A DNA stretch of 64,000 nt, taken from contig NZ_FOFB01000018.1 of NCBI RefSeq assembly GCF_900110645.1, positions 62,001 through 126,000 of the forward strand. The letters run 5' to 3'. The DNA is from Neolewinella agarilytica (GTDB lineage Bacteria > Bacteroidota > Bacteroidia > Chitinophagales > Saprospiraceae). Shown here piece by piece: positions 1 to 64,000 of this stretch. Positions within the stretch are counted from its first letter, which is position 1. Every line of letters starts with the position of its first letter. The translations under genes and the position numbers were made by a program. The notes beneath the pieces were generated by a model, which did not search any database, was not told where the DNA came from, and saw nothing but the letters and a program-made list of their open reading frames with translations.

Positions 1-453
1 CTACCCGAACTTCGTGTTCCCTACGTCTTGATGCACATGCCCGGCAGCCCGGAAGATATGCAGCAGTTTACGGACAGCTACGGCGACAATGTCGTCACCG
101 CCGTATGGGACTTCCTGGCGGAAAAAATGATCTCCCTGCGGGAATCCGGCGTAAATGACATCATTGTCGATCCCGGCTGGGGTTTCGGTAAATCCGTACA
201 GCAGAATTACGAACTACTCCGCAATTTGTCTGTTTTCAAACAGCTGGGCGTGCCGGTTCTGGCGGGCATCAGCCGGAAGTCATCCATTTGGCGACCACTG
301 GGGATAACGGCCGCAGAAAGCCTGAGTGCAACTACTGCTCTCCACCTTTTTGCCCTGCAGCAGGGAGCAGATATTCTGCGCGTTCATGATGTGACGGAAG
401 CCGTTCAGTCCGTCCAATTGTTTGACTTGTTGGAGGCTGCTCCGACCATTTAA
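1..453 (+). CDS. folP: Dihydropteroate synthase, C-terminal part (5' end outside window)
   Basis: Dihydropteroate synthase joins p-aminobenzoate to the pterin pyrophosphate in cytosolic folate synthesis and is the sulfonamide target. The frame is open from base 1, so about 150 C-terminal residues are visible and the start lies outside. Family motifs appear in order: MHMPGSPEDM, DPGWGFGK (pterin/phosphate loop), GISRKS (substrate-binding Arg/Lys) and the terminal LRVHDV. The stop at 451-453 is followed by two GC-rich hairpins and a plus-strand DUF4230 gene 70 bp on. The identification is secure; nothing can be said about the N-terminal half. Confidence 0.95.
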   Translation, partial: LPELRVPYVLMHMPGSPEDMQQFTDSYGDNVVTAVWDFLAEKMISLRESGVNDIIVDPGWGFGKSVQQNYELLRNLSVFKQLGVPVLAGISRKSSIWRPLGITAAESLSATTALHLFALQQGADILRVHDVTEAVQSVQLFDLLEAAPTI

Positions 454-457
454 TGTT

Positions 458-515
458 TGATCAACCGACCTGAAGGTCGGCGTAACCCAGTCGGCCCAAC
501 GGCCGACGCTACTTA
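458..515. repeat. Two adjacent small GC hairpins
   Basis: Between folP and the next gene lie two short inverted repeats: CCGACC-TGAA-GGTCGG, and TCGGCCC-AAC-GGCCGA about 20 bp later, each followed by CG(T/C)-rich sequence. A hairpin of the same style (CCGCCGAC-TTCA-GTCGGCGG) lies at 60411. They have no clear T-tract, so they look more like dispersed hairpin repeats than classic terminators, although an RNA 3'-end role for folP is possible. Confidence 0.5.
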
Positions 516-523
516 ATGAGTAT

Positions 524-1702
524 ATGCCTGAAGGAAGACCCCCTGCGAAGAAAACCAATATGACGCAGATGCTAATCGTGGTGCTCATCACGGGCATTCT
601 CGGCACCCTGGCCTATAAGTATTACCGGGGCACCCCCGGCAGCTTCCTGGCTAAGCCTGCGGAGTATCAGCTGCAGTATATGCCCGCAGATTTCCAGGTG
701 ACGATCGACCCGGAGACGGCGTTAGCTATCCTGCAAAACCCCCTGCGTTACCGCCGGGAGTTTGATCAGCTCGTCTATGATATCAATACAGATATACTAA
801 AGCACGTAAGCAACCGGATGGGACTCAATGACAGCCTGCGGACGGAAGTATTACGGGAATACGATCGGCAACACCCCCAAATGAAAGACCTCTATTACAC
901 GGACTTTATGCGAATGCGGGATACCTCCGCTGCGGTGTACGAGGCCTGGTATGAAGAAGGCGGCCGTAAACTGACGGAGATCTTCGAGGAAGTTGCGTCA
1001 AATTACACCTGCTTCATGGTCAACAAGGTTATTGCTGCCGTGATCCGAACGCGTAACGGGAATATCCTCGCCAAGGGAGCTGACGTACAAAACCCCTGTA
1101 AAATAGCTACCGGCGAAGCACTGAAGCCCATGATGGCCCGGATGGCAGAACGGGCCGCCATTGATGATTTCAGTCAAAGTAAAGGGCTCTTTCAGCAGAA
1201 AGTCGAAAATGTGATCGGGGAACTGGCCACCATGGAGGTCCGGGATAAAAAAGGTATCAACAAACAACTTCAGACTTCTATCTGGGGACTAAATGTATCA
1301 GAAACCGACGTAGAGATTACCGCCATTTCCATTCTTAAGGTTGGTTTCCGACTCAACGACTACTTCACCGTTGACCTCGACGAGAGAAGTAAAACGGTGC
1401 TCATCACGCTTCCGGAACCCATGATTCTCAGCCATGAAGTACTTCCCAAAATTGAAAAGCTAGACATCGGCTGGATGCGGGAAATTGAGAGTGTCAACAT
1501 TAACGAAGGGGTAAACAGTCTGCGGGAAGCTTTTCGGGCAGAAGCCCTTGAGAGCAACATCATGAGCAAATCCAAAACCCAGGCCCGGGAACTTATGAAC
1601 ACGATGTTTCAACCCGTGGTGCGGGGTATTGGGCCTAACTACAAAATTGAAGTGCAATTTCAAGCGGCACCTACGCGGACAACGCAAGGCGACCTGGGCT
1701 AA
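524..1702 (+). CDS. DUF4230 domain-containing membrane-anchored protein
   Basis: 392 aa. A charged N-terminus (about residues 1-13) is followed by one hydrophobic segment (about 15-35), then a long extracytoplasmic region. The C-terminal half (about residues 250-385) has the DUF4230 pattern: a beta-rich stretch with VLITLPEPMILSHEV, then a helical region rich in Ala/Glu, and a final KIEVQFQ strand. DUF4230 proteins are single-pass envelope proteins of unknown function. It follows folP by 70 bp on the same strand and may be co-transcribed. No enzymatic motif is visible. The start is the ATG just before the basic PPAKK stretch. Confidence 0.7.
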   Translation: MPEGRPPAKKTNMTQMLIVVLITGILGTLAYKYYRGTPGSFLAKPAEYQLQYMPADFQVTIDPETALAILQNPLRYRREFDQLVYDINTDILKHVSNRMGLNDSLRTEVLREYDRQHPQMKDLYYTDFMRMRDTSAAVYEAWYEEGGRKLTEIFEEVASNYTCFMVNKVIAAVIRTRNGNILAKGADVQNPCKIATGEALKPMMARMAERAAIDDFSQSKGLFQQKVENVIGELATMEVRDKKGINKQLQTSIWGLNVSETDVEITAISILKVGFRLNDYFTVDLDERSKTVLITLPEPMILSHEVLPKIEKLDIGWMREIESVNINEGVNSLREAFRAEALESNIMSKSKTQARELMNTMFQPVVRGIGPNYKIEVQFQAAPTRTTQGDLG

Positions 1703-1746
1703 AACGGATGCCTTAGCGAAGAAGATAGTACTTCCGGAAAACCGCC

Positions 1747-2838
1747 TCAGTGAATACTCCCCTTCCGGTTTCGGAGCGCTCCCCCGCTGCGGCCACGGAA
1801 AGCCATAATGATTTCGGCGATCAGGCTGGCGGCAATTTCCGGAGGTGTCTCAGCACCGATGTCTAAGCCTACGGGAGAATACAGGTTGGGGTACTCCAGC
1901 AGGTTTAGTGTTGAATCTGTCTTCAGGCTATCCGCCATTTTCTTCACTCGTTTACGGGGCCCGAGCATACCGAAATAGGCTGGCTGTCGGGGAAGAAAGT
2001 GCTTAACCATTTTACGGTCCCAGTCATAGTCATGAGACATCAGAACGACGGCAGTGGCAGCGTCCAGGCTAACTTCATCAACCTGGCTGTAATCGAGGAT
2101 TTGATCGGCTAAACGGCTGATTTCGCTGGTAAATTTTCGTCGTGCGCCCACCACGGTGGTGTGCCAGCCAAGATTTCTGGTAGCGATGAGTGTAGCGGGT
2201 ATATCGTAATTGGTACCGGTTACCACCAAGTGAATTTCGGGCTGCAGCACTTCGAAATAAACGACTTGTTTACGCCCTGCCCCGTTGGCGATCTCAACGA
2301 CCTTACTTCTTCCTTCAGCGAGGATACTACGACCAACTTCTGCGAGGGGATGTCCCAGTATTTCTCCCAACTCTTCTAATTGATCCTCCGTGCGAGGCTG
2401 GTAGCCCATGGTCATTGACGGTCCGTCGGACTTCAGCAAGCGGGTAATCACGCGGGGGGTACGGGTTCCTGCTAATTGGCGGAGGATTTCAATTTCATTG
2501 TCTGCCTGCGTGAACCTCAGGGGCAGAAACAATACTTCAATCCGGCCTTCGCAACCAAGACCAATGCCAATGACGGCATCTTCCCCGTCAACCGTATCGT
2601 AGACGTGGGTGGAAGGCTTGCCGGCCAGGATGGCGCGCCGGGCGCGCCGCAGCGCGTCGCCCTCCAGGCAGCCTCCGCTGATGCCCCCTACGTAGCGGCC
2701 GTCTTCGGACACCAACAGGCGGGCTCCGACCCGCCGGTAAGACGATTGCTCAACGCTTACCACTACGGCCAGCGCACAGGCGACTTCCTCGGCCTTCAGT
2801 TCATCGTAAAGCTGAATGATTTGACGGATTTCCTGCAT
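1747..2838 (-). CDS. XdhC/CoxI family protein
   Basis: 363 aa from the chosen ATG; the frame extends 14 codons further up into a Pro-rich stretch that is unlikely to be coding. XdhC-type proteins deliver and sulfurate molybdenum cofactor for xanthine dehydrogenase-family hydroxylases. The N-terminal XdhC_CoxI domain has SSYRRVGARLLV and GGISGGCLEGD (about residues 35-70). The C-terminal Rossmann-like domain starts near VVTGTNYDIPA (about 205) and contains PAYFGMLGPRKR and GLDIGAETPPEIA (NAD(P)-binding XdhC_C type). It lies downstream of mocA with a gap of about 115 bp on the same strand. No molybdoenzyme structural gene is in the window, so the client enzyme is not identified. Confidence 0.88.
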   Translation of the reverse strand: MQEIRQIIQLYDELKAEEVACALAVVVSVEQSSYRRVGARLLVSEDGRYVGGISGGCLEGDALRRARRAILAGKPSTHVYDTVDGEDAVIGIGLGCEGRIEVLFLPLRFTQADNEIEILRQLAGTRTPRVITRLLKSDGPSMTMGYQPRTEDQLEELGEILGHPLAEVGRSILAEGRSKVVEIANGAGRKQVVYFEVLQPEIHLVVTGTNYDIPATLIATRNLGWHTTVVGARRKFTSEISRLADQILDYSQVDEVSLDAATAVVLMSHDYDWDRKMVKHFLPRQPAYFGMLGPRKRVKKMADSLKTDSTLNLLEYPNLYSPVGLDIGAETPPEIAASLIAEIIMAFRGRSGGALRNRKGSIH

Positions 2839-2952
2839 GGGATGGCAAGGTACGTTGGGGGGCGGACTTGGAGGTGGCAACCACCGCGGTACCCGAAGAA
2901 AATGGAGCTCAGTGGGGCAGCCTGTTCCTTTCAGAATGGTAGAAGAATTGCT

Positions 2953-3561
2953 TTAGTAGCGCTTAGTTCTGTCCTCTATCCAGTTTCGATACTCTTCCGG
3001 GGTGTCAATATCAACGGGCGGTTGGTGAAAACGGACAACTTCTACTTCGTCTCCTGCCTCTTTGATCAAGGAACGGGCACCTCGCTGCCCTTCGCCGGAT
3101 AGAAGATCATCTTTATAGCGGGCGGGAAAGATGGCGGGGACGCCAAGCCGCTCAGGATACCAGGTAGCGACGATCTTATCGGGATTTCGTAGAAAAGAGT
3201 CTGCCAGTAAAGCAAGAGACTCCACACTTAAGGACGGCTGATCCGCCAGGGTGATGAAGTAACCTGCCGGATTGTATCGGCTGGCAGCACGCACGCCAAT
3301 GGCAATACTGGAGGCCATCCCCTTTTCCCAGTCGGGGTTATGCGCAAAGGTGATGCCTTCGATTCCTGACAGGTGGTCTTGTGTCTGTACAGGATATGCC
3401 CCGGTGACGACCACTAAAGGGTGATCAAGTGCGACATTGACAGCATGCTGAAGCATACTCCCCTTCCCCACATCCAGAAAAAGCTTAGGCTTCCCCATCC
3501 GCCGGGATTCCCCGGCGGCGAGAATAATGGTAACCAGCAGTGGGTGGCTTTCTTCCGCCAT
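2953..3561 (-). CDS. mocA: Molybdenum cofactor cytidylyltransferase-like NTP transferase (MocA family)
   Basis: 202 aa. The GT-A/MobA-like nucleotidyltransferase fold is marked by LAAGESRRMGKPK (about residues 13-25, NTP-binding loop), a VVVTGAY strand, NPDWEKGMASSI, and LADQPSL (metal-binding Asp). MocA transfers CMP to molybdopterin to form MCD for xanthine dehydrogenase-type enzymes, which fits xdhC directly downstream. Its ATG overlaps the stop of the upstream lipoprotein gene by one base (TGATG), indicating translational coupling. A generic NTP transferase function is the alternative; the xdhC pairing favours MocA. Confidence 0.85.
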   Translation of the reverse strand: MAEESHPLLVTIILAAGESRRMGKPKLFLDVGKGSMLQHAVNVALDHPLVVVTGAYPVQTQDHLSGIEGITFAHNPDWEKGMASSIAIGVRAASRYNPAGYFITLADQPSLSVESLALLADSFLRNPDKIVATWYPERLGVPAIFPARYKDDLLSGEGQRGARSLIKEAGDEVEVVRFHQPPVDIDTPEEYRNWIEDRTKRY

Positions 3562-4175
3562 CAGATACGGGGCAGTACAATTTCGATGACCTTAGTATCC
3601 GGCGGAATGGAGCCCTGATCTACGTCCTGCATCCAGTTACCGGCATCTAAACGGTACCAGACGCCATCGCTGACGGCATAAGTGCGGCCTTCCACTTCGG
3701 ATCCATAGACTTCCAGGTCGCCCGCCAGGCGTTCTTGCAATTCGGCAAAAGTGTTACCCACCCGCAGGCCCGGTGCTGTCACTACTTTGGAGGAAGTAAT
3801 GGTGATCTCTCCGATCATTCTTTCGTCGCGGGGCTCCGGAACCAGGTAGCCGAGTTCTTCGCCTTCAGCACCGTCGATGTACAAGACATCAAATTCCCCC
3901 TCGGGGGTATCTAACTTTCCTTCCCGGAGGCCTGCGGAGAAATCAGCCAGCAATTTCCCCGGCGTCATGCCCAGTAAACCATCGGTCGAAATCAGGTAGG
4001 GGTCTTCATTGTCAATGGCGTAGTTATCCGTGTTGTCTCCGTTGGGATCCTCTAATATGGCTTCTCCTGTGCCTTCTTCTGATGTCCGGTCGTCCATCGT
4101 TTCCGGGGCATCTCCGCCACAGGCGCTGAATAAAAACAGTAGCGGAAACAGGAAAATAACTTTGATAAATTTCAT
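3561..4175 (-). CDS. Putative lipoprotein, unknown function
   Basis: 204 aa with a lipoprotein signal (lipobox FSAC, Cys about 19), then an acidic Asp/Glu/Asn-rich linker (about 25-60) and a globular beta-rich domain beginning near DPYLISTDGLLGMTPGK. The pattern GLLGMTPGKLLADF...LRVGNTFAELQ resembles small periplasmic proteins with a mechanism-less repeat of a GMT/GxTFxEL motif. The family is not recognised with certainty. The gene is first of a three-gene run with mocA and xdhC (one-base overlap with mocA), but nothing in the protein itself points to molybdenum metabolism. Confidence 0.75.
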   Translation of the reverse strand: MKFIKVIFLFPLLFLFSACGGDAPETMDDRTSEEGTGEAILEDPNGDNTDNYAIDNEDPYLISTDGLLGMTPGKLLADFSAGLREGKLDTPEGEFDVLYIDGAEGEELGYLVPEPRDERMIGEITITSSKVVTAPGLRVGNTFAELQERLAGDLEVYGSEVEGRTYAVSDGVWYRLDAGNWMQDVDQGSIPPDTKVIEIVLPRI

Positions 4176-4250
4176 GGGTGTTGGTTTTTCGTTGGTCGAA
4201 GATAAAGCACTCGGTGATAAGCTTTGTTCGATTGCCTATCTAACGGAGGT

Positions 4251-4270
4251 GGGCGCGGACGCAGGTGCAA
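4251..4270 (-). repeat. 20-bp dispersed CACCTGCG element
   Basis: Minus-strand reading TTGCACCTGCGTCCGCGCCC, a full match to the window consensus. It lies about 75 bp upstream of the lipoprotein gene that starts at 4175, in the same orientation as that gene. Confidence 0.85.
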
Positions 4271-4394
4271 AGTAAAAGGTGGGGAGCAATGCTTACCGCC
4301 GCCCCTGACTTTTGTCCCGCACTAAGTCCATCTGAACGCACCACCGCCGTAGCCTGCACGATGACTTAGCCGATTCCTCCTTCTTGAAAATGAG

Positions 4395-4426
4395 CAAGGG
4401 CAGCCGTTTTCACGACTGCCCTTTTG
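4395..4426 (-). terminator. Rho-independent terminator after tRNA-Arg
   Basis: An inverted repeat, AAGGGCAG at one side and CTGCCCTT at the other with a 12-nt loop, lies just 3' of the tRNA on the minus strand. The surrounding A/T-rich tracts fit intrinsic termination. It could work in both directions. Confidence 0.6.
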
Positions 4427-4430
4427 AAAG

Positions 4431-4504
4431 TACCCCGTATAGGACTCGAACCTATGACCTGAGAATTAGAAGTTCCCTGCTCTATCCAGCTGAGCTAACG
4501 GAGC
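4431..4504 (-). tRNA. tRNA-Arg(TCT)
   Basis: The minus strand folds as a complete 74-nt cloverleaf: acceptor GCTCCGT/ACGGGGT (with a G-U closing pair), D-arm GCTC...GAGC, anticodon arm GGGAA-CTTCTAA-TTCTC with anticodon TCT (reads AGA), T-arm ATAGG-TTCGAGT-CCTAT, discriminator A. CCA is not encoded. The 5' end is only 10 nt downstream of the stop of the endonuclease-like ORF on the same strand. Confidence 0.93.
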
Positions 4505-4514
4505 GGATACTATC

Positions 4515-4934
4515 TTAAAGATCGAAAGGATCTCTAAAGTTGCGCGCAAAGTTAACGCCTTTAGTTTGATTGTTCATAGGAGGATCAATTCTTAGAATAA
4601 CAGAGGTGTTAAATTTATGATGATCAACGTAATAAACCTCCTTGGTATCAGGGCAGTATATCGCAATAGCGTCAACCATATATTTATCAATTGGAACTAC
4701 GGAAATACCTTTTGAGGTGGAATAAGTTGACTTAAACCCAACCTCTATCCTTCCTTTGGTCACGGATCTATACTTTACTGAAAGACGGGATAACCGACCT
4801 TCAGGATAGACGGCGATGAGGTCAAAAGGCAGATGTTCGGAAATGGGTAAGCAAACATGAATGCCTTTTGACATCAGGTCTGCGATAACAAATCCGACTC
4901 CAACATCTCCTTTGTTTTTAGTATGATGATACAT
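4515..4934 (-). CDS. PD-(D/E)XK group I intron-type homing endonuclease-like protein
   Basis: 139 aa from the first ATG (a TTG five codons earlier is possible). The N-terminal half matches the group I intron-associated PD-(D/E)XK family (I-Ssp6803I-like, PDDEXK_5): TKNKGDVGVGFVIADL, CLPISEHLPFDLIAV with a candidate catalytic Asp38, then RLSVKYRS with Lys54. The position usually held by Glu/Gln in the (E/Q)xK motif is Ser52 here, so activity is uncertain. Members cut DNA site-specifically; some act without an intron. Base composition is clearly more AT-rich than the neighbours, suggesting transfer. It ends 10 nt before tRNA-Arg, a target class used by relatives, but no intron interrupts the tRNA. 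Confidence 0.72.
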   Translation of the reverse strand: MYHHTKNKGDVGVGFVIADLMSKGIHVCLPISEHLPFDLIAVYPEGRLSRLSVKYRSVTKGRIEVGFKSTYSTSKGISVVPIDKYMVDAIAIYCPDTKEVYYVDHHKFNTSVILRIDPPMNNQTKGVNFARNFRDPFDL

Positions 4935-4962
4935 TATGCAAAATAACAAAAAGTTTCAAATA

Positions 4963-6255
4963 CTAATAATTCAAAATCAACTCAAACCCTGCATAATCTC
5001 CCCGCTGAATGCCCCCGACACCGGGCTGAGAGAAGTAGTGACTGAGCTGGCCATCGGCCGGCAGATCTCCCCGGTCTCCGGAGATGGCGGTGTAGTGCAA
5101 GCCGATGCGGACTTTGCCCGGTACCAGGTGATAATTCACGCCGGCATTGATGATCGTCTCCCTACCCCCAAAGTAGTTGGTGGCTAACACGGCAGGATAG
5201 TCCTCAATATCCGTCGTGCCGTCGAAGCCGTAAAACATCAGACTGGGCTCCAGATATCGTGGTACGTCAGCACCAGCGGGGGAAACATCAATGTTCACCC
5301 CGGTACGGATCATCCAGGTGGCGGATTCCAGGTCGGGCTCTGATGACTTGCGGATCATTCGATGGTATTCGCCTTCGAGGTGAAAGTGGCCAAGGTTAAT
5401 CAAACCATCAACCCCCAGAAGAGAGGTGCCTTCCGGAGCAGCGCCGGTCGGGCCTTCGTTGGCGAGGTTAAGAGCCAATGCGACGGTGCGGCGTTTACCA
5501 AAGCTATTCGCGGCGGGCAGGCCGTACGTCCAGGTCTCCTTCTCCGGATCACCGAACATGAAGTTGAGTCGGCTTACCAACAGGGAACTGGAGGTGCGTC
5601 CGCCCGTAATCCCGTTGTTCTGCGGGTTAAAAACACCCGCCCGGTAATCGACGTGAATCTTTTCTGACAAAGACGAAAGCCCTCCAAGATAAACACCTCC
5701 GGCGCCACCAGGGCCCGTTCCCGTCAGGTGCTGTCGCATATACCATTGGTTGAATCCTTTTTCCATACTACTCGTTCCCAGAGCACCGCTCATGCTCTCC
5801 CGCCCAACGGGCGGGCGCAGGTAACCACCGATCACGTACAGGGCCTCACTTTTAGGGCTGAGTTTGTACTGAGCGAAGATGTCCCAGATTTGGGCATTAG
5901 GGAACGCGCCGTTGTTGACCCCTCCGGGAGGGCCGGATCGCTGGTCTTCACCGATCCAGTCGGCGGCACCCAGAAACTTCAGAAAAAGCCGGTCACCAAT
6001 CTTTGCCGTTGAGCCGAAGCGCATCCGGCGGACGAGAAAGTTTAGACGGTCGGAAGCATCAACGTACGTATCGGATTCAGGCACATAGTCCTGATGACCC
6101 ATAGTGTAAGTACTCCAGAGCTGAACGCCGAGGATGGGCTTAATTTCCCAGTTTTTGAAACTTGTGGGGGAGTCCTTTTCGGTCTGGGCGGTAAGCACAG
6201 ACAGACCGGAGAAAAGAAAGAATAACAGGAAGGGGCGGATGAGATCTTGCTTCAT
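4963..6255 (-). CDS. Outer-membrane porin-like beta-barrel protein
   Basis: 430 aa. The start is the ATG preceding a signal peptide (MKQDL...LSVLTAQ, cleavage near residue 25); the longer open frame upstream runs into tandem repeats. The mature protein has alternating hydrophobic/polar strands, many aromatics and Gly-rich loops, with phrases such as NFLVRRMRFGSTAKIGDRLFL and GRESMSGALGTSSMEKGFNQ that resemble phosphate-selective-type (OprO/P) porin families of Bacteroidota, and a C-terminal YAGFELILNY strand ending in an aromatic. It probably forms a passive outer-membrane channel; substrate unknown. A 125-bp tandem array starts about 45 bp upstream of its start codon. Confidence 0.72.
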   Translation of the reverse strand: MKQDLIRPFLLFFLFSGLSVLTAQTEKDSPTSFKNWEIKPILGVQLWSTYTMGHQDYVPESDTYVDASDRLNFLVRRMRFGSTAKIGDRLFLKFLGAADWIGEDQRSGPPGGVNNGAFPNAQIWDIFAQYKLSPKSEALYVIGGYLRPPVGRESMSGALGTSSMEKGFNQWYMRQHLTGTGPGGAGGVYLGGLSSLSEKIHVDYRAGVFNPQNNGITGGRTSSSLLVSRLNFMFGDPEKETWTYGLPAANSFGKRRTVALALNLANEGPTGAAPEGTSLLGVDGLINLGHFHLEGEYHRMIRKSSEPDLESATWMIRTGVNIDVSPAGADVPRYLEPSLMFYGFDGTTDIEDYPAVLATNYFGGRETIINAGVNYHLVPGKVRIGLHYTAISGDRGDLPADGQLSHYFSQPGVGGIQRGDYAGFELILNY

Positions 6256-6297
6256 CGCGGCAAAATAGGGCGTGGGGAGGGAAAGGAGGTTGTGGAT

Positions 6298-6709
6298 GGG
6301 GGAAAAGCTGCTTCGCAGCGGGGAAGGGGAAACACGGAGGGGCGCGGAGGTGATCACAGAGGGACTTACGTAGAAGGAGAGGTTTCACGCAGAAGGACGC
6401 GGAGGGGGGAGTGGACGCAGAAGGGAGAAAGGCTGCTCCGCAGCGGGGAAGGGGAAACACGGAGGGGCGCGGAGGTGATCACAGAGGGACTTACCTAGAA
6501 GGAGAAGTTTCACGCAGAAGGACGCGGAAGGAGGAGTGGACGCAGAAGGGAGAAAGGCTGCTCCGCAGCGAGGAAGGGGAAACACGGAGGGGCGCGGAGG
6601 TGATCACAGAGGGACTTACGTAGACGGAGGAGTTTCACGCAGAAGGACGCGGAAGGAGGAGTGGACGCAGAAGGGAGAAAGGCTGCTTCGCAGCGGGGAA
6701 GGGGAAATA
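6298..6709. repeat. 125-bp tandem direct repeat array, about 3.3 copies
   Basis: Near-identical units begin with GCTGCTYCGCAGCGRGG at 6307, 6432, 6557 and 6682, giving an exact 125-bp period; the last copy is cut short near 6709. Each unit carries GGGGAAACACGGAGGGG, GATCACAGAGGGACTTAC and TTTCACGCAGAAGGACGCGG. The period keeps open frames on both strands (apparent ORFs of 60-106 aa), which are artefacts. Related fragments occur at 42311-42330 and 48120-48206, so the unit belongs to a dispersed family. Confidence 0.9.
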
Positions 6710-6774
6710 ACCGCTTATTAGGATAGGTTTCTATCTATTCCGTTCTAGAATTCTACCGCAAGCAACCACGAGGT

Positions 6775-6797
6775 GAATCGCCCTTGAAGGGCGAAGA
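6775..6797. repeat. Small hairpin downstream of the tandem array
   Basis: TCGCCCTTGAAGGGCGA is a perfect short palindrome of the same style as those at 458 and 60411. It lies just past the 3' end of the antirepressor-like gene, where it could also act as an RNA 3'-end structure. Confidence 0.45.
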
Positions 6798-6810
6798 CAG
6801 GTCATTCCAA

Positions 6811-7599
6811 TCAGGCCGCTACCCGTTGCAACTTCCGGACAACTTCCGCGTCCGCAACCGGAGCGAAGAGGAGGTCACCCTTACGGTCATCTACTACTTC
6901 GAGGCGGAGTTGGATAGCCAGCTCTTTTGCCAACCGGCCGAGCTCCTGAGCGTAGGGCAGGGAATTTCCCAGTGCAGCGTAGTGATCGATGATGCCTACC
7001 CGGATAAGTTCATAGGCATCTGCACGGATCAGCAGATCACGGAGATCAAAGCGGGCGGAGGGTTTCTGTCCGCGATGTTCGAGTTGGTCACGGAGATCGG
7101 CCATAGTAGTCAGTACTACATTTTCCTTACGGAAGTGGTTCCAGAACTCACTCGATCCCCGCTTAGAAGTGTAATAAGCCAAGTGGCGGCTCTCCGCTGC
7201 TTTTTGGCAGCTGATGCGGGCCATCGCTTTTGTTTGCTCGAGTAGTTCAAGCGTTTCTGCAGCGGTAAGGCTAACGTGTTCCGGATATACTTTTTCTTCT
7301 TTACTGAGCTTAGTGGCGATGGCTTGCTTGACCTTCGACTTACTGCTTAGAGCAATGAGCTTGGCCAACTCCAGCTGAAGGTAGTACTCCTGCATCAGCG
7401 CCCCTTTGCTTTGGGGAGAACGGGCATAGTCTTTCAGACCTTCAGGCCGGCGGATGCCATCCGTAAACTGAAAGACATCCTTCAACCAATGACGAACATT
7501 GTTTTGGTAATGATGGTCCGCCAGGCCAAGTGCCCGGTGGAGCTCCGTAGCCTTCACGACCCGGGTACCTTTCTTACTGATGAGAATTTGTAAATCCAT
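6811..7599 (-). CDS. Antirepressor-like protein (AntA/KilA-type), orphan
   Basis: 262 aa from the ATG of MDLQILISKK; nine further codons upstream are open. The N-terminal domain (about residues 1-60: GTRVVKATELHRALGL..., then NVRHWLKDVF) resembles AntA/AntB or phage Rha/KilA-N antirepressor DNA-binding modules, followed by YYLQLELAKLIALSSKSKVKQ, similar to the ALTLDMAKELAM segment of AntA. The C-terminal half is helical and of unrecognised type. Phage antirepressors lift repressor control, but no phage genes are nearby. The gene stands alone between a tandem array and an AT-rich promoter region. It could instead be a chromosomal DNA-binding regulator. Confidence 0.6.
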   Translation of the reverse strand: MDLQILISKKGTRVVKATELHRALGLADHHYQNNVRHWLKDVFQFTDGIRRPEGLKDYARSPQSKGALMQEYYLQLELAKLIALSSKSKVKQAIATKLSKEEKVYPEHVSLTAAETLELLEQTKAMARISCQKAAESRHLAYYTSKRGSSEFWNHFRKENVVLTTMADLRDQLEHRGQKPSARFDLRDLLIRADAYELIRVGIIDHYAALGNSLPYAQELGRLAKELAIQLRLEVVDDRKGDLLFAPVADAEVVRKLQRVAA

Positions 7600-7616
7600 G
7601 TTTGAAAACCGCTGTT

Positions 7617-7654
7617 GATAAAACAAATTTAGGCTTTGTTTGAATTAAAAGCAA
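7617..7654 (-). promoter_or_regulatory. Bacteroidota-type promoter with overlapping inverted repeat
   Basis: On the minus strand a -33 TTG (7654-7652) is followed after 20 bp by TAAATTTG (7631-7624), an exact TAnnTTTG -7 box, about 25 bp before the antirepressor-like start codon. The inverted repeat AAACAAA-TTTAGGC-TTTGTTT (7621-7641) covers the -7 box, and further AAAACAA copies lie at about 7661 and 7740. This arrangement would suit autoregulation (inference). Confidence 0.55.
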
Positions 7655-7814
7655 CTTTAAAACAAATAATTTTTCACTTTTTAACGCCAAAAACATCTAC
7701 AACTCAATAAAAACGCAAAAATGAAACTTTTTTGATTACAAAACAAGCTTAAAAGAACCTCCATAAAGTTTGGAAAACCGTTTTCCGGGCTTTACCCATG
7801 CCATTAACCATTGC

Positions 7815-7834
7815 TTGCACCTGCGGCTGCGCCA
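7815..7834 (+). repeat. 20-bp dispersed CACCTGCG element
   Basis: TTGCACCTGCGGCTGCGCCA, 18-19 of 20 consensus positions. It lies 66 bp upstream of the decarboxylase start at 7900, in the same direction as that gene. Confidence 0.8.
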
Positions 7835-7899
7835 AGTCCTTTGTGATATCCTGATGACTGCCCCAAAAAGTGTACTATTGCCCCATAACTATTCCGTAC

Positions 7900-9366
7900 A
7901 TGACACCGCTACTTGAACAAGTTTATGCTCCCGGCGACTTCCGCCGCCAGGGCCACGCCCTGGTGGACCAGCTGGCTGACTACCTGGAAGCCTGCCCCAC
8001 CCTGCCCGCCAATCCGCTCGTTGCACCAGAGGATTTACTGTCCACCTTCCGGTCTTTGCTGTCAAACAACAAGACTAAGCCGGAGGATTTGTATGAACTC
8101 ATGCTTCGCCACAGTCTGCACCTGCACGCTCCTGCCTACATGGGTCACCAGGTAAATCCACCAGCTCCACTTAGCGCGCTGGGAGATCTGCTTAACGGTA
8201 TTATTAATGGAAGCACGGCCATTTATGAGATGGGCAGTACCGGAGCCGTAATGGAAAGGCTCGTAATGGAAGCTTTCGCTAACATGCTGGGCCTGTCTTC
8301 TGCCACGGGTGGCTTTATGACCAACGGCGGCACCCTGGCCAATCTTACCGCGCTACTTGCTGCCAGAGCCGCTAAATGGCCCGAAGGGGATGCCTGGCAG
8401 GCAGGTAATGGTCCCTTCCGTCCCTGCGTTTTAGTTAATGAGCAGGCCCACTACTGCATTGACCGCGCCGTGCGGATTATGGGTTGGGGAGAACAAGGCA
8501 TAATCAACGTACCATCAGATGAAGCCTATAAAATGAAAACCGAAGAGCTGGACGGTCTCATCGCTGAAGCACGCAAAAAGGGTCTGACACCGCTGGCCAT
8601 CATTGGCAGTGCGGGAACAACAAGTACGGGAAGTTTTGACGACTTGGACTCCATTGCGGAGGTTGCGGAACGGCACAAGCTTTGGTTTCACGTTGACGGA
8701 GCGCATGGTGGTGCTCAGTACCTGGACCCTGACCGACGGGACCTGGTTCGCGGAATGGACCGGGCGGACAGCGTCATTGTCGATTTCCATAAAACGATGA
8801 TGACACCAGGGCTGACTACTGGTGTTTTCTTTAAAAACGGCAGTGATGCCTATCGCACGTTTCATCAAAAGGCAGAATACCTGTTAAGTTTTGATTCCGG
8901 TGAAGAAGACTGGGCCAATATGGGGCGGCGCACCTTCGAGTGTACCAAGAACATGATGAGCTTGCGTGTTTTCAGTCTCCTTTCCGTATACGGACCGGAG
9001 GTCTTCCGGGATTACCTCACCTCCGTAAATGGCATTGCGGCCCATTGTGCGGTGGCCGTTCGTCAAACACCGGAATTGGAACTGGCGGTGCTGCCAGAGA
9101 CCAACATTGTTTGCTTCAGGTATCACCCCAAAACGACGGGACTTTCCTTAGAAGAAGTGAACGGGCTCAACCAGATGATCCGCGCTCAAATCATTCAGGA
9201 AACAGATTTCTACATTGTCCAAACCAAATTACGTGGCCTCGTTTGGCTCCGCTGCACCTTCACTAACCCCATGACTTCCAGGGGGCACGTGGACAAAATG
9301 TTACAGGAAGTAAAGGCTCGCGGAGAAGCTCAGGTAGCCTTTAGGAGTGGAATGCCCGTATTTTAA
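7900..9366 (+). CDS. Pyridoxal-phosphate-dependent amino acid decarboxylase (group II)
   Basis: 488 aa. The ATG at 7900 is preferred to a GTG ten codons upstream. This is a group II PLP decarboxylase (aromatic-L-amino-acid, diaminobutyrate or glutamate type): GGFMTNGGTLANLTAL (PLP phosphate region), IGSAGTTSTGSFDD, FHVDGAHGG with stacking His264 and PLP-N-binding Asp266, and VDFHKTMM with Schiff-base Lys298. It removes CO2 from an L-amino acid in the cytosol; the substrate cannot be fixed from sequence. It stands before a phosphatidylserine decarboxylase gene, with a gap of about 60 bp. Confidence 0.88.
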   Translation: MTPLLEQVYAPGDFRRQGHALVDQLADYLEACPTLPANPLVAPEDLLSTFRSLLSNNKTKPEDLYELMLRHSLHLHAPAYMGHQVNPPAPLSALGDLLNGIINGSTAIYEMGSTGAVMERLVMEAFANMLGLSSATGGFMTNGGTLANLTALLAARAAKWPEGDAWQAGNGPFRPCVLVNEQAHYCIDRAVRIMGWGEQGIINVPSDEAYKMKTEELDGLIAEARKKGLTPLAIIGSAGTTSTGSFDDLDSIAEVAERHKLWFHVDGAHGGAQYLDPDRRDLVRGMDRADSVIVDFHKTMMTPGLTTGVFFKNGSDAYRTFHQKAEYLLSFDSGEEDWANMGRRTFECTKNMMSLRVFSLLSVYGPEVFRDYLTSVNGIAAHCAVAVRQTPELELAVLPETNIVCFRYHPKTTGLSLEEVNGLNQMIRAQIIQETDFYIVQTKLRGLVWLRCTFTNPMTSRGHVDKMLQEVKARGEAQVAFRSGMPVF

Positions 9367-9425
9367 GCCAACTAACCTGCCCGATCTACGTTACTATTAT
9401 CTTTACGCATTCAAAAAGCCCAACC

Positions 9426-10085
9426 TTGAAATCACCACTTCGCATACACGCTGAGGGACGCCGAATGCTCCTGATACTGGTTATTATCCTTGGCGTCATT
9501 ACCGCACTGGCCTTTTGGCAATTCCCCGCAATCGCGCTGCTGGTTGCCGGGATCAGTCTGGTCCTCTTCCTTACCGTGCTACAGTTTTTTCGTAATCCGC
9601 CCCGACTGGTGCCCGTTGAAGACGACTCTATTGTTTACGCTCCGGCGGACGGGAAGGTAGTAGTAATTGAAGAAGCCGTCGAGACGGAGTACTTCAAAGA
9701 CAAACGGCTTCAGGTGAGTATTTTCATGTCTCCGGTTAATGTGCACGTAAACCGTAACCCCATTGGTGGCGAGGTAAAGTATAATGCCTACCACCCGGGC
9801 AAATACCTGGTTGCCTGGCACCCAAAAAGCAGTACGGAAAACGAAAGAACGACCGTTGTTATTGATAACGGGAAGACAGAAATTCTACTTCGCCAAATCG
9901 CCGGAGCATTGGCTAAGCGCATTAAGAACTACCTGGAAGTCGGCCAGGCCGTACGGCAGGGAGAAGATTTTGGATTTATAAAATTTGGCAGTCGGGTAGA
10001 TATTTTTCTTCCCCTGGGCACCAAAACAGAGGTAGAACTGAATCAGAAGGTAAAGGGAAACAAGACCATTATTGCCCGCCTCTGA
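9426..10085 (+). CDS. psd: Phosphatidylserine decarboxylase family protein (short, archaeal-type)
   Basis: 219 aa starting at TTG; the family usually begins with a RIHxEGR segment (here LRIHAEGRR), which requires this upstream non-ATG start, since the first ATG falls after it. There are two hydrophobic N-terminal segments (about 14-55). The catalytic region has YAPADGKVVVIEE, FMSPVNVHVNRNP with the conserved His, and KFGSRVD, where Gly188-Ser189 is the self-cleavage site that generates the pyruvoyl group. The enzyme makes phosphatidylethanolamine from phosphatidylserine at the inner membrane. No pssA gene follows; a 2TM protein comes next. Confidence 0.9.
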   Translation: MKSPLRIHAEGRRMLLILVIILGVITALAFWQFPAIALLVAGISLVLFLTVLQFFRNPPRLVPVEDDSIVYAPADGKVVVIEEAVETEYFKDKRLQVSIFMSPVNVHVNRNPIGGEVKYNAYHPGKYLVAWHPKSSTENERTTVVIDNGKTEILLRQIAGALAKRIKNYLEVGQAVRQGEDFGFIKFGSRVDIFLPLGTKTEVELNQKVKGNKTIIARL

Positions 10086-10172
10086 CGAGAAGGCTCTTTT
10101 AGCATTAATTTTCTTGTTGTATTTTCGATACTACCGAAAATAACACCTTACTAATTTCTACGTTCCTACATC

Positions 10173-10523
10173 ATGAGCCGTAAACGCAAACCCAAATACG
10201 AAGAGAAGACACTCCGCGAAAAGCAGATTGATTTTAAGCGTCATTTCAGGACCTATCTGGTCATGAGTGTTTTCTTTATCGCTCTCAATATTCTGGGAGG
10301 CAGCCATCAATTCTGGGCCATCTGGCCCATTTTGGGCTGGGGTATCGGGGTGGCCATGCAGGGCTTGAGTCTTTATGGGCCGCTTAAGGATCCGGAAGAC
10401 GTTCACCCGAAAGAAGAGGACATAGAGTTTTCGGGCCCGCTACCCGATCTGCGGGACCAGCCGAGAAAAATTCCTCTGCGGGAACTCGATGATCGGGGCT
10501 ATAGTGAGGAAGACCTTGTATAA
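10173..10523 (+). CDS. 2TM domain-containing small membrane protein
   Basis: 116 aa. A very basic N-terminus (MSRKRKPKYEEKTLREKQ) is followed by a 2TM-domain signature: FKRHFRTYLVMSVFFIALN, a short turn with GGSHQFWAIWP, and a second helix LGWGIGVAMQGLSLYG. An acidic/charged C-terminal tail (about 75-116) follows. The 2TM family is common in Bacteroidota, where it often lies near sensor or lipid genes; its function is unknown. It follows psd by 87 bp on the same strand. Confidence 0.82.
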   Translation: MSRKRKPKYEEKTLREKQIDFKRHFRTYLVMSVFFIALNILGGSHQFWAIWPILGWGIGVAMQGLSLYGPLKDPEDVHPKEEDIEFSGPLPDLRDQPRKIPLRELDDRGYSEEDLV

Positions 10524-10535
10524 AGTCCCATTCCC

Positions 10536-11741
10536 TCACTTCGTCAACAGCGAACGGAAAGCATCATTTACCGTCAAAACACCTTTAGAATCAGGTGATA
10601 AACGTCTGGCCCGAAGCAGACTCTTCAGTCGGTGTTCGGCGTAGTCCGGGGCACTTGCCCGCAGGGAGTTGGTGGTAATGCGTCCGTTGTCCGCTCCCGC
10701 GTGCAGAAATTGCCCATCGCCGAGATAAACCCCTACGTGGGTAATCTTCTCACTGCCATCCTCCCGAAAGCGGCCGAAGAACAGTAAATCTCCCGCTTCA
10801 AGGTTTTTAAAATCATCCGTTAGCTCAACTTCCACTCCGGCATGAACCTGCTGGCTGGCATCTCTTGGGATCACGTAGCCGTTTAAGTAATAAGCCGTTT
10901 TGGTGAAGCCACTACAGTCCATGCCTTTCGGGCTGGTCCCACCCCAGAGGTAAGGACGGCCCGCCAGTTTGCGGGCGGCCTCCAGTAAACGATCCGTAGA
11001 CAAGGCATCGGGGCTTTGCCAGTTACCGGAGGGTTCGAAATCGGCCTTCGGAGCCCAGCCCAGAGTATTATCAGGTAAAGCGAGTTCCAGGAATTGGCTT
11101 TGCTGGCGGCCGGTAGGCCGCAGAAGGTTGCCGGCCACCAGGTCAGATATAATGGTGGTGCCGCCAGGGGCTGCTGTTAAAAAGCCGGAAGGGGGAACCA
11201 GGCGTAGCAGCTCTCCTTCAAGCCAAATTTTAGCTTCCGGAACCGTCATGGCCGTAAAGGCGCCTGGCTCCAGCCAGGCGATGTACCGATCGGGAGTCCG
11301 GACGAGGCACCAGTTATCCACCAGGTCAAGGACTTCGATGGGGGTGCCCAGCAAAGCCTGGGTGGCCAACTCCTGGCTATGGCCGGGTTCAGACCGGAGG
11401 TTAGCAACGGAGACTTTGATAATGCCTACCGTTTTGTTTCCCACCGCAGCGTCCGGCAAAAGCCTGACCTTATTCTCTATTTCCGGGTAGCTCCTGAGGA
11501 GTGCCTGCAGGCTATCCAGCGCCACGGGCAGGGTGGTATATCCATTGAGTTCCGTGTCGTCTTCATCGTAACGAAGTACAAACTCCGCCCGGTCTGTTCT
11601 TCTATCGGCCACCAATTCCTTCGAGAGAAGGACTAGATTATCGTTCAAATTACTGTATCGGCTGTCCTTTTTGTCTGACTCAGACAGGCAACTAAAAAGT
11701 AGTAAACAGAGAAAAAGAGCAGGTAAAAACCGAATGGCCAT
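10536..11741 (-). CDS. NlpC/P60-family peptidoglycan endopeptidase lipoprotein with SH3 domains
   Basis: 401 aa. The chosen ATG opens a lipoprotein signal (LLFSC, Cys about 18). Mid-protein there are two SH3b-like wall-binding segments, the first around IKVSVANLRSEPG...VLDLVDNWCLV. The C-terminal NlpC/P60 domain contains PYLWGGTSPKGMDCSGF (catalytic Cys), KITHVGVYL (catalytic His) and a following LHAG (third polar residue). Such enzymes cut the D-Glu-diaminopimelate bond in stem peptides or muropeptides, here probably in the periplasm. It converges with the 2TM gene. Confidence 0.88.
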   Translation of the reverse strand: MAIRFLPALFLCLLLFSCLSESDKKDSRYSNLNDNLVLLSKELVADRRTDRAEFVLRYDEDDTELNGYTTLPVALDSLQALLRSYPEIENKVRLLPDAAVGNKTVGIIKVSVANLRSEPGHSQELATQALLGTPIEVLDLVDNWCLVRTPDRYIAWLEPGAFTAMTVPEAKIWLEGELLRLVPPSGFLTAAPGGTTIISDLVAGNLLRPTGRQQSQFLELALPDNTLGWAPKADFEPSGNWQSPDALSTDRLLEAARKLAGRPYLWGGTSPKGMDCSGFTKTAYYLNGYVIPRDASQQVHAGVEVELTDDFKNLEAGDLLFFGRFREDGSEKITHVGVYLGDGQFLHAGADNGRITTNSLRASAPDYAEHRLKSLLRARRLSPDSKGVLTVNDAFRSLLTK

Positions 11742-11791
11742 TGGGTAGAAATTAAGCGTGTGGAGCGCTGACATTTAGGAAGGCTCAGCGA

Positions 11792-11807
11792 GGGCCCGCA
11801 GGTGCAA
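11792..11807 (-). repeat. Shortened CACCTGCG element (16 bp)
   Basis: The minus strand reads TTGCACCTGCGGGCCC, lacking four bases of the 20-bp consensus. It lies 51 bp upstream of the NlpC/P60 lipoprotein start, in the same orientation as that gene. Confidence 0.65.
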
Positions 11808-12086
11808 GGTAAGTCAATTGAGCAAGGGAAATCCTCAACTTTTCACCGATTGCTTGTCTCAAATGTTAAGAAAAATCGAAAAACCAACTTTAAAGCCCCT
11901 ACTTTTGTCTCGTATTTGGATAGTCACTGTACGATTATTCCCATCAACGCTTTACCAAGCGGATTTTGAGTAGGCTAATTTGTTTTTAGAGATCCTAGAT
12001 GTTTTTGTTCTTTGTTTCTACGCTTTCGCCTTTTTTAGTTTCCGCTATTTCAATATCATCTTCTTTTTTCATTTTCCTTTTTTATT
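11808..12086. other. AT-rich intergenic leader before the RRM gene
   Basis: This gap holds no ORF. It becomes strongly T-rich after 11990. TAATTTG near 11975 (GCTAATTTGTTTTT) is a loose match to a -7 box; if used, the RRM transcript would carry a 5' leader of about 100 nt, as is common for cold-inducible RNA-binding protein genes. No hairpin strong enough to call was seen. Confidence 0.35.
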
Positions 12087-12863
<777 letters not shown>

Positions 12864-12890
12864 TCCTCCTAATTGTCATCGACCAATCAA

Positions 12891-12930
12891 AAGACACCCG
12901 TGGGCAAGCTGCTCACGGGTGTTTTTTTTG
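12891..12930 (+). terminator. Rho-independent terminator of the RRM gene
   Basis: Stem ACACCCGTG/CACGGGTGT with an 11-nt loop, followed directly by eight T residues, about 30 bp after the stop codon. Confidence 0.9.
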
Positions 12931-13058
12931 TTGGACAAGCAGTAGATTTGTCACCCCCGAAAATCATACTGACAAGAATCTATTGTTCCGGCAGCGGTTT
13001 TTCGGCCTGCGTATATTCGTGTAACACCAAGTGAATTCCACCCTTACTTCATTCGATC

Positions 13059-16000
13059 ATGCAAAAGACATTTCTCTTTCTACTATCCCTCTGCGTCAGC
13101 CTGGGCCTGCAGGCCCAGTTGATCATCACGGACCCCGCCGCCCCAACGGATGATCAGGCGGTAACCATCACTTTTGACGCCACCCGGGGTACCGGTGGGC
13201 TGGCCAACTGCAACTGCGATGTCTACCTCCATACCGGCGTCATTACCAATAACAGCTCCAGCCCAAGCGACTGGAAGTACGTACAAACCGAATGGGGAGT
13301 TGCAAATGCAGACTGGAAGCTCACGCCGGTAGCCGGCGAGCCCAATAAATTCACCTATACTTACGGCCCCAGCATCCGGGAATATTTCAGCGTACCGGCG
13401 GGAGAAGAAATCCAGAAAATCGCCTTTGTTTTCCGTAATGCGGACGGCACGATGGAAGGTAAAGCCACTGGCGGAGCCGACATCTTCGTCGACGTTAGCG
13501 CCGGGGGCGGAGCCCTCGGCCTCACCGTGGTTGGCAACCCTGGCCAGGATAACTGGCCGCTCGGTAAACCATTATCCGTTTTAGCCGGCGCTACGGCGGA
13601 GGCAAGCCTGGAGATCTACGACAACGAGACCCTGGTCACCTCAGCCACCGACGTAGAACTGGCCTCGGAGCTCGTCTTCACCACTCCCGGAGAACACATC
13701 ATTCGTTTTGTTGCGCGGCGGGGCACGGAAGAAGTTTCTGAGAGTTTCACTCTCGATGCGGTACTCGTCGTTGAGTTTACGGAACCTTCCCGGGACTTTA
13801 GTTCTGCCGCAGCGGGCGAAAGTGTTTCCCTGACCGGAACTTCCTATATCTCCAGCGACCTGCTTCTCTCCGATGGAACCAACACCTTTTTTTCCGGAAA
13901 TGCCACAGACTTTTCAGAGAGTGTAAGCTTGCCAAACGCCGGAGTAACCACCTACACGATAAGTAGCAGCTACCTCGGGGAAACTGCAGTTGACCGCGTG
14001 ATCTTCGTCACCGGCGAGCCCGAAACAGCTGAGCCACCAGCCGGCCAACGTTCCGGAGCCGTTGATGGAGACAACGGAGAAGTTACCCTGCAGCTGCGCG
14101 CGCCGGGCAAGTCAGATGTCTTCGTTATCGGAAATTTCAACGACTGGACCCCAACGGCAGAAAGCCGGATGAAACGCTCCGCTGATGGTTCCACCTTCTG
14201 GATCACCCTCTCCGGCCTCGAACAAGGAGAAGACCTCCTGTATCAATACCTGATCGATGGCGACCTGCGCCAGCCCGACCCTTACAGCACCCTTGTGCTG
14301 GACCCCAACAACGATCCTTTCATCAGCGAGGCCACCTTTGCGGGTATACCCGACTACCCAAGCCTTGCTACTACTGGTATCGTCAGCTGGCACCGGCGCG
14401 CCGTCGCCCCCTACAACTGGCAAACCGAAGACGCCTACGATCGCCCGGACCCCGAGCGTATGGTCGTCTACGAACTCCTCATCCGTGACTTCCTCGAAGA
14501 CCATAGCTTTAAGTCCCTGACGGACACCCTGGATTATCTCGAACGCCTCGGCGTCAATGCCATCGAATTGATGCCCCTCAATGAATTTGAGGGCAACCTG
14601 AGCTGGGGCTACAACCCCAGTTTCCACATGGCCCTGGACAAATACTACGGCAGCCCCGAAGACCTCAAAGCTTTCGTTGACGCCTGCCATGCCCGCGGCA
14701 TGGCCGTCATCCTGGACGTCGTCTACAACCATGCTTTTGGCCAGTCTCCGCTGGCCCGGATGTGGTGGGACGAGGCCGCCTTCCGCCCTACGGCGGAGAA
14801 CCCCTACCTCAACATCACCGCCCGCCACCCCTTCAACGTCGGTTATGACTTTAACCACGAAAGCGACCTGACGAAAGAGTACGTGAAAACCGGACTCGAA
14901 TACTGGATCGAAGAGTTTCGGATCGACGGCTTCCGATTTGACCTCAGTAAGGGGTTCACTCAGCTTTTTTCCGGCAACAATGTCGGCTTTTGGAACCAGT
15001 ATGACGCCAGCCGCGTCGCCATCCTGAAGGATTATGCCGACCATATCTGGAGCATAGACGATGAGACCTACATGATTATGGAACACCTGGCTGAGGTCAG
15101 CGAAGAAAATGAACTGGCCGAGTACGGAAACGGGATGTATTTCTGGTCAGGTTTCCAACCGCACGATGCTTACCTGGAGGCCTCCATGGGCTACGGCGGG
15201 AACATCAGAGAGGTTCTGGCCAGCAATCGTGGATTCGATAGCCGTCGGCTGGTCGCCTATATGGAAAGCCATGACGAAGAGCGGATGCAGTTCAAGAACG
15301 ATCAATTTGGCAACTCCGCCAATGGTTACAACGTTAAGAATCGCCCAACCGGCCTTAGCCGTATCCAACTGGCCTCCACCTTCTTTTACACCATTCCCGG
15401 ACCAAAAATGCTCTGGCAATTCGGGGAATTAGGGTATGACTTCAGCATCAACTACTGCCCTGGCGGCGGTATTGACCCGAACTGCCGGGTAGACAATAAG
15501 CCCATCCGCTGGGATTACCGCAACGACCCGGACCGGCAAAAGGTCTATAACTGGATCGCGGATCTGAATTTTCTGCGCAACAACTACAGCTTCCTTCACG
15601 GCACGATCTCCCGCCAGCAGCTGTCAGGGGACGCAAAGATTGTCCACCTCGAAGGCTCGGACGGCACGGCAGCCATTGTGGGCAATTTTGACGTTAACCC
15701 CGTTCGCACCGCCAGTGTTTTCCCCTTCGCCGGCACCTGGTACGACTACGCCACCGGTGAATCCATCACCGTTAATGACCCCGACATGGTGGTTGATCTG
15801 GAAGCCGGAGAACACCACGTTTATCTTGACCGCCCAATCGCAAGAGGTGGCGGAGACCTCAGCACCTCCACCAATAGCAGGGCCATCGCCCGGCTTCAGC
15901 TGGAGGTGAGTCCCAACCCTACGGGAGGGCGTCTGCGCCTTGACTTCTTGCTGAAAGAGGCCGGCCCCGTAAGCATCGATCTCGTGGACGCGACCGGGCG

Positions 16001-16145
16001 GGCAGTTCGCTCGCTTTACCACAGCCAGCTCTCCTCCGGGCCGCAACAGCTTTCACTGAATACGGGAGAGGTGCCGGCGGGGCTTTATTTCCTCCGGGTT
16101 TCGGGGGGAATGGGAACGGCGGTTCGCAGTCTTGTAGTTCGGTAG
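13059..16145 (+). CDS. Secreted alpha-amylase family (GH13) enzyme with T9SS sorting domain
   Basis: 1028 aa. Signal peptide 1-20; an N-terminal beta domain (about 21-150) of starch-binding or SusE-like type; an Ig-like linker region; a CBM48/E-set domain with FVIGNFNDW (about 350-420); a GH13 barrel (about 455-880) with VILDVVYNH, FRFDLSKGF (nucleophile Asp628), MEHLAE (acid/base Glu675) and ESHDEER (His738, Asp739); a C-terminal all-beta domain; and a type A T9SS sorting domain (about 945-1028: LEVSPNPTGGRLRLDF, GLYFLRV). It cleaves alpha-glucans such as starch or glycogen and is exported through the type IX system, probably to the cell surface. Confidence 0.92.
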   Translation: MQKTFLFLLSLCVSLGLQAQLIITDPAAPTDDQAVTITFDATRGTGGLANCNCDVYLHTGVITNNSSSPSDWKYVQTEWGVANADWKLTPVAGEPNKFTYTYGPSIREYFSVPAGEEIQKIAFVFRNADGTMEGKATGGADIFVDVSAGGGALGLTVVGNPGQDNWPLGKPLSVLAGATAEASLEIYDNETLVTSATDVELASELVFTTPGEHIIRFVARRGTEEVSESFTLDAVLVVEFTEPSRDFSSAAAGESVSLTGTSYISSDLLLSDGTNTFFSGNATDFSESVSLPNAGVTTYTISSSYLGETAVDRVIFVTGEPETAEPPAGQRSGAVDGDNGEVTLQLRAPGKSDVFVIGNFNDWTPTAESRMKRSADGSTFWITLSGLEQGEDLLYQYLIDGDLRQPDPYSTLVLDPNNDPFISEATFAGIPDYPSLATTGIVSWHRRAVAPYNWQTEDAYDRPDPERMVVYELLIRDFLEDHSFKSLTDTLDYLERLGVNAIELMPLNEFEGNLSWGYNPSFHMALDKYYGSPEDLKAFVDACHARGMAVILDVVYNHAFGQSPLARMWWDEAAFRPTAENPYLNITARHPFNVGYDFNHESDLTKEYVKTGLEYWIEEFRIDGFRFDLSKGFTQLFSGNNVGFWNQYDASRVAILKDYADHIWSIDDETYMIMEHLAEVSEENELAEYGNGMYFWSGFQPHDAYLEASMGYGGNIREVLASNRGFDSRRLVAYMESHDEERMQFKNDQFGNSANGYNVKNRPTGLSRIQLASTFFYTIPGPKMLWQFGELGYDFSINYCPGGGIDPNCRVDNKPIRWDYRNDPDRQKVYNWIADLNFLRNNYSFLHGTISRQQLSGDAKIVHLEGSDGTAAIVGNFDVNPVRTASVFPFAGTWYDYATGESITVNDPDMVVDLEAGEHHVYLDRPIARGGGDLSTSTNSRAIARLQLEVSPNPTGGRLRLDFLLKEAGPVSIDLVDATGRAVRSLYHSQLSSGPQQLSLNTGEVPAGLYFLRVSGGMGTAVRSLVVR

Positions 16146-16149
16146 GTTG

Positions 16150-16221
16150 GTCTTTTGGTTCTTTGGGCTACCGCACATGGGAGGCATGGGAGGCATGGGA
16201 GGCATGGGAGGCATGGGAGGC
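16150..16221. repeat. Intergenic mosaic with five 9-bp CATGGGAGG repeats
   Basis: TCTTTTGGTTCTTTGGGCTACCGCA is followed by five exact copies of CATGGGAGG at 16176-16220. The same order of parts (GGTTCTTTGG run, then GGGGCTGCCGCATATTGGAGG) occurs at 42215-42310. The rest of this gap to 16382 shows no gene. Confidence 0.85.
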
Positions 16222-16382
16222 AAAAAATAAGGCTGGAGCTCCTCACGTAAGTATCCGTATAAAAAACGACTAGGAGGAAATAAGTAAGTCAGCTTTGCGA
16301 CTCACCAACAGACCAACACGCAGTCCCCTCCTAAACGCGGCAGCCCGAAAGACTAACGAGCTAACGAAGCAAGAGACTAACC

Positions 16383-16820
16383 TCAAAGCTTGTCCCAACG
16401 CAAGCGCAGCGTTCCGTCGACTTCTGAAATGTTGATATTGAAGTTGTTTTCGGTAAGTCGGCTAATGGTCCCTACCCAGCGGAAAGCGAGGAAGCCCCGG
16501 TTATCGAAGAAGTCGGCGTCGAGGGTAAATTCCAGATCATCGTCCAGGTCCCGGAGGGCGTCAATGAACCAGGGCCCCGCGAACACTTCTCCGTTTCCGG
16601 CGACGTATTCCAGGGTTCCGTCCGGGAAGAAAGTGATGCGGTCGTTGCGGAACTCATCGGTGAGGTTATTATTGAAAAGAGCACCATCTTCATCGAAGGT
16701 AGCTCTGTCAATCACCCAGGTGCCCAGCAGGCGCTCTTCACGGCGTTCAATTCGGTCGCTTATGGAACAACCGCTGGTAACCATCAGGGAAAAAGCTAAA
16801 AGAATGTACAGGTTCTTCAT
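16383..16820 (-). CDS. Lipocalin-like putative lipoprotein
   Basis: 145 aa with a lipoprotein signal (MVTSGC, Cys about 18). The mature part begins with RREERLLGTWVIDRATFDE, the usual opening of lipocalin-like Bacteroidota lipoproteins (a GTW at the first strand). It continues as a beta-strand-rich domain with a predicted FFPDGTLEY hairpin. The function is unknown and the location is probably an envelope membrane. It stands alone, divergent from the AsmA-like gene's 3' region. Confidence 0.78.
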   Translation of the reverse strand: MKNLYILLAFSLMVTSGCSISDRIERREERLLGTWVIDRATFDEDGALFNNNLTDEFRNDRITFFPDGTLEYVAGNGEVFAGPWFIDALRDLDDDLEFTLDADFFDNRGFLAFRWVGTISRLTENNFNINISEVDGTLRLRWDKL

Positions 16821-16966
16821 GTCGGGCTTGTTTAGTTGAGGTATTACTAAGGTCCGAAAGAGGCATTACCGGGTTGCAGCCCACCGGGTTTTTTAAGTCG
16901 GTTTTAACCAGAGAGAGAAGGCTTTCGGGCGACCTTAAGATTTTGGCAACAGTATCCAGACTGTGG

Positions 16967-16986
16967 GGGCGCGGTCGCAGGTGCAA
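16967..16986 (-). repeat. 20-bp dispersed CACCTGCG element
   Basis: The minus strand reads TTGCACCTGCGACCGCGCCC, a full consensus match. It lies about 147 bp upstream of the lipocalin-like lipoprotein start at 16820, in the same orientation, and just past the 3' end of the AsmA-like gene. Confidence 0.85.
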
Positions 16987-17032
16987 TGCAGGGCCTTTAA
17001 GGCGCCGTGCCACCCCACCCTGCTGTTCGCTA

Positions 17033-20000
17033 CTACTCTTTGATCCTGCGTTTGCGCCGCCTCTCTTGCCTTGCTGCCTTGCGCAGTTCCCGCTCTGCGG
17101 CTTTAATACTTTTGAGTTCTCCCAGCCTGCCCCGGTCCCGGAAATACCGTTTGCGCCCCAGCCGGAAGCGAACTTTTGGTGCCCCGTCCTTATCGTTCTC
17201 CACCACAAGGTAGACCTTACGACCAGCCTGCGCGTAGCCCGTTAGCGGGGGTACCTCCGTCAATACGCCCCGGCCAATGTTGCGCAGCGGGATCGATATC
17301 AGCAGGTCTGCTCCGCCAAGCGTATCGTAGCTTCCCTCCACGAACAGTTGTAAGGGGGTGGACTGAATCTCCGTTTCCGGCAACCAGACCTGACCGCTGT
17401 CAAAGTTCATTTTAACCAGCAGTGGCGTCATTTTCACCCGCTCAAAGCGCTTCCTCATCCTCAGCTTACGACCTATTTTCTGAAGCGTGGACCAATTACT
17501 GATCTCCGCATCGGTCAGCCGCAGGTCGATTTCCCCTACGGTCTGATCCATCAATATCTTCTTTTGCTGATCGTTCAGGACGCCTTCGAACTTACCCTCC
17601 GTAAATAATATTCCCCGCAAAGCCTTTGGCAGTGTACCACTAAGCCCTTTAATATTGTCTGCTTTCCGGCTCAATGCCTCCAGGGCTAAAGAGTCCGTTT
17701 TCCACTCCACCGCGAAGGGATATTGCTTCTCTTTGTTGTAATCATAAGTAGCGGAGAACTCTACCTCGCCGCCCGCGATGCTGAAACCGGACTTCTCCAG
17801 TATCAGCCGGGTAGAATCATCCCGGCGGAAGCCTGCGTATATATCCGTAAACTCCGTCCCGTCGTTCGCAAAAAAGGTATCCACCTTCAGGCTGACATCC
17901 GGGCGAAAGGAGGAAAATATACCCTCTGCTGCCATCAATGACTGACGAAGGTTAAAGCTGCCCGTATCGGTCTTTGCCACCGTGGCGCCGACCTCTGCCG
18001 GCATGAGGTACTGAAAATCCGACAGACGAATACTTTGCGCCGTGGCGTCAGCTTTCATCGTGAAAGATCGGCCCAGATCAGGGTACAGGAAGGCAGTCAG
18101 GCGGTCCATCACTCCACTGACGTTGACGTGGCTGCGGGTAAATTCTGAAAAGAGCTCTAGCTCAAAGGTGGCTTGTTCGTTCTTCGCGTCCACGACAAAC
18201 CTTCGGATGGGCAAATAGACGGCCGCAGGACGGTAGGTAATCCGGCTGCTGTCAATCTCCAGACGGAGGACGGAGTTTTCCATCAGATCACTCAGCCTGG
18301 CCGGGGTGCCGGTTATATCCAGATTAATGCGAAACTTTCCGGAGCCAAAGAAAAAGTCTTCGGCGGCAAAGAGGTGATTAATGAAGCTGGGGTCCCCGTC
18401 TAATTGCAACTGCGACTGAATGCCTTCGGGGCCGGGGCGATAGGCCAGCGTGCCGGCAAACTGGTTCTCCGTACCTTCCTTAAAGGCCAGTTTCCCGAAG
18501 TTGTACCCGGGGGCAATCCCCAGGGTATCATCAATAACCCCTTTATGGTAGAAATCTATGTTCAGGTCAGCCGGCAAAGAATCCAGCCCTTCCGGAAGGC
18601 TAAGCCCAAAGTACTCCAGGCTCGGCCGCAGCCGGTTCAGGTCCAGATTTTCTGCATTGATCCCAAGGCGGAAGGGCGTTTGAGCGGGCTGCTTCAGGCC
18701 CAGACGGGCAGACAGGCCAAAGTCACTCTCTTCCCAATTAAAGGTGGTTCGTTCCAGCACCAGAGTATCTCCGTCAAACCGCATTCCCGTTTTGAAATCC
18801 AGTACTGAGAAAACGTCAAAGTAAGCCACGGTGTCTATTTCCACTTCAATGCTCGGATGAAACGCTCCCTGAAGGCCAAGCAGCGCTTTTTTCATGGACT
18901 CCTTACGCTGTTTATCGCTCATTTCTTCTTCCGGGCTCAAAACGCCGTCTTCGCCGAAAACATTGAGAAAGTCTGTCCACCCAAGACGAGGAGCGGTAAG
19001 CGTAACGTCGGTGCGGATGTTCTCCGCCGGCCGGTCCAACAGCAAGGGAAGAAGATTATCCAGCTTTCCCTCCAGCTTAAAAGCGAAGTCTGATTTTCGG
19101 GCACTACTCTCCAAAGCAAATTGAATGTCCTTCTCCCGCTTGCCCATTTCAAGGTAACGTAGAGGGAAAACAATTCCTGCGGGCCGGTACATAACATCGA
19201 CCTGGCGAAAGGTCAGTTTTCCATCGCTGGTAGTGATTATTTCATCCACCGAATTCAGAGAGGCGTCTACGAATGTGTTTAGCTGAAAGCGACCTCCCTT
19301 AAAGATAAAATCCCGGGTTTTGACGACGTCGTTAATCTCGTCGGACGGGCCGAAGGCCCGCACGGGGCCCCGTAAGCGCAGGTCGTTCCTTGTGCCACGG
19401 AGAACGGCTTGTGGCATTTTCACTAAAAGCTTCCCCCAATAGCCTTCCGTACTGTCCAGCTTTACTAAGAAGTTCTGTTTACTTCCCGGTACCCCCCCCT
19501 GCTCAGCCGCCAACCGGTTAGTGAAGTTACCGGAAGTATGCACCTTACTAAAGAAGTGCTTCTCGATGGTAACGTCCTGCCCGGCAATAGCAAAATCAAC
19601 GCTGATTTCCGGATCCTCTCTTTCATCGGGCCGTTCCTTTACTTTGACCTGCGCCTGGAAGGGGCCGGACACCCCGTAGTTACTTAACTTTTTTTGCAGC
19701 GCACGGGGTAACAGTGCGAGAGCTTCTTCATAATTGATGGCATCCTTTTCTACCTCAAGATCCAGGCTTTTACGGCCGTTCCGGCCGACCAACAAGCTCA
19801 TTTTGTAGCGTTCGTCATTAACGTAGAGGTACGATGGAGCAAGAGCCCAGGCAGTATCCCGCATGCTAAGTAACACCTCACCCCGCAGAGAGGAGTTGTC
19901 CAGGTAATGCCCCGTCAGAGTATTAAAGGCAATGCCTTTTACGTCTGCCTCCATTTTGACATCAAAATGGACTTCTTTACCTGTTCCTCTTTCAGCGATG

Positions 20001-20563
20001 GTCTGTAAACTGTCCAGGTAAAATTCCATTTTTTTGTGCTGAGCAGCGTAGTGGTAAGCCACATCGAAATCTTCCAGACGAACAACTACGCCTCCCCAGT
20101 CCAGGGCAGGGTTGAGTAAACCGGGGAGCTCCGGCGGTGAAGCGGGGGCGGGCTCCTGCGGAGGGTGTCCCAAATTGGCGGTCCCCACTGAATCCCGTTT
20201 GACGTAGAGCCCGCCGCCACGGATACTGACTTGCTGAATCATCAGGGTATCCGTCAATAACTTAGCGAGCGAAACGGCTCCAACAATTTTTTCGGCAGAG
20301 AGCAAGGCGGGTTCCGAGGAAGGCCGTTCACTATCCCGCAGCACCAGGCTGTCAATGGAGACCTTGAGTACGGGAAAAGTGCTCCAGAACCGGAAGTCGA
20401 GGTCGGCAAAAGCGACCTCCAGGCCTGTCTTCTCGGCCAGATCGTCAAGCATCTCCTGCTTACCGGACTTCAGATAGGAATTAATGGCCACCCCCGCACC
20501 TGCCAGCAACAGCAGCAAAATGGTCAACAATACCAGTACAACGCGGAGGATTTTTTTTAACAT
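17033..20563 (-). CDS. AsmA-family envelope protein
   Basis: 1176 aa from the ATG of MLKKILRVVLVLL; the frame runs 15 codons further upstream without support. A single N-terminal membrane helix (about 5-30) precedes SYLKSGKQEMLDDLAEKTGLEVAFADLDFRF, the typical AsmA opening. A very long repetitive beta-strand region follows, as in AsmA/TamB/YhdP-type bridging proteins, with an AsmA_2-like C-terminal region (LKGLSGTLPKALRGILFTEGKFEG). A highly basic tail (GRKRYFRDRG...RRKRRIKE) ends the protein. Such proteins are thought to carry or regulate lipids between membranes. It stands alone. Confidence 0.85.
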   Translation of the reverse strand: MLKKILRVVLVLLTILLLLLAGAGVAINSYLKSGKQEMLDDLAEKTGLEVAFADLDFRFWSTFPVLKVSIDSLVLRDSERPSSEPALLSAEKIVGAVSLAKLLTDTLMIQQVSIRGGGLYVKRDSVGTANLGHPPQEPAPASPPELPGLLNPALDWGGVVVRLEDFDVAYHYAAQHKKMEFYLDSLQTIAERGTGKEVHFDVKMEADVKGIAFNTLTGHYLDNSSLRGEVLLSMRDTAWALAPSYLYVNDERYKMSLLVGRNGRKSLDLEVEKDAINYEEALALLPRALQKKLSNYGVSGPFQAQVKVKERPDEREDPEISVDFAIAGQDVTIEKHFFSKVHTSGNFTNRLAAEQGGVPGSKQNFLVKLDSTEGYWGKLLVKMPQAVLRGTRNDLRLRGPVRAFGPSDEINDVVKTRDFIFKGGRFQLNTFVDASLNSVDEIITTSDGKLTFRQVDVMYRPAGIVFPLRYLEMGKREKDIQFALESSARKSDFAFKLEGKLDNLLPLLLDRPAENIRTDVTLTAPRLGWTDFLNVFGEDGVLSPEEEMSDKQRKESMKKALLGLQGAFHPSIEVEIDTVAYFDVFSVLDFKTGMRFDGDTLVLERTTFNWEESDFGLSARLGLKQPAQTPFRLGINAENLDLNRLRPSLEYFGLSLPEGLDSLPADLNIDFYHKGVIDDTLGIAPGYNFGKLAFKEGTENQFAGTLAYRPGPEGIQSQLQLDGDPSFINHLFAAEDFFFGSGKFRINLDITGTPARLSDLMENSVLRLEIDSSRITYRPAAVYLPIRRFVVDAKNEQATFELELFSEFTRSHVNVSGVMDRLTAFLYPDLGRSFTMKADATAQSIRLSDFQYLMPAEVGATVAKTDTGSFNLRQSLMAAEGIFSSFRPDVSLKVDTFFANDGTEFTDIYAGFRRDDSTRLILEKSGFSIAGGEVEFSATYDYNKEKQYPFAVEWKTDSLALEALSRKADNIKGLSGTLPKALRGILFTEGKFEGVLNDQQKKILMDQTVGEIDLRLTDAEISNWSTLQKIGRKLRMRKRFERVKMTPLLVKMNFDSGQVWLPETEIQSTPLQLFVEGSYDTLGGADLLISIPLRNIGRGVLTEVPPLTGYAQAGRKVYLVVENDKDGAPKVRFRLGRKRYFRDRGRLGELKSIKAAERELRKAARQERRRKRRIKE

Positions 20564-20678
20564 AGCAGGGATGCAGCACCGGAAGCTAAATTCCTTTACG
20601 GCCAACAATAGGGAAACCTGATATAAAGGTAAGGAGTTCGTCGGCAGGGAGTGTTCTTATTGATCGGAGCCCTTTTTC

Positions 20679-20698
20679 CGGCGCTGCCGCAGGTGCAA
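20679..20698 (-). repeat. 20-bp dispersed CACCTGCG element
   Basis: The minus strand reads TTGCACCTGCGGCAGCGCCG. It lies 116 bp upstream of the AsmA-like start in that gene's orientation. The TonB receptor gene diverges on the other side. Confidence 0.82.
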
Positions 20699-20804
20699 AG
20701 AGAGGTGGACAGAGCAGTGTGGGCAGGAGTACCTTTCCTTTATTCCCCGAATAATTGCTCCTCCGCAAATACCCGACATAAACTGTCTCTGAACCTTACC
20801 CGTG

Positions 20805-20822
20805 ATTAGCTACTTTTGCGCC
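20805..20822 (+). promoter_or_regulatory. Candidate -7 box for the TonB receptor gene
   Basis: TACTTTTG at 20811-20818 matches TAnnTTTG exactly and lies 24 bp before the ATG, giving a short leader. No clear TTG was found at the -33 distance, so only the -7 part is supported. Confidence 0.45.
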
Positions 20823-20841
20823 TGTTCACCGAACCTCAGCT

Positions 20842-23172
20842 ATGCGCCCCTACCTGCTACTTACCCTTCTTTCCATATTCACCACTGCTTTATCTGCTCA
20901 GTCTGCGATTATTCGCGGCAACGTTTATGATAACGACAACGGTGACCCCATTGCCTTTGGCACCGTACAGCTTACCGGAGCCGATGGGCTCAATAAGGGG
21001 GCTAATACCAACATCGATGGTTTCTTCAGCTTCGCTAACCTTCAGGTAGGAGACTATAAGCTCATTGCCTCTTATATCGGTTACGAGACGATAGAGTTCG
21101 ACATCAACATCGCCGTTGAAAACGAGATTGAGTATAAGCGGATCACCTTACTCCCGAGCGGAGTAAGCCTATCGACGGTAGACGTTAGTGCCCGGCGGGA
21201 ACAGGCCCGCTCCGACGTTGCCGTCTCCAAAGTAACCTTCAGCAGCGATGAGATCATGAGTGTACCTTCCACCGGAGGTGAGCCGGACATTGCCCAATAC
21301 CTGACGGTATTACCCGGTGTTGTCAGTTCTGGCGACCAGGGCGGCCAGCTCTACATCCGAGGTGGCAGCCCGGTACAGAACAAGCTGCTACTGGATGGCA
21401 TGACGATCTATAATCCCTTCCACAGTATCGGTTTGTTCTCCGTTTTCGAGACGGAAGCCATTCGCTCAGCGGACGTTTACACCGGCGGCTTCAACGCAGA
21501 ACATGGCGGTCGTATTTCTGCCATCGTTGACATCAAGACGCGGGAAGGGGACAAGAAGCAATTCGGCGGGCTGGTCTCCGCCAGCCCCTTCCAGGCGAAG
21601 GTCCTCGCCGAAGGCCCTATCAAAAAACTCAACGACTCCGGCAGCAGCATCAGCTTCCTGCTTACCGCTAAGCGGAGCTTGCTCCCCGAAACGAGTAAAG
21701 CCATTTATGAATACGCCGTCCAGGATAATTTCTTCAACCTTGGAGACAGCTCGAACCTAACGGCGGGGGACATTGGCCTGCCCTACAACTATCAGGACAT
21801 CTACGGCAAAGTCAGCCTCGTAGGCGGCAACGGTTCTAAGCTCAACCTATTCGGATTTAACTTCACGGACGACTTCGAAGTACCCGCCATTGCCTCTCTG
21901 GCCTGGACAAACAACGGGGGCGGGGCAAGCTTCAACATCGTACCGGCCAGCAGCAACGTCGTCATCAACGGCGTTATTTCTGCCTCTACCTATGACGTAA
22001 GCCTTGCCGAGCGCGACGGCGCACCGCGAAGCAGTACCGTGGCCAACTACACTGCCCGGCTCGACTTCACCTACTTCGGCGGAAATAATGAGATCTCCTA
22101 CGGCTTCGATTATAACGGCGTGAACACCAACTTCACCTTCGTCAATCCACTGGGCATCACCTTCCTTCAGGAAGATTTTACCACGGAGCTGAACGGTTAC
22201 GGAAAATATAAAGGCACCTTCGGGAAACTGATCGTGGAACCCGGCCTGCGGATGCAATACTACGCAAGCCAGAACACCTTCAGCCTTGAGCCACGCCTGG
22301 GCTTGAAGTTCAATGCCACTGACAACATCCGTCTGAAGGCTGCCGGTGGCCTCTACAGCCAGAACCTGATCTCTACCCAGAACGACCTCGACATTGTCAA
22401 CTTTTTCACCGGCTTCCTCGTCGGGCCGGAGGGCACCATCTTTGAGCCAGACGGAGAAACCGCCGCTGCGGACAACCTCCAGAAGGCGGCTCACGCCATC
22501 GTTGGTATTGAAGTGGATGCTAATGAAAAGCTGACCTTCAACTTGGAGGGGTACTACAAGGGTTTCAATCAGCTCATTGAGCTGAACCGGAATAAGCTGC
22601 GGGCTACGGACCCCAACTTTGTCACGCTTGACGGTGTCGCCTACGGTGGAGACATCAGCGGAGAATACCGCAGCGGGCGTGTCTTCCTGGCGGCTAACTA
22701 CAGCCTGGGTTTCGTAACCCGCGACGACGGCGAGCAGGAGTACCCCACGAGCTTTGATCGCCGGCACAACGTCAATGCCTACGGCACCTATGTTTTTGGA
22801 GGAGACAATGCCTGGGAATTTGGCTTCCGCTTTAACTTCGGATCCGCCTTCCCATTCACCCAAACGCTGGGCTTCATCGAAGAGCCCGACCTGACGACCG
22901 CTCCCGTGCTTCCGAACATCCTGACGGGCAACGGCGACCTCGGCGTTCTGCTTAGCCCCGACCGGAACGGCGGGCGCCTGAGCGATTTCCACCGCTTGGA
23001 CCTTTCCCTGCAGCGGACCTTTGAGTTCGGCACCGACAGCCGCCTGGAAGTTACCGCCAGCGTCACCAATGCCTACAACCGGGAAAACATCTTCTACGTA
23101 GACCGGATCACGAACTCCCGCGTGAACCAGCTGCCCATTCTGCCTAGTTTGAGTGGGACTTTTTACTGGTAG
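20842..23172 (+). CDS. TonB-dependent receptor with carboxypeptidase-like N-terminal domain
   Basis: 776 aa. Signal peptide (1-19, ...LSAQS); carboxypeptidase-regulatory-like domain (about 20-110: IIRGNVYDNDNGDPIAFGTV...GYETIEF); plug domain (about 120-240) with the GEPDIAQYLTVLPGV and GGQLYIRGGSP boxes and the LLDGMTIYNPFH segment; then a 22-strand-type barrel ending in LSGTFYW with a terminal aromatic. These outer-membrane receptors take up siderophores, glycans or other large ligands using ExbBD-TonB energy. No SusD partner is adjacent, which points away from a classic glycan pair; the ligand is unknown. Confidence 0.9.
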   Translation: MRPYLLLTLLSIFTTALSAQSAIIRGNVYDNDNGDPIAFGTVQLTGADGLNKGANTNIDGFFSFANLQVGDYKLIASYIGYETIEFDINIAVENEIEYKRITLLPSGVSLSTVDVSARREQARSDVAVSKVTFSSDEIMSVPSTGGEPDIAQYLTVLPGVVSSGDQGGQLYIRGGSPVQNKLLLDGMTIYNPFHSIGLFSVFETEAIRSADVYTGGFNAEHGGRISAIVDIKTREGDKKQFGGLVSASPFQAKVLAEGPIKKLNDSGSSISFLLTAKRSLLPETSKAIYEYAVQDNFFNLGDSSNLTAGDIGLPYNYQDIYGKVSLVGGNGSKLNLFGFNFTDDFEVPAIASLAWTNNGGGASFNIVPASSNVVINGVISASTYDVSLAERDGAPRSSTVANYTARLDFTYFGGNNEISYGFDYNGVNTNFTFVNPLGITFLQEDFTTELNGYGKYKGTFGKLIVEPGLRMQYYASQNTFSLEPRLGLKFNATDNIRLKAAGGLYSQNLISTQNDLDIVNFFTGFLVGPEGTIFEPDGETAAADNLQKAAHAIVGIEVDANEKLTFNLEGYYKGFNQLIELNRNKLRATDPNFVTLDGVAYGGDISGEYRSGRVFLAANYSLGFVTRDDGEQEYPTSFDRRHNVNAYGTYVFGGDNAWEFGFRFNFGSAFPFTQTLGFIEEPDLTTAPVLPNILTGNGDLGVLLSPDRNGGRLSDFHRLDLSLQRTFEFGTDSRLEVTASVTNAYNRENIFYVDRITNSRVNQLPILPSLSGTFYW

Positions 23173-23207
23173 GGGTTGCGGGTTGCGGGTTGCGGGTTGC
23201 GGGTTGC
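23173..23207. repeat. Five tandem copies of GGGTTGC
   Basis: Exact heptamer array starting right after the stop codon of the TonB receptor gene and ending in an A-tract. The same vocabulary (GGGTTGCGGG, GTGCCGGGTT) makes up the inverted repeat at 59046-59142. Confidence 0.9.
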
Positions 23208-23488
23208 GGAAAAAAATTAAAAACGGTCTGTCCGTCCAGGATTAGAGACAAATAAATTCGCTATTTCAGATAAGGCCCATTAGCTGTGCTGTAACACCTA
23301 TATGCTAACGTCAAAGCCCTGGACAGAAAAAGGGCATTACTCGAGGGGAACGCTAAGCGTAAAAATTATAGAACTACTGGAAGATTCGAGACTTCAGGGT
23401 GTTCATACGCTGCTTTTCAACTCACATTGCACCTGCGGCCGCGCCCAAATCCAAAATCCAAAATCAAGAATCGAGAATCAAGAATCCC
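23208..23488. other. Intergenic region with a CACCTGCG element and AAATCC/GAATC repeats
   Basis: About 280 bp without a supported gene. 23208-23426 shows nothing recognisable. A full CACCTGCG element follows, then a short degenerate run of AAATCCAAAATCC and AAGAATCGAGAATC units to about 23490, at the 3' edge of the small membrane protein gene. Confidence 0.55.
23427..23446 (+). repeat. 20-bp dispersed CACCTGCG element
   Basis: TTGCACCTGCGGCCGCGCCC, a copy with the most common core (contains the GCGGCCGC palindrome). It lies intergenic, 42 bp beyond the 3' end of the minus-strand membrane protein gene. Confidence 0.9.
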
Positions 23489-23749
23489 TCACGCCTCCTC
23501 CCGGTCCCAATCCGTCTGCGCTACGTAGATCATCACGATACCGATGAGTACCATACCGAGCCGGACGGCAAAAGATAAGCCGACGTTCATCCGGTAGAGC
23601 CAGTCCAGGAAGATCAGGTCGACGCCGACCATATTGAGGAAGAGCGTAACGATGCCGATCATCAACAACAGGAATCCAATAACGGTGATGGTGGTAGAGT
23701 GCTTGATCATCGGGGATATAATTTTTTGTAAAACTACAATCAAGCCCAT
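23489..23749 (-). CDS. Small two-helix membrane protein
   Basis: 86 aa. Two strong hydrophobic segments (about 20-40, VIGFLLLMIGIVTLFLNMVG, and about 60-78, VRLGMVLIGIVMIYVAQ) are joined by FLDWLYRMNVGLSFA; the tail is short and charged (TDWDREEA). The ATG at 23749 is used; an internal ATG at 23710 would also give both helices. No family is recognised. It diverges from the HMG-CoA lyase gene by 75 bp, and codon use looks normal for the window. Confidence 0.65.
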   Translation of the reverse strand: MGLIVVLQKIISPMIKHSTTITVIGFLLLMIGIVTLFLNMVGVDLIFLDWLYRMNVGLSFAVRLGMVLIGIVMIYVAQTDWDREEA

Positions 23750-23824
23750 GGTGTTGAGGCAATGAGCTTTAATTTTACCGACAAAGGATATTCTTTCTGA
23801 TTTAACCGCTTACCTAACCACGTT

Positions 23825-24685
23825 TTGCCCAACCACCACCCCATCAAGATCATCGAATGCCCCCGTGATGCTATGCAGGGGCGCCACGATTTCATTCCAT
23901 CGGAAACGAAGGCCGCTTACCTGCAAAAATTACTGGCCTGCGGTTTCAATACGCTGGATTTCGGCAGCTTCGTTTCCCCGAAGGCCATTCCGCAAATGCG
24001 GGACACCGCCGAAGTGCTCGGAATGCTCGACCTGAGTAAGACCGACACGAAGTTACTCGCCATCGTTGCCAACCGCCGGGGCGCGGAAGCCGCCTTGTCT
24101 CATCCGGAGATCGACTATCTCGGCTACCCCTTTAGTGTCAGCGAGACCTTTCAGCTCAGGAATACCAATGCTACCCTGGCGGAGAGTCTGGAACGGGTCA
24201 AGCAGATTCAGGAGCTCACCGTTGCGGCCGGCAAGGAGATGGTGCTCTACCTCAGTATGGGCTTCGGCAACCCCTATGGTGACCCCTGGAACGTGGAAGT
24301 GGTAGAGCAATGGTTAAGCCGTTTAGCCCAGCTTGGCATCCGCATTTTTCAGCTGTCAGACACCATCGGCGTGGGTGACCCCGTTAACATTCACTACCTG
24401 TTCAGCAATCTTATCCCCCGCTATCCCGACCTGGAGATTGGGGCCCACCTGCACACCACTCCGGACAGCTGGGAGGAGAAGATCGCCGCCGCCGCCAAAG
24501 GCGGCTGCCTGCGCTACGACGGTGCCATCCGTGGCTTCGGCGGCTGCCCCATGGCCAAGGACGACCTGACCGGCAATATGCCAACGGAAAACCTTTTTCA
24601 GTTCTTCGGCTTTGACCGGACGGGGGTAGAGCGGGAAGCTTTTCTGGAGGCGATGGTGGAGTCAGGGAAGGTGTTTCTGGAGTAA
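23825..24685 (+). CDS. Hydroxymethylglutaryl-CoA lyase
   Basis: 286 aa from TTG. The conserved opening IKIIECPRDAMQG (metal and catalytic Arg/Asp) lies before the first ATG, so a non-ATG start is needed. A TIM barrel follows with VSPKAIPQM, LSDTIGVGDP, GAHLHTT (metal-binding His pair) and GFGGCPMAKDDLTGN (catalytic Cys loop, the family signature). It splits HMG-CoA into acetoacetate and acetyl-CoA in leucine catabolism. It stands alone here. Isopropylmalate-synthase-like aldolases are excluded by the GGCPMA loop. Confidence 0.92.
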   Translation: MPNHHPIKIIECPRDAMQGRHDFIPSETKAAYLQKLLACGFNTLDFGSFVSPKAIPQMRDTAEVLGMLDLSKTDTKLLAIVANRRGAEAALSHPEIDYLGYPFSVSETFQLRNTNATLAESLERVKQIQELTVAAGKEMVLYLSMGFGNPYGDPWNVEVVEQWLSRLAQLGIRIFQLSDTIGVGDPVNIHYLFSNLIPRYPDLEIGAHLHTTPDSWEEKIAAAAKGGCLRYDGAIRGFGGCPMAKDDLTGNMPTENLFQFFGFDRTGVEREAFLEAMVESGKVFLE

Positions 24686-24922
24686 GCAATCATGCCCGGG
24701 AAATTCAAAAATATTGCCCCCGAAGCTACCGGCGGCGTAGACAGCTCCTTTTGTGGGCTTGGTCCGGCTTCACTTTGCCGACGCGGCCAGCGATCTGCCC
24801 CTTCGGGGCTGGTGGCATAACAAAGGCTCAACATGCCTACTATTAAGACTCCGTCCAAATTTCCGGTTCAGCATCCATTTTTCAGCAAGTAAGCCCGCAG
24901 GGCACTTACCTTACTTATTGAA

Positions 24923-25333
24923 ATGAGGTATTCCCCCTTTCATACCACACTTTTACTCCTGGCCGGGCTCCTGCTTAGCCTGCACTCCGTAGTGCCTCAT
25001 GTACACGGTCTGCCGTGTGGTAAGCCCGGGGAAGTGACGGCCGGGCATATCCCTGCTTCCGGGGGAGACCTGTTAGGCCTCCTCCAGGACTTCTTTACCA
25101 ACACGGACCTTGGAGAGGATCACCTGGAACACTTCTCTGCTGATCACGACGTAACGCTCGACCTGGCGTTCACCGCAACGCTACCGCCCGCGACGCTTCC
25201 CCACATTGTGCTTGCTGTCATCTCTGAGCCTGGCGTTACACGCCGTGAACGGGTTTTCCGCAGTTGGCATTTTCCACCCTCCGGAGTGTACCCGGATGCC
25301 GACGCGCCGCGCGGCCCACCTATCATCGTTTAG
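24923..25333 (+). CDS. Small His-rich putative periplasmic protein upstream of the metal-efflux genes
   Basis: 136 aa. The N-terminal hydrophobic stretch (about 8-24, LLLLAGLLLSLHSVVPHV) is a likely signal or anchor. Possible metal ligands follow: VPHVHGLPCGK, then GEDHLEHFSADHD. No family is recognised. It precedes the CzcA/CusA-type pump by about 70 bp on the same strand; small His/Cys-rich proteins are often the first gene of such loci in Bacteroidota, so a metal-binding or sensing role is inferred. Alternatively it could be an unrelated exported protein. Confidence 0.6.
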   Translation: MRYSPFHTTLLLLAGLLLSLHSVVPHVHGLPCGKPGEVTAGHIPASGGDLLGLLQDFFTNTDLGEDHLEHFSADHDVTLDLAFTATLPPATLPHIVLAVISEPGVTRRERVFRSWHFPPSGVYPDADAPRGPPIIV

Positions 25334-25402
25334 CTCTTTTTCGTTCCCCGCTTCGCTTCGGCCAGGCGGGTGGTTTTCGTATTTTGCTAAACGTTTTCTA
25401 CT

Positions 25403-28400
25403 ATGTTTGACGCTATTATCAGGTTCTCGCTTGAGAACAAACTGATCGTGCTGATCGGCGTTTTTGCCATCAGCATCATTGGTGTTTTCTCCGCTTCCCA
25501 GATTCCGCTGGACGCCGTTCCCGACATTACCAACAATCAGGTACAGATCGTGAGCATAGCCCCCACTTTCGCCCCGGAGGAAGTAGAGCAACTCATTACC
25601 TACCCGCTTGAATCCTCGATGACCAACATCCCCGATGTAGTGGAAGTCCGGTCAATCTCCCGCTACGGACTATCGGTGATCACCATCGTCTTTGAGGAGA
25701 AGGTGGAGGTACTGCGGGCCAGGCAATTCGTTCAGGAGCAACTGAACGTCGCTGCCGGAGAACTACCCTCCGGCGTAGAGACGGAGCTGATGCCCATTAC
25801 TACCGGACTGGGCGAAATCTATCAGTATGTCCTCACCGTTGCACCTGCGTACGCGCACAAATATGACGCTACGGAGCTGCGTACCATTCAGGACTGGATC
25901 GTTAAACGCCAACTCAATGGTACCGAAGGCATCATTGAAGTAAGCAGCTTTGGCGGCTACCTGAAACAGTATGAAGTAGCTCTTGACCCGGTAGCACTCC
26001 GCAATTATGGCGTAAGTGTTGAAGAGGTGATTACTGCCCTGGAAGACAACAACGAAAACAGCGGGGGCAGTTACCTGGAGCAAGGCAGCTACTCCTATTA
26101 CATCCGTACCGAAGGTCGGGTGGGTGCAGAGGAAGACATTATGGCCATCCCGCTCGGAAATGAAGCCGGGCCACCGCTACGCATCCGCGATGTAGCCAGG
26201 GTAACCATCGGCAGCGCCAAGCGCTACGGTGCCATGACGATGGACGGCAAAGGCGAGGTCGTTGGCGGCATCACCCTGATGCTGAAGGGTGCCAACTCTT
26301 CTGAAGCCCTGCGCAACGTCCGGGAGCGGATGGCAACAGTAGAAGCCTCCTTACCCGAAGGCGTATCCATCTACCCATACCTTGACCGGGCCAGCCTGAT
26401 CGGCAAGACGATAGACACCGTCCGGACCAACCTGATCGAAGGCGGGCTCATCGTCATCTTCGTCCTCCTCCTACTGCTGGGCAACCTGCGGGCGGGCCTC
26501 GTGGTGGCCTCCGTAATCCCGCTATCCATGCTCTTTGCCCTGATCATGATGCGCTACTTCGGCATATCAGCTAACCTGATGTCGTTGGGTGCCATTGACT
26601 TCGGCATCGTTATTGACGGCGCCGTGATCATTGTAGAAGGGCTGCTACACGCTCTGGCGATCGGCTACGTCGGCCAGCATTTGTCCCAGGCAGAAATGGA
26701 CGCAGCGGTTCGTAAGTCTACGGGCGAAATCTACCGCTCGGCCGCCTTTGGGGTATTGATCATTCTACTCGTTTTCCTGCCCATTCTTACGCTGGAGGGC
26801 ACGGAGGGCAAGACCTTCCGGCCAATGGCGCAGGTAGTCAGTTTTGCCATTCTGGGCAGCCTGATCCTGAGTGTCACCTACGTGCCGGTGATGGCTTCGC
26901 TGTTCCTGTCCAAAAATATCAAAGCCGAGACCGGCTTTGCCGCCCGCATCATGGCCTGGCTGGAACAGCACTACCGGCCGGTAGTGCGGGCCGCCGTTCG
27001 CCATGCAGCCCCTACCCTGCTCATCGCGCTGGTGGTACTGGCAGCGGCACTCTTCGTCTTCAGCCGGATGGGCGGTGAGTTTATCCCTACCCTGGAGGAA
27101 GGCGACATTGCCATGCAACAGGCCATCAAACCGGGAAGTTCCTTGCAGGAGAGCATCCATACTTCGACGATGGCGGAGAAAATCCTGCTGGACAATTTCC
27201 CGGAGGTGAAGCACGTCGTCTCCAAGATCGGAACGGCGGAAGTACCCACCGATCCGATGGCCATCGAGGATGCGGACATCATGATCATCCTGAAGGACAA
27301 GGAAGAGTGGACCTCCGCCGACAACCGGGAAGACCTGATGGCGATGATGAAAGACAAACTGGCCCCCATCAACTGGGCCTCATTCGACTTTACCCAGCCC
27401 ATCCAACTTCGCTTCAATGAGCTGATGACGGGAGCCAAGTCAGACATCGCCGTGAAAATTTTCGGTGAGAATGCAGAGACCCTGAAAGAAAGCGGCGACC
27501 GTGCCGCAGCCATCATTGAAGGCATTGAAGGGGCTGGCGACGTGCGGGTAGACCAAACGGACGGGCTCCAGCAGCTATCCGTCAATTACGACCGGAACCG
27601 TATGGCCCAATACGGAGTCACCGTTCGTGCGGCCAACCAACTCATTCGCGCGGCCTACGCCGGGGAGATTGTAGGTAGCGTTTACGAGGAGGAACGAAAA
27701 TTTGACCTTGTCGTTCGGCTCAACGATCAGTCGCGGCAAACGCTTGACCTTGATCAACTGAGCATCACAGCACGAAACGGCCGGTTAATTCCCCTGAGCG
27801 AAGTTGCCTCGGTGGAAGAACGGGAGAGCCCGATGCTGATCTCGCGGGAGCAGGCACGGCGCTTCATCAACATCGGCGTCAACGTCCGTAACCGGGACGT
27901 AGCGACGCTGGTAGCCGATATTCAAACGGCGCTGGAGGCAAAGCTGGACTTGCCACCGGGTTACGAGGTTCAGTACGGTGGGCAGTTCGAGAGCTTGCAG
28001 TCGGCCCGCGTACGCCTGCTGGTGGCAGTGCCATTGGCGCTGGGGCTCATTCTGTTACTGCTGTACCTGGCCTTCGGCACCTTCCGGGATGCCCTCGTGA
28101 TTTTCGTTGCGGTACCACTTTCAGCGATCGGGGGAATTTTAGCGCTGGAACTACGGGGAATGCCCTTCAGTATTTCCTCGGGGATTGGCTTCATCGCCTT
28201 GTTCGGCATTTCAGTGCTCAACGGTATTGTACTGATTAGCGCGATCAAGCATTTGAAACCCGCTGACTATCCTGATTTTTCCGCGCTCATTACCGATGCT
28301 GCGGCCACCCGTTTACGACCAGTATTGATGACAGCGGCCGTAGCGGCTTTCGGTTTTCTGCCGATGGCGCTGTCTAACGGCAGTGGAGCAGAGGTGCAAC

Positions 28401-29701
28401 GCCCCCTGGCGACGGTGGTGATTGGCGGTTTATTGTCATCGACCTTGCTCACGCTGGTGGTTTTGCCGGCACTGTACTACCTGGTGAACCGGAAGCGTTT
28501 CGGGGGCGCTGCCGCAGGTGCAATGGGAAGTGTAGTAATAGCAATGCTGCTCTTCAGCCCGGGCCTCTCCGCCCAAACGATCAATAGTTTTCCGGAACTC
28601 TTGGACTATGCCCTGGAGCACAATCCTTCCCTGGCCAACCAACAGCTGAGGGTCCGCGCCGAAGCACTTAACCGGCGGTCGATCGGGGCATGGTCTCCGC
28701 TGGAGATCGATTACCAGGGCGGACAGATCAACGCCGTTGACTTCGACCATCAACTGAGTGTTCATCAAAATCTGAACCATCTCTTTTCACGAGGGCCTCG
28801 CGGGGAGGTCATCGACGCCAGAGTGGCTGAGCTGGAGGCCGAAAACCTCGTTCTGGTCCGGGAGCTGGCGTTCAGGCTACGGAAGTCTTATCTGGAATGG
28901 GAGCACCAAAACGCTCTGTTACAGCTGCAGGATTCCCTGGCCCGGCACTATGTACAGCTGACGGACAAGATCGAGCTCCGCCGCCGGGCGGGTACGCTGG
29001 GCGTGATCGATGAAGAACTATTCCGGCAGGAGCTACGCAACCTCCGTCAGCAAGTAGTCGCAGGCGAGCAAAGCGTGGCAGCGGCGGAGGCAGAGCTGCG
29101 CCTCCTTGCTCTCTTACCGGATTCTTTGCACCTGCGGCCGCGCCCCCCGAATCTGTTAGTCGTTCCGGAAGAGGATACTGCCGAAAACCTCTACCTCACC
29201 GCTCTTGATCGTCAACGCGACCGGCTGGACAAAGAAACCGCGCTCACCAACCGCCTGGAACGCCAACCGCAACTCTCCGCCGGTTACTTCCTGCAGACCA
29301 TCGAAAAGGACTTCGCCTTCCAGGGCCTGGCCATCGGGGTGGGTTTACCGCTCGACCGGCGCAACCAAAAAGTCCGCTCAGAGCAGGCAACACTACAACG
29401 GGAAACGCTGAACAACCAGAGCCGGATGATCACCGACCGCTACACCACCCGCCTGGGCAGCCTGCGCGCGCAAATCGCGCAATTGCAGCCCGCCATTGCT
29501 GCCTACAAGCTGGCCAATGACGCCAGCAATGCCCGAATCAGCCAGATCGCCCGCCTGCAATTCGAGCAGGGCGCAATTGACTTCCTGACCTTCAGCCAGC
29601 TAAGTCAACGGGGCTTCGACGGCCGTCGCCAATACTTACAACAACTCCATCAACTTAACCAGCTGGTCATTGAACTGAGCTACCTCCAAAACCAGTTTTG
29701 A
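25403..29701 (+). CDS. Heavy-metal efflux RND pump fused to a TolC-like outer-membrane factor
   Basis: 1432 aa. Residues about 1-1035 are a CzcA/CusA RND pump: VPDITNNQVQI near the first helix, 12 predicted helices, porter domain with GLGEIYQY, and DFGIVIDGAVIIVEG in helix 4, a motif closer to CzcA (Zn/Co/Cd) than to E. coli CusA. Residues about 1045-1432 form an outer-membrane efflux (TolC/CusC) domain with its own signal-like segment (VVIAMLLFSPGLSAQ). This pump-TolC fusion is known in Bacteroidota. CACCTGCG elements lie at the pump, junction and TolC parts (25839, 28504, 29126), all in frame. It overlaps no gene; the adaptor follows after 2 bp. Confidence 0.92.
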   Translation: MFDAIIRFSLENKLIVLIGVFAISIIGVFSASQIPLDAVPDITNNQVQIVSIAPTFAPEEVEQLITYPLESSMTNIPDVVEVRSISRYGLSVITIVFEEKVEVLRARQFVQEQLNVAAGELPSGVETELMPITTGLGEIYQYVLTVAPAYAHKYDATELRTIQDWIVKRQLNGTEGIIEVSSFGGYLKQYEVALDPVALRNYGVSVEEVITALEDNNENSGGSYLEQGSYSYYIRTEGRVGAEEDIMAIPLGNEAGPPLRIRDVARVTIGSAKRYGAMTMDGKGEVVGGITLMLKGANSSEALRNVRERMATVEASLPEGVSIYPYLDRASLIGKTIDTVRTNLIEGGLIVIFVLLLLLGNLRAGLVVASVIPLSMLFALIMMRYFGISANLMSLGAIDFGIVIDGAVIIVEGLLHALAIGYVGQHLSQAEMDAAVRKSTGEIYRSAAFGVLIILLVFLPILTLEGTEGKTFRPMAQVVSFAILGSLILSVTYVPVMASLFLSKNIKAETGFAARIMAWLEQHYRPVVRAAVRHAAPTLLIALVVLAAALFVFSRMGGEFIPTLEEGDIAMQQAIKPGSSLQESIHTSTMAEKILLDNFPEVKHVVSKIGTAEVPTDPMAIEDADIMIILKDKEEWTSADNREDLMAMMKDKLAPINWASFDFTQPIQLRFNELMTGAKSDIAVKIFGENAETLKESGDRAAAIIEGIEGAGDVRVDQTDGLQQLSVNYDRNRMAQYGVTVRAANQLIRAAYAGEIVGSVYEEERKFDLVVRLNDQSRQTLDLDQLSITARNGRLIPLSEVASVEERESPMLISREQARRFINIGVNVRNRDVATLVADIQTALEAKLDLPPGYEVQYGGQFESLQSARVRLLVAVPLALGLILLLLYLAFGTFRDALVIFVAVPLSAIGGILALELRGMPFSISSGIGFIALFGISVLNGIVLISAIKHLKPADYPDFSALITDAAATRLRPVLMTAAVAAFGFLPMALSNGSGAEVQRPLATVVIGGLLSSTLLTLVVLPALYYLVNRKRFGGAAAGAMGSVVIAMLLFSPGLSAQTINSFPELLDYALEHNPSLANQQLRVRAEALNRRSIGAWSPLEIDYQGGQINAVDFDHQLSVHQNLNHLFSRGPRGEVIDARVAELEAENLVLVRELAFRLRKSYLEWEHQNALLQLQDSLARHYVQLTDKIELRRRAGTLGVIDEELFRQELRNLRQQVVAGEQSVAAAEAELRLLALLPDSLHLRPRPPNLLVVPEEDTAENLYLTALDRQRDRLDKETALTNRLERQPQLSAGYFLQTIEKDFAFQGLAIGVGLPLDRRNQKVRSEQATLQRETLNNQSRMITDRYTTRLGSLRAQIAQLQPAIAAYKLANDASNARISQIARLQFEQGAIDFLTFSQLSQRGFDGRRQYLQQLHQLNQLVIELSYLQNQF
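25839..25858 (+). repeat. CACCTGCG-like element inside the efflux pump gene
   Basis: TTGCACCTGCGTACGCGCAC agrees with the consensus at all but one or two positions and encodes VAPAYAH in the porter domain. That region (xxHKYDA) is conserved in the family, so part of the match may be chance. Confidence 0.5.
28504..28523 (-). repeat. CACCTGCG element at the pump-TolC fusion joint
   Basis: The minus strand reads TTGCACCTGCGGCAGCGCCC; the gene reads it as GAAAGA, exactly between the last pump helix and the TolC signal-like segment. Confidence 0.85.
29126..29145 (+). repeat. CACCTGCG element inside the TolC-like domain
   Basis: TTGCACCTGCGGCCGCGCCC, a full match read in frame as LHLRPRP between two helices of the TolC-like part. 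The reading frame and orientation differ from the copy 600 bp upstream. Confidence 0.85.
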
Positions 29702-29703
29702 TC

Positions 29704-30777
29704 ATGAAGTACCTGATCTTTTTCCCTTTGGCACTTGTCTTACTTCCTGGTTGCCAGCCGGACGAGCCGGCAAAAGCAGCAGCGGAGACGACAAAAGTCG
29801 CAGCCACCAACGAAGCCATCACCACCGGGCCGCTGGCCCGGCGGACGGTCAGCAATTCCATTGCCTGCACCGGTACGATCGAGATTCCTCCTTCGGACCG
29901 TCTTTCCGTTCACTCCCGCACCACGGGGCAGGTCTCCGGCCTGCGCCTGATTCCGGGAGATTACGTCCGTAAAGGAGCATTGCTTTGCCGGATTTCCAAC
30001 CCTGAATTGATTCCCCTACAACGCCAGTTACTGGAAACCAGCGCCAGCCTGACTACCGCACGGCAGGCCCTGGAGCGGCAAAAGATCCTCAGTGCCGGGG
30101 ACGCAACAACCGCTGCCGCTTTACAGGACAGCAAAGGCCGGGTGGCATTGCTGACGGCTACCTACAAAGGCCTGAAGACTGAATTGCAACAGTACGGCAT
30201 CGGGGTCGATGCGCTGGAAAAGGAGGGAACTTTTCAAAGTACCGTAGGAGTATACGCCCAGGCTGCGGGCTTCATCCATGAAGTCACCGTTAATGAAGGC
30301 CGGATGGTTTCCCCCAGCGATCAGTTGATGGAAATTGCGGGAACGGACCATCTCCACCTGGAGCTGATGGTGCCCTCCCAGCAGATCGGGCGATTGCAAA
30401 AGGGACAAACCGTCAACTATACCTTACCCTTTGAGGCGAAGACCGGAACGGCAAGGATTGAGAAAATCAACCCGATGGTAGACGATGCCTCCTCCAGCCT
30501 GCAGGTTCATTGCCATTTCGAGGGCACAGATCGGGAGAAGTTACTTCCCGGTTTGTTCGTCAATGCCACTATTCTCACCGGCAGCCAGGAGGTCTACGGC
30601 TTACCGCTGGACGCGGTAGTGAAAGAAGGACAGACCTATTTCGCTTTCCAGATGCGGAACGGGAAATACGAGAAAACCGCTCTGCGGGACGCAGAGGTGG
30701 TGGAAGATTTCGTCACCTTCTCTAATCCGTCAGACGGAGAGTGGGTGACCGGCGGGGCATACTATTTAGGGGAGTAG
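29704..30777 (+). CDS. RND efflux periplasmic adaptor lipoprotein (CusB/CzcB type)
   Basis: 357 aa. ATG at 29704, two bases after the pump stop; a lipobox LLPGC gives acylated Cys about 17. It has the usual adaptor order: a barrel-sandwich half (SVHSRTTGQVSGLRLIPGDYVRKGALLCRI), a helical hairpin (about 95-170), the second lipoyl half (GVYAQAAGFIHEVTVNEGRMVSPSDQLMEIA), a beta-barrel domain and a membrane-proximal tail. It bridges the RND pump to the outer-membrane channel. With the CzcA-TolC fusion upstream it completes a tripartite metal pump. No N-terminal metal-binding extension is seen. Confidence 0.9.
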   Translation: MKYLIFFPLALVLLPGCQPDEPAKAAAETTKVAATNEAITTGPLARRTVSNSIACTGTIEIPPSDRLSVHSRTTGQVSGLRLIPGDYVRKGALLCRISNPELIPLQRQLLETSASLTTARQALERQKILSAGDATTAAALQDSKGRVALLTATYKGLKTELQQYGIGVDALEKEGTFQSTVGVYAQAAGFIHEVTVNEGRMVSPSDQLMEIAGTDHLHLELMVPSQQIGRLQKGQTVNYTLPFEAKTGTARIEKINPMVDDASSSLQVHCHFEGTDREKLLPGLFVNATILTGSQEVYGLPLDAVVKEGQTYFAFQMRNGKYEKTALRDAEVVEDFVTFSNPSDGEWVTGGAYYLGE

Positions 30778-30799
30778 TGTGGCCTTGAAGCCTGCTGGC

Positions 30800-31144
30800 T
30801 TACACCCGGTTCTGTTCATCCGGGAAAGCCACCTTAGGCTCAAAAGCCAGGGCTTCCTCCGTTGTCATGTAGCCATAGGCGATGATGATCACCAGGTCAC
30901 CGACCTGGCAGCGGCGGGCGGCAGCACCGTTAAGGCAGATAATGCCCGAGCCTTCTTCTCCCCGAATGGTGTAGGTTTCAATCCGTTCACCGTTGTTATT
31001 ATTAACGATCTGGACTTTCTCTCCTTCAATGATGCCAGCGGCATCCAGCAGCAGCCCATCAATAGTGATGGAGCCCACATAATTGAGGTTCGCCTCCGTA
31101 ACGGTGGCGCGATGAATCTTGCCTTTAAATCTCTGAATAAGCAT
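30800..31144 (-). CDS. panD: Aspartate 1-decarboxylase
   Basis: 114 aa from the ATG of MLIQRFKGK (a longer frame upstream is not conserved). PanD makes beta-alanine for pantothenate. The self-processing site is Gly24-Ser25 in YVGSITID. Lys9, Arg54 and Tyr58 fall exactly at the catalytic positions of the E. coli enzyme, and the NGAAARRC loop is present. It lies 80 bp downstream of panC on the same strand, so a panC-panD operon is likely. Length is typical for the proenzyme. Confidence 0.95.
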
Positions 31145-31224
31145 AAGTCGACAAATTGGACTAAAATAGTTAGCGTGACAATGATTCTGACGAATAGTCG
31201 CCGCCATGGAAACATAAAAGACTG

Positions 31225-32100
31225 TTAAGGGTTGACCTCTTCCGCCAGGGATGGCACAAATAATCGGTTATCGATCAAGCGAACGGGTCCGCAGCGGACG
31301 GCGGTAGCGACCACGATTTCCCGCACCGGCGCTCCGTTTTCGTAGGGCAGCAGCGTGTCTCCGTCACAGATTTCCACGTATTCGGGGGTTAGCATGGGGT
31401 GAAGGCCCAACTCCCGCAGGGCAATTGCCTCTAACTCCCGGGCGGGCCAGCCTGCCGCCAGCCCCGCTGTCACGGCAGAGAGATGGCGGTTAATGGTTGC
31501 AGCGGCGACCGTTTCGGGAATACTGAGCCGGCGGTTACGGCTACTCATGGCCAGGCCGCTGGCTTCCCGTACCGTTGGTACGATGAGCAATTCCACCCCC
31601 AGCTTCAACTGGGAGATCATGGATCTGACGACAGCTACCTGTTGGTAATCTTTTTGCCCCATGACCAACGTGTCCGGCTGAACAATTTCCAACAGACGGC
31701 TAACGACCTGAGCGACACCGTCAAAGTGTCCCGGCCGGTTAGCGCCTTCCATCCGGGCGGTGAGGCTGCCGAAGTCGAGCCCGGCCGTCAGGCTTTCGTC
31801 CGTGCCTCCGGGGTAGACATCCGCTACTTCCGGCAGGTACAAAACGTCACAACCATGTGCCTGGAGCAGGGCTGCGTCCGCTTCCGGGGTACGGGGGTAG
31901 GCGTCCAGGTCAGCCGATTCATTGAATTGGGTAGGATTGACGAAAATGCTGGACACCACAATATCGTGACTCGCCACGGCGGCCGAGATCAGGGCCATAT
32001 GGCCATCGTGCAATGCTCCCATGGTGGGCACAAAGGCTACGGAACCTGACCGGCTGGAAAGGGCCGCGCGGAGTGCGGCAGCGGTAGTAATGGTTTGCAT
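31225..32100 (-). CDS. panC: Pantothenate synthetase (pantoate-beta-alanine ligase)
   Basis: 291 aa. ATP-dependent joining of pantoate and beta-alanine in the cytosol. Signatures: [16 protein letters not shown] (HIGH-like ATP loop), [41 protein letters not shown]-type segment ([12 protein letters not shown]) and the KMS-like SSRNRRLS. The start is the ATG before [13 protein letters not shown]; the longer frame reads through two CACCTGCG elements. panD follows on the same strand. The synthase-like gene at 32367 diverges, an arrangement common in Bacteroidota. Confidence 0.95.
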
Positions 32101-32116
32101 ATAATTTTTTGAAGCA

Positions 32117-32136
32117 GGGCGCAGACGCAGGTGCAG
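32117..32136 (-). repeat. 20-bp dispersed CACCTGCG element upstream of panC
   Basis: The minus strand reads CTGCACCTGCGTCTGCGCCC, 17 bp before the panC start codon and in panC orientation. It pairs with the divergent copy at 32194. Confidence 0.85.
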
Positions 32137-32193
32137 AGGGAAGGTATTAAAAGCAATGAGGAGAAGCCCACACTGCCTTTTGAAGACAGAACC

Positions 32194-32213
32194 CTGCACC
32201 TGCGTGCGCGCCC
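32194..32213 (+). repeat. 20-bp dispersed CACCTGCG element upstream of the synthase-like gene
   Basis: CTGCACCTGCGTGCGCGCCC, pointing toward the gene at 32367 and divergent from the copy at 32117. The two enclose 57 bp of the divergent intergenic region. Confidence 0.85.
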
Positions 32214-32282
32214 CGAAAGGCCCGGGAAGGTGATCCTGAACTTTTCAAAACGGCGCGAAGATAGTCCGTGTCCATTATATTT

Positions 32283-32294
32283 CGTAAATTTGCA
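32283..32294 (+). promoter_or_regulatory. Candidate -7 box of the starch synthase-like gene
   Basis: TAAATTTG at 32285-32292 matches TAnnTTTG exactly and would give a leader of about 67 nt that contains a GGCTAAGGCC hairpin. No convincing TTG was found at -33. Confidence 0.4.
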
Positions 32295-32366
32295 CCCGGC
32301 TAAGGCCGGAGGTCGGCTTGCAATGGCAGCCCGACTCTCTAAAACTGAAATGATACCGCCAGCGAT

Positions 32367-33191
32367 ATGAGTAAAAAGAAGGTGCTAATTGTCACCCAGG
32401 AAATGGAACCCTACACGATCGCGAAAGATATTTCGACGACTGTTCGGGCCCTGGCTCCCCACCTCCAGAAGAACCAGATGGAAATTCGCGTATTGATGCC
32501 TCGTTATGGCACCATCAATGAACGCCGCCACCGTCTTCATGAAGTAGTTCGCCTTTCCGGTATGAACATCATTGTTGACGACAACGATTTCCCCCTCATT
32601 ATCAAGGTTGCTTCACTACCGGACAAAGGTGTCCGGATGCAGGTTTACTTCCTCGATAACGAAGATTTTTTCAAGCGCAAGTTTGTTCATCATGATAAGG
32701 ACGGCAAGCCCTTTGATGATAACGCCGATCGTACTGCCTTTTTCTGTAAGGGTGTGATTGAAACCGTTAAGAAGTTTGGCTGGCCGCCAGACATCATTCA
32801 CTGTCACGGTTGGATGACGAGCCTTATTCCTTTCTATCTCCGTACTGCTTACCAGACCGAGCCCCTGTTCAAAGACAGCAAGATCGTCTACAGTCTCTAC
32901 CAGAGCGAAGCCGAAGAGCACATTGATCCTGAGTTCGCCCTTAAGGCAAGCATCAATGCGCTGGCTGAAGAAGACCTGGCGCCTTACATGCATGAAGGCA
33001 AGCCGGACCTGCACGCAGGGGCTATCCAGTTCGCTGACGCCGTGATCAAAGGCTCCGTGGAGATCAATGAACGTAATGCAGCACTTTTGGCAGCAGCTGA
33101 AATCCCCGTTCTCGACGTTCAGGGAGAAGATGCTCCGGCCGCCAGTGTAGAATTTTACAAGAGCCTTCTTGAAGAAGAGGTCGCCAAATAA
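32367..33191 (+). CDS. Glycogen/starch synthase-like protein, GT5 N-terminal domain only
   Basis: 274 aa. It matches the N-terminal (ADP-glucose synthase, GT5) Rossmann domain: MSKKKVLIVTQEMEPYTI (normally the substrate loop), RVLMPRYGTINERRH, MQVYFLDNEDFF, and PPDIIHCHGWMTSL. The C-terminal GT-B domain with the catalytic KxGL/E motifs is absent; the protein ends in an unrelated acidic segment. In Bacteroidota this short form is a conserved neighbour of panC, DUF4270 and glmS, so it is not a recent truncation. Catalytic activity is doubtful and a regulatory or scaffold role is possible (inference). Confidence 0.82.
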   Translation: MSKKKVLIVTQEMEPYTIAKDISTTVRALAPHLQKNQMEIRVLMPRYGTINERRHRLHEVVRLSGMNIIVDDNDFPLIIKVASLPDKGVRMQVYFLDNEDFFKRKFVHHDKDGKPFDDNADRTAFFCKGVIETVKKFGWPPDIIHCHGWMTSLIPFYLRTAYQTEPLFKDSKIVYSLYQSEAEEHIDPEFALKASINALAEEDLAPYMHEGKPDLHAGAIQFADAVIKGSVEINERNAALLAAAEIPVLDVQGEDAPAASVEFYKSLLEEEVAK

Positions 33192-33266
33192 ATGACCGTC
33201 CGTTAAAAGACACTTCTGTTCCCTCCCCGGCCAACCGGAAACGGGTTTCGGGTGTCTTTCCCAGGC

Positions 33267-33304
33267 AAACAAGTCCTTTTCTTCCGGAAAAGGACTTGTT
33301 TTAG
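33267..33304 (+). terminator. Strong Rho-independent terminator
   Basis: AAACAAGTCCTTTT and AAAAGGACTTGTTT form a 14-bp stem with a 7-nt loop, followed by TTAGTTT, about 75 bp after the synthase-like stop codon. Confidence 0.85.
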
Positions 33305-33335
33305 TTTGGCAGTGTTGATTTGCCCCAATGCAACA

Positions 33336-33504
33336 AGTACAGTGTAATATAAGTATTCGCTGATTTCTGCTTGGTCTTTTGCCTGCTGGCGTCATGAAAA
33401 AACAGGTCCGTCCCGCAATACTGCGGGATGCATCTATTTTTTCATCTAGCCAGCAAACAAAATCCCGGCGCAAAAACCTAACTCAACTTATGTTACACTG
33501 TACT
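33336..33504. mobile_element. 169-bp MITE-like imperfect palindrome
   Basis: The ends are inverted copies: AGTACAGTGTAATATAAG on the left and CTTATGTTACACTGTACT on the right. Inside, TTTTGCCTGCTGG...ATGAAAAAACAG pairs with CTATTTTTTCAT...CCAGCAAACAAAA, and the exact centre is the hairpin CCCGCAATACTGCGGG. The symmetry point coincides with the middle of the element. No transposase is present. A solo left-half copy lies at 56033-56093. It ends 60 bp before the DUF4270 start. Confidence 0.8.
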
Positions 33505-33564
33505 AGTACTACAACACTATCCTACTACCTTACTACTATACTAACTCTTGCCCCCTCCCATCGA

Positions 33565-34944
33565 ATGAAACTCAATTTTCTCTACCTCTTTTTTGCTACC
33601 GCTTTACTTTTGGTATCCGCCTGTACAGAACCCATCACTGTAGGATCTGATTTACTGGAGGAAGACCGGGCTACGCTGGGGCAAATTACTGATCTGACGT
33701 TCACCACGAAAGTAGTGGAAGACGACAGCTTGCTGGCGTTTGACTTTGTCGATAACCTGACCCTCGGTACGCTTACTTTCGGACAGCTAACCGACGATGT
33801 TTTCGGGCAGTGGAAACATGGCATCTACATCGTCCCGACCCTGCGTCGTAATACGGCGGATGGCCAGATTGCCCGGCCTGCCTTTGCTGACGACCCCAGC
33901 GTAATGGTGGATTCTGTAGTGCTTATTCTTCCCCTTGATACTCTTGCAGGGCTCTACGGAACCAATAACACTTTTGAGTACAGGCTTAAAGGCTTAGGAG
34001 GAACGATCGTTGATCAACTTCGCAATTACTATTCCAATGATCGCCTGACGGTTGACTTTAACGATTTAAACCGGGACAATTCTTTCACGGCGGTACCCGA
34101 GGCGACGCTGGTATACGATACTTTGATTGGTGGCGGAGATTCTCTGCCTCACGTTAGAATTGCCTTTGACGATCAGTTCCTGACGGAACTCAACCAAACA
34201 CCAGCCTCAACCTTCGACAGCGACACCGCCTTCTGGCAGTTTTTGTCCGGAATGTTTCTGGAACCAACGGCTGAATCCGGAAGTCTGCTCCCGATCAAAT
34301 TTCAGCGAACGGGTGAAGTTTCCCGGGCCGAGATGTATTTTTTCTATCCTGACACTTCCGATCAGTCGCCTACTTTTTACCGGGCACCGCTGTCTTTATG
34401 GCTGCCCAGCTACCAAAAGAACTATGCCGGCTCGGTGGCCGGAGACAAGCTTCGTACCGGGATAGACAATGAACAGGCGCTGATTGCCGGCCAGGCCGGC
34501 CTGCTGACGGAAATTAATTTCCCCAACCTTACGGACTTAGAAAACACCGTTATCAACCAGGCGGAGCTTACCTTCTATGTAGATGAGATAGAAGGATACG
34601 ATTACGACACCTACCCCATCTCGACCTTTGTGGCCTTATACTATCTGGATAACGATGGTAACCTGACTCCTATTCAGGACCGTCAAAGATTGGGTAACCC
34701 TAACTCCAGTGCTGCCGTCCGGCAGTTCCTCGGTGGAGATCCCCAAACGGATGACGATGGAAACATCTTCTTCCAACCCCGGATTTCCGTTCATATGCAG
34801 CAAATGGTGGATGGTGTTGTCCCTTCCACTATATACCTGAGGGTAGTCCCCATTGACCAGGATCCTTCTCGTGTAATTCTACGAGGCCCGGCAGCAAGTG
34901 TACGTCCGGCTACTGTTAAAGTTACCTACACCAATCTTGATTAA
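33565..34944 (+). CDS. DUF4270 domain-containing lipoprotein
   Basis: 459 aa. The chosen ATG gives a lipoprotein signal (LLVSAC, Cys about 18); the longer open frame upstream reads through the MITE-like element and is rejected. The mature part matches DUF4270: TEPITVGSDLLEEDRATLGQITDLTFTTKVVEDDSL, LGTLTFGQLTDDVFGQ, and a C-terminal IYLRVVPIDQDPSRVILRGP. DUF4270 proteins are Bacteroidota envelope lipoproteins of unknown role, typically encoded between the starch synthase-like gene and glmS as here. Confidence 0.88.
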   Translation: MKLNFLYLFFATALLLVSACTEPITVGSDLLEEDRATLGQITDLTFTTKVVEDDSLLAFDFVDNLTLGTLTFGQLTDDVFGQWKHGIYIVPTLRRNTADGQIARPAFADDPSVMVDSVVLILPLDTLAGLYGTNNTFEYRLKGLGGTIVDQLRNYYSNDRLTVDFNDLNRDNSFTAVPEATLVYDTLIGGGDSLPHVRIAFDDQFLTELNQTPASTFDSDTAFWQFLSGMFLEPTAESGSLLPIKFQRTGEVSRAEMYFFYPDTSDQSPTFYRAPLSLWLPSYQKNYAGSVAGDKLRTGIDNEQALIAGQAGLLTEINFPNLTDLENTVINQAELTFYVDEIEGYDYDTYPISTFVALYYLDNDGNLTPIQDRQRLGNPNSSAAVRQFLGGDPQTDDDGNIFFQPRISVHMQQMVDGVVPSTIYLRVVPIDQDPSRVILRGPAASVRPATVKVTYTNLD

Positions 34945-35050
34945 GAGCGAGCCTGTTCTTTTCAGCAAACTAAGGATCAACCTATAGCGTTACTTCTCGG
35001 GGTCTCCTCCGTCGTACTATGAAATAAAAGACCATCCTAAAGACTTTACT

Positions 35051-36889
35051 ATGTGTGGAATCGTAGGCTACCTTGGCCATCGTCAAGCTGACGAATTAAT
35101 CATTAAGGGCCTTGAACGGCTTGAATACCGTGGGTATGACAGTGCTGGCATTGCTATCATTAATGGCTCCCTTACTGTTCATAAGAAAGCTGGAAAGGTT
35201 AAGGCACTACGTAAGCTCATCAAAAATACGGATACCAGCGGCACCGTTGGTATCGGCCACACCCGCTGGGCGACCCACGGAGAGCCTAATGACACCAATG
35301 CTCACCCCCATACGGGCGAAAACAGTCGCTTAGCTCTCGTGCACAACGGCATTATTGAAAATTATGCCGTTCTTAAAAATGCTCTAATTGCTGAGGGTCA
35401 TTCCTTTCTTAGTGACACGGATACTGAGGTGCTCGTTCACCTGATTGAACAAATACAGCAGGAAGGGAATCTTTCACTCGAAGAAGCCGTTCGCCTGGCA
35501 CTAACCCGAGTGGAAGGAGCCTACGCTATTGCTGTCATCGACCGGGAGAACCCGGACATCATGGTTGGCGCCCGTAAGGCCAGCCCACTGGTTGTAGGCA
35601 TTGGCAAGGATGAATTTTTTATCGGGTCAGATGCGTCTCCCTTTCTGGACAGCACCAAAAAGGTCGTCTATCTTGACGACAATCAGGTGGCTTCCATTTC
35701 GTTGAAAAATGGTCTTCAAATCCGAAATACTGATAATGAGGAGCAACCGCCCTTTATTCAGGAACTGGACATGCAGATCGAAGCCCTCGAAAAAGAAGGT
35801 TACGATCACTTTATGCTCAAGGAAATCTACGAGCAACCGAAAACTATTCTGGACGCTATGCGCGGCAGAATTAACAGTAAAGACAGCCGGGTAGCTCTCC
35901 GTGGCATCGAAGAATATGCTAATCGCTTTGTGCGGGCCGACCGGATTATCATCGTTGCCTGTGGCACTAGCTATCACTCCGGTCTTATCGGTGAATATCT
36001 GATCGAAGACCTTGCCCGGATTCCCGTTGAGGTAGAATACGCCAGTGAGTTCCGGTACCGTAATCCTATCCTGAGTGAACGGGACATCGTTATCGCTCTC
36101 AGTCAAAGTGGAGAAACGGCCGACACGATGGCAGCGCTTGAACTCGCACAGAGAAAAGGAGCGATGATCTACGGCATTGTCAACTCGGTAGGCTCCAGCA
36201 TCGCACGACTGACCGATGCTGGCAGTTACATCCACGCAGGCCCCGAAATTGGTGTTGCCAGTACTAAAGCCTTCACCGGCCAGGTAACGGTTCTTTCTTT
36301 GCTGGCCCTTACCCTGGCGCGCAAGCTCAGCACCATCAGTAATACTTATTTCCAGCGCTTAGTGAGTGAACTGGAGCTCATCCCCGGCAAGGTGGAAGAA
36401 GCTCTGAAAGCTAACGATCACATCAAATACATTGCCGGTGAGATCAAAGATCATCACAATGCACTGTACCTCGGGCGTGGATACAACTTCCCCGTTGCAC
36501 TGGAAGGAGCCCTGAAACTTAAAGAAATCAGCTACATCCACGCAGAAGGTTACCCGGCTGCGGAGATGAAGCACGGCCCCATCGCCCTGATTGATGAGAA
36601 TATGCCCGTCATCGTGGTAGCTACCAACAAGAGCGCCTACGAAAAAATCGTCAGTAACGTACAGGAAGTCATTGCCCGCAAAGGCCGTGTCATCGCGGTG
36701 GTGAATCAGGGTGAAGAAGCTATTAGTAATATAGCCGATCACGTTATTGAAATTCCTGACACAGAAGAGCCCTTCAGCCCCTTATTGTCGGTTATCCCCC
36801 TTCAACTTCTCAGCTACCATATCGCCGTAGAGTTGGGAAGAAACGTTGATCAGCCCCGCAACCTCGCCAAGTCCGTAACGGTAGAGTAA
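35051..36889 (+). CDS. glmS: Glucosamine-fructose-6-phosphate aminotransferase (isomerizing)
   Basis: 612 aa, the usual length. Cys2 (MCGIVGY) is the N-terminal glutaminase nucleophile; GHTRWATHG and NGIIEN follow. The linker leads to two SIS sugar-isomerase domains with ACGTSYHSG, SQSGETADTM and the C-terminal KSVTVE tail that closes the active site. It makes glucosamine-6-phosphate for peptidoglycan and other amino sugars. It follows the DUF4270 gene by 106 bp. No glmS ribozyme-like leader was recognised in the upstream 100 bp. Confidence 0.97.
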   Translation: MCGIVGYLGHRQADELIIKGLERLEYRGYDSAGIAIINGSLTVHKKAGKVKALRKLIKNTDTSGTVGIGHTRWATHGEPNDTNAHPHTGENSRLALVHNGIIENYAVLKNALIAEGHSFLSDTDTEVLVHLIEQIQQEGNLSLEEAVRLALTRVEGAYAIAVIDRENPDIMVGARKASPLVVGIGKDEFFIGSDASPFLDSTKKVVYLDDNQVASISLKNGLQIRNTDNEEQPPFIQELDMQIEALEKEGYDHFMLKEIYEQPKTILDAMRGRINSKDSRVALRGIEEYANRFVRADRIIIVACGTSYHSGLIGEYLIEDLARIPVEVEYASEFRYRNPILSERDIVIALSQSGETADTMAALELAQRKGAMIYGIVNSVGSSIARLTDAGSYIHAGPEIGVASTKAFTGQVTVLSLLALTLARKLSTISNTYFQRLVSELELIPGKVEEALKANDHIKYIAGEIKDHHNALYLGRGYNFPVALEGALKLKEISYIHAEGYPAAEMKHGPIALIDENMPVIVVATNKSAYEKIVSNVQEVIARKGRVIAVVNQGEEAISNIADHVIEIPDTEEPFSPLLSVIPLQLLSYHIAVELGRNVDQPRNLAKSVTVE

Positions 36890-36901
36890 ACCCGCTGTTT
36901 T

Positions 36902-36935
36902 TTGAATAATCACAGCACTCGCTATTTTAATTTTG
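36902..36935 (+). promoter_or_regulatory. Candidate promoter of the DUF4290 gene
   Basis: A -33-type TTG (36902-36904) and TAATTTTG (36928-36935, matches TAnnTTTG) are spaced by 23 bp. If used, the leader would be about 155 nt and would contain two CGGTTTTCG repeats and a GCGTC-TAAAAAAG-GACGC hairpin near 37030. Confidence 0.45.
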
Positions 36936-37095
36936 TGGCAGCTATCTTAGCGCGCCCTTTAAAAGAGTGAACACCTCGAGGAAAGCCGACCTAAATACGG
37001 TTTTCGCCAATAAGCGTTAGCGTCTAAAAAAGGACGCCGCGAATGTTTACAAGAAAACCCGGCCCCGGCTCGGTTTTCGTCCAAAAATACTAACC

Positions 37096-37779
37096 ATGGA
37101 ATGGGATATCGCCTATAATACCACGCAGGATGAACTCGTCATCAGTGAATACGGCCGTAACGTTCAGGAACTCTTACGCAATGCCAATAGCGTGGAGGAT
37201 GATACCGAGCGGCAGGCCTATGTAGAACGGGTCATTAAGCTGATGTTACAGATGGATCCGGGGATTAAGACCCAGGAGAACTATCAGGAACGGCTTTGGC
37301 GTCATGCCTTTTTAATTGCCGGCGAACCACTCAGAGTTACGATTCCCGAAGGGATCAGCCTGGACAAGGAAACCGAGGTAGAACAGCTCGAGCGCCTGCC
37401 CTACCCTGATCAGACCAAGTCCCGTATGCGGCACTACGGTCAAAATGTGCAGCAGTTAATCAAGTCTGCTATTGCGCTGGAAGACGGTCCGGAAAAAGAT
37501 CAGGCAACTTACGCCGCAGCTTATTACATGAAGGTTGCCCTCAGCTCCTGGAACCAGGGCAAGTTCGTCAATGAAGAAATGATTCGTAAGGACCTGTACG
37601 AGATGAGTGATAAACAACTCGTCTTGCTCCCCGATGTTAAAATCGGAGTTCCCGGCCCTAACCAGCCTGCACAACACGACAACCTTCGTAAGAAAAAGAA
37701 AAAGAAGAAGAATAACCGCCCTAAGCAGAACAACTACGCCAACAAGAGTCGTAACAGCCGGAGTAAGCGGCGGCGGTAA
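37096..37779 (+). CDS. DUF4290 domain-containing protein
   Basis: 227 aa. Matches DUF4290, a Bacteroidota family: MEWDIAYNTTQDELVISEYGRNVQELL at the start, QENYQERLWRHAFLIA, then a second helical part with RHYGQNVQQLIKSAIALEDGPEKD, a repeat of the first (EYGRNVQELL...). A long basic tail from about residue 196 (runs of Lys, then Asn/Arg/Ser) suggests nucleic-acid or membrane-surface contact. Function unknown; in relatives it often lies near murA. Here it follows glmS, another amino-sugar gene. Confidence 0.88.
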   Translation: MEWDIAYNTTQDELVISEYGRNVQELLRNANSVEDDTERQAYVERVIKLMLQMDPGIKTQENYQERLWRHAFLIAGEPLRVTIPEGISLDKETEVEQLERLPYPDQTKSRMRHYGQNVQQLIKSAIALEDGPEKDQATYAAAYYMKVALSSWNQGKFVNEEMIRKDLYEMSDKQLVLLPDVKIGVPGPNQPAQHDNLRKKKKKKKNNRPKQNNYANKSRNSRSKRRR

Positions 37780-37793
37780 CTTCCCCTTTTGCT

Positions 37794-38642
37794 CTAGGTG
37801 ATCTTCTTCATGCACTCCTCCAGGGCCTCCCGCCAATGGCGGGGAGGGCCGGCATACGCTGCAATCTTTTGCGTATCCAATACGCTGTAAGACGGGCGCT
37901 TCGCCGGGGTTGGATATTGCTCCGTGCGGATAGGTTTTAAGTGACAATCGATTCCCGCTTTCTCGAAAATTGCGTGCGCAAAATCGTACCAGGAAGCCAC
38001 ACCGCTATTCGCAAAATTATAAATACCCGAAGGCGCTTCGCTGGCGGCAAGGGACAGTGCTGCCGCAGCAAGATCGGCGGCATAGGTAGGTGAGCCAACC
38101 TGATCGGCTACGATACTCAGGCTTTCCCTCTCCTGCCCTAAACGCATCATGGTCCGGAGGAAATTATGGCCGTACTCCGCATAAACCCAGCTGGTTCGAA
38201 TAATCCAGGCATCAGGGTTGTGTCGCATGATCTCATTCTCTCCTTCCAGTTTCGTGCGGGCATACACACTGGTTCCCAGTGTACGGTCTGACTCCCTCAG
38301 CGGGCGGTTGTATCCGTCGTCGTACACATAATCCGTAGAAAAGTGAACAAAGCCAACACCTCGTTGATGGCAGGCTGCCGCCAGGCGGGCAGCACCTTCT
38401 ACATTTACCTCTCGGGCTTTATCCGGCTCGCTTTCCGCCCGATCCACTGCCGTATAAGCGGCAGCATTAAAGCAGATATCAGGCTTAGCCTCAGCAAAGG
38501 CCGCCCGTAAATCCTCTGGTTTGGTCAGATCAAGTGCTGAGCGGTTATAGGCAAATATGCGCAGCTCTTTACTCGCCCGGGCAGCACCAATAAGTTTCTG
38601 CCCGAGTTGACCGCCGGCACCGCAGATCATGATTCTTTTCAT
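37794..38642 (-). CDS. rfbD: dTDP-4-dehydrorhamnose reductase
   Basis: 282 aa. Short-chain dehydrogenase fold: GAGGQLGQ nucleotide-binding loop (about 8-15), FNAAAYTAVDRAE, HFSTDYVYDDG and the catalytic YARTKLEGE (Tyr-x3-Lys); GSPTYAADLA follows. It reduces dTDP-4-keto-L-rhamnose to dTDP-L-rhamnose for surface polysaccharides. No rfbABC genes are adjacent, so it is an isolated copy. It converges with the DUF4290 gene and diverges from the nuclease-helicase gene. Confidence 0.9.
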   Translation of the reverse strand: MKRIMICGAGGQLGQKLIGAARASKELRIFAYNRSALDLTKPEDLRAAFAEAKPDICFNAAAYTAVDRAESEPDKAREVNVEGAARLAAACHQRGVGFVHFSTDYVYDDGYNRPLRESDRTLGTSVYARTKLEGENEIMRHNPDAWIIRTSWVYAEYGHNFLRTMMRLGQERESLSIVADQVGSPTYAADLAAAALSLAASEAPSGIYNFANSGVASWYDFAHAIFEKAGIDCHLKPIRTEQYPTPAKRPSYSVLDTQKIAAYAGPPRHWREALEECMKKIT

Positions 38643-38732
38643 CTGTAGCGAAGATAGGTTTAAGCCGGACTTCGTGAGCTTTTGTTTGTCGGATTTTGGT
38701 CAGCTTTTCGGGTGCAGGCATTTCAGCAGGCT

Positions 38733-38753
38733 CGGCGCGGTCCGCAGGTGCAG
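38733..38753 (-). repeat. CACCTGCG element, 21-bp variant
   Basis: The minus strand reads CTGCACCTGCGGACCGCGCCG, with one extra base in the centre. It lies 91 bp upstream of rfbD in that gene's orientation. Confidence 0.75.
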
Positions 38754-38805
38754 GGGATTGGTTGAGGGGCAGGGTGTAAAACAATGCAGGTCATATCGAA
38801 CTAAA

Positions 38806-41800
38806 ATGTCTTTACCTTCGCCACTGATGACTGAAGACCAACGTAACGATGCCTTCCGTAAATACTTCTACCGTAAGCTGAATCGCCTTCGGGATAACGA
38901 AGATTACACCCCGCAGGAACGCTGCCTGGCACTCCGGCGCTTCCTGCTGGAGCTCTTTGAGCGAGCGACGGAGAAAGACCAATTGCATTTCAGTACTAAC
39001 TTCTCCCGGATTAGCTACGCGGCGCACAAGTTCGGCATTCCGGCTACGCATATTCATCAGGAGCGGCGCTTCCGCAGCCGCCGCCTCTCCCGGCTCTCCG
39101 CGGAAGACATTGACAAGCAGCTCACCACCGGCTATCGCCTGGCTACGGAACTCACCCGCGCCCTCTTCGGCGGCGCAGTGCCCGAAGACTGGGTGAGCTA
39201 CCTGACCCTTCCCTACCCTTTCCCCTACGTTAAACCGGAAGTAAAAGACCGTTTTGCCCGCCTGCGTGTCCTCGCCGTGGAAATTGAGCCGGAAGAAGAA
39301 CTGCTCTACGTCCGGGAAGAAGCCCGCCCCGAAAGCGTATACAGTATCCCCTTTGGTGCGGAGGAGGTGAATAACCCGTTCGTCGCTCAGGCACTCGCCA
39401 TTGTTCGAAAAATCAGCGGACTCCCCGTTCTGCTCAACTTAATTAATGCCGAGTTGCGGAGCGACGGGCATCTGCACCCCGCCCAGATCGTCGTACAGCC
39501 GGATTACCTGATCGACGTAACCGCCGTAGCGGAAAGCTTTGAATCGGACAAGAGCTATCAGCCCTGGAGCAATATGGCCCGTAAGCTGGTGCCCATGCGA
39601 ACGGCTCTGCCCCTCGTACGGGGTAATCTCGTCAATTACTTTCTTGACCGGCTGGTGGAAAAGCCCGACGTTACCTTCAAAGAACTACTAGCTAACATTT
39701 TCCAGACCCAGCCACTAGCTCTTTGCCTCTTCGAAGACCGGGAAATTACGGACCTGATTGCCCAGTTGAAGCACCACTTCGTCAGCCTGCAAAAGTTCGT
39801 TAATCAGGAATTGGCGCGCATTGACGTCAACCGGGAGTCCATTCTTCTGGAGCCCTCTTTCCTGAGCCCAACCTACGGTGTGCAGGGCCGACTGGACTTG
39901 CTGCAAGCAGGCGCCACCAAAGCAGACCCAACGACTATTGTCGAGCTAAAAACCAGTAAATACTGGAAGCCGAACAAGCACGGCATCAACCAGACGAACT
40001 ACATACAAACTTTGCTCTACGATCTGATGATCAACGAGGCACTGGGTGAAGGAGCCAACGTACGGTCCTACATTCTGTACAGCAACGACTTTGAAAACGG
40101 GCTCAAATATGCTCCGCCGGAATATCAGCAAAAGCTGGAAGCCATTGCCGCAAGAAACCAGCTACTGGGCGTTGAACTCCTGATCGGGAAACTCGGCGTG
40201 GAGGCCGGGAAAGACCTTGCCAAAGAGACCGATGCCCTGATCAGCCGGCTGAACCCGGCCAAAATCCCCAGCCTGGGAACTTTTTCCCGACGGGACCACG
40301 AAAAAGTACTCGACGTCTACGGAAAACTCAATGAGCTGGAGCGGCGGTACTTTGGAGCTTTCCTCGGCTTCACGGCCCGGGAACAGCAACTCTCCAAAAC
40401 CGGTGAACAGCGGCTGGAGAGTATCAATGGGCTGGCCAGCCTCTGGCTGGAGGAACGGGAAGACAAGATCGAACGCTTTGAGCTGCTCGACGGGCTAACC
40501 TACGCTGCCTACGACCCCGAGACGGCCATCCTCACCCTGGCCCGTCCGGCGGAGGACGACCGGTTGGTCAAGTTTCGGCAGGGAGACATCATTGCTCTTT
40601 ACGCAACTGCCGAAGAGGCCGCCCGGCCGCAGGACGCCATCCGCTCTCAGATTCTGAAATCGACCATCATCGAGATCAGCCCAAGCCAGGTACGGCTGCG
40701 GCTACGCAGCCAGCAACTCAATGATGCAGCCTTCCGCAGGAGCGGCTTCTGGAGCATTGAAAAAGACGTACTGGACAGTAGCTTCCGCCACCACTACCAG
40801 GGCCTGCTTACCTGGGCATCGGCTCCCGTAGAGCTACGCCGCCAATGGCTGGGCCAACGCCCTCCGGGGCAGGCTCCGCCGCTCACATCAAGCATTGCCG
40901 ACGGTCTCACCGAAGAGCAAAACCGCATCCTGCAGACGATCATCACTGCGCCAGATTACTTCCTCCTCTGGGGCCCGCCCGGCACGGGAAAGACGAGCCA
41001 GATGCTGCACCACCTCGTAAGGCACTTGCTGGACAACAGCCAGGAAAGTCTCCTGCTCGTCGCCTACACTAACCGGGCGGTAGACGAAATCTGCGAAAGC
41101 ATCGAACGGATCGTTACGCCGGAGGGGGAGTCTTTTACTAACTACCTGCGCATTGGTAGTCGCTACGGGGTATCCCCTCGCTTTGAGGAAAGGCTGCTGC
41201 AGGTGCAGAGCCAAAAGATCAATAAACGGGCGGAATTGCGGGCATTGATCCAGCGTACCCGCATCATCGTCAGTACCGTGGCGAGTGTGGGGGGTAAGAG
41301 TGAGCTGTTTCAGCTCAAGCAGTTTGACCGGATCATTGTGGATGAGGCCAGCCAGATCCTCGAACCGTTGCTGGCGGGCCTGCTACCGCGTGCCCCGAGG
41401 GCCTTACTCATCGGTGATCACCGGCAGTTACCTGCCGTAGTGCAGCAACGCCCTGCGGAGACGAAAGTATCCGACGAAGCGCTGATCGACATCGGGCTGA
41501 AGGACCTGGCGACCAGCCTCTTCGAACGCCTGTTCCTCACGGCCCAGCGCAAAGGCTGGACCTGGGCCTACGACCAACTCCGCCACCAGGGGCGGATGCA
41601 CGAAGACATTATGGCCTTTCCGGCCAGGCACTTCTACGACGGGCAACTGGAAATTTTACCGGAGAACATTCCTCACCACCAAACTCAGCTCCAGAAACTC
41701 CCCCCCGCACCTGCGGCCGCGCCCCTGACCACTCGTCTCGGCAGCCATCGCCTCCTCTTCCTCGAAACCCCACCCGACCACCGCAACGCCGACCCCAAGG

Positions 41801-42213
41801 TGAACGGACACGAAGCGGAGCTGATGATTCAACTCATCGCTGGCTTCACCGAACTATATGCAGATACCGAGCGCCCCATCGCCCCGGGAGACATCGGCAT
41901 CATTACCCCCTACCGGGCGCAGATTGCGCACATCCGCCGGCACCTTCACGATGCAGGCCTCGCCGCCGAAAATTATATGGTGGACACCGTGGAGCGCTAC
42001 CAGGGAGGTGCCAAACGCATCGTACTCATATCTCTTTGCACCAACGAAGACGCGCAGATCCAGATGCTCTCTCAGGTCAGTGAAGAAGGGGTGGACCGCA
42101 AGCTGAACGTAGCCATGACCCGGGCACGGGAGCACCTCGTGATCGTCGGCTGCCCGGAAATTCTGCGGCAGAGTATGGTGTATGGGGAATTGCTGGATTT
42201 TATTGGGGAATAG
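38806..42213 (+). CDS. Dna2-like PD-(D/E)XK nuclease and SF1 helicase fusion
   Basis: 1135 aa from the ATG at 38806 (the frame upstream is not coding-like). The N-terminal third is unrecognised. About 355-400 is a RecB/Dna2-type nuclease: GVQGRLDLL and IVELKTSK (GxxD...ExK), then QTLLYDLM (QxxxY-like). About 705-1130 is a superfamily 1 helicase: WGPPGTGKTS (Walker A, about 722), VDEASQ (Walker B, about 845), GDHRQLP, and VAMTRAREHLVIVG (motif VI). The nuclease-then-helicase order is that of Dna2, but the four Fe-S cysteines of Dna2 are not seen. It probably acts in DNA repair or end processing. A CACCTGCG element is read in frame as PAPAAAP near residue 969. Confidence 0.85.
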   Translation: MSLPSPLMTEDQRNDAFRKYFYRKLNRLRDNEDYTPQERCLALRRFLLELFERATEKDQLHFSTNFSRISYAAHKFGIPATHIHQERRFRSRRLSRLSAEDIDKQLTTGYRLATELTRALFGGAVPEDWVSYLTLPYPFPYVKPEVKDRFARLRVLAVEIEPEEELLYVREEARPESVYSIPFGAEEVNNPFVAQALAIVRKISGLPVLLNLINAELRSDGHLHPAQIVVQPDYLIDVTAVAESFESDKSYQPWSNMARKLVPMRTALPLVRGNLVNYFLDRLVEKPDVTFKELLANIFQTQPLALCLFEDREITDLIAQLKHHFVSLQKFVNQELARIDVNRESILLEPSFLSPTYGVQGRLDLLQAGATKADPTTIVELKTSKYWKPNKHGINQTNYIQTLLYDLMINEALGEGANVRSYILYSNDFENGLKYAPPEYQQKLEAIAARNQLLGVELLIGKLGVEAGKDLAKETDALISRLNPAKIPSLGTFSRRDHEKVLDVYGKLNELERRYFGAFLGFTAREQQLSKTGEQRLESINGLASLWLEEREDKIERFELLDGLTYAAYDPETAILTLARPAEDDRLVKFRQGDIIALYATAEEAARPQDAIRSQILKSTIIEISPSQVRLRLRSQQLNDAAFRRSGFWSIEKDVLDSSFRHHYQGLLTWASAPVELRRQWLGQRPPGQAPPLTSSIADGLTEEQNRILQTIITAPDYFLLWGPPGTGKTSQMLHHLVRHLLDNSQESLLLVAYTNRAVDEICESIERIVTPEGESFTNYLRIGSRYGVSPRFEERLLQVQSQKINKRAELRALIQRTRIIVSTVASVGGKSELFQLKQFDRIIVDEASQILEPLLAGLLPRAPRALLIGDHRQLPAVVQQRPAETKVSDEALIDIGLKDLATSLFERLFLTAQRKGWTWAYDQLRHQGRMHEDIMAFPARHFYDGQLEILPENIPHHQTQLQKLPPAPAAAPLTTRLGSHRLLFLETPPDHRNADPKVNGHEAELMIQLIAGFTELYADTERPIAPGDIGIITPYRAQIAHIRRHLHDAGLAAENYMVDTVERYQGGAKRIVLISLCTNEDAQIQMLSQVSEEGVDRKLNVAMTRAREHLVIVGCPEILRQSMVYGELLDFIGE
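41705..41724 (+). repeat. CACCTGCG element inside the nuclease-helicase gene
   Basis: CCGCACCTGCGGCCGCGCCC; all but the first two bases match the consensus. It is read as PAPAAAP in a linker between helicase motifs. Confidence 0.85.
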
Positions 42214-42214
42214 T

Positions 42215-42335
42215 ATTTTGGTTCTTTGGTTCTTTGGTTCTTTAGTTCTTTGGTTCTTTGGTGTTTTGGTCCTTTGGTCCTTTGGGGCTGCCGCATATTG
42301 GAGGCGTTGGGAGGCTGCTGCGCAGCGAGGGGGTC
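42215..42335. repeat. GGTTCTTT minisatellite and GCTGCTGCGCAGCG mosaic
   Basis: Right after the nuclease-helicase stop come about eight degenerate GGTTCTTT units (to about 42284), then GGGGCTGCCGCATATTGGAGGCGTTGGGAGG and GCTGCTGCGCAGCGAGG. The first parts resemble 16150-16221; the last resembles units at 6307 and 48121. Confidence 0.85.
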
Positions 42336-42385
42336 CACGCCGAGGAGGAAAACGGGAAGGCGCTCTGACTCCTTGAGTTATTCAA

Positions 42386-42781
42386 CTACATCCCGGCAGC
42401 CAGATAAAACACCACCGTCATATAGGTCCAGAAGCCAACTGCCACCACGTGAATGAAGGTCTCAAATCGTTTTCCCCGCCACAGCTTTGGGGAGTAAACG
42501 AAAAACTGAAAAACCAGTCGAAGGGCCCAGAAAACCGACAGGCCAAGACAGATTTTGCGGCCTAATGGTGTAGTGGTTAGTTCTTCTGCAGAAGTGAAAC
42601 ACAGCAGGCCAATCGCAAACACTGTGATGGCGATAAAAATCATGTGGGTCTGCATCATCTGCCGGTTCATCAGGCTGAGGGGCTTCAGGTCCCGCTTCCA
42701 GTCGAGGTGCCCCGGAATAAACACGTGAAGCAAGGACAGGAATAGTAACAACCCACCAATAATTTTAAGATGTAGCAGCAT
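42386..42781 (-). CDS. Four-helix membrane protein
   Basis: 131 aa with four hydrophobic segments (about 3-20, 45-63, 73-92, 108-128). HVFIPGHLDWKRDL after helix 1, MQTHMIFIAITVFAIGLL in helix 2 and a His/Phe-rich last helix are the visible features. The family is not recognised with certainty. It is the last gene of a four-gene minus-strand run (DoxX-like, DUF2071, methyltransferase, this protein) and overlaps the methyltransferase stop by 17 bp, so it is very likely co-translated with it. Confidence 0.75.
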   Translation of the reverse strand: MLLHLKIIGGLLLFLSLLHVFIPGHLDWKRDLKPLSLMNRQMMQTHMIFIAITVFAIGLLCFTSAEELTTTPLGRKICLGLSVFWALRLVFQFFVYSPKLWRGKRFETFIHVVAVGFWTYMTVVFYLAAGM

Positions 42782-43526
42782 TCGGGCTTAGGGTGTATTT
42801 GACAACGAAGGGGTTAATCCGGGTCCTGGTCACGTCTTCAAAGCCCGCCGAAGAGAAGGTAAGCTGCCAGTTGGCATCAGAGATAAAGTGAAGGGCCCCA
42901 AAGGAATAAGCCAGATAATTGGCCGTATCGCGCAGATGTTCTACGACGATAATTTTCCCGTCAGGCTTCAGACTTTCCCGCAGTACCCCAAAAAAATTAG
43001 CTCTTTCCTCCGGGTTCCGGATTTCGTGAGCGGCGAAGAGCAGGAATATGAGGTCGGTCGAATGCGCTGCCAGCGGCAGCTGGCTGGTAGTGATAAGTTC
43101 CGTTCCGGGATAAGGCGGATAGATTTTGCGGGCGCGTTTTATGGCGGGTTCCGTGTGTCGTTCGGGATCGTAAAAATCGAAAACGCGAAGTTTCGCGCTG
43201 GGGAAGCGAATGGCCAGTAAGCTGCTGGTCTCGTCAAAACCAGCGTTGATATTAACGATGTTTTTGGGTTGCCCGAAATCTCCCAGCCAGTCCAGTCCAT
43301 AAAGATCGGAGCCATCGTAAACGTACCAGGAAACGAGTAGTGAAGTGAAGGTGGTAAAGAGCACAAAAATGGCAATAAGTCCGCCGAGTAAAATGAACCG
43401 CCCGCCCAGCCAGGTCGCCAGCCACATGCCTGCAAACACGCCGGCGATGGCCAGGACGTAAAACGGCCAGTTGAAGCGAATGATATTCCGAAGCCCCTGC
43501 AGAGGTGTGCGTGTATTAACCATCAT
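42765..43526 (-). CDS. Membrane-anchored class I SAM-dependent methyltransferase
   Basis: 253 aa from the first of two ATGs, which overlaps the DUF2071 stop as ATGA. Two N-terminal membrane helices (about 18-60) precede a methyltransferase fold: NIVNINAGFDETSSLLAI in place of motif I, LRVFDFYDPERHTE (acidic end of strand 2), STDLIFLLFAAHEIRN and PDGKIIVVEHLRDTANYLAYSFG (motif II/III area). The GxGxG loop is weak (NAGFDE). The substrate is unknown; the membrane anchor and DoxX/DUF2071 context suggest a small-molecule or lipid quinone-like substrate (inference). Confidence 0.78.
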   Translation of the reverse strand: MMVNTRTPLQGLRNIIRFNWPFYVLAIAGVFAGMWLATWLGGRFILLGGLIAIFVLFTTFTSLLVSWYVYDGSDLYGLDWLGDFGQPKNIVNINAGFDETSSLLAIRFPSAKLRVFDFYDPERHTEPAIKRARKIYPPYPGTELITTSQLPLAAHSTDLIFLLFAAHEIRNPEERANFFGVLRESLKPDGKIIVVEHLRDTANYLAYSFGALHFISDANWQLTFSSAGFEDVTRTRINPFVVKYTLSPNAATS

Positions 43527-44266
43527 AGTTTTTCGGCTTCCAGAGTTTCCACGACTCCTTTTTTCCAGGAATAGGGAATGTTTTCGACGACAAATGCGCT
43601 GGCAAGGGTGGCGTACGGCCAACCTCGTTTTTCCAGCCAGGGCAAGGTAAGACTTTCAACCGCTACCGGGCGGGGTTGCCAGTTTTGGCGGCGACCTTCG
43701 ACGATGAGCATTTCCCGTGTTTCCGCGAGGTAGGTAAAGGTGAACGGCAGCGGACCGGCGAAGCGGCGGGCTTCCTTCCAGTTCGCGAAGGGAGAGCCGG
43801 GCGGCAAAGCAGGATCTTCGGCGTAGCGAACGCTGACCTCAAAGCTCTCGCTGGCGCTGGACACGTGATAATGGTCGGCGGTTTTCTCTTGTTGTACGGA
43901 AATTCTCGAGTAATTGTAGTGCGTCATCAGGTTACCGAGCAATGCCATCTGGCGGCTATCCGTCTGGGATTCCAGAATATACAGGCCTCGCAGCCGTTTA
44001 CCCGCCTGGTTCCCGTAGCGGGTAAAGATGCGGTAACCGACCAGGAAAAAATCATTCCCGAGAAAGGCGGGCATTATGCTCGGCCGCAGGCTTTTGGTCT
44101 GCACCATAGCGACGGCAACGAAGGCGTGCTCGTTGTTGAAAGTATCGAGTTCCAGCGGCGGCGGCAGGAGAGTTTGCAACTCCCCGGGCGGCAGGGCGAA
44201 GGTGAGCACCAACGATTGGTTGAAGTGGGCAGAGACGGGGAAAGGGTGGCGCTTACGCAGGTGCAT
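43523..44266 (-). CDS. DUF2071 (YqjF-like acetoacetate decarboxylase-fold) protein
   Basis: 247 aa. Matches DUF2071: HFNQSLVLTFALPPGELQTLLPPPLELDTFNNEHAFVAVAMVQ at the N-terminus, FLVGYRIFTRYGNQAGKRLRGLYILES in the middle, and the C-terminal LPWLEKRGWPYATLASAFVVENIPYSW. The fold resembles acetoacetate decarboxylase but the reaction is unknown. Its ATG lies inside a degenerate CACCTGCG element (ATGCACCTGCGTAAGCGCC), so the first residues MHLRKR come from it. It is followed with overlap by the methyltransferase gene. Confidence 0.85.
   Translation of the reverse strand: MHLRKRHPFPVSAHFNQSLVLTFALPPGELQTLLPPPLELDTFNNEHAFVAVAMVQTKSLRPSIMPAFLGNDFFLVGYRIFTRYGNQAGKRLRGLYILESQTDSRQMALLGNLMTHYNYSRISVQQEKTADHYHVSSASESFEVSVRYAEDPALPPGSPFANWKEARRFAGPLPFTFTYLAETREMLIVEGRRQNWQPRPVAVESLTLPWLEKRGWPYATLASAFVVENIPYSWKKGVVETLEAEKL
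44248..44265 (-). repeat. Degenerate CACCTGCG element at the DUF2071 start codon
   Basis: The minus strand reads TGCACCTGCGTAAGCGCC; the TG belongs to the start codon. It matches about 16 of 18 consensus positions and is in the orientation of the gene. Confidence 0.5.
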
Positions 44267-44397
44267 GGGGAGGTATTGGGAGGCAAAGCAAGTGGAAGGA
44301 CCTGGGATTCGTGCTCAAGATGACGTGACATGGCTCGTGCTTTGCACTCGTACTCCCCGGACTACGGGGAAGGCTCCGCCTTCGCCTTCGTCCGGGG

Positions 44398-44766
44398 CTA
44401 AGGATGTTTGACCACTCCGTGGTCAGCCTTAGCGACAAAGGCGTGGTAATAGATCACGCCACAAAATAAGACGGCGAAGACCGGGTTAAGATAGCCCCAA
44501 AGTAATAGTTCCGGCACGAGGACACTCTCCAGGGTATTCATCGTCAGGATGATGGCGATCTGGAGGATCGCCGTGGGTTTCCGTTGCCGGTCGAGGACGA
44601 TCCATACCGCCATAGCGATCTCCGACAGGCCAATGAGGATGGTGAGCGGCCGGGCGTAGCCCGGGCCGAGGATATTAGCGACAATCTCAGTGTGACGGGG
44701 CACGAAGTTCAGAACTTTGGCAAGGAGGCCGTTGGCGAGCCAGACGAGGGCGATGAGGTGTTTCAA
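44398..44766 (-). CDS. DoxX-like membrane protein
   Basis: 122 aa, four hydrophobic helices. It fits the DoxX-like (DoxX_3) family: MKHLIALVWLANGLLAKVLNFVPRHTEIV, GYARPLTILIGLSEIAMAVWI, and a C-terminal GVIYYHAFVAK. DoxX-like proteins are small inner-membrane proteins linked to quinone/thiosulfate oxidation in some species, but most are uncharacterised. It is first of the four-gene run that continues with DUF2071 about 130 bp on; that gap holds an 8-bp stem (CCCCGGAC/GTCCGGGG). Confidence 0.82.
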   Translation of the reverse strand: MKHLIALVWLANGLLAKVLNFVPRHTEIVANILGPGYARPLTILIGLSEIAMAVWIVLDRQRKPTAILQIAIILTMNTLESVLVPELLLWGYLNPVFAVLFCGVIYYHAFVAKADHGVVKHP

Positions 44767-44802
44767 GTTGCAAGTTTTAGGTTGCAGGTTGTGAGATATA
44801 TG

Positions 44803-46410
44803 CTACAGGTATTTGCCTACCCACAAGATATTAGTATTACTTTTCAGCCATTCTAATTGCTTCTGATTAAGATACGCTACACCAAAGCTGTTGCCATAAT
44901 CTGAAGTGTCACCAACCGTATAAAAAGAGCGGGGAAGTTGTAGCGTTGGAACTATCTTTCTAAGCTCTTTCAGAAAATGGCTATAAAAACCACTCCTACT
45001 GTTTTTTACGGTGGATATTTCTATCGACGTACCGTTCAGGTCAAACATCAGCAAATATCCACCATCTTCGCCACGGTCTATTTCTTTGAAATTAGAAGGA
45101 TCAAAATCACCTCTACTCGCTTTGGCTAGTTGGCGTAAAAGATCTGAATATCTTTCTTTACTGCCTAAATCAGGTTCTTTCTGAACGATATTATACGCTA
45201 TCAGCAAACTGCGCATTGTTTTTATGGTATCCTTCGCCTTCTTGAATGATGCATCCATTGGTATTAGCCCAAGTTGCTGAGCTTCCCCCAGCATCTCTTT
45301 CACCACGTTGGGGCTCATGGATTCCTCCGGGTGGGGACCAGAAAAGTACCCCGTTTTCGTCAATTCCTTAACTGGGCGATACTGCCTTCGGGTGAGGTAA
45401 GCGAAGCCGACAGATTCACGCCCCCTCATTTCTTCTGGCTTAAAAAAATACAAGCGGTAAAGCGCATCCTTTTTCTTAAGCGCTTTATTTAAAACTGAAA
45501 TGATGTAGGAGGTGAACTCAGTCTTCGGATCCCCTGAATCCGTCATAGTGTTTCTGTACAACAAGTAAGCAAACGTATCAGACACAATGGTGCCGTCGAC
45601 ACTTAAGTCAACAGTTATCTGTAACTCTTTACCATCATTTTCTTCTACGATGCTGGTCGACACACCAGTCAGCTCAATTCCGGTTACCGGACATTCGCTC
45701 AAAATATTTTGATAAATCTCTCTAAAACCATCATCAGGGTCTGTTGCCACCTCTTCCGTGTAAAATGTTTTTGAAAATTTGAAGTAAGGTAACAAGTCAA
45801 AATGATCTACATTTTCCAGATCCGTTGCAGCCGGTGAACCAATGAAAGAATCCCTAAATATATTCTCTGACTGATACTGCCTGATGCGTTCCTCCTGTTC
45901 TCTTCGCTTACCGGGTAAAAGCGCGGCCTCTCTTGCCAAAAAGGAATAATATAAAAGTACCATTGACTCTGGCACCACCTTCCCCCTAAGCTGAGCCATG
46001 ACCGTCATTTCGCTTTTTTTGGGTACTATGCCCAATTCGAGTAGATCTGTATTCAGCTTATTTATTTTATCTATTTGTTTCTCCCTATCGGGGTAAAAAC
46101 TGTCCGGATTACCAACCGAACTCATGAGCATATTCGCAGCTCCACGGTGACCTTCTCCCGGATAGGGAAACTCCATTCTTTGAAATAGCCTATACGCAGA
46201 GCGATCAGCTAAATCACTCAATAAATACATTCGAAAAGGCACTTCATTTGCGATGGCCTTGTATTCCAGCAGGATGGATGCGGTATCCGTATTATTTAAG
46301 TATTCTTTCTCGATTAGTTGCTTAAGAACAAGCCTTAATTCTTCATTTTGCGCGTTCATAGGAGAAACAAAGAGAGAGGTAATAAATACCAGGGTTAACA
46401 AGGTTCGCAT
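44803..46410 (-). CDS. Secreted protein with internal duplication, unknown function
   Basis: 535 aa. Signal peptide 1-20 (...VSPMNAQ). No family is recognised. The N-terminal 200 residues are helical. The rest holds two related blocks: one near 255-350, ending ESVGFAYLTRRQY, and one near 420-530, ending SFGVAYLNQKQL, each a beta part (DGKELQITVDLS... and DGGYLLMFDLN...) followed by a helix and a YLxxxQ strand. The sequence is AT-richer than its neighbours and uses more A/T-ending codons, which suggests a different origin. It stands alone between the DoxX operon and the DUF3810 gene. Confidence 0.75.
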   Translation of the reverse strand: MRTLLTLVFITSLFVSPMNAQNEELRLVLKQLIEKEYLNNTDTASILLEYKAIANEVPFRMYLLSDLADRSAYRLFQRMEFPYPGEGHRGAANMLMSSVGNPDSFYPDREKQIDKINKLNTDLLELGIVPKKSEMTVMAQLRGKVVPESMVLLYYSFLAREAALLPGKRREQEERIRQYQSENIFRDSFIGSPAATDLENVDHFDLLPYFKFSKTFYTEEVATDPDDGFREIYQNILSECPVTGIELTGVSTSIVEENDGKELQITVDLSVDGTIVSDTFAYLLYRNTMTDSGDPKTEFTSYIISVLNKALKKKDALYRLYFFKPEEMRGRESVGFAYLTRRQYRPVKELTKTGYFSGPHPEESMSPNVVKEMLGEAQQLGLIPMDASFKKAKDTIKTMRSLLIAYNIVQKEPDLGSKERYSDLLRQLAKASRGDFDPSNFKEIDRGEDGGYLLMFDLNGTSIEISTVKNSRSGFYSHFLKELRKIVPTLQLPRSFYTVGDTSDYGNSFGVAYLNQKQLEWLKSNTNILWVGKYL

Positions 46411-46519
46411 AGGTTTAGCCTAAGTGGGTGTTTGGTCTGCTAATGTAGGGATATTTTGGTTGCAGGTTAAAGCCGTTTCCCCGATTCCCGAGGAAGGAGG
46501 CGCCGGTTTGAACGCTAAC

Positions 46520-47614
46520 TCAGCCGGCCGACGGCTCAGCCCGCCGATACCCCTCCACCAACTGCACCACCGTTCCGTAATTCAACAGACCGTCGTGTAC
46601 GCCCTGGGCTTTGAGGTAGGTATTGTAGGTGGCGTTGCGGATGGCGGGGGCGATGTCTTCGAAGCGGGCGGAGTTGGTGTAGATGGCCTGCAAGTCGTTG
46701 CGGATGCCGGGGTCGAGGGAGTCAGCGCGCCAGGTGGCGTAGGCTTCTGGCTCGGCCATCCGGAGGCGGCCGGCGATGCGCCGCCAGTAGGCCAGGCGAA
46801 AGGCATAGGCCAGGGCGGGGTCTTCCGTCCGCTGGCCGGCGAGCCAGGCCCAGAAGGTACAGGTGCCTTCGTCGCCGAAGCCGTAGGCGTGGGCCAGTTC
46901 GTGCGCCATCACGGCGGGCTTCTGCAGCGGGTGAAGGCCCGCGTCGATGTTACTCTCGCCCACCCAGGGCCAGTAGACGCCGGCGGTGCTGAAGCGCATC
47001 AGGATGCCTTCGGGCCGAAGCTGCCGGCCCCGGGGCCGGCCGGGATCGGGGTAATCATGGTCTCGCAGCGCCTGACGGACGAGCCCCCGGACGGCCAGGT
47101 AAGGGTCTTCGGGCAGGTCTGCGGCGGTAAGCGCGGCGGAGTCTGGCGTAATCTGGCGGCGCCAGTCGGCCAACTCCCGGGCGCCGTCATGGACTCGTTC
47201 GCGCAACTCTTCCAGGCTGGGCTGGTAGCGGCCGAAGCCCATTCTTTTGTCTACATCCTCCCGACCGTAGTTGAAGCCCCACACCAACAGAAAAACGGCT
47301 ACGAGGCCCGCGATAGCGTTCAGTAGCCTTCGGAGAAAAAAGCCGACGGCGGCTCCCCACCCTGCTTCCTTTACCCTTGCCCGGCACCTGCGCACCGTCG
47401 CCCATACCCACCAAATGACTAAGGCCCAAAACAGATAATAAAGCGGGAACGGAGAAAGCAATGGCAGGGTAAAATCCCAGCCGTAGCGCAGGATTGGGTA
47501 CAATCCTCTGCTGTAAACAGACTCGATAAAAGCCGGGGAAGCGAATAAGCGTAAGCCCACCAACAGCAGTGCCGCAAATAGCGGCCACCAGTGGGAAAAA
47601 GTCACTTTCAGCAT
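46520..47614 (-). CDS. DUF3810 membrane zinc metalloprotease-like protein
   Basis: 364 aa from the ATG of MLKVTFSHWW (a GTG eight codons upstream is possible). Three hydrophobic segments fill the first 125 residues. The rest is a soluble gluzincin-like domain with VMAHELAHAYGFGDEGT, i.e. HExxH zinc ligands plus a downstream Glu, as in DUF3810. Large hydrophilic GRPRGRQLRPEG loop before the motif. A peptidase role at the membrane is inferred. The gene is notably GC-rich compared with the neighbour at 44803. It diverges from trxA by 120 bp. Confidence 0.87.
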   Translation of the reverse strand: MLKVTFSHWWPLFAALLLVGLRLFASPAFIESVYSRGLYPILRYGWDFTLPLLSPFPLYYLFWALVIWWVWATVRRCRARVKEAGWGAAVGFFLRRLLNAIAGLVAVFLLVWGFNYGREDVDKRMGFGRYQPSLEELRERVHDGARELADWRRQITPDSAALTAADLPEDPYLAVRGLVRQALRDHDYPDPGRPRGRQLRPEGILMRFSTAGVYWPWVGESNIDAGLHPLQKPAVMAHELAHAYGFGDEGTCTFWAWLAGQRTEDPALAYAFRLAYWRRIAGRLRMAEPEAYATWRADSLDPGIRNDLQAIYTNSARFEDIAPAIRNATYNTYLKAQGVHDGLLNYGTVVQLVEGYRRAEPSAG

Positions 47615-47734
47615 TGAGGGGGTGTCGTTTTGCGTCACTTAGGGATCGGGATTTGTCTGTCCATTAAACTATGAGAATTTTGCCGTTGTTGTATGAACGT
47701 GCGAATTGCACAACAAGGATAAAATAATAAAATA

Positions 47735-48055
47735 ATGGCTTTCGAATTCACAGATGCAAACTTCAAGGAAAAAGTAACCAGCGGAGTTGCTGTCGTAGAC
47801 TTTTGGGCAGAATGGTGTGGCCCTTGTCGCATGATCGGCCCCGTTATCGAAGAGCTTGCCGGAGAGTACGAAGGCAAAGTGCTCGTCGGTAAGGTCGACG
47901 TGGACGAAAACGCTGAGCTCAGCCAGCAGTTTGGCGTACGCTCTATCCCGACAATCCTCATCCTGAAGGACGGAGAGGTCGTGGATAAGCACGTGGGTGT
48001 TACCACCAAGCAGGCGCTGATCGAGAAGATCGAAGCGCAGCTGACGGCGGCTTAG
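47735..48055 (+). CDS. trxA: Thioredoxin
   Basis: 106 aa. Classic thioredoxin: VVDFWAEWCGPCRMIGP with redox Cys28 and Cys31, the buried Asp22, and the cis-proline loop RSIPTILIL. It reduces protein disulfides in the cytosol with NADPH-thioredoxin reductase; no reductase gene is in the window. Length is normal for Trx1 and there is no signal peptide. A hairpin terminator follows 20 bp after the stop. Confidence 0.97.
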   Translation: MAFEFTDANFKEKVTSGVAVVDFWAEWCGPCRMIGPVIEELAGEYEGKVLVGKVDVDENAELSQQFGVRSIPTILILKDGEVVDKHVGVTTKQALIEKIEAQLTAA

Positions 48056-48076
48056 GTCGTTTAAGAACATAGAATG

Positions 48077-48118
48077 AAGCCCTGCTTTCCGGAAGGAAGG
48101 TGGGGCTTTTGTTTTTTG
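48077..48118 (+). terminator. Terminator of trxA
   Basis: The outer stem AAGCCC/GGGCTT with an inner TTCC/GGAA pairing is followed by TTTTGTTTTTT. Confidence 0.75.
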
Positions 48119-48119
48119 G

Positions 48120-48206
48120 GGGCTGCTGCGCAGTGGAGGGTTTCACGCAGAGTGGCGCGGAAGGAGGAGAGGGACGCAGAAGGCGAAGGGGCTGCTGCGC
48201 AGCGGA
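48120..48206. repeat. Dispersed relative of the 125-bp tandem unit
   Basis: GCTGCTGCGCAGTGGAGG, TTTCACGCAGAGTGGCGCGG, GGGACGCAGAAGG and a second GCTGCTGCGCAGCGGAG. These follow the order of the unit at 6307-6709, with divergence. It fills the gap between trxA and the next gene. Confidence 0.8.
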
Positions 48207-48217
48207 GCCTCCCCATT

Positions 48218-49114
48218 TTACTCCTGACCACTAATCTCCCCCAGGTTTTTGCGCAAACTCGCCAGCACAAAATCGTGTTCCTGCTGGATTCCCCAGCCTT
48301 CCAGCGGTTGCCAGTAGGCGCGGGGGTGCAGGGTGGATTTATAGGAACTCGTCCGGGTGATTTTCGTTTGTCCGTCTACTCGCTCAAAGGTGTAAGTCGC
48401 GTCCTGAAATTGAAACCATTCGCGGCTGGTGAGGGTGTAATCCACGACGTCCATCTCCAGCACTTCCCCCTTTTCGTAGCGGGTGATTTCTGCAATAATT
48501 TCCCCGTTCTTAAAGAGGCAATGCCGCTGGGCGCCGACGGTATCGGCCGCCAGAATGCAACGATATGGAGAGGGCAAACCCAGCCAAATGCCCCAGGGCT
48601 TTTCGGCATCGAGTTTATCCATCGCTTTCACCTGATCGAAGACGAGGTCTGCCGGATAGGGCAATAGCACGGAGGTCTCAATCTCCACTATTTCCGGCTC
48701 GGGTAGTAGTGCCTGCTCGATGGGGTTTGTCAGTAGAAGCACGAGTAAGGGCAGTAGAGAAACCAGCAGGTGATCCGTCGGCTTTTTGGGTTGTCGGCTG
48801 TCAGGGATGAGCCACCGCCGGAAACCATAACCGATCAGCATCATGATCAAAAAGATGGGCAATGCCATCGCTACGCAGACCAGGCCTTCCAGCGCTCCGG
48901 CGAGTAGAAAGCCAAAGAATATCAAGCCCCCAAAAAGCAGGCTCATCATTCCTCTGGTGCGTTTGTCATGGGTGCCGATGGAGAAGCCGACCATACAGGG
49001 AAACAACACAAAAAAGGCGCTGCCATAGTCTGCCCAGCCGGAATGCAACAAGAGGAAACCGGCAATCAGGGTGAGCGCAGTAATCGCCCAGGCGTATTGG
49101 TTAAGAGGGTTCAT
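48218..49114 (-). CDS. Membrane protein with C-terminal SRPBCC-like domain
   Basis: 298 aa. Five hydrophobic helices occupy about 8-145 (WAITALTLIAGFLLLHSG, GSAFFVLFPCMVGFSIG, GLIFFGFLLAGALEGLVCVAMALPIFLIMMLIGYG, LLVSLLPLLVLLLT). The C-terminal half starts VEIETSVLLPYPADLVFDQV, the usual opening of START/SRPBCC polyketide-cyclase-like domains, and ends LRKNLGEISGQE. Such domains bind lipids or other hydrophobic ligands. No family name can be given for the whole protein. It lies downstream of the DCC-family gene on the same strand. Confidence 0.75.
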   Translation of the reverse strand: MNPLNQYAWAITALTLIAGFLLLHSGWADYGSAFFVLFPCMVGFSIGTHDKRTRGMMSLLFGGLIFFGFLLAGALEGLVCVAMALPIFLIMMLIGYGFRRWLIPDSRQPKKPTDHLLVSLLPLLVLLLTNPIEQALLPEPEIVEIETSVLLPYPADLVFDQVKAMDKLDAEKPWGIWLGLPSPYRCILAADTVGAQRHCLFKNGEIIAEITRYEKGEVLEMDVVDYTLTSREWFQFQDATYTFERVDGQTKITRTSSYKSTLHPRAYWQPLEGWGIQQEHDFVLASLRKNLGEISGQE

Positions 49115-49128
49115 TTTCCGAATTTTTT

Positions 49129-49148
49129 GGGCACTTCAGCAGGTGCAG
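49129..49148 (-). repeat. Degenerate CACCTGCG element
   Basis: The minus strand reads CTGCACCTGCTGAAGTGCCC: both ends and the 20-bp spacing are kept, but the central GCGNNCGC is lost. It lies 15 bp before the start of the SRPBCC-like gene, in that gene's orientation. Confidence 0.5.
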
Positions 49149-49155
49149 GGAAAGG

Positions 49156-49791
49156 TTAGGCTAAGCGTCGCCCTCCTTCCCAGATGGTGATTCCGTAGGC
49201 GACAACTATCCCCCACCCTGCTGGCAAGACCGCAAGAGCAATGGCGGCCATAAACAACACGGTCACCAGGTGACCGAGGAAGGTCAGTCGCTCCCGGTGC
49301 ACCAATAAGCCAACAATCAAAGCCAGACCGAAGCCCATCAGCAGGGGAACGAACGGAACCCCCAGCAGGGCGATGAGCACCACCATCAGGCCAATGTACG
49401 CCAGGCGCCAGGCCGGATTAAAATCCGGCGCACAATCAAAGCCTTCAGCCGGGGGTTTTGTGCCAGCAATTACACGCCGGTTGTAAGTAATGAGCCAATA
49501 AAGGGGTTTCAGGGCCGCGATAAAAACGCGGCTTCTCAGAAGGGGACGAAGTAAGGGGAAGGCATCAGCGATCACGGTGGTCATAGCGTCCAGGCCGTAG
49601 CGGACTTCTCCGGTTTCGCTATCCACTAAAGGTATTTCGTGTCGGCCGCGGTCCAGGTCAAGCGTGGGGAGTTCTCCGGTTGCCAAACGGCTGAAAGCCT
49701 TACGTTTACTCCAGCTTAAACGGGTAAAGGCGCCAGTATAGGCCTTGCACATCGGGCAGGCATCGTCGTAGAGAAAGGTGTAGTTAGTCAT
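49156..49791 (-). CDS. DCC-family (DUF393) thiol-disulfide oxidoreductase-like protein
   Basis: 211 aa from the ATG of MTNYTFLYDDACPMC; a longer frame upstream runs through a terminator hairpin and is rejected. The N-terminal DCC motif YDDACPMCKAY (Cys12, Cys15) defines the family; SWSKRKAFSRL, DSETGEVRYGLDAM and PLYWLITYNRRVIAG follow. Three to four C-terminal hydrophobic segments (about 120-205) suggest an added membrane part. A redox role is inferred from the CxxC. It is followed on the same strand by the SRPBCC-like gene. Confidence 0.82.
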   Translation of the reverse strand: MTNYTFLYDDACPMCKAYTGAFTRLSWSKRKAFSRLATGELPTLDLDRGRHEIPLVDSETGEVRYGLDAMTTVIADAFPLLRPLLRSRVFIAALKPLYWLITYNRRVIAGTKPPAEGFDCAPDFNPAWRLAYIGLMVVLIALLGVPFVPLLMGFGLALIVGLLVHRERLTFLGHLVTVLFMAAIALAVLPAGWGIVVAYGITIWEGGRRLA

Positions 49792-49883
49792 GTCTTCAGG
49801 GGTTGATGACAAGACAAAGGTAGGGGAAAATTTTAAACTTTCAATTTTTTCTGAAAGTTTTGAATCTTTGATTCTTCGACTAA

Positions 49884-49914
49884 AAATCCCCACTAACTGA
49901 TCGGTTAGCGGGGA
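49884..49914 (-). terminator. Terminator of the small CPNCWG gene
   Basis: On the minus strand ATCCCCGCTAAC-CGATCA-GTTAGTGGGGAT, a 12-bp stem (one G-T pair), is followed by TTTTTA. It separates this gene from the DCC gene downstream. Confidence 0.85.
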
Positions 49915-49942
49915 TCTCACCGTAAGAATAGCAGTTTTGATT

Positions 49943-50179
49943 TCAACTACGCTTTCTGAGTTTAATACCGGTGACATAAGTTTCTACAAACTGCTGAACG
50001 AAGGTTTTCTTGCGTAATACATCTCCGTTTATATTGGCTTTAGTTTGGTCAGGCAGTAACTCTACGTAACAACCACCATACTCCTGAACGCCCCAGCAAT
50101 TAGGACAAGCTAAAGAGCTCTCAGGATTTGCCGAAAGGAAATTGCTTTTAGCATAAAACATATTTCTGAAAAAGGTCAT
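49943..50179 (-). CDS. Small conserved CPNCWG protein
   Basis: 78 aa from the ATG of MTFFRNMF; the upstream extension is not coding-like. The core CPNCWGVQEYGGCYVE contains a CxxC and a third Cys, like a one-sided zinc ribbon, and the end DVLRKKTFVQQFVETYVTGIKL is helical. I recall very similar short proteins (CPNCWGxQEY...) across Bacteroidota, without known function; that recollection needs a search. It has its own terminator. Local base composition is AT-rich. Confidence 0.65.
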   Translation of the reverse strand: MTFFRNMFYAKSNFLSANPESSLACPNCWGVQEYGGCYVELLPDQTKANINGDVLRKKTFVQQFVETYVTGIKLRKRS

Positions 50180-50363
50180 GATGAAAATATTTTGGTGTGA
50201 AAAAATTAGAAGCACATAATATTTGTGCGTGCATCTAAATACACTCCAACAATAATTTCGGACGAAGGCAAGTACCCAATACTTAAGAAATGTCAGCAAG
50301 CGTCTTTTGCACAGATTATTCTTAAGATCGGCCCAAACGTCGCCATAAGACTCCAGCCCGGGC

Positions 50364-51518
50364 TTAAAGTCTGGTCCCTCCTCCCAGCGGCGAATCCGGC
50401 ACCATAGCGGGCCGGCGGCCCAGCTCTTCGGGCAGGGAGCAGGTTTTCATGCGGGGCAGCACGTAGCGGGCGAAGAGTTCGCATTCTTCCAGGTGGGGGT
50501 AGCCGGAAAGGATGAAAGACCGAATGCCCATGGCGTGGTAGCGCATCAGCTTGTCGTAGACCTGATCGGGGGTACCGACGATGGCGGCCCCGCAGCCGCT
50601 GCGGGCGCGGCCGATGCCGGTCCAGAGGTGATCTTCGACGAAGCCGTCCTTGTCCGATTGTTCCCGGAGGGCAGCCTGCTTGCTTACGCCATAAGATTTG
50701 GCGTCAAGGGCCCGGTTCTTCAGCTCTTCGCCGGATTCATCATCGATGAGGTGCATCAGATCCCGGCTGGCCTGGAGAGCCTCAGCTTCCGTCTCCCGGA
50801 CGATGACGTGGACCCGGAGACCGAAGTCGAGCGTTCGTCCAAACTTTGCACCTGCGGCCGCGCCCACCTTCTGCATGTGCGCCTGAATCTTGTCTTCTGT
50901 TTCCGGCCACATCAGGTAGACATCGCAATGCTCGGCGCACAGCTCTACCCCATCCGGGCTGTACCCACCGAAATAAAGCAGCGGGCCACCATTTTGCTGG
51001 TAGGGCCTGACCGGGGCCGTGGGCAGGTCAAGATCGTAAAACTCTCCCCTAAAAGAAAGATGATCTTTCGTCCAGCATTGCTTCAGTATTTCAATCACCT
51101 CCCGGCTTTTGCGGTAGCGGACGGCGCTTTCCACTTTGGTTCCCGGCAGGTCACTACTGATGATGTTGACGGTCAGTTTGCCCAGCAGCATATGATCGAG
51201 CGTAGCCAGCGCGCGGGCCAGCATGGGGGGATGCACCTCTCCGCAACGGATGGCCGTAAGCAGGTTCATCTGCCGCAGTTGTGGAGCCAGGGCAGCGGCG
51301 AAGGTCAGGGTATCCTGCCCGACCTGATAACTGCTGGGCAAGAGCATATTCCGGTACCCCAGCTCATCCGCCGTACGGGCGATCTGGCTGGCGTTGCGAA
51401 AACTGCTTTTGTAGAAAGGATCCCGTTTGCCCAGAAAGCGGTCATCACCGTTACAGATGGGGGCAAACCAGGAAACTTCGGCGGAGGGGAGATGGGCAGA
51501 TCTGACGGGATTGGACAA
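50364..51518 (-). CDS. LLM-class flavin-dependent oxidoreductase, SsuD-like
   Basis: 384 aa from TTG; no ATG precedes the conserved [15 protein letters not shown], so a non-ATG start is needed. It resembles FMNH2-dependent alkanesulfonate monooxygenase: [76 protein letters not shown] and [16 protein letters not shown]. It frees sulfite from organosulfonates using reduced flavin. No ssuABC or ssuE gene is near, so the substrate is uncertain. A CACCTGCG element is read in frame as VGAAAGAK near residue 220. Confidence 0.88.
50846..50865 (+). repeat. CACCTGCG element inside the LLM oxidoreductase gene
   Basis: TTGCACCTGCGGCCGCGCCC, a full match on the strand opposite to the gene, read as GAAAGA. 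The same peptide is produced by the copy at the pump-TolC joint. Confidence 0.88.
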
Positions 51519-51585
51519 GGCTAATGATTTGGGCGTAAAAATAACCTTAGCGCTGACATACCTGAGTCAAAGTGAATCCCCTCCC

Positions 51586-53148
51586 CTACTGTAGCTCTAA
51601 ACGATACACATCTGTCCTCCGATCCTGCAAGTTATGAACGGAGCCATGTTCGTGTAATTCTTTGAGCAGGTCCAGATCAACGTCCGCCACGAGAATCATT
51701 TCGGTATTCGGGGTTGCTTCGGCTTTGACCCCATTGGAGGGGAAAGCAAAATCACAGGGCGTAAAAACCATTGACTGGGCGTACTGAATGTCCATATTGT
51801 GCACCTTCGGCAGGTTACCCACTGAACCCGCAATGGCCACATAACATTCGTTTTCGATGGCTCGCGCCTGGGAGCAGTGGCGTACCCGGCTGTAGCCATT
51901 CTGGGTGTCGGTCAGAAAAGGAACGAAGAGAATGTTCATTCCCTGCCCGGCCAATAGCCTGGGCAATTCCGGAAACTCGACATCATAGCAGATTACAATA
52001 CCAATCTTTCCACAGTCGGTATCGAATGTTTTTACCTGATTTCCTCCGGTCATGCCCCAGACTTTCACCTCATCGGGGGTAACGTGAAGCTTATAGAATT
52101 TCTCCATCGTACCATCCCGCTTACAGAGAAAGCCCACATTGTATAATGTTCCGTTTTCCACGGAAGGCATGGAGCCGGTGATGATGTTAATATTGTACTG
52201 AATGCTAAACTCGCTGAACTTGCGCACAATGGGCTCTGTGAACTCTGCCAGCTTCCGGATGGCATCCGGCTCGGAGAGGTTGTTATAGGCAGCCATGAGT
52301 GGTGCATTGAAAAACTCGGGGAAGAGGGCAAAGTCAGAGCGGTAGTTACTCACCGTCTGGACGAAATACTCCATCTGTTCAATGAGCTCCTCGAGGGTCC
52401 GGTACGGACGCATCTGCCACTGAACGAGGCCAAGCCGGACAACACTTTTGGTGGTAGAGGGCTTCTTCGTAGGAGGAGTATACAAGACGTTATTCCACAT
52501 CAGGAGCGCCGCATATTCTTTACTGTCCGTATCCCCCTCCAGATAGCCCTTGATGATCTTCTTGACGTAGAAATCGTTAGCGAATTGAAAATTGAGCACG
52601 GGGTCATGAATTTCCCGCGACTTGACAGCCTCCATGTATTTCCGTACCGGCATTTCCTTTGCGTAAAGGTGGTACTTGGGCAAGCGGCCTCCGAAGACGA
52701 TCCCTTCCAGATTGAGTTGTTCACAAAGCTCTTTTCGGTAGTCGTACATCCGCCGCCCCAGGCGGAGACCTCGGAAGGCTGGCGCAACAAACACATCAAT
52801 ACCGTATAGCATATTACCCTCAGCAGTGTGGGTATTAAAGCTATAGTCGCCGGTAATTTCGGCGTAGGTGTGGTTATCCCCAAACTGAGGGTAATCGACA
52901 ATAATACTCAGTGCGCAACCCGCCAGTTGCCCGTCGATTAGTATCGCAATCTGCCCTTCGGGGAACACGTCAATCAGTTTCTGGATCTCGTGCCGTTCCC
53001 ATGCTGATTCCGGAAGAACAGCGTAGGCTTCTTCCATTAATGCTTTGAGCTGACGATACTGACCGATCGTGAGGTACTTCAGCTCAATTTTTTCAATACT
53101 GTCAGCCAGATTGGTACTTGTAGCTTCCTTTTCGGGATTTGCGGGCAT
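51586..53148 (-). CDS. Bifunctional GNAT acetyltransferase and carbon-nitrogen hydrolase
   Basis: 520 aa. A GNAT domain (about 25-195) is fused to a nitrilase-superfamily amidohydrolase (about 225-515). The hydrolase triad is present: Glu in FALFPEFFNAP, Lys in MEKFYKLHVTP, Cys in GIVICYDVEFPEL. The GNAT part has AGCALSII, FVAPAFRGLRLGRRMYDYRKELC (acetyl-CoA loop). This fusion is known in Bacteroidota and Bacillus; the substrate is unknown. It probably acts in the cytosol on an amine/amide metabolite. It lies 67 bp upstream of the LLM gene on the same strand. Confidence 0.9.
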   Translation of the reverse strand: MPANPEKEATSTNLADSIEKIELKYLTIGQYRQLKALMEEAYAVLPESAWERHEIQKLIDVFPEGQIAILIDGQLAGCALSIIVDYPQFGDNHTYAEITGDYSFNTHTAEGNMLYGIDVFVAPAFRGLRLGRRMYDYRKELCEQLNLEGIVFGGRLPKYHLYAKEMPVRKYMEAVKSREIHDPVLNFQFANDFYVKKIIKGYLEGDTDSKEYAALLMWNNVLYTPPTKKPSTTKSVVRLGLVQWQMRPYRTLEELIEQMEYFVQTVSNYRSDFALFPEFFNAPLMAAYNNLSEPDAIRKLAEFTEPIVRKFSEFSIQYNINIITGSMPSVENGTLYNVGFLCKRDGTMEKFYKLHVTPDEVKVWGMTGGNQVKTFDTDCGKIGIVICYDVEFPELPRLLAGQGMNILFVPFLTDTQNGYSRVRHCSQARAIENECYVAIAGSVGNLPKVHNMDIQYAQSMVFTPCDFAFPSNGVKAEATPNTEMILVADVDLDLLKELHEHGSVHNLQDRRTDVYRLELQ

Positions 53149-53286
53149 AAATAGTTTTCTCTTGGTTTATCCGCGTATAGAACACTCTACACCCCAAAAA
53201 GTGCGGGAGACACCTGCCGGAAATCAACCGCTGAGTTTAGCCTCAGACCGGGAAACATTCCCTCCCGGATTACCCAAGCCCCTCGT

Positions 53287-55431
53287 TTACTGCTTAACAA
53301 ACTTCCCTAGTCCTGCTTTTCCGTCAGTAACCAGGTAAAGCCCGGGAGCGAGCCCGCTAATATCTACTCCATCGAAGAAATCATTACTTCTGATGTTATC
53401 TTTTACTAACCGTCCCCGGGCGTCAAAAATCCTCAGGATGTCGTGTAGTTTCAGGTCTCTGAAAAACACTTTATCGTCGGCGGGGTTAGGAAACAGCTCA
53501 ATGGTTCTGTCTGATGTTCTGGCCGGATCATTGATAGAAACGGGAAAACGAGAACAATCTTCACCCGGCAGGTTGTAGCAGCGGGAGGCAGCTCCCCGGG
53601 TGATGTCCCAGTCTACCCCCGCCAGCCAACGTTCGCGACCACTTTCATAAGCTCCCGCATCCGGAGCCGCACCCTGAAAGCCATCAGTAATTCCACTGAT
53701 TTCCCGACCGGCGTCGATGGCAGAAGAGCCTTCCACCAGAGAGAAATCCAGCCCGGACTCCTCCATAAAGGGAGAGGCTCCGGAAGCAAGAATCACATTA
53801 TTCTGCTTATCGGATTGTGGTTCAAGTTCAGGGCTGTTGGTCAGCGTATTCCAGATTTTCACGTTACTGAAAGCCGTACCGGGCTTGTGCCAGGCATCAA
53901 AGGCCTTGGAGCCGTCCCACAAAGTATTATTGAAAATATCCAGGTCTTTTCCGTTCCAGTTAATTTGTACGCTGGACCACTCCGTGTCATACACCACATT
54001 ATGATGCACCCTTACGCCTTCGGGGTCATTGTCCAGATAAATACCCGCTGCCTTTTTAAGGTCTCCTCTGCCGTAGGCATCGTGAAACCAGTTGTGGTCG
54101 ATCTCCATATTCAGTCCGGTCCCGATCGTGTAGAGCAGTGCACAATCATCAGCAATGAGGTTACTATTAGAAATGTCGTTATACCCGACCCGGGAGTTTT
54201 TACTGATGATTTGAATGCCGTCCCGACCGCCGTTGGTGATGGTGTTTTTCAGCACCAGTGCATTGTTTTGGCCACGCACCATTAAGGGCGCATCGTAGTC
54301 GCCAATGAAATTAAAATCGTGGATGTAATTATTTTCTATCGTCGTTCCACTCCCACTATCCCAGATGCCGGTTCCGGCTCCAAAACCGATTTCGCAGTGT
54401 TCGATTCGGGTATCCACGGCATTCCACTTCACATCAACGGCCCGGCTTTCAGCGTGAAAATTCCTGGTGATCCCTCTGGTATAGCTACCATAGAAGCTGG
54501 ACATACCGTAGAGACGATTGCCCCTCCCTTCGATCTCTACTTTGCCGCCGAAGATGGCAAAGTTTTCCAGGCTGATGTAGTCTTTTCCCTTAAGATCAAC
54601 CACCAGACTACGTCGTCTCATCTGTACCTGCCCGTCCGCTGGCTGCTCACCGCCCGGCAGCTGAACGTAAAGCGTTTTACTGGCTTCGTCGAACCACCAT
54701 TCATTTTGGTAATCAAGCACTTCCTTAATTCCTTCCAAAAAGTAATCTCCCCCGTCAGCAGGTGGGTGGAAGGTGCGAATCCAGTCCTGATTTTTCTCCA
54801 GGTCAAAATTGACTCTCCCGGCGGAGCTGGAAGTAATGAAGGCTTTCCAGGTTGTCCAGCCGGAGCCTGGCCGGTCGCCATAAAAGAGGATAGAGCCCCC
54901 CGTCCAGTCGAAATCAGGAATGTCCGAATCCGTAAGAAAGGCATTGAATTCTGTTTCTCCGGGGCTACCGCTATCATTACGCAGCGAGTTGAGGGTAAAA
55001 GGATTACCGTCAGTATTATCAGGCCAGCGGGCCAGGTCCATGGCCGTGGCACCATTCATCACAAAATTTTCCTGCTTAAGGTCCCAGTCAATAGTTGTTT
55101 TGAAGCGACTATTCCCATCCGCCGTAAAACCATTTAACGCTTGCATAGCAGTAAGGATAACACGGTCTTCGCCGGCAGCGCGAAAAGTAATCGGGTTACC
55201 GGGGCTTCCCGAATTGGCCGGACGGAGCATTTCCTCATAGGTTCCTTCATGGATGATCACGATATCTCCGGCGACAGCGAGGCCGGCGGCTTTACCGATG
55301 GTCAGGAAAGGCGCGGCGGCCGTGCCGTCATTATCATCGCTTCCCGTTTTAGAGACGTGATATTCCGCTGCCGATAGTGCGCAGGAAAAGAAAAAGAAAA
55401 TGGCGAGAATGAAACCGGGTCCTTTGTGCAT
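53287..55431 (-). CDS. Secreted right-handed beta-helix protein with T9SS sorting domain
   Basis: 714 aa. Signal peptide 1-20; then YHVSKTGSDDNDGTAAAPFLTIGKAAGLAVAGDIVIIHEGTY, the typical opening of polysaccharide-acting right-handed beta-helix (pectate-lyase-like) proteins, continuing through repeated NxI/GI coils (about 270-530: VEIEGRGNRLYG, TRIEHCEIGFGAGTGIWDSGSGTTIENNYIHDF, NALVLKNTITNGGRDGIQIISKNSRV). About 640-714 is a T9SS sorting domain (ELFPNPADDKVFF, GLYLVTDGKAGLGKFV). It probably cleaves or binds an extracellular polysaccharide; the sugar is unknown. Confidence 0.85.
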   Translation of the reverse strand: MHKGPGFILAIFFFFSCALSAAEYHVSKTGSDDNDGTAAAPFLTIGKAAGLAVAGDIVIIHEGTYEEMLRPANSGSPGNPITFRAAGEDRVILTAMQALNGFTADGNSRFKTTIDWDLKQENFVMNGATAMDLARWPDNTDGNPFTLNSLRNDSGSPGETEFNAFLTDSDIPDFDWTGGSILFYGDRPGSGWTTWKAFITSSSAGRVNFDLEKNQDWIRTFHPPADGGDYFLEGIKEVLDYQNEWWFDEASKTLYVQLPGGEQPADGQVQMRRRSLVVDLKGKDYISLENFAIFGGKVEIEGRGNRLYGMSSFYGSYTRGITRNFHAESRAVDVKWNAVDTRIEHCEIGFGAGTGIWDSGSGTTIENNYIHDFNFIGDYDAPLMVRGQNNALVLKNTITNGGRDGIQIISKNSRVGYNDISNSNLIADDCALLYTIGTGLNMEIDHNWFHDAYGRGDLKKAAGIYLDNDPEGVRVHHNVVYDTEWSSVQINWNGKDLDIFNNTLWDGSKAFDAWHKPGTAFSNVKIWNTLTNSPELEPQSDKQNNVILASGASPFMEESGLDFSLVEGSSAIDAGREISGITDGFQGAAPDAGAYESGRERWLAGVDWDITRGAASRCYNLPGEDCSRFPVSINDPARTSDRTIELFPNPADDKVFFRDLKLHDILRIFDARGRLVKDNIRSNDFFDGVDISGLAPGLYLVTDGKAGLGKFVKQ

Positions 55432-55559
55432 GATTACTTTTTAGTACAATGTTGCTTCGAATGTAAGGGCATAAACAGCCACCTCAACACCAATTATCCG
55501 ATGGTGATGGAAGGATGAACAATTGTGGTAGACAATCCTGAGCAGCTTCTGAAAATGTC

Positions 55560-55581
55560 GGGCGACGGGGCGCAGGTGCAA
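55560..55581 (-). repeat. CACCTGCG element, long variant
   Basis: The minus strand reads TTGCACCTGCGCCCCGTCGC and CC, with two extra bases in the centre. It lies about 130 bp upstream of the beta-helix gene, in its orientation. Confidence 0.55.
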
Positions 55582-55605
55582 GGAAACCCTGAAGAGCAAA
55601 CATTC

Positions 55606-55636
55606 ACTAAAAAAGCCCTGCACTAAGGTGCAGGGC
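55606..55636 (-). terminator. Terminator downstream of the 16-codon ORF
   Basis: On the minus strand GCCCTGCAC-CTTA-GTGCAGGGC, a perfect 9-bp stem, is followed by TTTTTTAGT. It ends a minus-strand transcript that comes from the right, before the beta-helix gene. Confidence 0.85.
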
Positions 55637-55662
55637 CTCTGAAATGGGGATTATAAGTTCGT

Positions 55663-55713
55663 TTACTTCTGGCGTACGTTCATGGGACCAAAGCGCAAAA
55701 TCTGAATACGCAT
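55663..55713 (-). CDS. Possible 16-aa peptide ORF between two hairpins
   Basis: ATG to TAA on the minus strand encodes MRIQILRFGPMNVRQK. It lies exactly between a 10-bp-stem hairpin (55726-55748) and a strong terminator (55606-55636), as a leader peptide or small-RNA-borne peptide would. No ribosome-binding site is visible, but Bacteroidota rarely use one. It may be chance. The downstream gene is the beta-helix T9SS protein. Confidence 0.35.
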   Translation of the reverse strand: MRIQILRFGPMNVRQK

Positions 55714-55721
55714 TTAGCAAA

Positions 55722-55748
55722 ATAAGCCTCCGAACAGGGTTCGGAGGC
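55722..55748 (-). terminator. Strong hairpin upstream of the 16-codon ORF
   Basis: GCCTCCGAAC-CCT-GTTCGGAGGC on the minus strand, a perfect 10-bp stem with a 3-nt loop, is followed by TTATTTT. It looks like a terminator with a weak T-tract. Confidence 0.65.
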
Positions 55749-55749
55749 C

Positions 55750-56284
55750 TGGTAGCTTGCGCTACAAATTCCTACTTCAATTTATATAATTTTAAAATTC
55801 AGAAAAATGCGTGTGTGTGTGATTATGTGTGGTAGTTAACTTTTAATTCGCCTGCACAATAATAGCCACCAACTACCTGGTCCGGAGGGCAAGTCAAACT
55901 CAAACAGGTATAATCACTGACCAAAACAGGTGTTTATACCTATTTACTTTTGTTAGAAAAACACTTGTTGATCCGGCTTATCAACTCCTTCAGCGATTTA
56001 AGCAGAACGGTTAGCCAGCTTTCCCTTAAACTAGTACAGTGTAACATAGGTATTCATTGATTTATGCCTGGTCTTTTGCCCACCAGCATCATCACATTAG
56101 TTATGAATACTAAAAACTTAAAGCTAACCCGTTTAAAATTTTCATCTGCTTGCGGTATGCCCAAAACTTTTCGCCCCTCGTAAGCTGTTACTTCCATAAG
56201 ACTCCCCCCCTCCTGCCAGCAGTAGTGTGTGGCAGCTTACCCCACCCCTGCGGCAAAGTTAAACACCCCCGAAATACCAATCTC
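55750..56284. other. AT-rich intergenic region with a solo MITE end
   Basis: Apart from the hairpins and micro-ORF on its left side, this 535-bp stretch has no supported gene. 56033-56093 matches the left arm of the MITE-like element at 33336. Frames that open at TTG 56150 into the phosphatase gene are not coding-like. Confidence 0.6.
56033..56093 (+). repeat. Solo left half of the MITE-like element
   Basis: AGTACAGTGTAACATAGG-TATTC...TTTATGCCTGGTCTTTTGCC aligns with 33336-33396 at about 80% identity by eye, then diverges; there is no right arm. It may be a remnant of a deleted copy. Confidence 0.7.
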
Positions 56285-56920
56285 TTGCGTTACGCCATTT
56301 CTGACATCCACGGTTGCTCCAAAACGTTTAAGCTAGCCCTCTCCGAAATAAATCTTCAACCTACGGACGAACTTTTCCTCCTGGGCGACTACATCGATCG
56401 TGGGCCCGACAGCCAGGGCGTTCTGGAAATGATCTGGGACCTGGAAGCCAGTGGACAGCCAATAGTCTGTCTGCGGGGCAACCATGAAGAAATGGTGTTA
56501 GAGTATGTAGCCGGCAAGAGAGACCGCTACGAATGGTTTCCCCAACCGGAGCTAAAGCAAAAAACGCTTAACTGGTTTGCCTCCCTGCCCCATTACCACG
56601 AAACGCCGGGCTACATTCTGGTGCACGCCGGACTTAATTTCCTGCACCCTGAACCATTATCGGACGAATACGAAATGCTCTGGGCGCGCTATTGGTATGA
56701 TGACATGGTCAAAAATCCGGACTTCCTGGGCGACCGCATCGTCATCCATGGCCACACCCCGGCTAAGATGCTGAGCATCCGCAAGAGTATTCAGCTCATG
56801 GCCGAAAACCAGTACACCTGCATCGATTCCGGCTGTTCTCAGGAAATGGAAGGGATGGGTTACCTGACCGTACTGAACCTCGACACGCAGGAGGGGACGT
56901 TTGTGCGGTGTATTGATTAG
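56285..56920 (+). CDS. Metallophosphatase-fold serine/threonine phosphatase-like protein
   Basis: 211 aa from TTG at 56285, which yields MRYAISDIHGC as the family normally starts; the frame is open 45 codons further up but not coding-like. Metal ligands and catalytic residues are all present: SDIHG, GDYIDRGPDS, GNHEEM, VHAGLNF and HGHTPAKM. This is the PPP/diadenosine-tetraphosphatase family (PrpE/ApaH-like). The substrate could be a phosphoprotein or Ap4A-type nucleotide. It overlaps the minus-strand DUF6714-like gene by 4 bp at the stop. Confidence 0.88.
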   Translation: MRYAISDIHGCSKTFKLALSEINLQPTDELFLLGDYIDRGPDSQGVLEMIWDLEASGQPIVCLRGNHEEMVLEYVAGKRDRYEWFPQPELKQKTLNWFASLPHYHETPGYILVHAGLNFLHPEPLSDEYEMLWARYWYDDMVKNPDFLGDRIVIHGHTPAKMLSIRKSIQLMAENQYTCIDSGCSQEMEGMGYLTVLNLDTQEGTFVRCID

Positions 56921-57459
56921 CCATCCGCCAACCTCCCTCGCCAGTATTCCAACGTCGCTTCCGCATCCTCTAGCCTGGCGGGTTCCAATTCTTCCGTCCA
57001 CTCCATGCCTGCCTGAGCGTAACGATGGTGAGCATGAGTAGCGTGGATGTTTCGCTCGCGGGCAATGTAGTATTCCAGAAAGGCGACAACCGCTGCCCCC
57101 TGCCCTGCGTCCAGGGTAGCATGGAGGCTGGCCTGCCGCTGCTTCGCAAAATCGTCCCCTTCCCGCAGTAGCCAGATCACATTGATATTGCTGTAAGGTT
57201 GGTTAATCTCCAGCATCAACGCAGCTGGCAGGTAGTGCCGCCAACCGTCTGGCCGAAGGTAGCTGAAGGCCGATTGACAATCGAGTAACTGTTCCGGGCT
57301 GATTTCGTGCCATCGGCGACCGGGCAGGTGCTCGGTCGTGAAGTTGGGCTGCCCGTAATCATCGTCCGTTTGCCCCGCGTAGATGTCATATCCGTCAGCG
57401 GGGAAGGGAGCATCGATAAAAGCGTCGTGAATTTGCTGTTCGAGAGAGGTGAGGGGCAT
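56917..57459 (-). CDS. DUF6714-like protein
   Basis: 180 aa. Soluble, acidic, with LEQQIHDAFIDAPFPADGYDIYAG at the N-terminus, HEISPEQLLDCQSAFSYLRPDGWRHYLPAALMLEI in the middle (WRxYLPA is the DUF6714-type core), and a helical C-terminus VVAFLEYYIARE. The family has no known function; relatives sit near immunity or phosphatase genes, but no such evidence is here. The stop region overlaps the phosphatase gene by 4 bp. Confidence 0.75.
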   Translation of the reverse strand: MPLTSLEQQIHDAFIDAPFPADGYDIYAGQTDDDYGQPNFTTEHLPGRRWHEISPEQLLDCQSAFSYLRPDGWRHYLPAALMLEINQPYSNINVIWLLREGDDFAKQRQASLHATLDAGQGAAVVAFLEYYIARERNIHATHAHHRYAQAGMEWTEELEPARLEDAEATLEYWRGRLADG

Positions 57460-57644
57460 GAGGCCAGGCTACTGTTTTGTTCGTAACGCTTTATGATGGC
57501 CGGGAAGTTTTTGTTACGGAGGAAAAGAAGGATCGCTGCGCAATAGGCTTTGAACAGCGATTTGGGCAGCGTTACCACCCTTGGCATTCGTATTCCAATG
57601 TCCGTTATTTACGACGGGGTAGAATTCGAGGACTAGTGAAACCC

Positions 57645-59003
57645 CTATATCGCCTGCAAAATATCATATTGAGACACCAGGTATTTCCGGCCCGAACGGT
57701 CAGTAGTCACTACGGCAGGGTTTTCCTTCGTGATGTGCTTACCTAACTCTGAGAGTGTCATTTCCGTACTGACTTCCGGGAAAGGTTCCCGCATGATTTC
57801 TTTCACCGTTTTTTCGGCGTTGTCCATCGGGTTGGCCAGCAGAAAGTTGAGGACGTCGGTTTCGATGATGGAGCCAACGGACTTTTCTCCTTCTACGACT
57901 GGCATCTGGCTGAAAGCATGCTCTTTCATCATTTTGAGCGCTTCGCGGACCGAAGCTGAAGGCTCAATACCCGCAAAGGCAGCATCTTTCTTCAGCGCGA
58001 TGAGATCATTCACCCGTAGTTCTGTGTCCAGGAATCCACGTTCCCGCATCCAGTCATCGTTGTATATTTTACCAACGTAGCGGCTGCCGTGATCGTGGAT
58101 AACGACAACGACCAGGTCGTCGGGCTTGAGCTCGTCCTTCATCTGCAGCAATCCGGCGACGGCGGAGCCGGCGCTATAACCGAGCAAGAGTCCTTCTTCC
58201 TGGGCCAGACGGCGGGCCATTACGGCACCGTCTTTATCCGTTACTTTCTCGAAATGGTCGATGATGCTGAAGTCAACGTTCTTCGGTAGAATGTCTTCGC
58301 CGATCCCTTCGGTGATGTAGGGGTAAATCTCTTTTTCGTCGAACTCCCCCGTTTCATGGTACTTCTTGAAGACAGAGCCGTAGGTATCCACGCCCCAGAT
58401 CTTCACCTCCGGGTTTTGCTCCTTGAGGTAGCGGCCGGTACCAGAGATCGTTCCTCCCGTCCCAACACCCACAATCATGTGGGTAACCTTACCGTCCGTC
58501 TGTTTCCAGATCTCGGGGCCGGTGCTTTCATAGTGCGCCTGGCGGTTGCTCAGGTTATCGTATTGGTTGAACCAGTAGCTGTTAGGGATTTCCTTACTCA
58601 GTCGCTCCGCCACAGAGTAGTAGCTACGGGGGTCTTCAGGAGTAACGTTCGTCGGGCAAACGATCACTTCCGCGCCCATGGCGCGGAGGATATCAAACTT
58701 CTCCTTGCTCTGCTTATCGCTGGTGGTAAAAATGCAACGATAGCCCTTCACACAAGCCGCCAGGGCGAGCCCCATCCCCGTGTTACCAGACGTACACTCG
58801 ATGATGGTACCACCGGGTTTCAGGCGGCCATCCGCTTCCGCGTCGAGCACCATCTTGAGCCCCATACGATCTTTAATGCTATGACCGGGGTTGAAGGTTT
58901 CCACTTTCATCACTACACGACAGGGCAAGCCGGCAACGACTTTGTGCAGTTCCACCATCGGCGTGTTTCCGATTGTTTCGAGAATGTTGTTCTTGATATC
59001 CAT
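57645..59003 (-). CDS. PLP-dependent cysteine/cystathionine synthase with CBS domains
   Basis: 452 aa from the ATG of MDIKNNILE. Fold type II PLP enzyme: NTPMVELHKV, NPGHSIKDRMG with PLP Lys44, CTSGNTGMGLALA, VGTGGTISGTGRYLKE, and LGYSAGSAVAG. About 335-450 is a pair of CBS domains (ALKMMKEHAFSQMPVVE, NPAVVTTDRSGRKYLVSQYDIL), as in cystathionine beta-synthase and its bacterial relatives. It joins serine or O-acetylserine with a thiol. Lys of SIKDR is present. No partner lyase is adjacent. The frame upstream reads into an inverted repeat. Confidence 0.9.
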   Translation of the reverse strand: MDIKNNILETIGNTPMVELHKVVAGLPCRVVMKVETFNPGHSIKDRMGLKMVLDAEADGRLKPGGTIIECTSGNTGMGLALAACVKGYRCIFTTSDKQSKEKFDILRAMGAEVIVCPTNVTPEDPRSYYSVAERLSKEIPNSYWFNQYDNLSNRQAHYESTGPEIWKQTDGKVTHMIVGVGTGGTISGTGRYLKEQNPEVKIWGVDTYGSVFKKYHETGEFDEKEIYPYITEGIGEDILPKNVDFSIIDHFEKVTDKDGAVMARRLAQEEGLLLGYSAGSAVAGLLQMKDELKPDDLVVVVIHDHGSRYVGKIYNDDWMRERGFLDTELRVNDLIALKKDAAFAGIEPSASVREALKMMKEHAFSQMPVVEGEKSVGSIIETDVLNFLLANPMDNAEKTVKEIMREPFPEVSTEMTLSELGKHITKENPAVVTTDRSGRKYLVSQYDILQAI

Positions 59004-59045
59004 TGGCTTGTTTTCTTGGGCGGGGCGAAGGTACAACATGGGGGC

Positions 59046-59142
59046 GGGTTGCGGGTGCCAGTTGCCGGGTGCGAGGTGCCGGGTCCTCATGTCCGCACCT
59101 GGCAACCCGGCACCTGGCAACTGGCAACTGGCACCCCGCAAC
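59046..59142. repeat. Long imperfect inverted repeat of GTGCCGGGTT units
   Basis: The left arm (GGTTGCGGGTGCCAGTTGCC, GAGGTGCCGGGT) and the right arm (ACCTGGCAACCCGGCACCTGG, CAACTGGCACCCCGCAACT) are near-complements about a CCTCATGTCC centre, forming a hairpin of about 40-bp arms between the CBS-domain gene and the permease gene. The vocabulary matches the 23173 heptamer array. Confidence 0.8.
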
Positions 59143-59172
59143 TACCCCTTGCAACTTAACCCACACTTAACA

Positions 59173-59200
59173 TTGACCTCCAAACATCGACCTATCTTGC
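59173..59200 (+). promoter_or_regulatory. Candidate promoter of the permease gene
   Basis: TTG (59173-59175) and TATCTTGC (59193-59200), a near match to TAnnTTTG, are 17 bp apart; the start codon is 33 bp further. Confidence 0.4.
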
Positions 59201-59232
59201 GCGATCTTTTTTAGGTTTTCTAATTATCCTGC

Positions 59233-60402
59233 ATGGACCCCACGCTGATTATCATGTGGCTTGGATTCATTCTCGCCGGCTACGCCGTCGTTGGTAATGA
59301 TTCTATTCAGACGCTTGGCACCTTTCTTTCCTCTAATGAAGAGCGTCCCTGGTACGTGCTTTGGGCCTTTGCGGGTTCCATTCTGGCCTTCACACTCATC
59401 TATGGCTGGTTTCATTACTCCGGAGACGTGAGCTACGGCCGCCTGGAAAAGTATGACTTCGTAGAAAATATGAGCTGGCCCTACCTGCTGCCGCCACTGG
59501 TGCTGATGCTGCTGACCCGAACGGGAATTCCGGTGAGTACCTCTTTTCTGGTACTGACTTTCTTTAAACCGAAGGGCTTGTATGCGATGACGACGAAGTC
59601 CATCCTGGGCTACGCCCTGGCTTTTTGCGTGGCCATCATTGTCTGGCAGCTGATCACTAAAGCTCTAGATAAGAAGTTCATCTCCAGTGATATCACCCGC
59701 AGCGAACGCCGCAACTGGACCATCCTCCAGTGGCTCTCTACCGGTTTCCTCTGGGGGCAATGGCTCATTCAGGACTTTGCCAACATCTACGTATACCTGC
59801 CAAGATCCCTGACGGCCGTTGAGATTGGCCTGTCTCTGACCATTTTGCTGACCATGCTCGGCATTATCTTTTACAGTAAGGGAGGCAATATTCAAAAAAT
59901 CGTCAAGGCAAAAACAAATACAGCCGACATTCGCTCCGCTACTATCATTGACTTCATCTACGGTCTGGTCCTGCTCTTTTTCAAAGAGTTCAGCAATGTC
60001 CCGATGTCTACCACCTGGGTATTCCTGGGCCTGCTGGCGGGGCGGGAGATTGCCATTCGCTACAAAATGGAATTAGGCAAAGAACCCTCGGACATCAAAG
60101 CTGCTCCTACGGCCCACTACCTCGGTATTGCCCTCAACATCCTGGTCCTGGGTATGATCGGCTACGTCGTTTACCTGCGGGATGCCGTTCAGGACTGGAT
60201 CATCTTCGTCATGGCGGCCGTCATGATCGCCCGCGCCGTAGTCATCTATTACGAAACAATTCCCGGCCGACTCAACCTCAAAGCCGCCTTCAAAGACATC
60301 GGCAAAGACCTCGGCAAGGTCACCTTCGGGCTGCTGGTTAGTATCGCCCTGGTGTTCATTATGCGGTTCCTCCTGACGGGATCCTTTGCGGGGCCGATGT
60401 AG
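59233..60402 (+). CDS. PiT-like (phosphate transporter family) membrane protein
   Basis: 389 aa, about 9-10 hydrophobic helices. Two halves carry related motifs: GNDSIQTLGTFLSS and GIPVSTSFLVLTFFKPKG in the first; FSNVPMSTTWVFLGLLAGREI in the second. The GND...G and PxST patterns are those of PiT inorganic-phosphate/sulfate permeases, though the second ND is missing. Annotated relatives in Bacteroidota are called hypothetical or inorganic phosphate transporters. It may take up phosphate or another anion at the inner membrane. It converges with the RND gene. Confidence 0.8.
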   Translation: MDPTLIIMWLGFILAGYAVVGNDSIQTLGTFLSSNEERPWYVLWAFAGSILAFTLIYGWFHYSGDVSYGRLEKYDFVENMSWPYLLPPLVLMLLTRTGIPVSTSFLVLTFFKPKGLYAMTTKSILGYALAFCVAIIVWQLITKALDKKFISSDITRSERRNWTILQWLSTGFLWGQWLIQDFANIYVYLPRSLTAVEIGLSLTILLTMLGIIFYSKGGNIQKIVKAKTNTADIRSATIIDFIYGLVLLFFKEFSNVPMSTTWVFLGLLAGREIAIRYKMELGKEPSDIKAAPTAHYLGIALNILVLGMIGYVVYLRDAVQDWIIFVMAAVMIARAVVIYYETIPGRLNLKAAFKDIGKDLGKVTFGLLVSIALVFIMRFLLTGSFAGPM

Positions 60403-60410
60403 GGTTGTAC

Positions 60411-60428
60411 CGCCGACTTCAGTCGGCG
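60411..60428. repeat. Small palindrome after the permease gene
   Basis: CCGCCGAC-TTCA-GTCGGCGG, a perfect 8-bp stem hairpin of the same style as those at 458-515 and 6775, followed by GCGTAGG. It could mark the transcript end of the permease gene, but lacks a T-tract. Confidence 0.5.
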
Positions 60429-60548
60429 GAAAGCGTAGGCAGTCGGACCTAAGCTGGCCACGGCTCCGAGCGTCCGGACGGAAAATTTGCCGCTGCGCTC
60501 CAAATTTATCCATCCGACCGCCTCCGCCTTGCTCTTACGCCCCTCCCC

Positions 60549-60568
60549 TTGCACCTGCGTTCGCGCCT
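60549..60568 (+). repeat. 20-bp dispersed CACCTGCG element
   Basis: TTGCACCTGCGTTCGCGCCT, in the convergent gap between the permease and the RND gene, 10 bp beyond the latter's stop. Confidence 0.85.
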
Positions 60569-60578
60569 AAATCAAGTT

Positions 60579-63500
60579 CTACGCCCGGAACAAGCGGTAC
60601 AGTAACGGGACGACGTACAGGCTTCCCAAGGTCCCGACCGCCAGCCCGCCAATCACCGTGATGGCCAGTGGTTGTTGCAGCTCCGCGCCCAGCCCGGAAG
60701 TGAACAGGACGGGTGCCAGCGCCAGCACGGTCGTCAGGGAGGTCATCACGATGGCCCGAAGCCGACGGCGACTGGCTTCTTTGAGGGCCTCGGCAAGCGG
60801 CATACCAGCACGCCGGCCGCGTTCAATCATGTCGACTTTGATGATGGCGTCATTGACCACAATACCACCGGTCACGACCATCCCGATCAGGCTCAACAGG
60901 TTCAGGCTGCCGCCCGTAAACCACAGGGCCAGGAGCGAGCCGACCAGGCTCACCGGCACGACCAGCAGCACGACGAAGGGAAGTTTGAGTCCTTCGAACT
61001 GAGCGGCCAAAATCAGGTACAGCAACAGGAGGCTGACCAGCAGGACTCCGCCCAGTTCGCCGAGTCGGGTTTGATCCGTCAGTATCCGGCCCGCCAGCTG
61101 CGCGGTGAACTGTTGCTGACCGCTCACTAGGGCCATTATTTCGTCTGCCTCAGCGGCCGCAGGCTCCCCCGGAAATACCAGTGAAAGGTATTCACCCGTC
61201 CCGTCGGCGGTGAGGACCTGGTAATCGGCTTGTCGTTCCGTGGTGATCAAATAGCGCATGGGAATTTCCTTGCCGTCCTGATTGATGACCGTGGCGCGCA
61301 TCAGCCGCTCCGTCGTCAGGCCGTCGTCTCCGGCGATGAGCACCGGTAGCGCGCGGTCGTTGGCCCGCAATCGGGTGATCTCGTTTTCGCTGAACAGGGT
61401 TAGCAGCCGGCTTCGCAATTGCTCGGGGCTTACCCGGCTCACGCTCAGTTGGGGATAGTTGATGCGTAGGGCAAATGCCTCCTTTCGGGCCGGAGAGACG
61501 GGCGTGTGGCCGGCGGCGCGGAGTTGCTCCAATAGTGGTTGCACGCTGTTCCAATCGGGTGTTTCCCGGCCGTTAGCAGCGCGAAGGCGAACCTCGAGAT
61601 AGGGATCATCATTGAGGAAAATCCGGTCAAAAAGATTAGCAATCGGCTGAAAGGAAATGCTGGCCGAAGGGTAGGCATCGCGGAGCGACGCCAGCCAATC
61701 ATCGGCAAAGTCAGCGCCCGGAGCGTCCGGCAGAAACAGTTGCACGGTAGAGGCGGTGACGGCCTGGTTTTCCTCCGACAGCAGAAATTGATTTTCGCCC
61801 ACAAAGGCCGCCGTGTTCCCGCCAAAAGTAGCCCGCCATTCGTTTTCGAGGGCGCGGACGCGGGTGCGATGATCGTTGAGGGGCAATGCCTCGTTCCAGT
61901 CAACTTTCAGCTGAAAGTCTGTGCGCGACAACTCCGGGAATCCACGGGCAGGTAGCTGGGTTTGGGTGAAATAGCCGAGGGCTAGCCAGGGGAGGAGAAG
62001 GAGGAGCCAGAGGAGGGAAACCTCTCCCCAACCCCTCTCCGGCAGGTTTCGCCTCCGGCTCAACGGAGAGGGGCTTTGTAAAACGCTTCGCGTTTTGGGT
62101 TTCAGTAAATAGCTCAGCATTGGTAGCAGGAAGTAAGCCACCAGTAAGGAGGCCGCCAGGGCTAGCGTGACGGCAATAGCTTGATCGCGGAACAAAGCAC
62201 CGGCTACACCGCTCAGCAATACCAGCGGCAGGAACACGGCGATCGTCGTCAGCGCACTCGAGATTAGTGGGCGGATGACTTCGTTGGTAGCGGCCGCGAT
62301 TTGCTCTCGCCCCCCTTTAGCAAAGCTTGGGTCCTCGTCCTCAAAACGCGAAGCGTTTTCACTAGCCCCTCTCCGCTGAGCCCCAGGCGAGGCCTGCCGG
62401 AGAGGGGTTGGGGAGAGGTTTCCAACGCTTGAAGAGGAGGTTTCCTGACCAGCAATATTATCAAGTACAATAATCGAATTATCAATCATCAGCCCCAGCC
62501 CCAGAATCAGCCCCGCCAGCGAGATGACATTAACCGACAGCCCCGCCAGGTAAAAGCCCAATACGGCGACGAGTAATGCGACCGGTACGGCCAGGCCAAT
62601 CAGCAGTGGACGCCGCCACTCCCGGAAGAAAGCGAAAAGTATCAGGATGGCGAAGCCCGCGCCGTAGAGCAGCCCTCCGCTCAGATTATCAATACTGGCG
62701 CGGAGAATGGAAGTCTGGTCGTTGTCGAGATTAAAGCGTAGGTCCGGGTATTCATTCTCCAGATCAGCCACGAGGGTTTGCAGATTCTCCCGCAGGTCGA
62801 ACAGCCGAGCATCGGCCCGCTTGCGGAGGGTGAAGACGACGCCGGGGTTGCCATCATGGAAGAACAAGCCCCGCGCCGGTTCTGCTTCGTAGCTCACCGT
62901 AGCGAGGTCGGACAGCGGGAGGGTACGACCGCCGGAGCCATCGGGGGCCTCCCCTACCCTCAGGTAGAGGTTTTCCAAATCGGTGGCCGTGCGGAGGTCG
63001 CCCGTGAAACGGACGTTGTACTGGTAGTAGCCGTCGGCCAGCAGCAGACCACCCAATTCGACGTTAGCGGAACGGAGGAGGTTGCCCAGGTCGGACTCCG
63101 TCAGGCCGAGCGCGCGCAGCGCGCCCTGGTTGGGCCGCACCACGATGCGGGGTTCTTGCTGCCCGCTGAGGTCGGCAAAGGCGACTTCAGGAAGTTGTTC
63201 GAGGCGGCGACGGAGGACGTTGCGGGCTAGGGCGGAGAGGTCTAGAATCCCCTCGCCTTGGAAACCTCTCCCCCGGCCCCTTTCGCTGCGCGGCTTCTCC
63301 GCAGGTCTCTTCGAGCCCGCTCCGAGGTCCAGAGGAGAGGGGGGACGGCTCTGCTCGCTACGCTCGTAAGTAGCTCCTTCGTTCCCCCTCTGGGGCCCAG
63401 GGACCTTCGTCACACTCAACTGCACCACCGGAATATCACTCACGTCCGTTGCCAGCACCCGGGGGCGTTCCACTTCGCGGGGAAGCTGGTTCATGGCCTG

Positions 63501-63878
63501 GTCGATCTTCTCGTTGACCTCGATGAAGGCCAGGTCCGGGTCGGTGCCGAAGGGAAAATCCAGGTAGAGCACCGCTGACTCCTCCCGCGCCCGCGAGCGG
63601 ATGCCACTCAGTCGGTTCACCTGCAAGAGCGTATTGCGCAGCGGACTCACCACCGCGTCTTCCACCGTCCGCGCTGCCGCATTCGGGTAGCTCACCTGCA
63701 CACTCACCCGGGGGATGCCCACCTCCGGCAGCAAGGACACCGGGAGCTGGCCTGCGGCCAGCAGGCCGAGGATGATCAACGCCAGGGTCGTGAGGAGGAG
63801 GGCGGTGGGGCGGTGGAGGAGGTTGGTTAGGATGGGGAAATAGGTTTCGACAAAAATACAGAAATCAGTGCAGGACAA
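60579..63878 (-). CDS. RND efflux transporter (HAE1-like) with three in-frame insertions
   Basis: 1099 aa. A full RND pump: N-terminal helix, QLPVSLLPEVGIPRVSVQVSYP, porter domains, helix 4 with MIDNSIIVLDN, and C-terminal GGIVVNDAIIKVDMI and RPLRAIVMT-like RLRAIVMTSLTTVLALAP segments. It exports drugs, lipids or organic compounds with proton antiport. About residues 155-207, 479-524 and 591-620 are insertions made of hairpin-rich, low-complexity sequence found in no relative; all keep the frame. The start is uncertain: only a TTG at 63878 lies before the first conserved helix. An adaptor gene may lie just upstream. Confidence 0.85.
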   Translation of the reverse strand: MSCTDFCIFVETYFPILTNLLHRPTALLLTTLALIILGLLAAGQLPVSLLPEVGIPRVSVQVSYPNAAARTVEDAVVSPLRNTLLQVNRLSGIRSRAREESAVLYLDFPFGTDPDLAFIEVNEKIDQAMNQLPREVERPRVLATDVSDIPVVQLSVTKVPGPQRGNEGATYERSEQSRPPSPLDLGAGSKRPAEKPRSERGRGRGFQGEGILDLSALARNVLRRRLEQLPEVAFADLSGQQEPRIVVRPNQGALRALGLTESDLGNLLRSANVELGGLLLADGYYQYNVRFTGDLRTATDLENLYLRVGEAPDGSGGRTLPLSDLATVSYEAEPARGLFFHDGNPGVVFTLRKRADARLFDLRENLQTLVADLENEYPDLRFNLDNDQTSILRASIDNLSGGLLYGAGFAILILFAFFREWRRPLLIGLAVPVALLVAVLGFYLAGLSVNVISLAGLILGLGLMIDNSIIVLDNIAGQETSSSSVGNLSPTPLRQASPGAQRRGASENASRFEDEDPSFAKGGREQIAAATNEVIRPLISSALTTIAVFLPLVLLSGVAGALFRDQAIAVTLALAASLLVAYFLLPMLSYLLKPKTRSVLQSPSPLSRRRNLPERGWGEVSLLWLLLLLPWLALGYFTQTQLPARGFPELSRTDFQLKVDWNEALPLNDHRTRVRALENEWRATFGGNTAAFVGENQFLLSEENQAVTASTVQLFLPDAPGADFADDWLASLRDAYPSASISFQPIANLFDRIFLNDDPYLEVRLRAANGRETPDWNSVQPLLEQLRAAGHTPVSPARKEAFALRINYPQLSVSRVSPEQLRSRLLTLFSENEITRLRANDRALPVLIAGDDGLTTERLMRATVINQDGKEIPMRYLITTERQADYQVLTADGTGEYLSLVFPGEPAAAEADEIMALVSGQQQFTAQLAGRILTDQTRLGELGGVLLVSLLLLYLILAAQFEGLKLPFVVLLVVPVSLVGSLLALWFTGGSLNLLSLIGMVVTGGIVVNDAIIKVDMIERGRRAGMPLAEALKEASRRRLRAIVMTSLTTVLALAPVLFTSGLGAELQQPLAITVIGGLAVGTLGSLYVVPLLYRLFRA
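62022..62105. repeat. Hairpin element, copy A, inside the RND gene
   Basis: CCTCTCCCCAACCCCTCTCC...GGAGAGGGGCTTTGTAAAACGCTTCGCGTTTTGGG on the plus strand. It aligns with the reverse complement of copy B at about 85-90% identity by eye. Contains a nested AAAACGC/GCGTTTT hairpin. It encodes about 28 extra residues between helices 6 and 7. Confidence 0.85.
62318..62426. repeat. Hairpin element, copy B, inside the RND gene
   Basis: The same element as copy A but in the opposite orientation: AAAACGCGAAGCGTTTT, AGCCCCTCTCCGCTGAGCC, then CGGAGAGGGGTTGGGGAGAGG. With flanks it adds about 45 residues in the helix 4-5 loop without breaking the frame. Confidence 0.85.
63262..63400. repeat. Composite GC-rich insert C inside the RND gene
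   Basis: CCTCTCCCCCGGCCCC...AGAGGAGAGGGGGG, followed by GCTCTGCTCGCTACGCTCG and a TTCCCCCTC arm. It is related in style to copies A and B but longer and composite. It encodes about 50 residues (PGPQRGNEGATYERSEQSR...) in a periplasmic porter loop. Confidence 0.75.
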
Positions 63879-63929
63879 AGTAGATTAAGCCGCTATAATC
63901 CGGAAAAAACTGCGGACTCCAGATAATCC

Positions 63930-64000
63930 TCACTCCCCCGGCTCCGTAAACAGAAAAATAGAATCTTTTACCGTAAACCCTCTGGTCTTCACCTCCGGTG
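63930..64000 (-). CDS. 3' end of an unidentified gene (partial)
   Basis: A minus-strand frame enters the window and stops at TGA 63932-63930, giving about 23 residues that end ...DSIFLFTEPGE. It lies 51 bp upstream of the RND pump on the same strand, where the periplasmic adaptor gene is usually found, so an adaptor C-terminus is likely by position only. Short length makes this tentative. Confidence 0.4.
   Translation of the reverse strand, partial: PEVKTRGFTVKDSIFLFTEPGE

What the first reader, a model, noticed from the sequence alone, without database searches (positions are those of the whole stretch)
4251..60568. About 18 copies of a 20-bp element, YTGCACCTGCGNNCGCGCCC
Copies at 4251, 7815, 11792, 16967, 20679, 23427, 25839, 28504, 29126, 32117, 32194, 38733, 41705, 44248, 49129, 50846, 55560 and 60549, on both strands, average one per 3.5 kb. 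The ends are conserved while the central two bases vary and single-base length changes occur, as expected of a mobile or actively spread element, or a site kept by selection (methylation, binding protein). The density is far above chance for about 17 fixed bases. I know of no described element of this sequence.
Basis: seen in the sequence. Interest (0 to 1): 0.85.

Follow-up and report, generated by a model that had tools for sequence, protein, structure and literature searches.

The report
Possible DNA-uptake watermark in Neolewinella bacteria
The repeated 18-letter motif looks like a genome-wide watermark that marine bacteria of one genus build by point mutation, in spellings that differ between species, and it most likely marks DNA as 'own' for uptake during natural transformation.

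Summary
The window's genome (6.22 Mb; Neolewinella/Lewinella group, Bacteroidota) holds 442 exact TGCACCTGCGNNCGCGCC; the reversed control has 0. With mismatches and small length changes allowed, 464 kb hold 109.

It is not a mobile element. At orthologous places the motif comes and goes by substitution: of 111 aligned stretches without it, none lacks 14 or more of its 17 bases and 82 lack none. In ComEC it sits at one codon column in 10 of 11 genomes of one group, where third-position identity is the highest of 732 windows.

Sixteen of the 21 genus genomes carry 323-1,320 copies of a degenerate form. There are dialects: one genome has 438 TGCTACTTTGNNAGCC, absent from the other 20. 147 family members outside the genus have 0-3 copies. 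Copies are evenly spaced, strand-neutral and enriched between genes.

These are marks of uptake sequences (DUS/USS), described as known only in Neisseriaceae and Pasteurellaceae (PMC12616744). ComEC and DprA are present; a type IV pilus ATPase was not recognised. Uptake itself is untested.

The parts
4252..4269 (-). uptake-sequence-like motif, exact, intergenic
7816..7833 (+). motif, 1 mismatch, intergenic
11789..11806 (-). motif with degenerate tail, intergenic
16968..16985 (-). motif, exact, intergenic; GCACCTGCG with a degenerate tail stands at the same place in near relative G009
20680..20697 (-). motif, 1 mismatch, intergenic; kept in G009
23428..23445 (+). motif, exact, intergenic; in G009 split by an insert with the palindrome CCCCGATAGCTATCGGGG
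25840..25857 (+). motif, 1 mismatch, inside the RND-type ORF 25403-29701; orthologs in G004, G005, G019 have other bases at the same length
28505..28522 (-). motif, 1 mismatch, between the ACR_tran and OEP stretches of the same ORF; a motif stands at this place in the orthologs shown and in the more distant copies shown (in G008 with 3 extra bases)
29127..29144 (+). motif, exact, just after the matched OEP stretch of the same ORF; motif in G005 and G018, variant in G004 (GTACCTGCGGCCCCGCC), no gaps
32118..32135 (-). motif, 1 mismatch; left member of an inverted pair; kept in G009
32195..32212 (+). motif, exact; right member of the inverted pair; kept in G009
38734..38752 (-). motif with one extra base in the centre
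41706..41723 (+). motif, 1 mismatch, inside ORF 38629-42213
44248..44265 (-). motif, 1 mismatch, at a predicted gene start
49130..49147 (-). weak motif, 3 mismatches
50847..50864 (+). motif, exact, inside predicted ORF 50364-51518 on the opposite strand
55561..55580 (-). motif of the second subtype, longer centre
60550..60567 (+). motif, exact, intergenic

Best explanation
The element is the uptake sequence of this genus: a binding site that lets competent cells take up DNA of their own kind in preference to other DNA. The site is asymmetric and two-part, C-N-T-TGCACCTGCG-NN-CGCGCC-C, with a pyrimidine-rich stretch of about 20 bases upstream. Inferred mechanism: (1) a surface DNA receptor, not yet known and probably not a type IV pilin, binds the motif in either orientation; (2) DNA enters the periplasm and one strand passes through ComEC; (3) DprA and RecA recombine it into the chromosome; (4) because fragments with the motif enter more often, alleles with the motif keep replacing alleles without it (molecular drive), so motifs arise by point mutation, become evenly spread, tolerate amino-acid changes, and change spelling when the receptor's specificity changes. 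Shown here: abundance, spread, substitution origin, conserved positions, dialects, genus limit, ComEC and DprA genes. Inferred: receptor, uptake bias, drive.
For: 442 exact copies, reversed control 0; degenerate form 323-1,320 copies in 16 of 21 genus genomes, control 0-4. Dialects: TGCTACTTTGNNAGCC 438 in G010 and 0 in the other 20; ACCTGCGCNCCGNCGCC 336 in G001; GCTCCCGCG-, GCTCCTGCG- and GCACCTGCGGCAGCGCC-types in samples of G003, G017, G013. G010's motif keeps the layout: C at -3 (94% of 18), TGC at 0-2, C and T at 5-6, G at 9, a variable pair at 10-11, G and C at 13-14. Not an insertion: of 334 alignments from 76 elements, 111 targets lack the motif and 0 of these lack 14 or more of the 17 bases. 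Core identity 0.857 against 0.633 in flanks. ComEC column 1892 (antisense): motif in 10 of 11 genomes of one group, third-position identity rank 1 of 732 windows over all 11; column 428 (sense): in 7 of 9 genomes of the other clade plus a related spelling in G001, rank 13 of 740. Spacing more even than random (CV 0.77 against 0.98, 0.3% of 2,000 simulations as low); strands mixed (31/30, 14/17, 8/9); intergenic 3.1-fold enriched. 11 of 11 close pairs inverted. ComEC in 21 of 21, DprA in 20 of 21 genomes (the miss is 55% complete). Riemerella columbina, same phylum, prefers its own DNA (PMC7965970, one section read).
Against: No uptake or transformation was tested, and my paper searches listed no report of transformation in this genus. 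ComEC and DprA are widespread (controls), so they discriminate little. A type IV pilus ATPase was not recognised (PF00437 reaches its cut-off nominally in 11 of 21 genomes, but with at most about 25 bits over about 84 of 370 positions; the ORF checked is ClpB), so the known machine and receptor type seem to be missing. The fixed part (16 bases) is longer than the 9-12 of DUS/USS. G006 and G015 have low counts for the spellings tried (41 and 125; 138 and 107). Copies around Y1_Tnp genes are not depleted, although uptake sequences elsewhere are rare in newly acquired DNA. In motif-lacking targets small gaps in the core (48 of 111) were about as frequent as in the controls (39, 43), not fewer; several of these targets are near-misses of the motif or motifs split by an insert. 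Few gene families (ComEC, RND) supply many of the alignments, and some target loci had been fetched by the motif.
Confidence: 0.7

Rival explanations
1. Binding site of a chromosome-organising, recombination or repair protein (nucleoid protein, Chi-like or KOPS-like site) that is kept by selection on the site itself and drifts between species.
For: Density (about one per 4.2 kb) is like Chi in E. coli (recalled); conserved orthologous positions; no test here separates binding inside the cell from binding at the surface.
Against: No strand polarity in three contig parts of 280, 120 and 64 kb; 16 fixed bases is long for Chi or KOPS (recalled); 50 of 109 copies lie in genes, in both orientations, and one examined copy changed amino acids; spellings this different between species of one genus suit a recognition or barrier role better than a housekeeping one (inference).
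Confidence: 0.17
2. Non-autonomous mobile element of REP/MITE type, moved by a Y1 (RAYT) transposase.
For: Hundreds of copies, inverted pairs, Y1_Tnp genes in 20 of 21 genomes.
Against: No whole-element presence/absence in 111 motif-lacking aligned stretches, whereas a true insert in the window, 33327-33506, shows a clean empty site in G009; no enrichment near Y1_Tnp genes; G018 has 805 copies and no Y1_Tnp match. By inspection a single unit has no long hairpin; no fold was run.
Confidence: 0.03
3. Transcription or RNA signal (terminator, 5' leader element) or a coding signal such as a signal-peptide stretch.
For: 8 of 50 intragenic copies lie within 75 nt of a predicted gene start, 7 of these in sense (expected share 6%); inverted pairs could act as terminators, a role also proposed for uptake sequences (PMC2346458, passage).
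Against: Copies lie in both orientations, inside genes, upstream, downstream and between converging genes; 42 of 50 intragenic copies are not near a start. A secondary use is possible.
Confidence: 0.05
4. Restriction-modification or epigenetic methylation site.
For: Sequence differences between species.
Against: A methylation site gives no known pressure to accumulate 17-base copies in coding sequence (inference); not tested, no methylation data or methyltransferase search.
Confidence: 0.05

Closest known systems
DNA uptake sequence (DUS) of Neisseriaceae with its dialects (PMC3630211, passages read)
   Same: Large copy numbers; dialects that follow clades; a short inner part shared by the dialects; limited to one lineage
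   Different: [quoted passage not shown] here 16 fixed bases in two parts around a variable pair, another phylum, and no type IV pilus ATPase recognised
Uptake signal sequence (USS) of Pasteurellaceae (PMC7811141, one section and passages read)
   Same: Evolves by point mutation and not by insertion; even distribution; rarer in coding sequence
   Different: USS core is 9 bases (its extended AT-rich flank is recalled); here the soft flank is upstream and pyrimidine-rich; density about 0.24 per kb against about 1 per kb
Self-preference in DNA uptake by Riemerella columbina (PMC7965970, one section and passages read)
   Same: Same phylum; own DNA competes for uptake, other DNA much less
   Different: No specific motif was established there; A-rich k-mers were listed and left open
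REP/RAYT and MITE repeats (recalled)
   Same: Many dispersed short copies, single and in inverted pairs
   Different: Those are inserted as units; these are not

Membership tests
DNA uptake sequence (DUS/USS) | strong genome-wide over-representation on both strands | tested here: met
   442 against 0; 16 of 21 genomes 323-1,320; control 0-4; strands 31/30, 14/17, 8/9
DNA uptake sequence (DUS/USS) | arises in place by point mutation, not insertion | tested here: met
   0 of 111 motif-lacking aligned stretches lack 14 or more of 17 bases
DNA uptake sequence (DUS/USS) | dialects that follow phylogeny | tested here: met
   ComEC tree: G001 with G006, G003 with G017; judged by eye, no formal test
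DNA uptake sequence (DUS/USS) | rather even spacing and under-representation in coding sequence | tested here: met
   CV 0.77 against 0.98; intergenic enrichment 3.06 on my own gene predictions
DNA uptake sequence (DUS/USS) | host has ComEC and DprA | tested here: met
   21 of 21; 20 of 21
DNA uptake sequence (DUS/USS) | type IV pilus machine or minor pilin receptor | tested here: inconclusive
   no PF00437 match beyond about 84 of 370 positions in 21 genomes (11 nominally over the cut-off); one search shows that one of these is ClpB. Pilins and secretins were not searched. Whether a pilus defines the kind is open
DNA uptake sequence (DUS/USS) | the motif raises DNA binding or uptake by competent cells | not testable with these tools
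   needs an uptake assay
DNA uptake sequence (DUS/USS) | under-represented in newly acquired DNA | tested here: inconclusive
   11 motifs in 64.8 kb around Y1_Tnp genes, equal to background; small sample
REP/RAYT repeat | whole-unit insertion; association with a Y1 transposase | tested here: not met
Chi/KOPS-type polar site | strand bias along the replichore | tested here: not met
   for three contig parts of 280, 120 and 64 kb

The most novel reading that the evidence does not exclude
A third, independent origin of self-recognising DNA uptake sequences, the first in Bacteroidota, with a two-part motif of 16 fixed bases read by a receptor that is not a type IV pilin, and with dialects that have diverged within one genus as far as TGCACCTGCGNNCGCGCC and TGCTACTTTGNNAGCC. 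The dialects would act as genetic barriers between sister species.
Probability: 0.55. Interest if true: 0.92.

Novelty: new variant of a known kind. Interest (0 to 1): 0.85.

Why it matters
[quoted passage not shown] A third case in a far phylum, in bacteria without a recognised type IV pilus ATPase, would show that such systems arise repeatedly and may use another receptor. The dialects in 21 related genomes give a ready data set for finding the receptor by co-variation and for asking whether uptake dialects help to keep species apart. It would also give a practical handle for transforming these marine bacteria.

Tried and rejected
REP/RAYT or MITE: rejected by ortholog alignments and by the lack of a link to Y1_Tnp genes. 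Promoter or 5'-leader element: considered after seeing copies upstream of genes; rejected because orientation and position are mixed. Signal-peptide coding stretch: 7 of 50 intragenic copies lie in sense within 75 nt of a start; cannot explain the rest. Chi/KOPS: no strand polarity in the parts tested. Dialects in other genera of the family: k-mer lists of G033, G023 and G021 gave no motif that I could recognise as comparable; only about 100, 100 and 43 kb were looked at. Viral contigs: 96 stretches with a match among 2.9 million contigs; the 80 listed have one or two matches each; not followed. Paper searches for a described uptake sequence or dispersed repeat in this group listed none; only listings and the named passages were seen, and the library lacks most subscription papers.

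Faults of method: one search read only the window, because the loci sit together in shared files; one search used a fuzzy-match mode that skips poorer hits, so only its exact counts are used; one search aligned unoriented loci and was repeated; one search found too little synteny for a window-wide comparison. The ComEC frames were cut short in several genomes by a fault in my frame search (G003 453 of 716 aa); repeat frames, columns, tree and ranking with full frames, and the report uses these (old column 1877 = new 1892; old 410 = new 428; the old rank was 1 of 719). One search also broke off with an error, and its ten genomes had been picked for having the motif; one search uses all 11. The search for ComEC columns used the first nine bases of the motif. 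The positions listed as fixed are fixed in part because copies were picked with at most one mismatch. In one search pairs over 97% identical were dropped and repeats of one element and target genome were merged before counting, and the loci L029-L056 used as targets had been fetched by the motif, which favours motif-bearing targets. The 'G021' sample also contains 7,302 bases of G022. The gene calls are my own rough predictions.
Full report
What was claimed and what is there. All 18 are present, two of them weak, and there are at least two more. Chance expectation for up to three mismatches is 0.82. The window is part of a 6.22-Mb genome in 74 contigs (G000, C21:62001-126000), in which the exact 18-base pattern occurs 442 times, 208 on one strand and 234 on the other; the same pattern read backwards occurs 0 times. 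In 464 kb of this genome I count 109 copies with up to two mismatches and a length change of -1 to +2 in the centre, one per 4.2 kb; for the whole genome this extrapolates to about 1,460. TGCACCTGCG is the commonest 10-mer there (81 in 464 kb).

Whose genome. G000 itself is unnamed.

Anatomy. In 68 copies with at most one mismatch (the 16 fixed positions are partly fixed by that choice), TGCACCTGCG is followed by two variable bases (the second mostly C), CGCGCC and usually C. A C three bases upstream, not part of the choice, is present in 93%. The 20 bases before are pyrimidine-rich with weak preferences (TGCTC at about -20 and AACCTT at about -8, by eye). A second subtype, ACCTGCGCNCCGNCGCC, occurs 73 times in G000. 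I see no evident hairpin in a single unit; no fold was run.

Not a mobile element. Three copies lie inside one RND-family ORF (ACR_tran plus OEP). At the first, G000 has the motif while G004, G005 and G019 have other bases over the same length, so it was made by substitutions that change amino acids. At the second, a motif stands at the same place in the orthologs shown and in four copies of about 47% identity, one of them (G008) with three extra bases. I then took 351 elements from the DNA in hand and aligned them to other genomes of the genus: 334 alignments from 76 distinct elements span the motif. The target also has a motif in 223. Of the 111 without, 82 lack none of the 17 bases, 28 lack 1-5, one lacks 6-13 and none lacks 14 or more. 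Gaps of any kind fall in the core in 78 of 334, against 111 and 132 in equal windows on either side; among motif-lacking targets the core is not favoured (48 of 111 against 39 and 43). Core identity is 0.857 and flank identity 0.633; 0.755 and 0.636 in motif-lacking targets. In intergenic DNA shared with the near relative G009 a motif stands at four of five places aligned, once with a degenerate tail, while the flanks differ; at the fifth (23428) it is split by an insert. By contrast, a real insert in the window (about 33327-33506) has a clean empty site in G009.

Conserved places in the competence gene itself. ComEC (PF03772) is found in 21 of 21 genus genomes. Within ComEC the motif lies antisense at codon-alignment column 1892 in 10 genomes, all in one group of 11 in the ComEC tree (support 84/95, drawn open); only G005 of that group lacks it. 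Over all 11, with or without motif, this window has the highest third-position identity of 732 windows (0.794; median 0.373). In the other clade, of 9 (support 100/100), column 428 in sense bears the motif in seven genomes; G001 has TACCTGCGCCCGTCGCC there, close to its own dialect, and G008 GCACCGGCGGCCGCGCC. This second window ranks 13 of 740 (0.713; median 0.454), so it is conserved but not outstanding. G010, whose dialect is different, has TGCTACTTTGCCAGCC near column 1886; the alignment has gaps around it, so I claim the same region and not the same column.

Dialects. The degenerate pattern GCWCCYGCGNNCSCGCC gives 323-1,320 copies in 16 of 21 genomes; G015 has 138, G013 59, G006 41, G001 5, G010 4; the reversed control gives 0-4. 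The low ones have other spellings: G001 336 copies of ACCTGCGCNCCGNCGCC, G006 125 and G015 107 of it; G013 favours GCACCTGCGGCAGCGCC (11 in 100 kb); G010 has 438 TGCTACTTTGNNAGCC, 219 on each strand, while the other 20 genomes have none. G010's motif keeps the layout of the main one, including the C at -3 (94% of 18) and the variable pair. G003 and G017, sisters in the ComEC tree, share GCTCC[CT]GCG and CCCGCC; G001 and G006, also sisters, share the second subtype. G006 and G015 have no strong spelling among those tried. Outside the genus, 139 of 147 family genomes searched (drawn from a larger family) have none and eight have one to three copies.

Distribution. Gaps between copies are more even than random (CV 0.774 against 0.98; 0.3% of 2,000 simulations as low; with near pairs merged 0.683 against 0.947, none as low). 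Strands are mixed within contigs (31/30, 14/17, 8/9). Of 109 copies 59 are intergenic in my rough gene calls, 3.1 times the expectation. Eleven pairs lie within 200 bp, all inverted (4.9 pairs of any orientation expected, simulation maximum 14).

Interpretation. Abundance, spelling by species, origin by point mutation, even spacing, strand neutrality, avoidance of coding sequence and inverted pairs are what is written of uptake sequences: 'they are not inserted elements', relatively evenly distributed, under-represented in coding sequence (PMC7811141, one section and passages); dialects with a shared core (PMC3630211, passages); no general orientation bias, inverted forms and a bias to gene ends (PMC2346458, abstract and passages). 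The steps after binding (ComEC, DprA, RecA) are established for other bacteria; ComEC and DprA genes are here, RecA was not searched. The uptake bias is inferred.

What does not fit or is open. A type IV pilus ATPase was not recognised: PF00437 passes its cut-off nominally in 11 of 21 genomes but only over about 84 of 370 positions and at about 25 bits; the ORF checked is ClpB and three others begin alike. A second group of still shorter matches was not identified, and pilins and secretins were not searched. The known reader of DUS is a type IV minor pilin (ComP), and one is predicted for USS (PMC12616744, passages), so a receptor of another kind would be needed. Riemerella columbina shows that self-preference exists in this phylum, but the authors listed only A-rich k-mers and left their role open. 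The motif is not scarcer around Y1_Tnp genes. A chromosomal binding protein remains the main rival.

Novelty. PMC12616744 (October 2025) calls Neisseriaceae and Pasteurellaceae the only families known to have this (passage). My six paper searches listed no such motif for Bacteroidota; the library is incomplete. I therefore file it as a new variant of a known kind, on condition of an uptake test.

Noticed in passing
window about 33327-33506: An insert of about 180 bp: G009 C218 matches the window up to 33326 with base 3340 and goes on at 33507 with base 3341, an empty site; the sequence itself has at least six further copies in G009 at 83-90% identity. A MITE-like mobile element, unrelated to the motif.
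   Followed up: partly
window about 16130-16230: A short repeat with many partial copies in G009.
   Followed up: no
L341, at the place orthologous to window 23428: In G009 the motif is split by an insert with the palindrome CCCCGATAGCTATCGGGG; CGATAGCTAT is also over-represented in G019, so it may be a mobile palindrome of its own.
   Followed up: no
G000 C24:83171-83271 (L023): An inverted pair of motifs encloses a palindromic sequence (CCGCCGGCTTCAGCCGGCGG ... GCCGACTGAAGTCGGC) that looks like a separate REP-type repeat.
   Followed up: no
G003 C1:75377-75680 (L250): Clustered copies of a palindromic repeat, GACGACTAAAGTCGTCGCTACACGT and variants, unrelated to the motif.
   Followed up: no
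window 25403-29701: One ORF of 1,432 aa joins a full ACR_tran (RND pump) part and an OEP part; a second copy of about 47% identity is in the same genome.
   Followed up: partly
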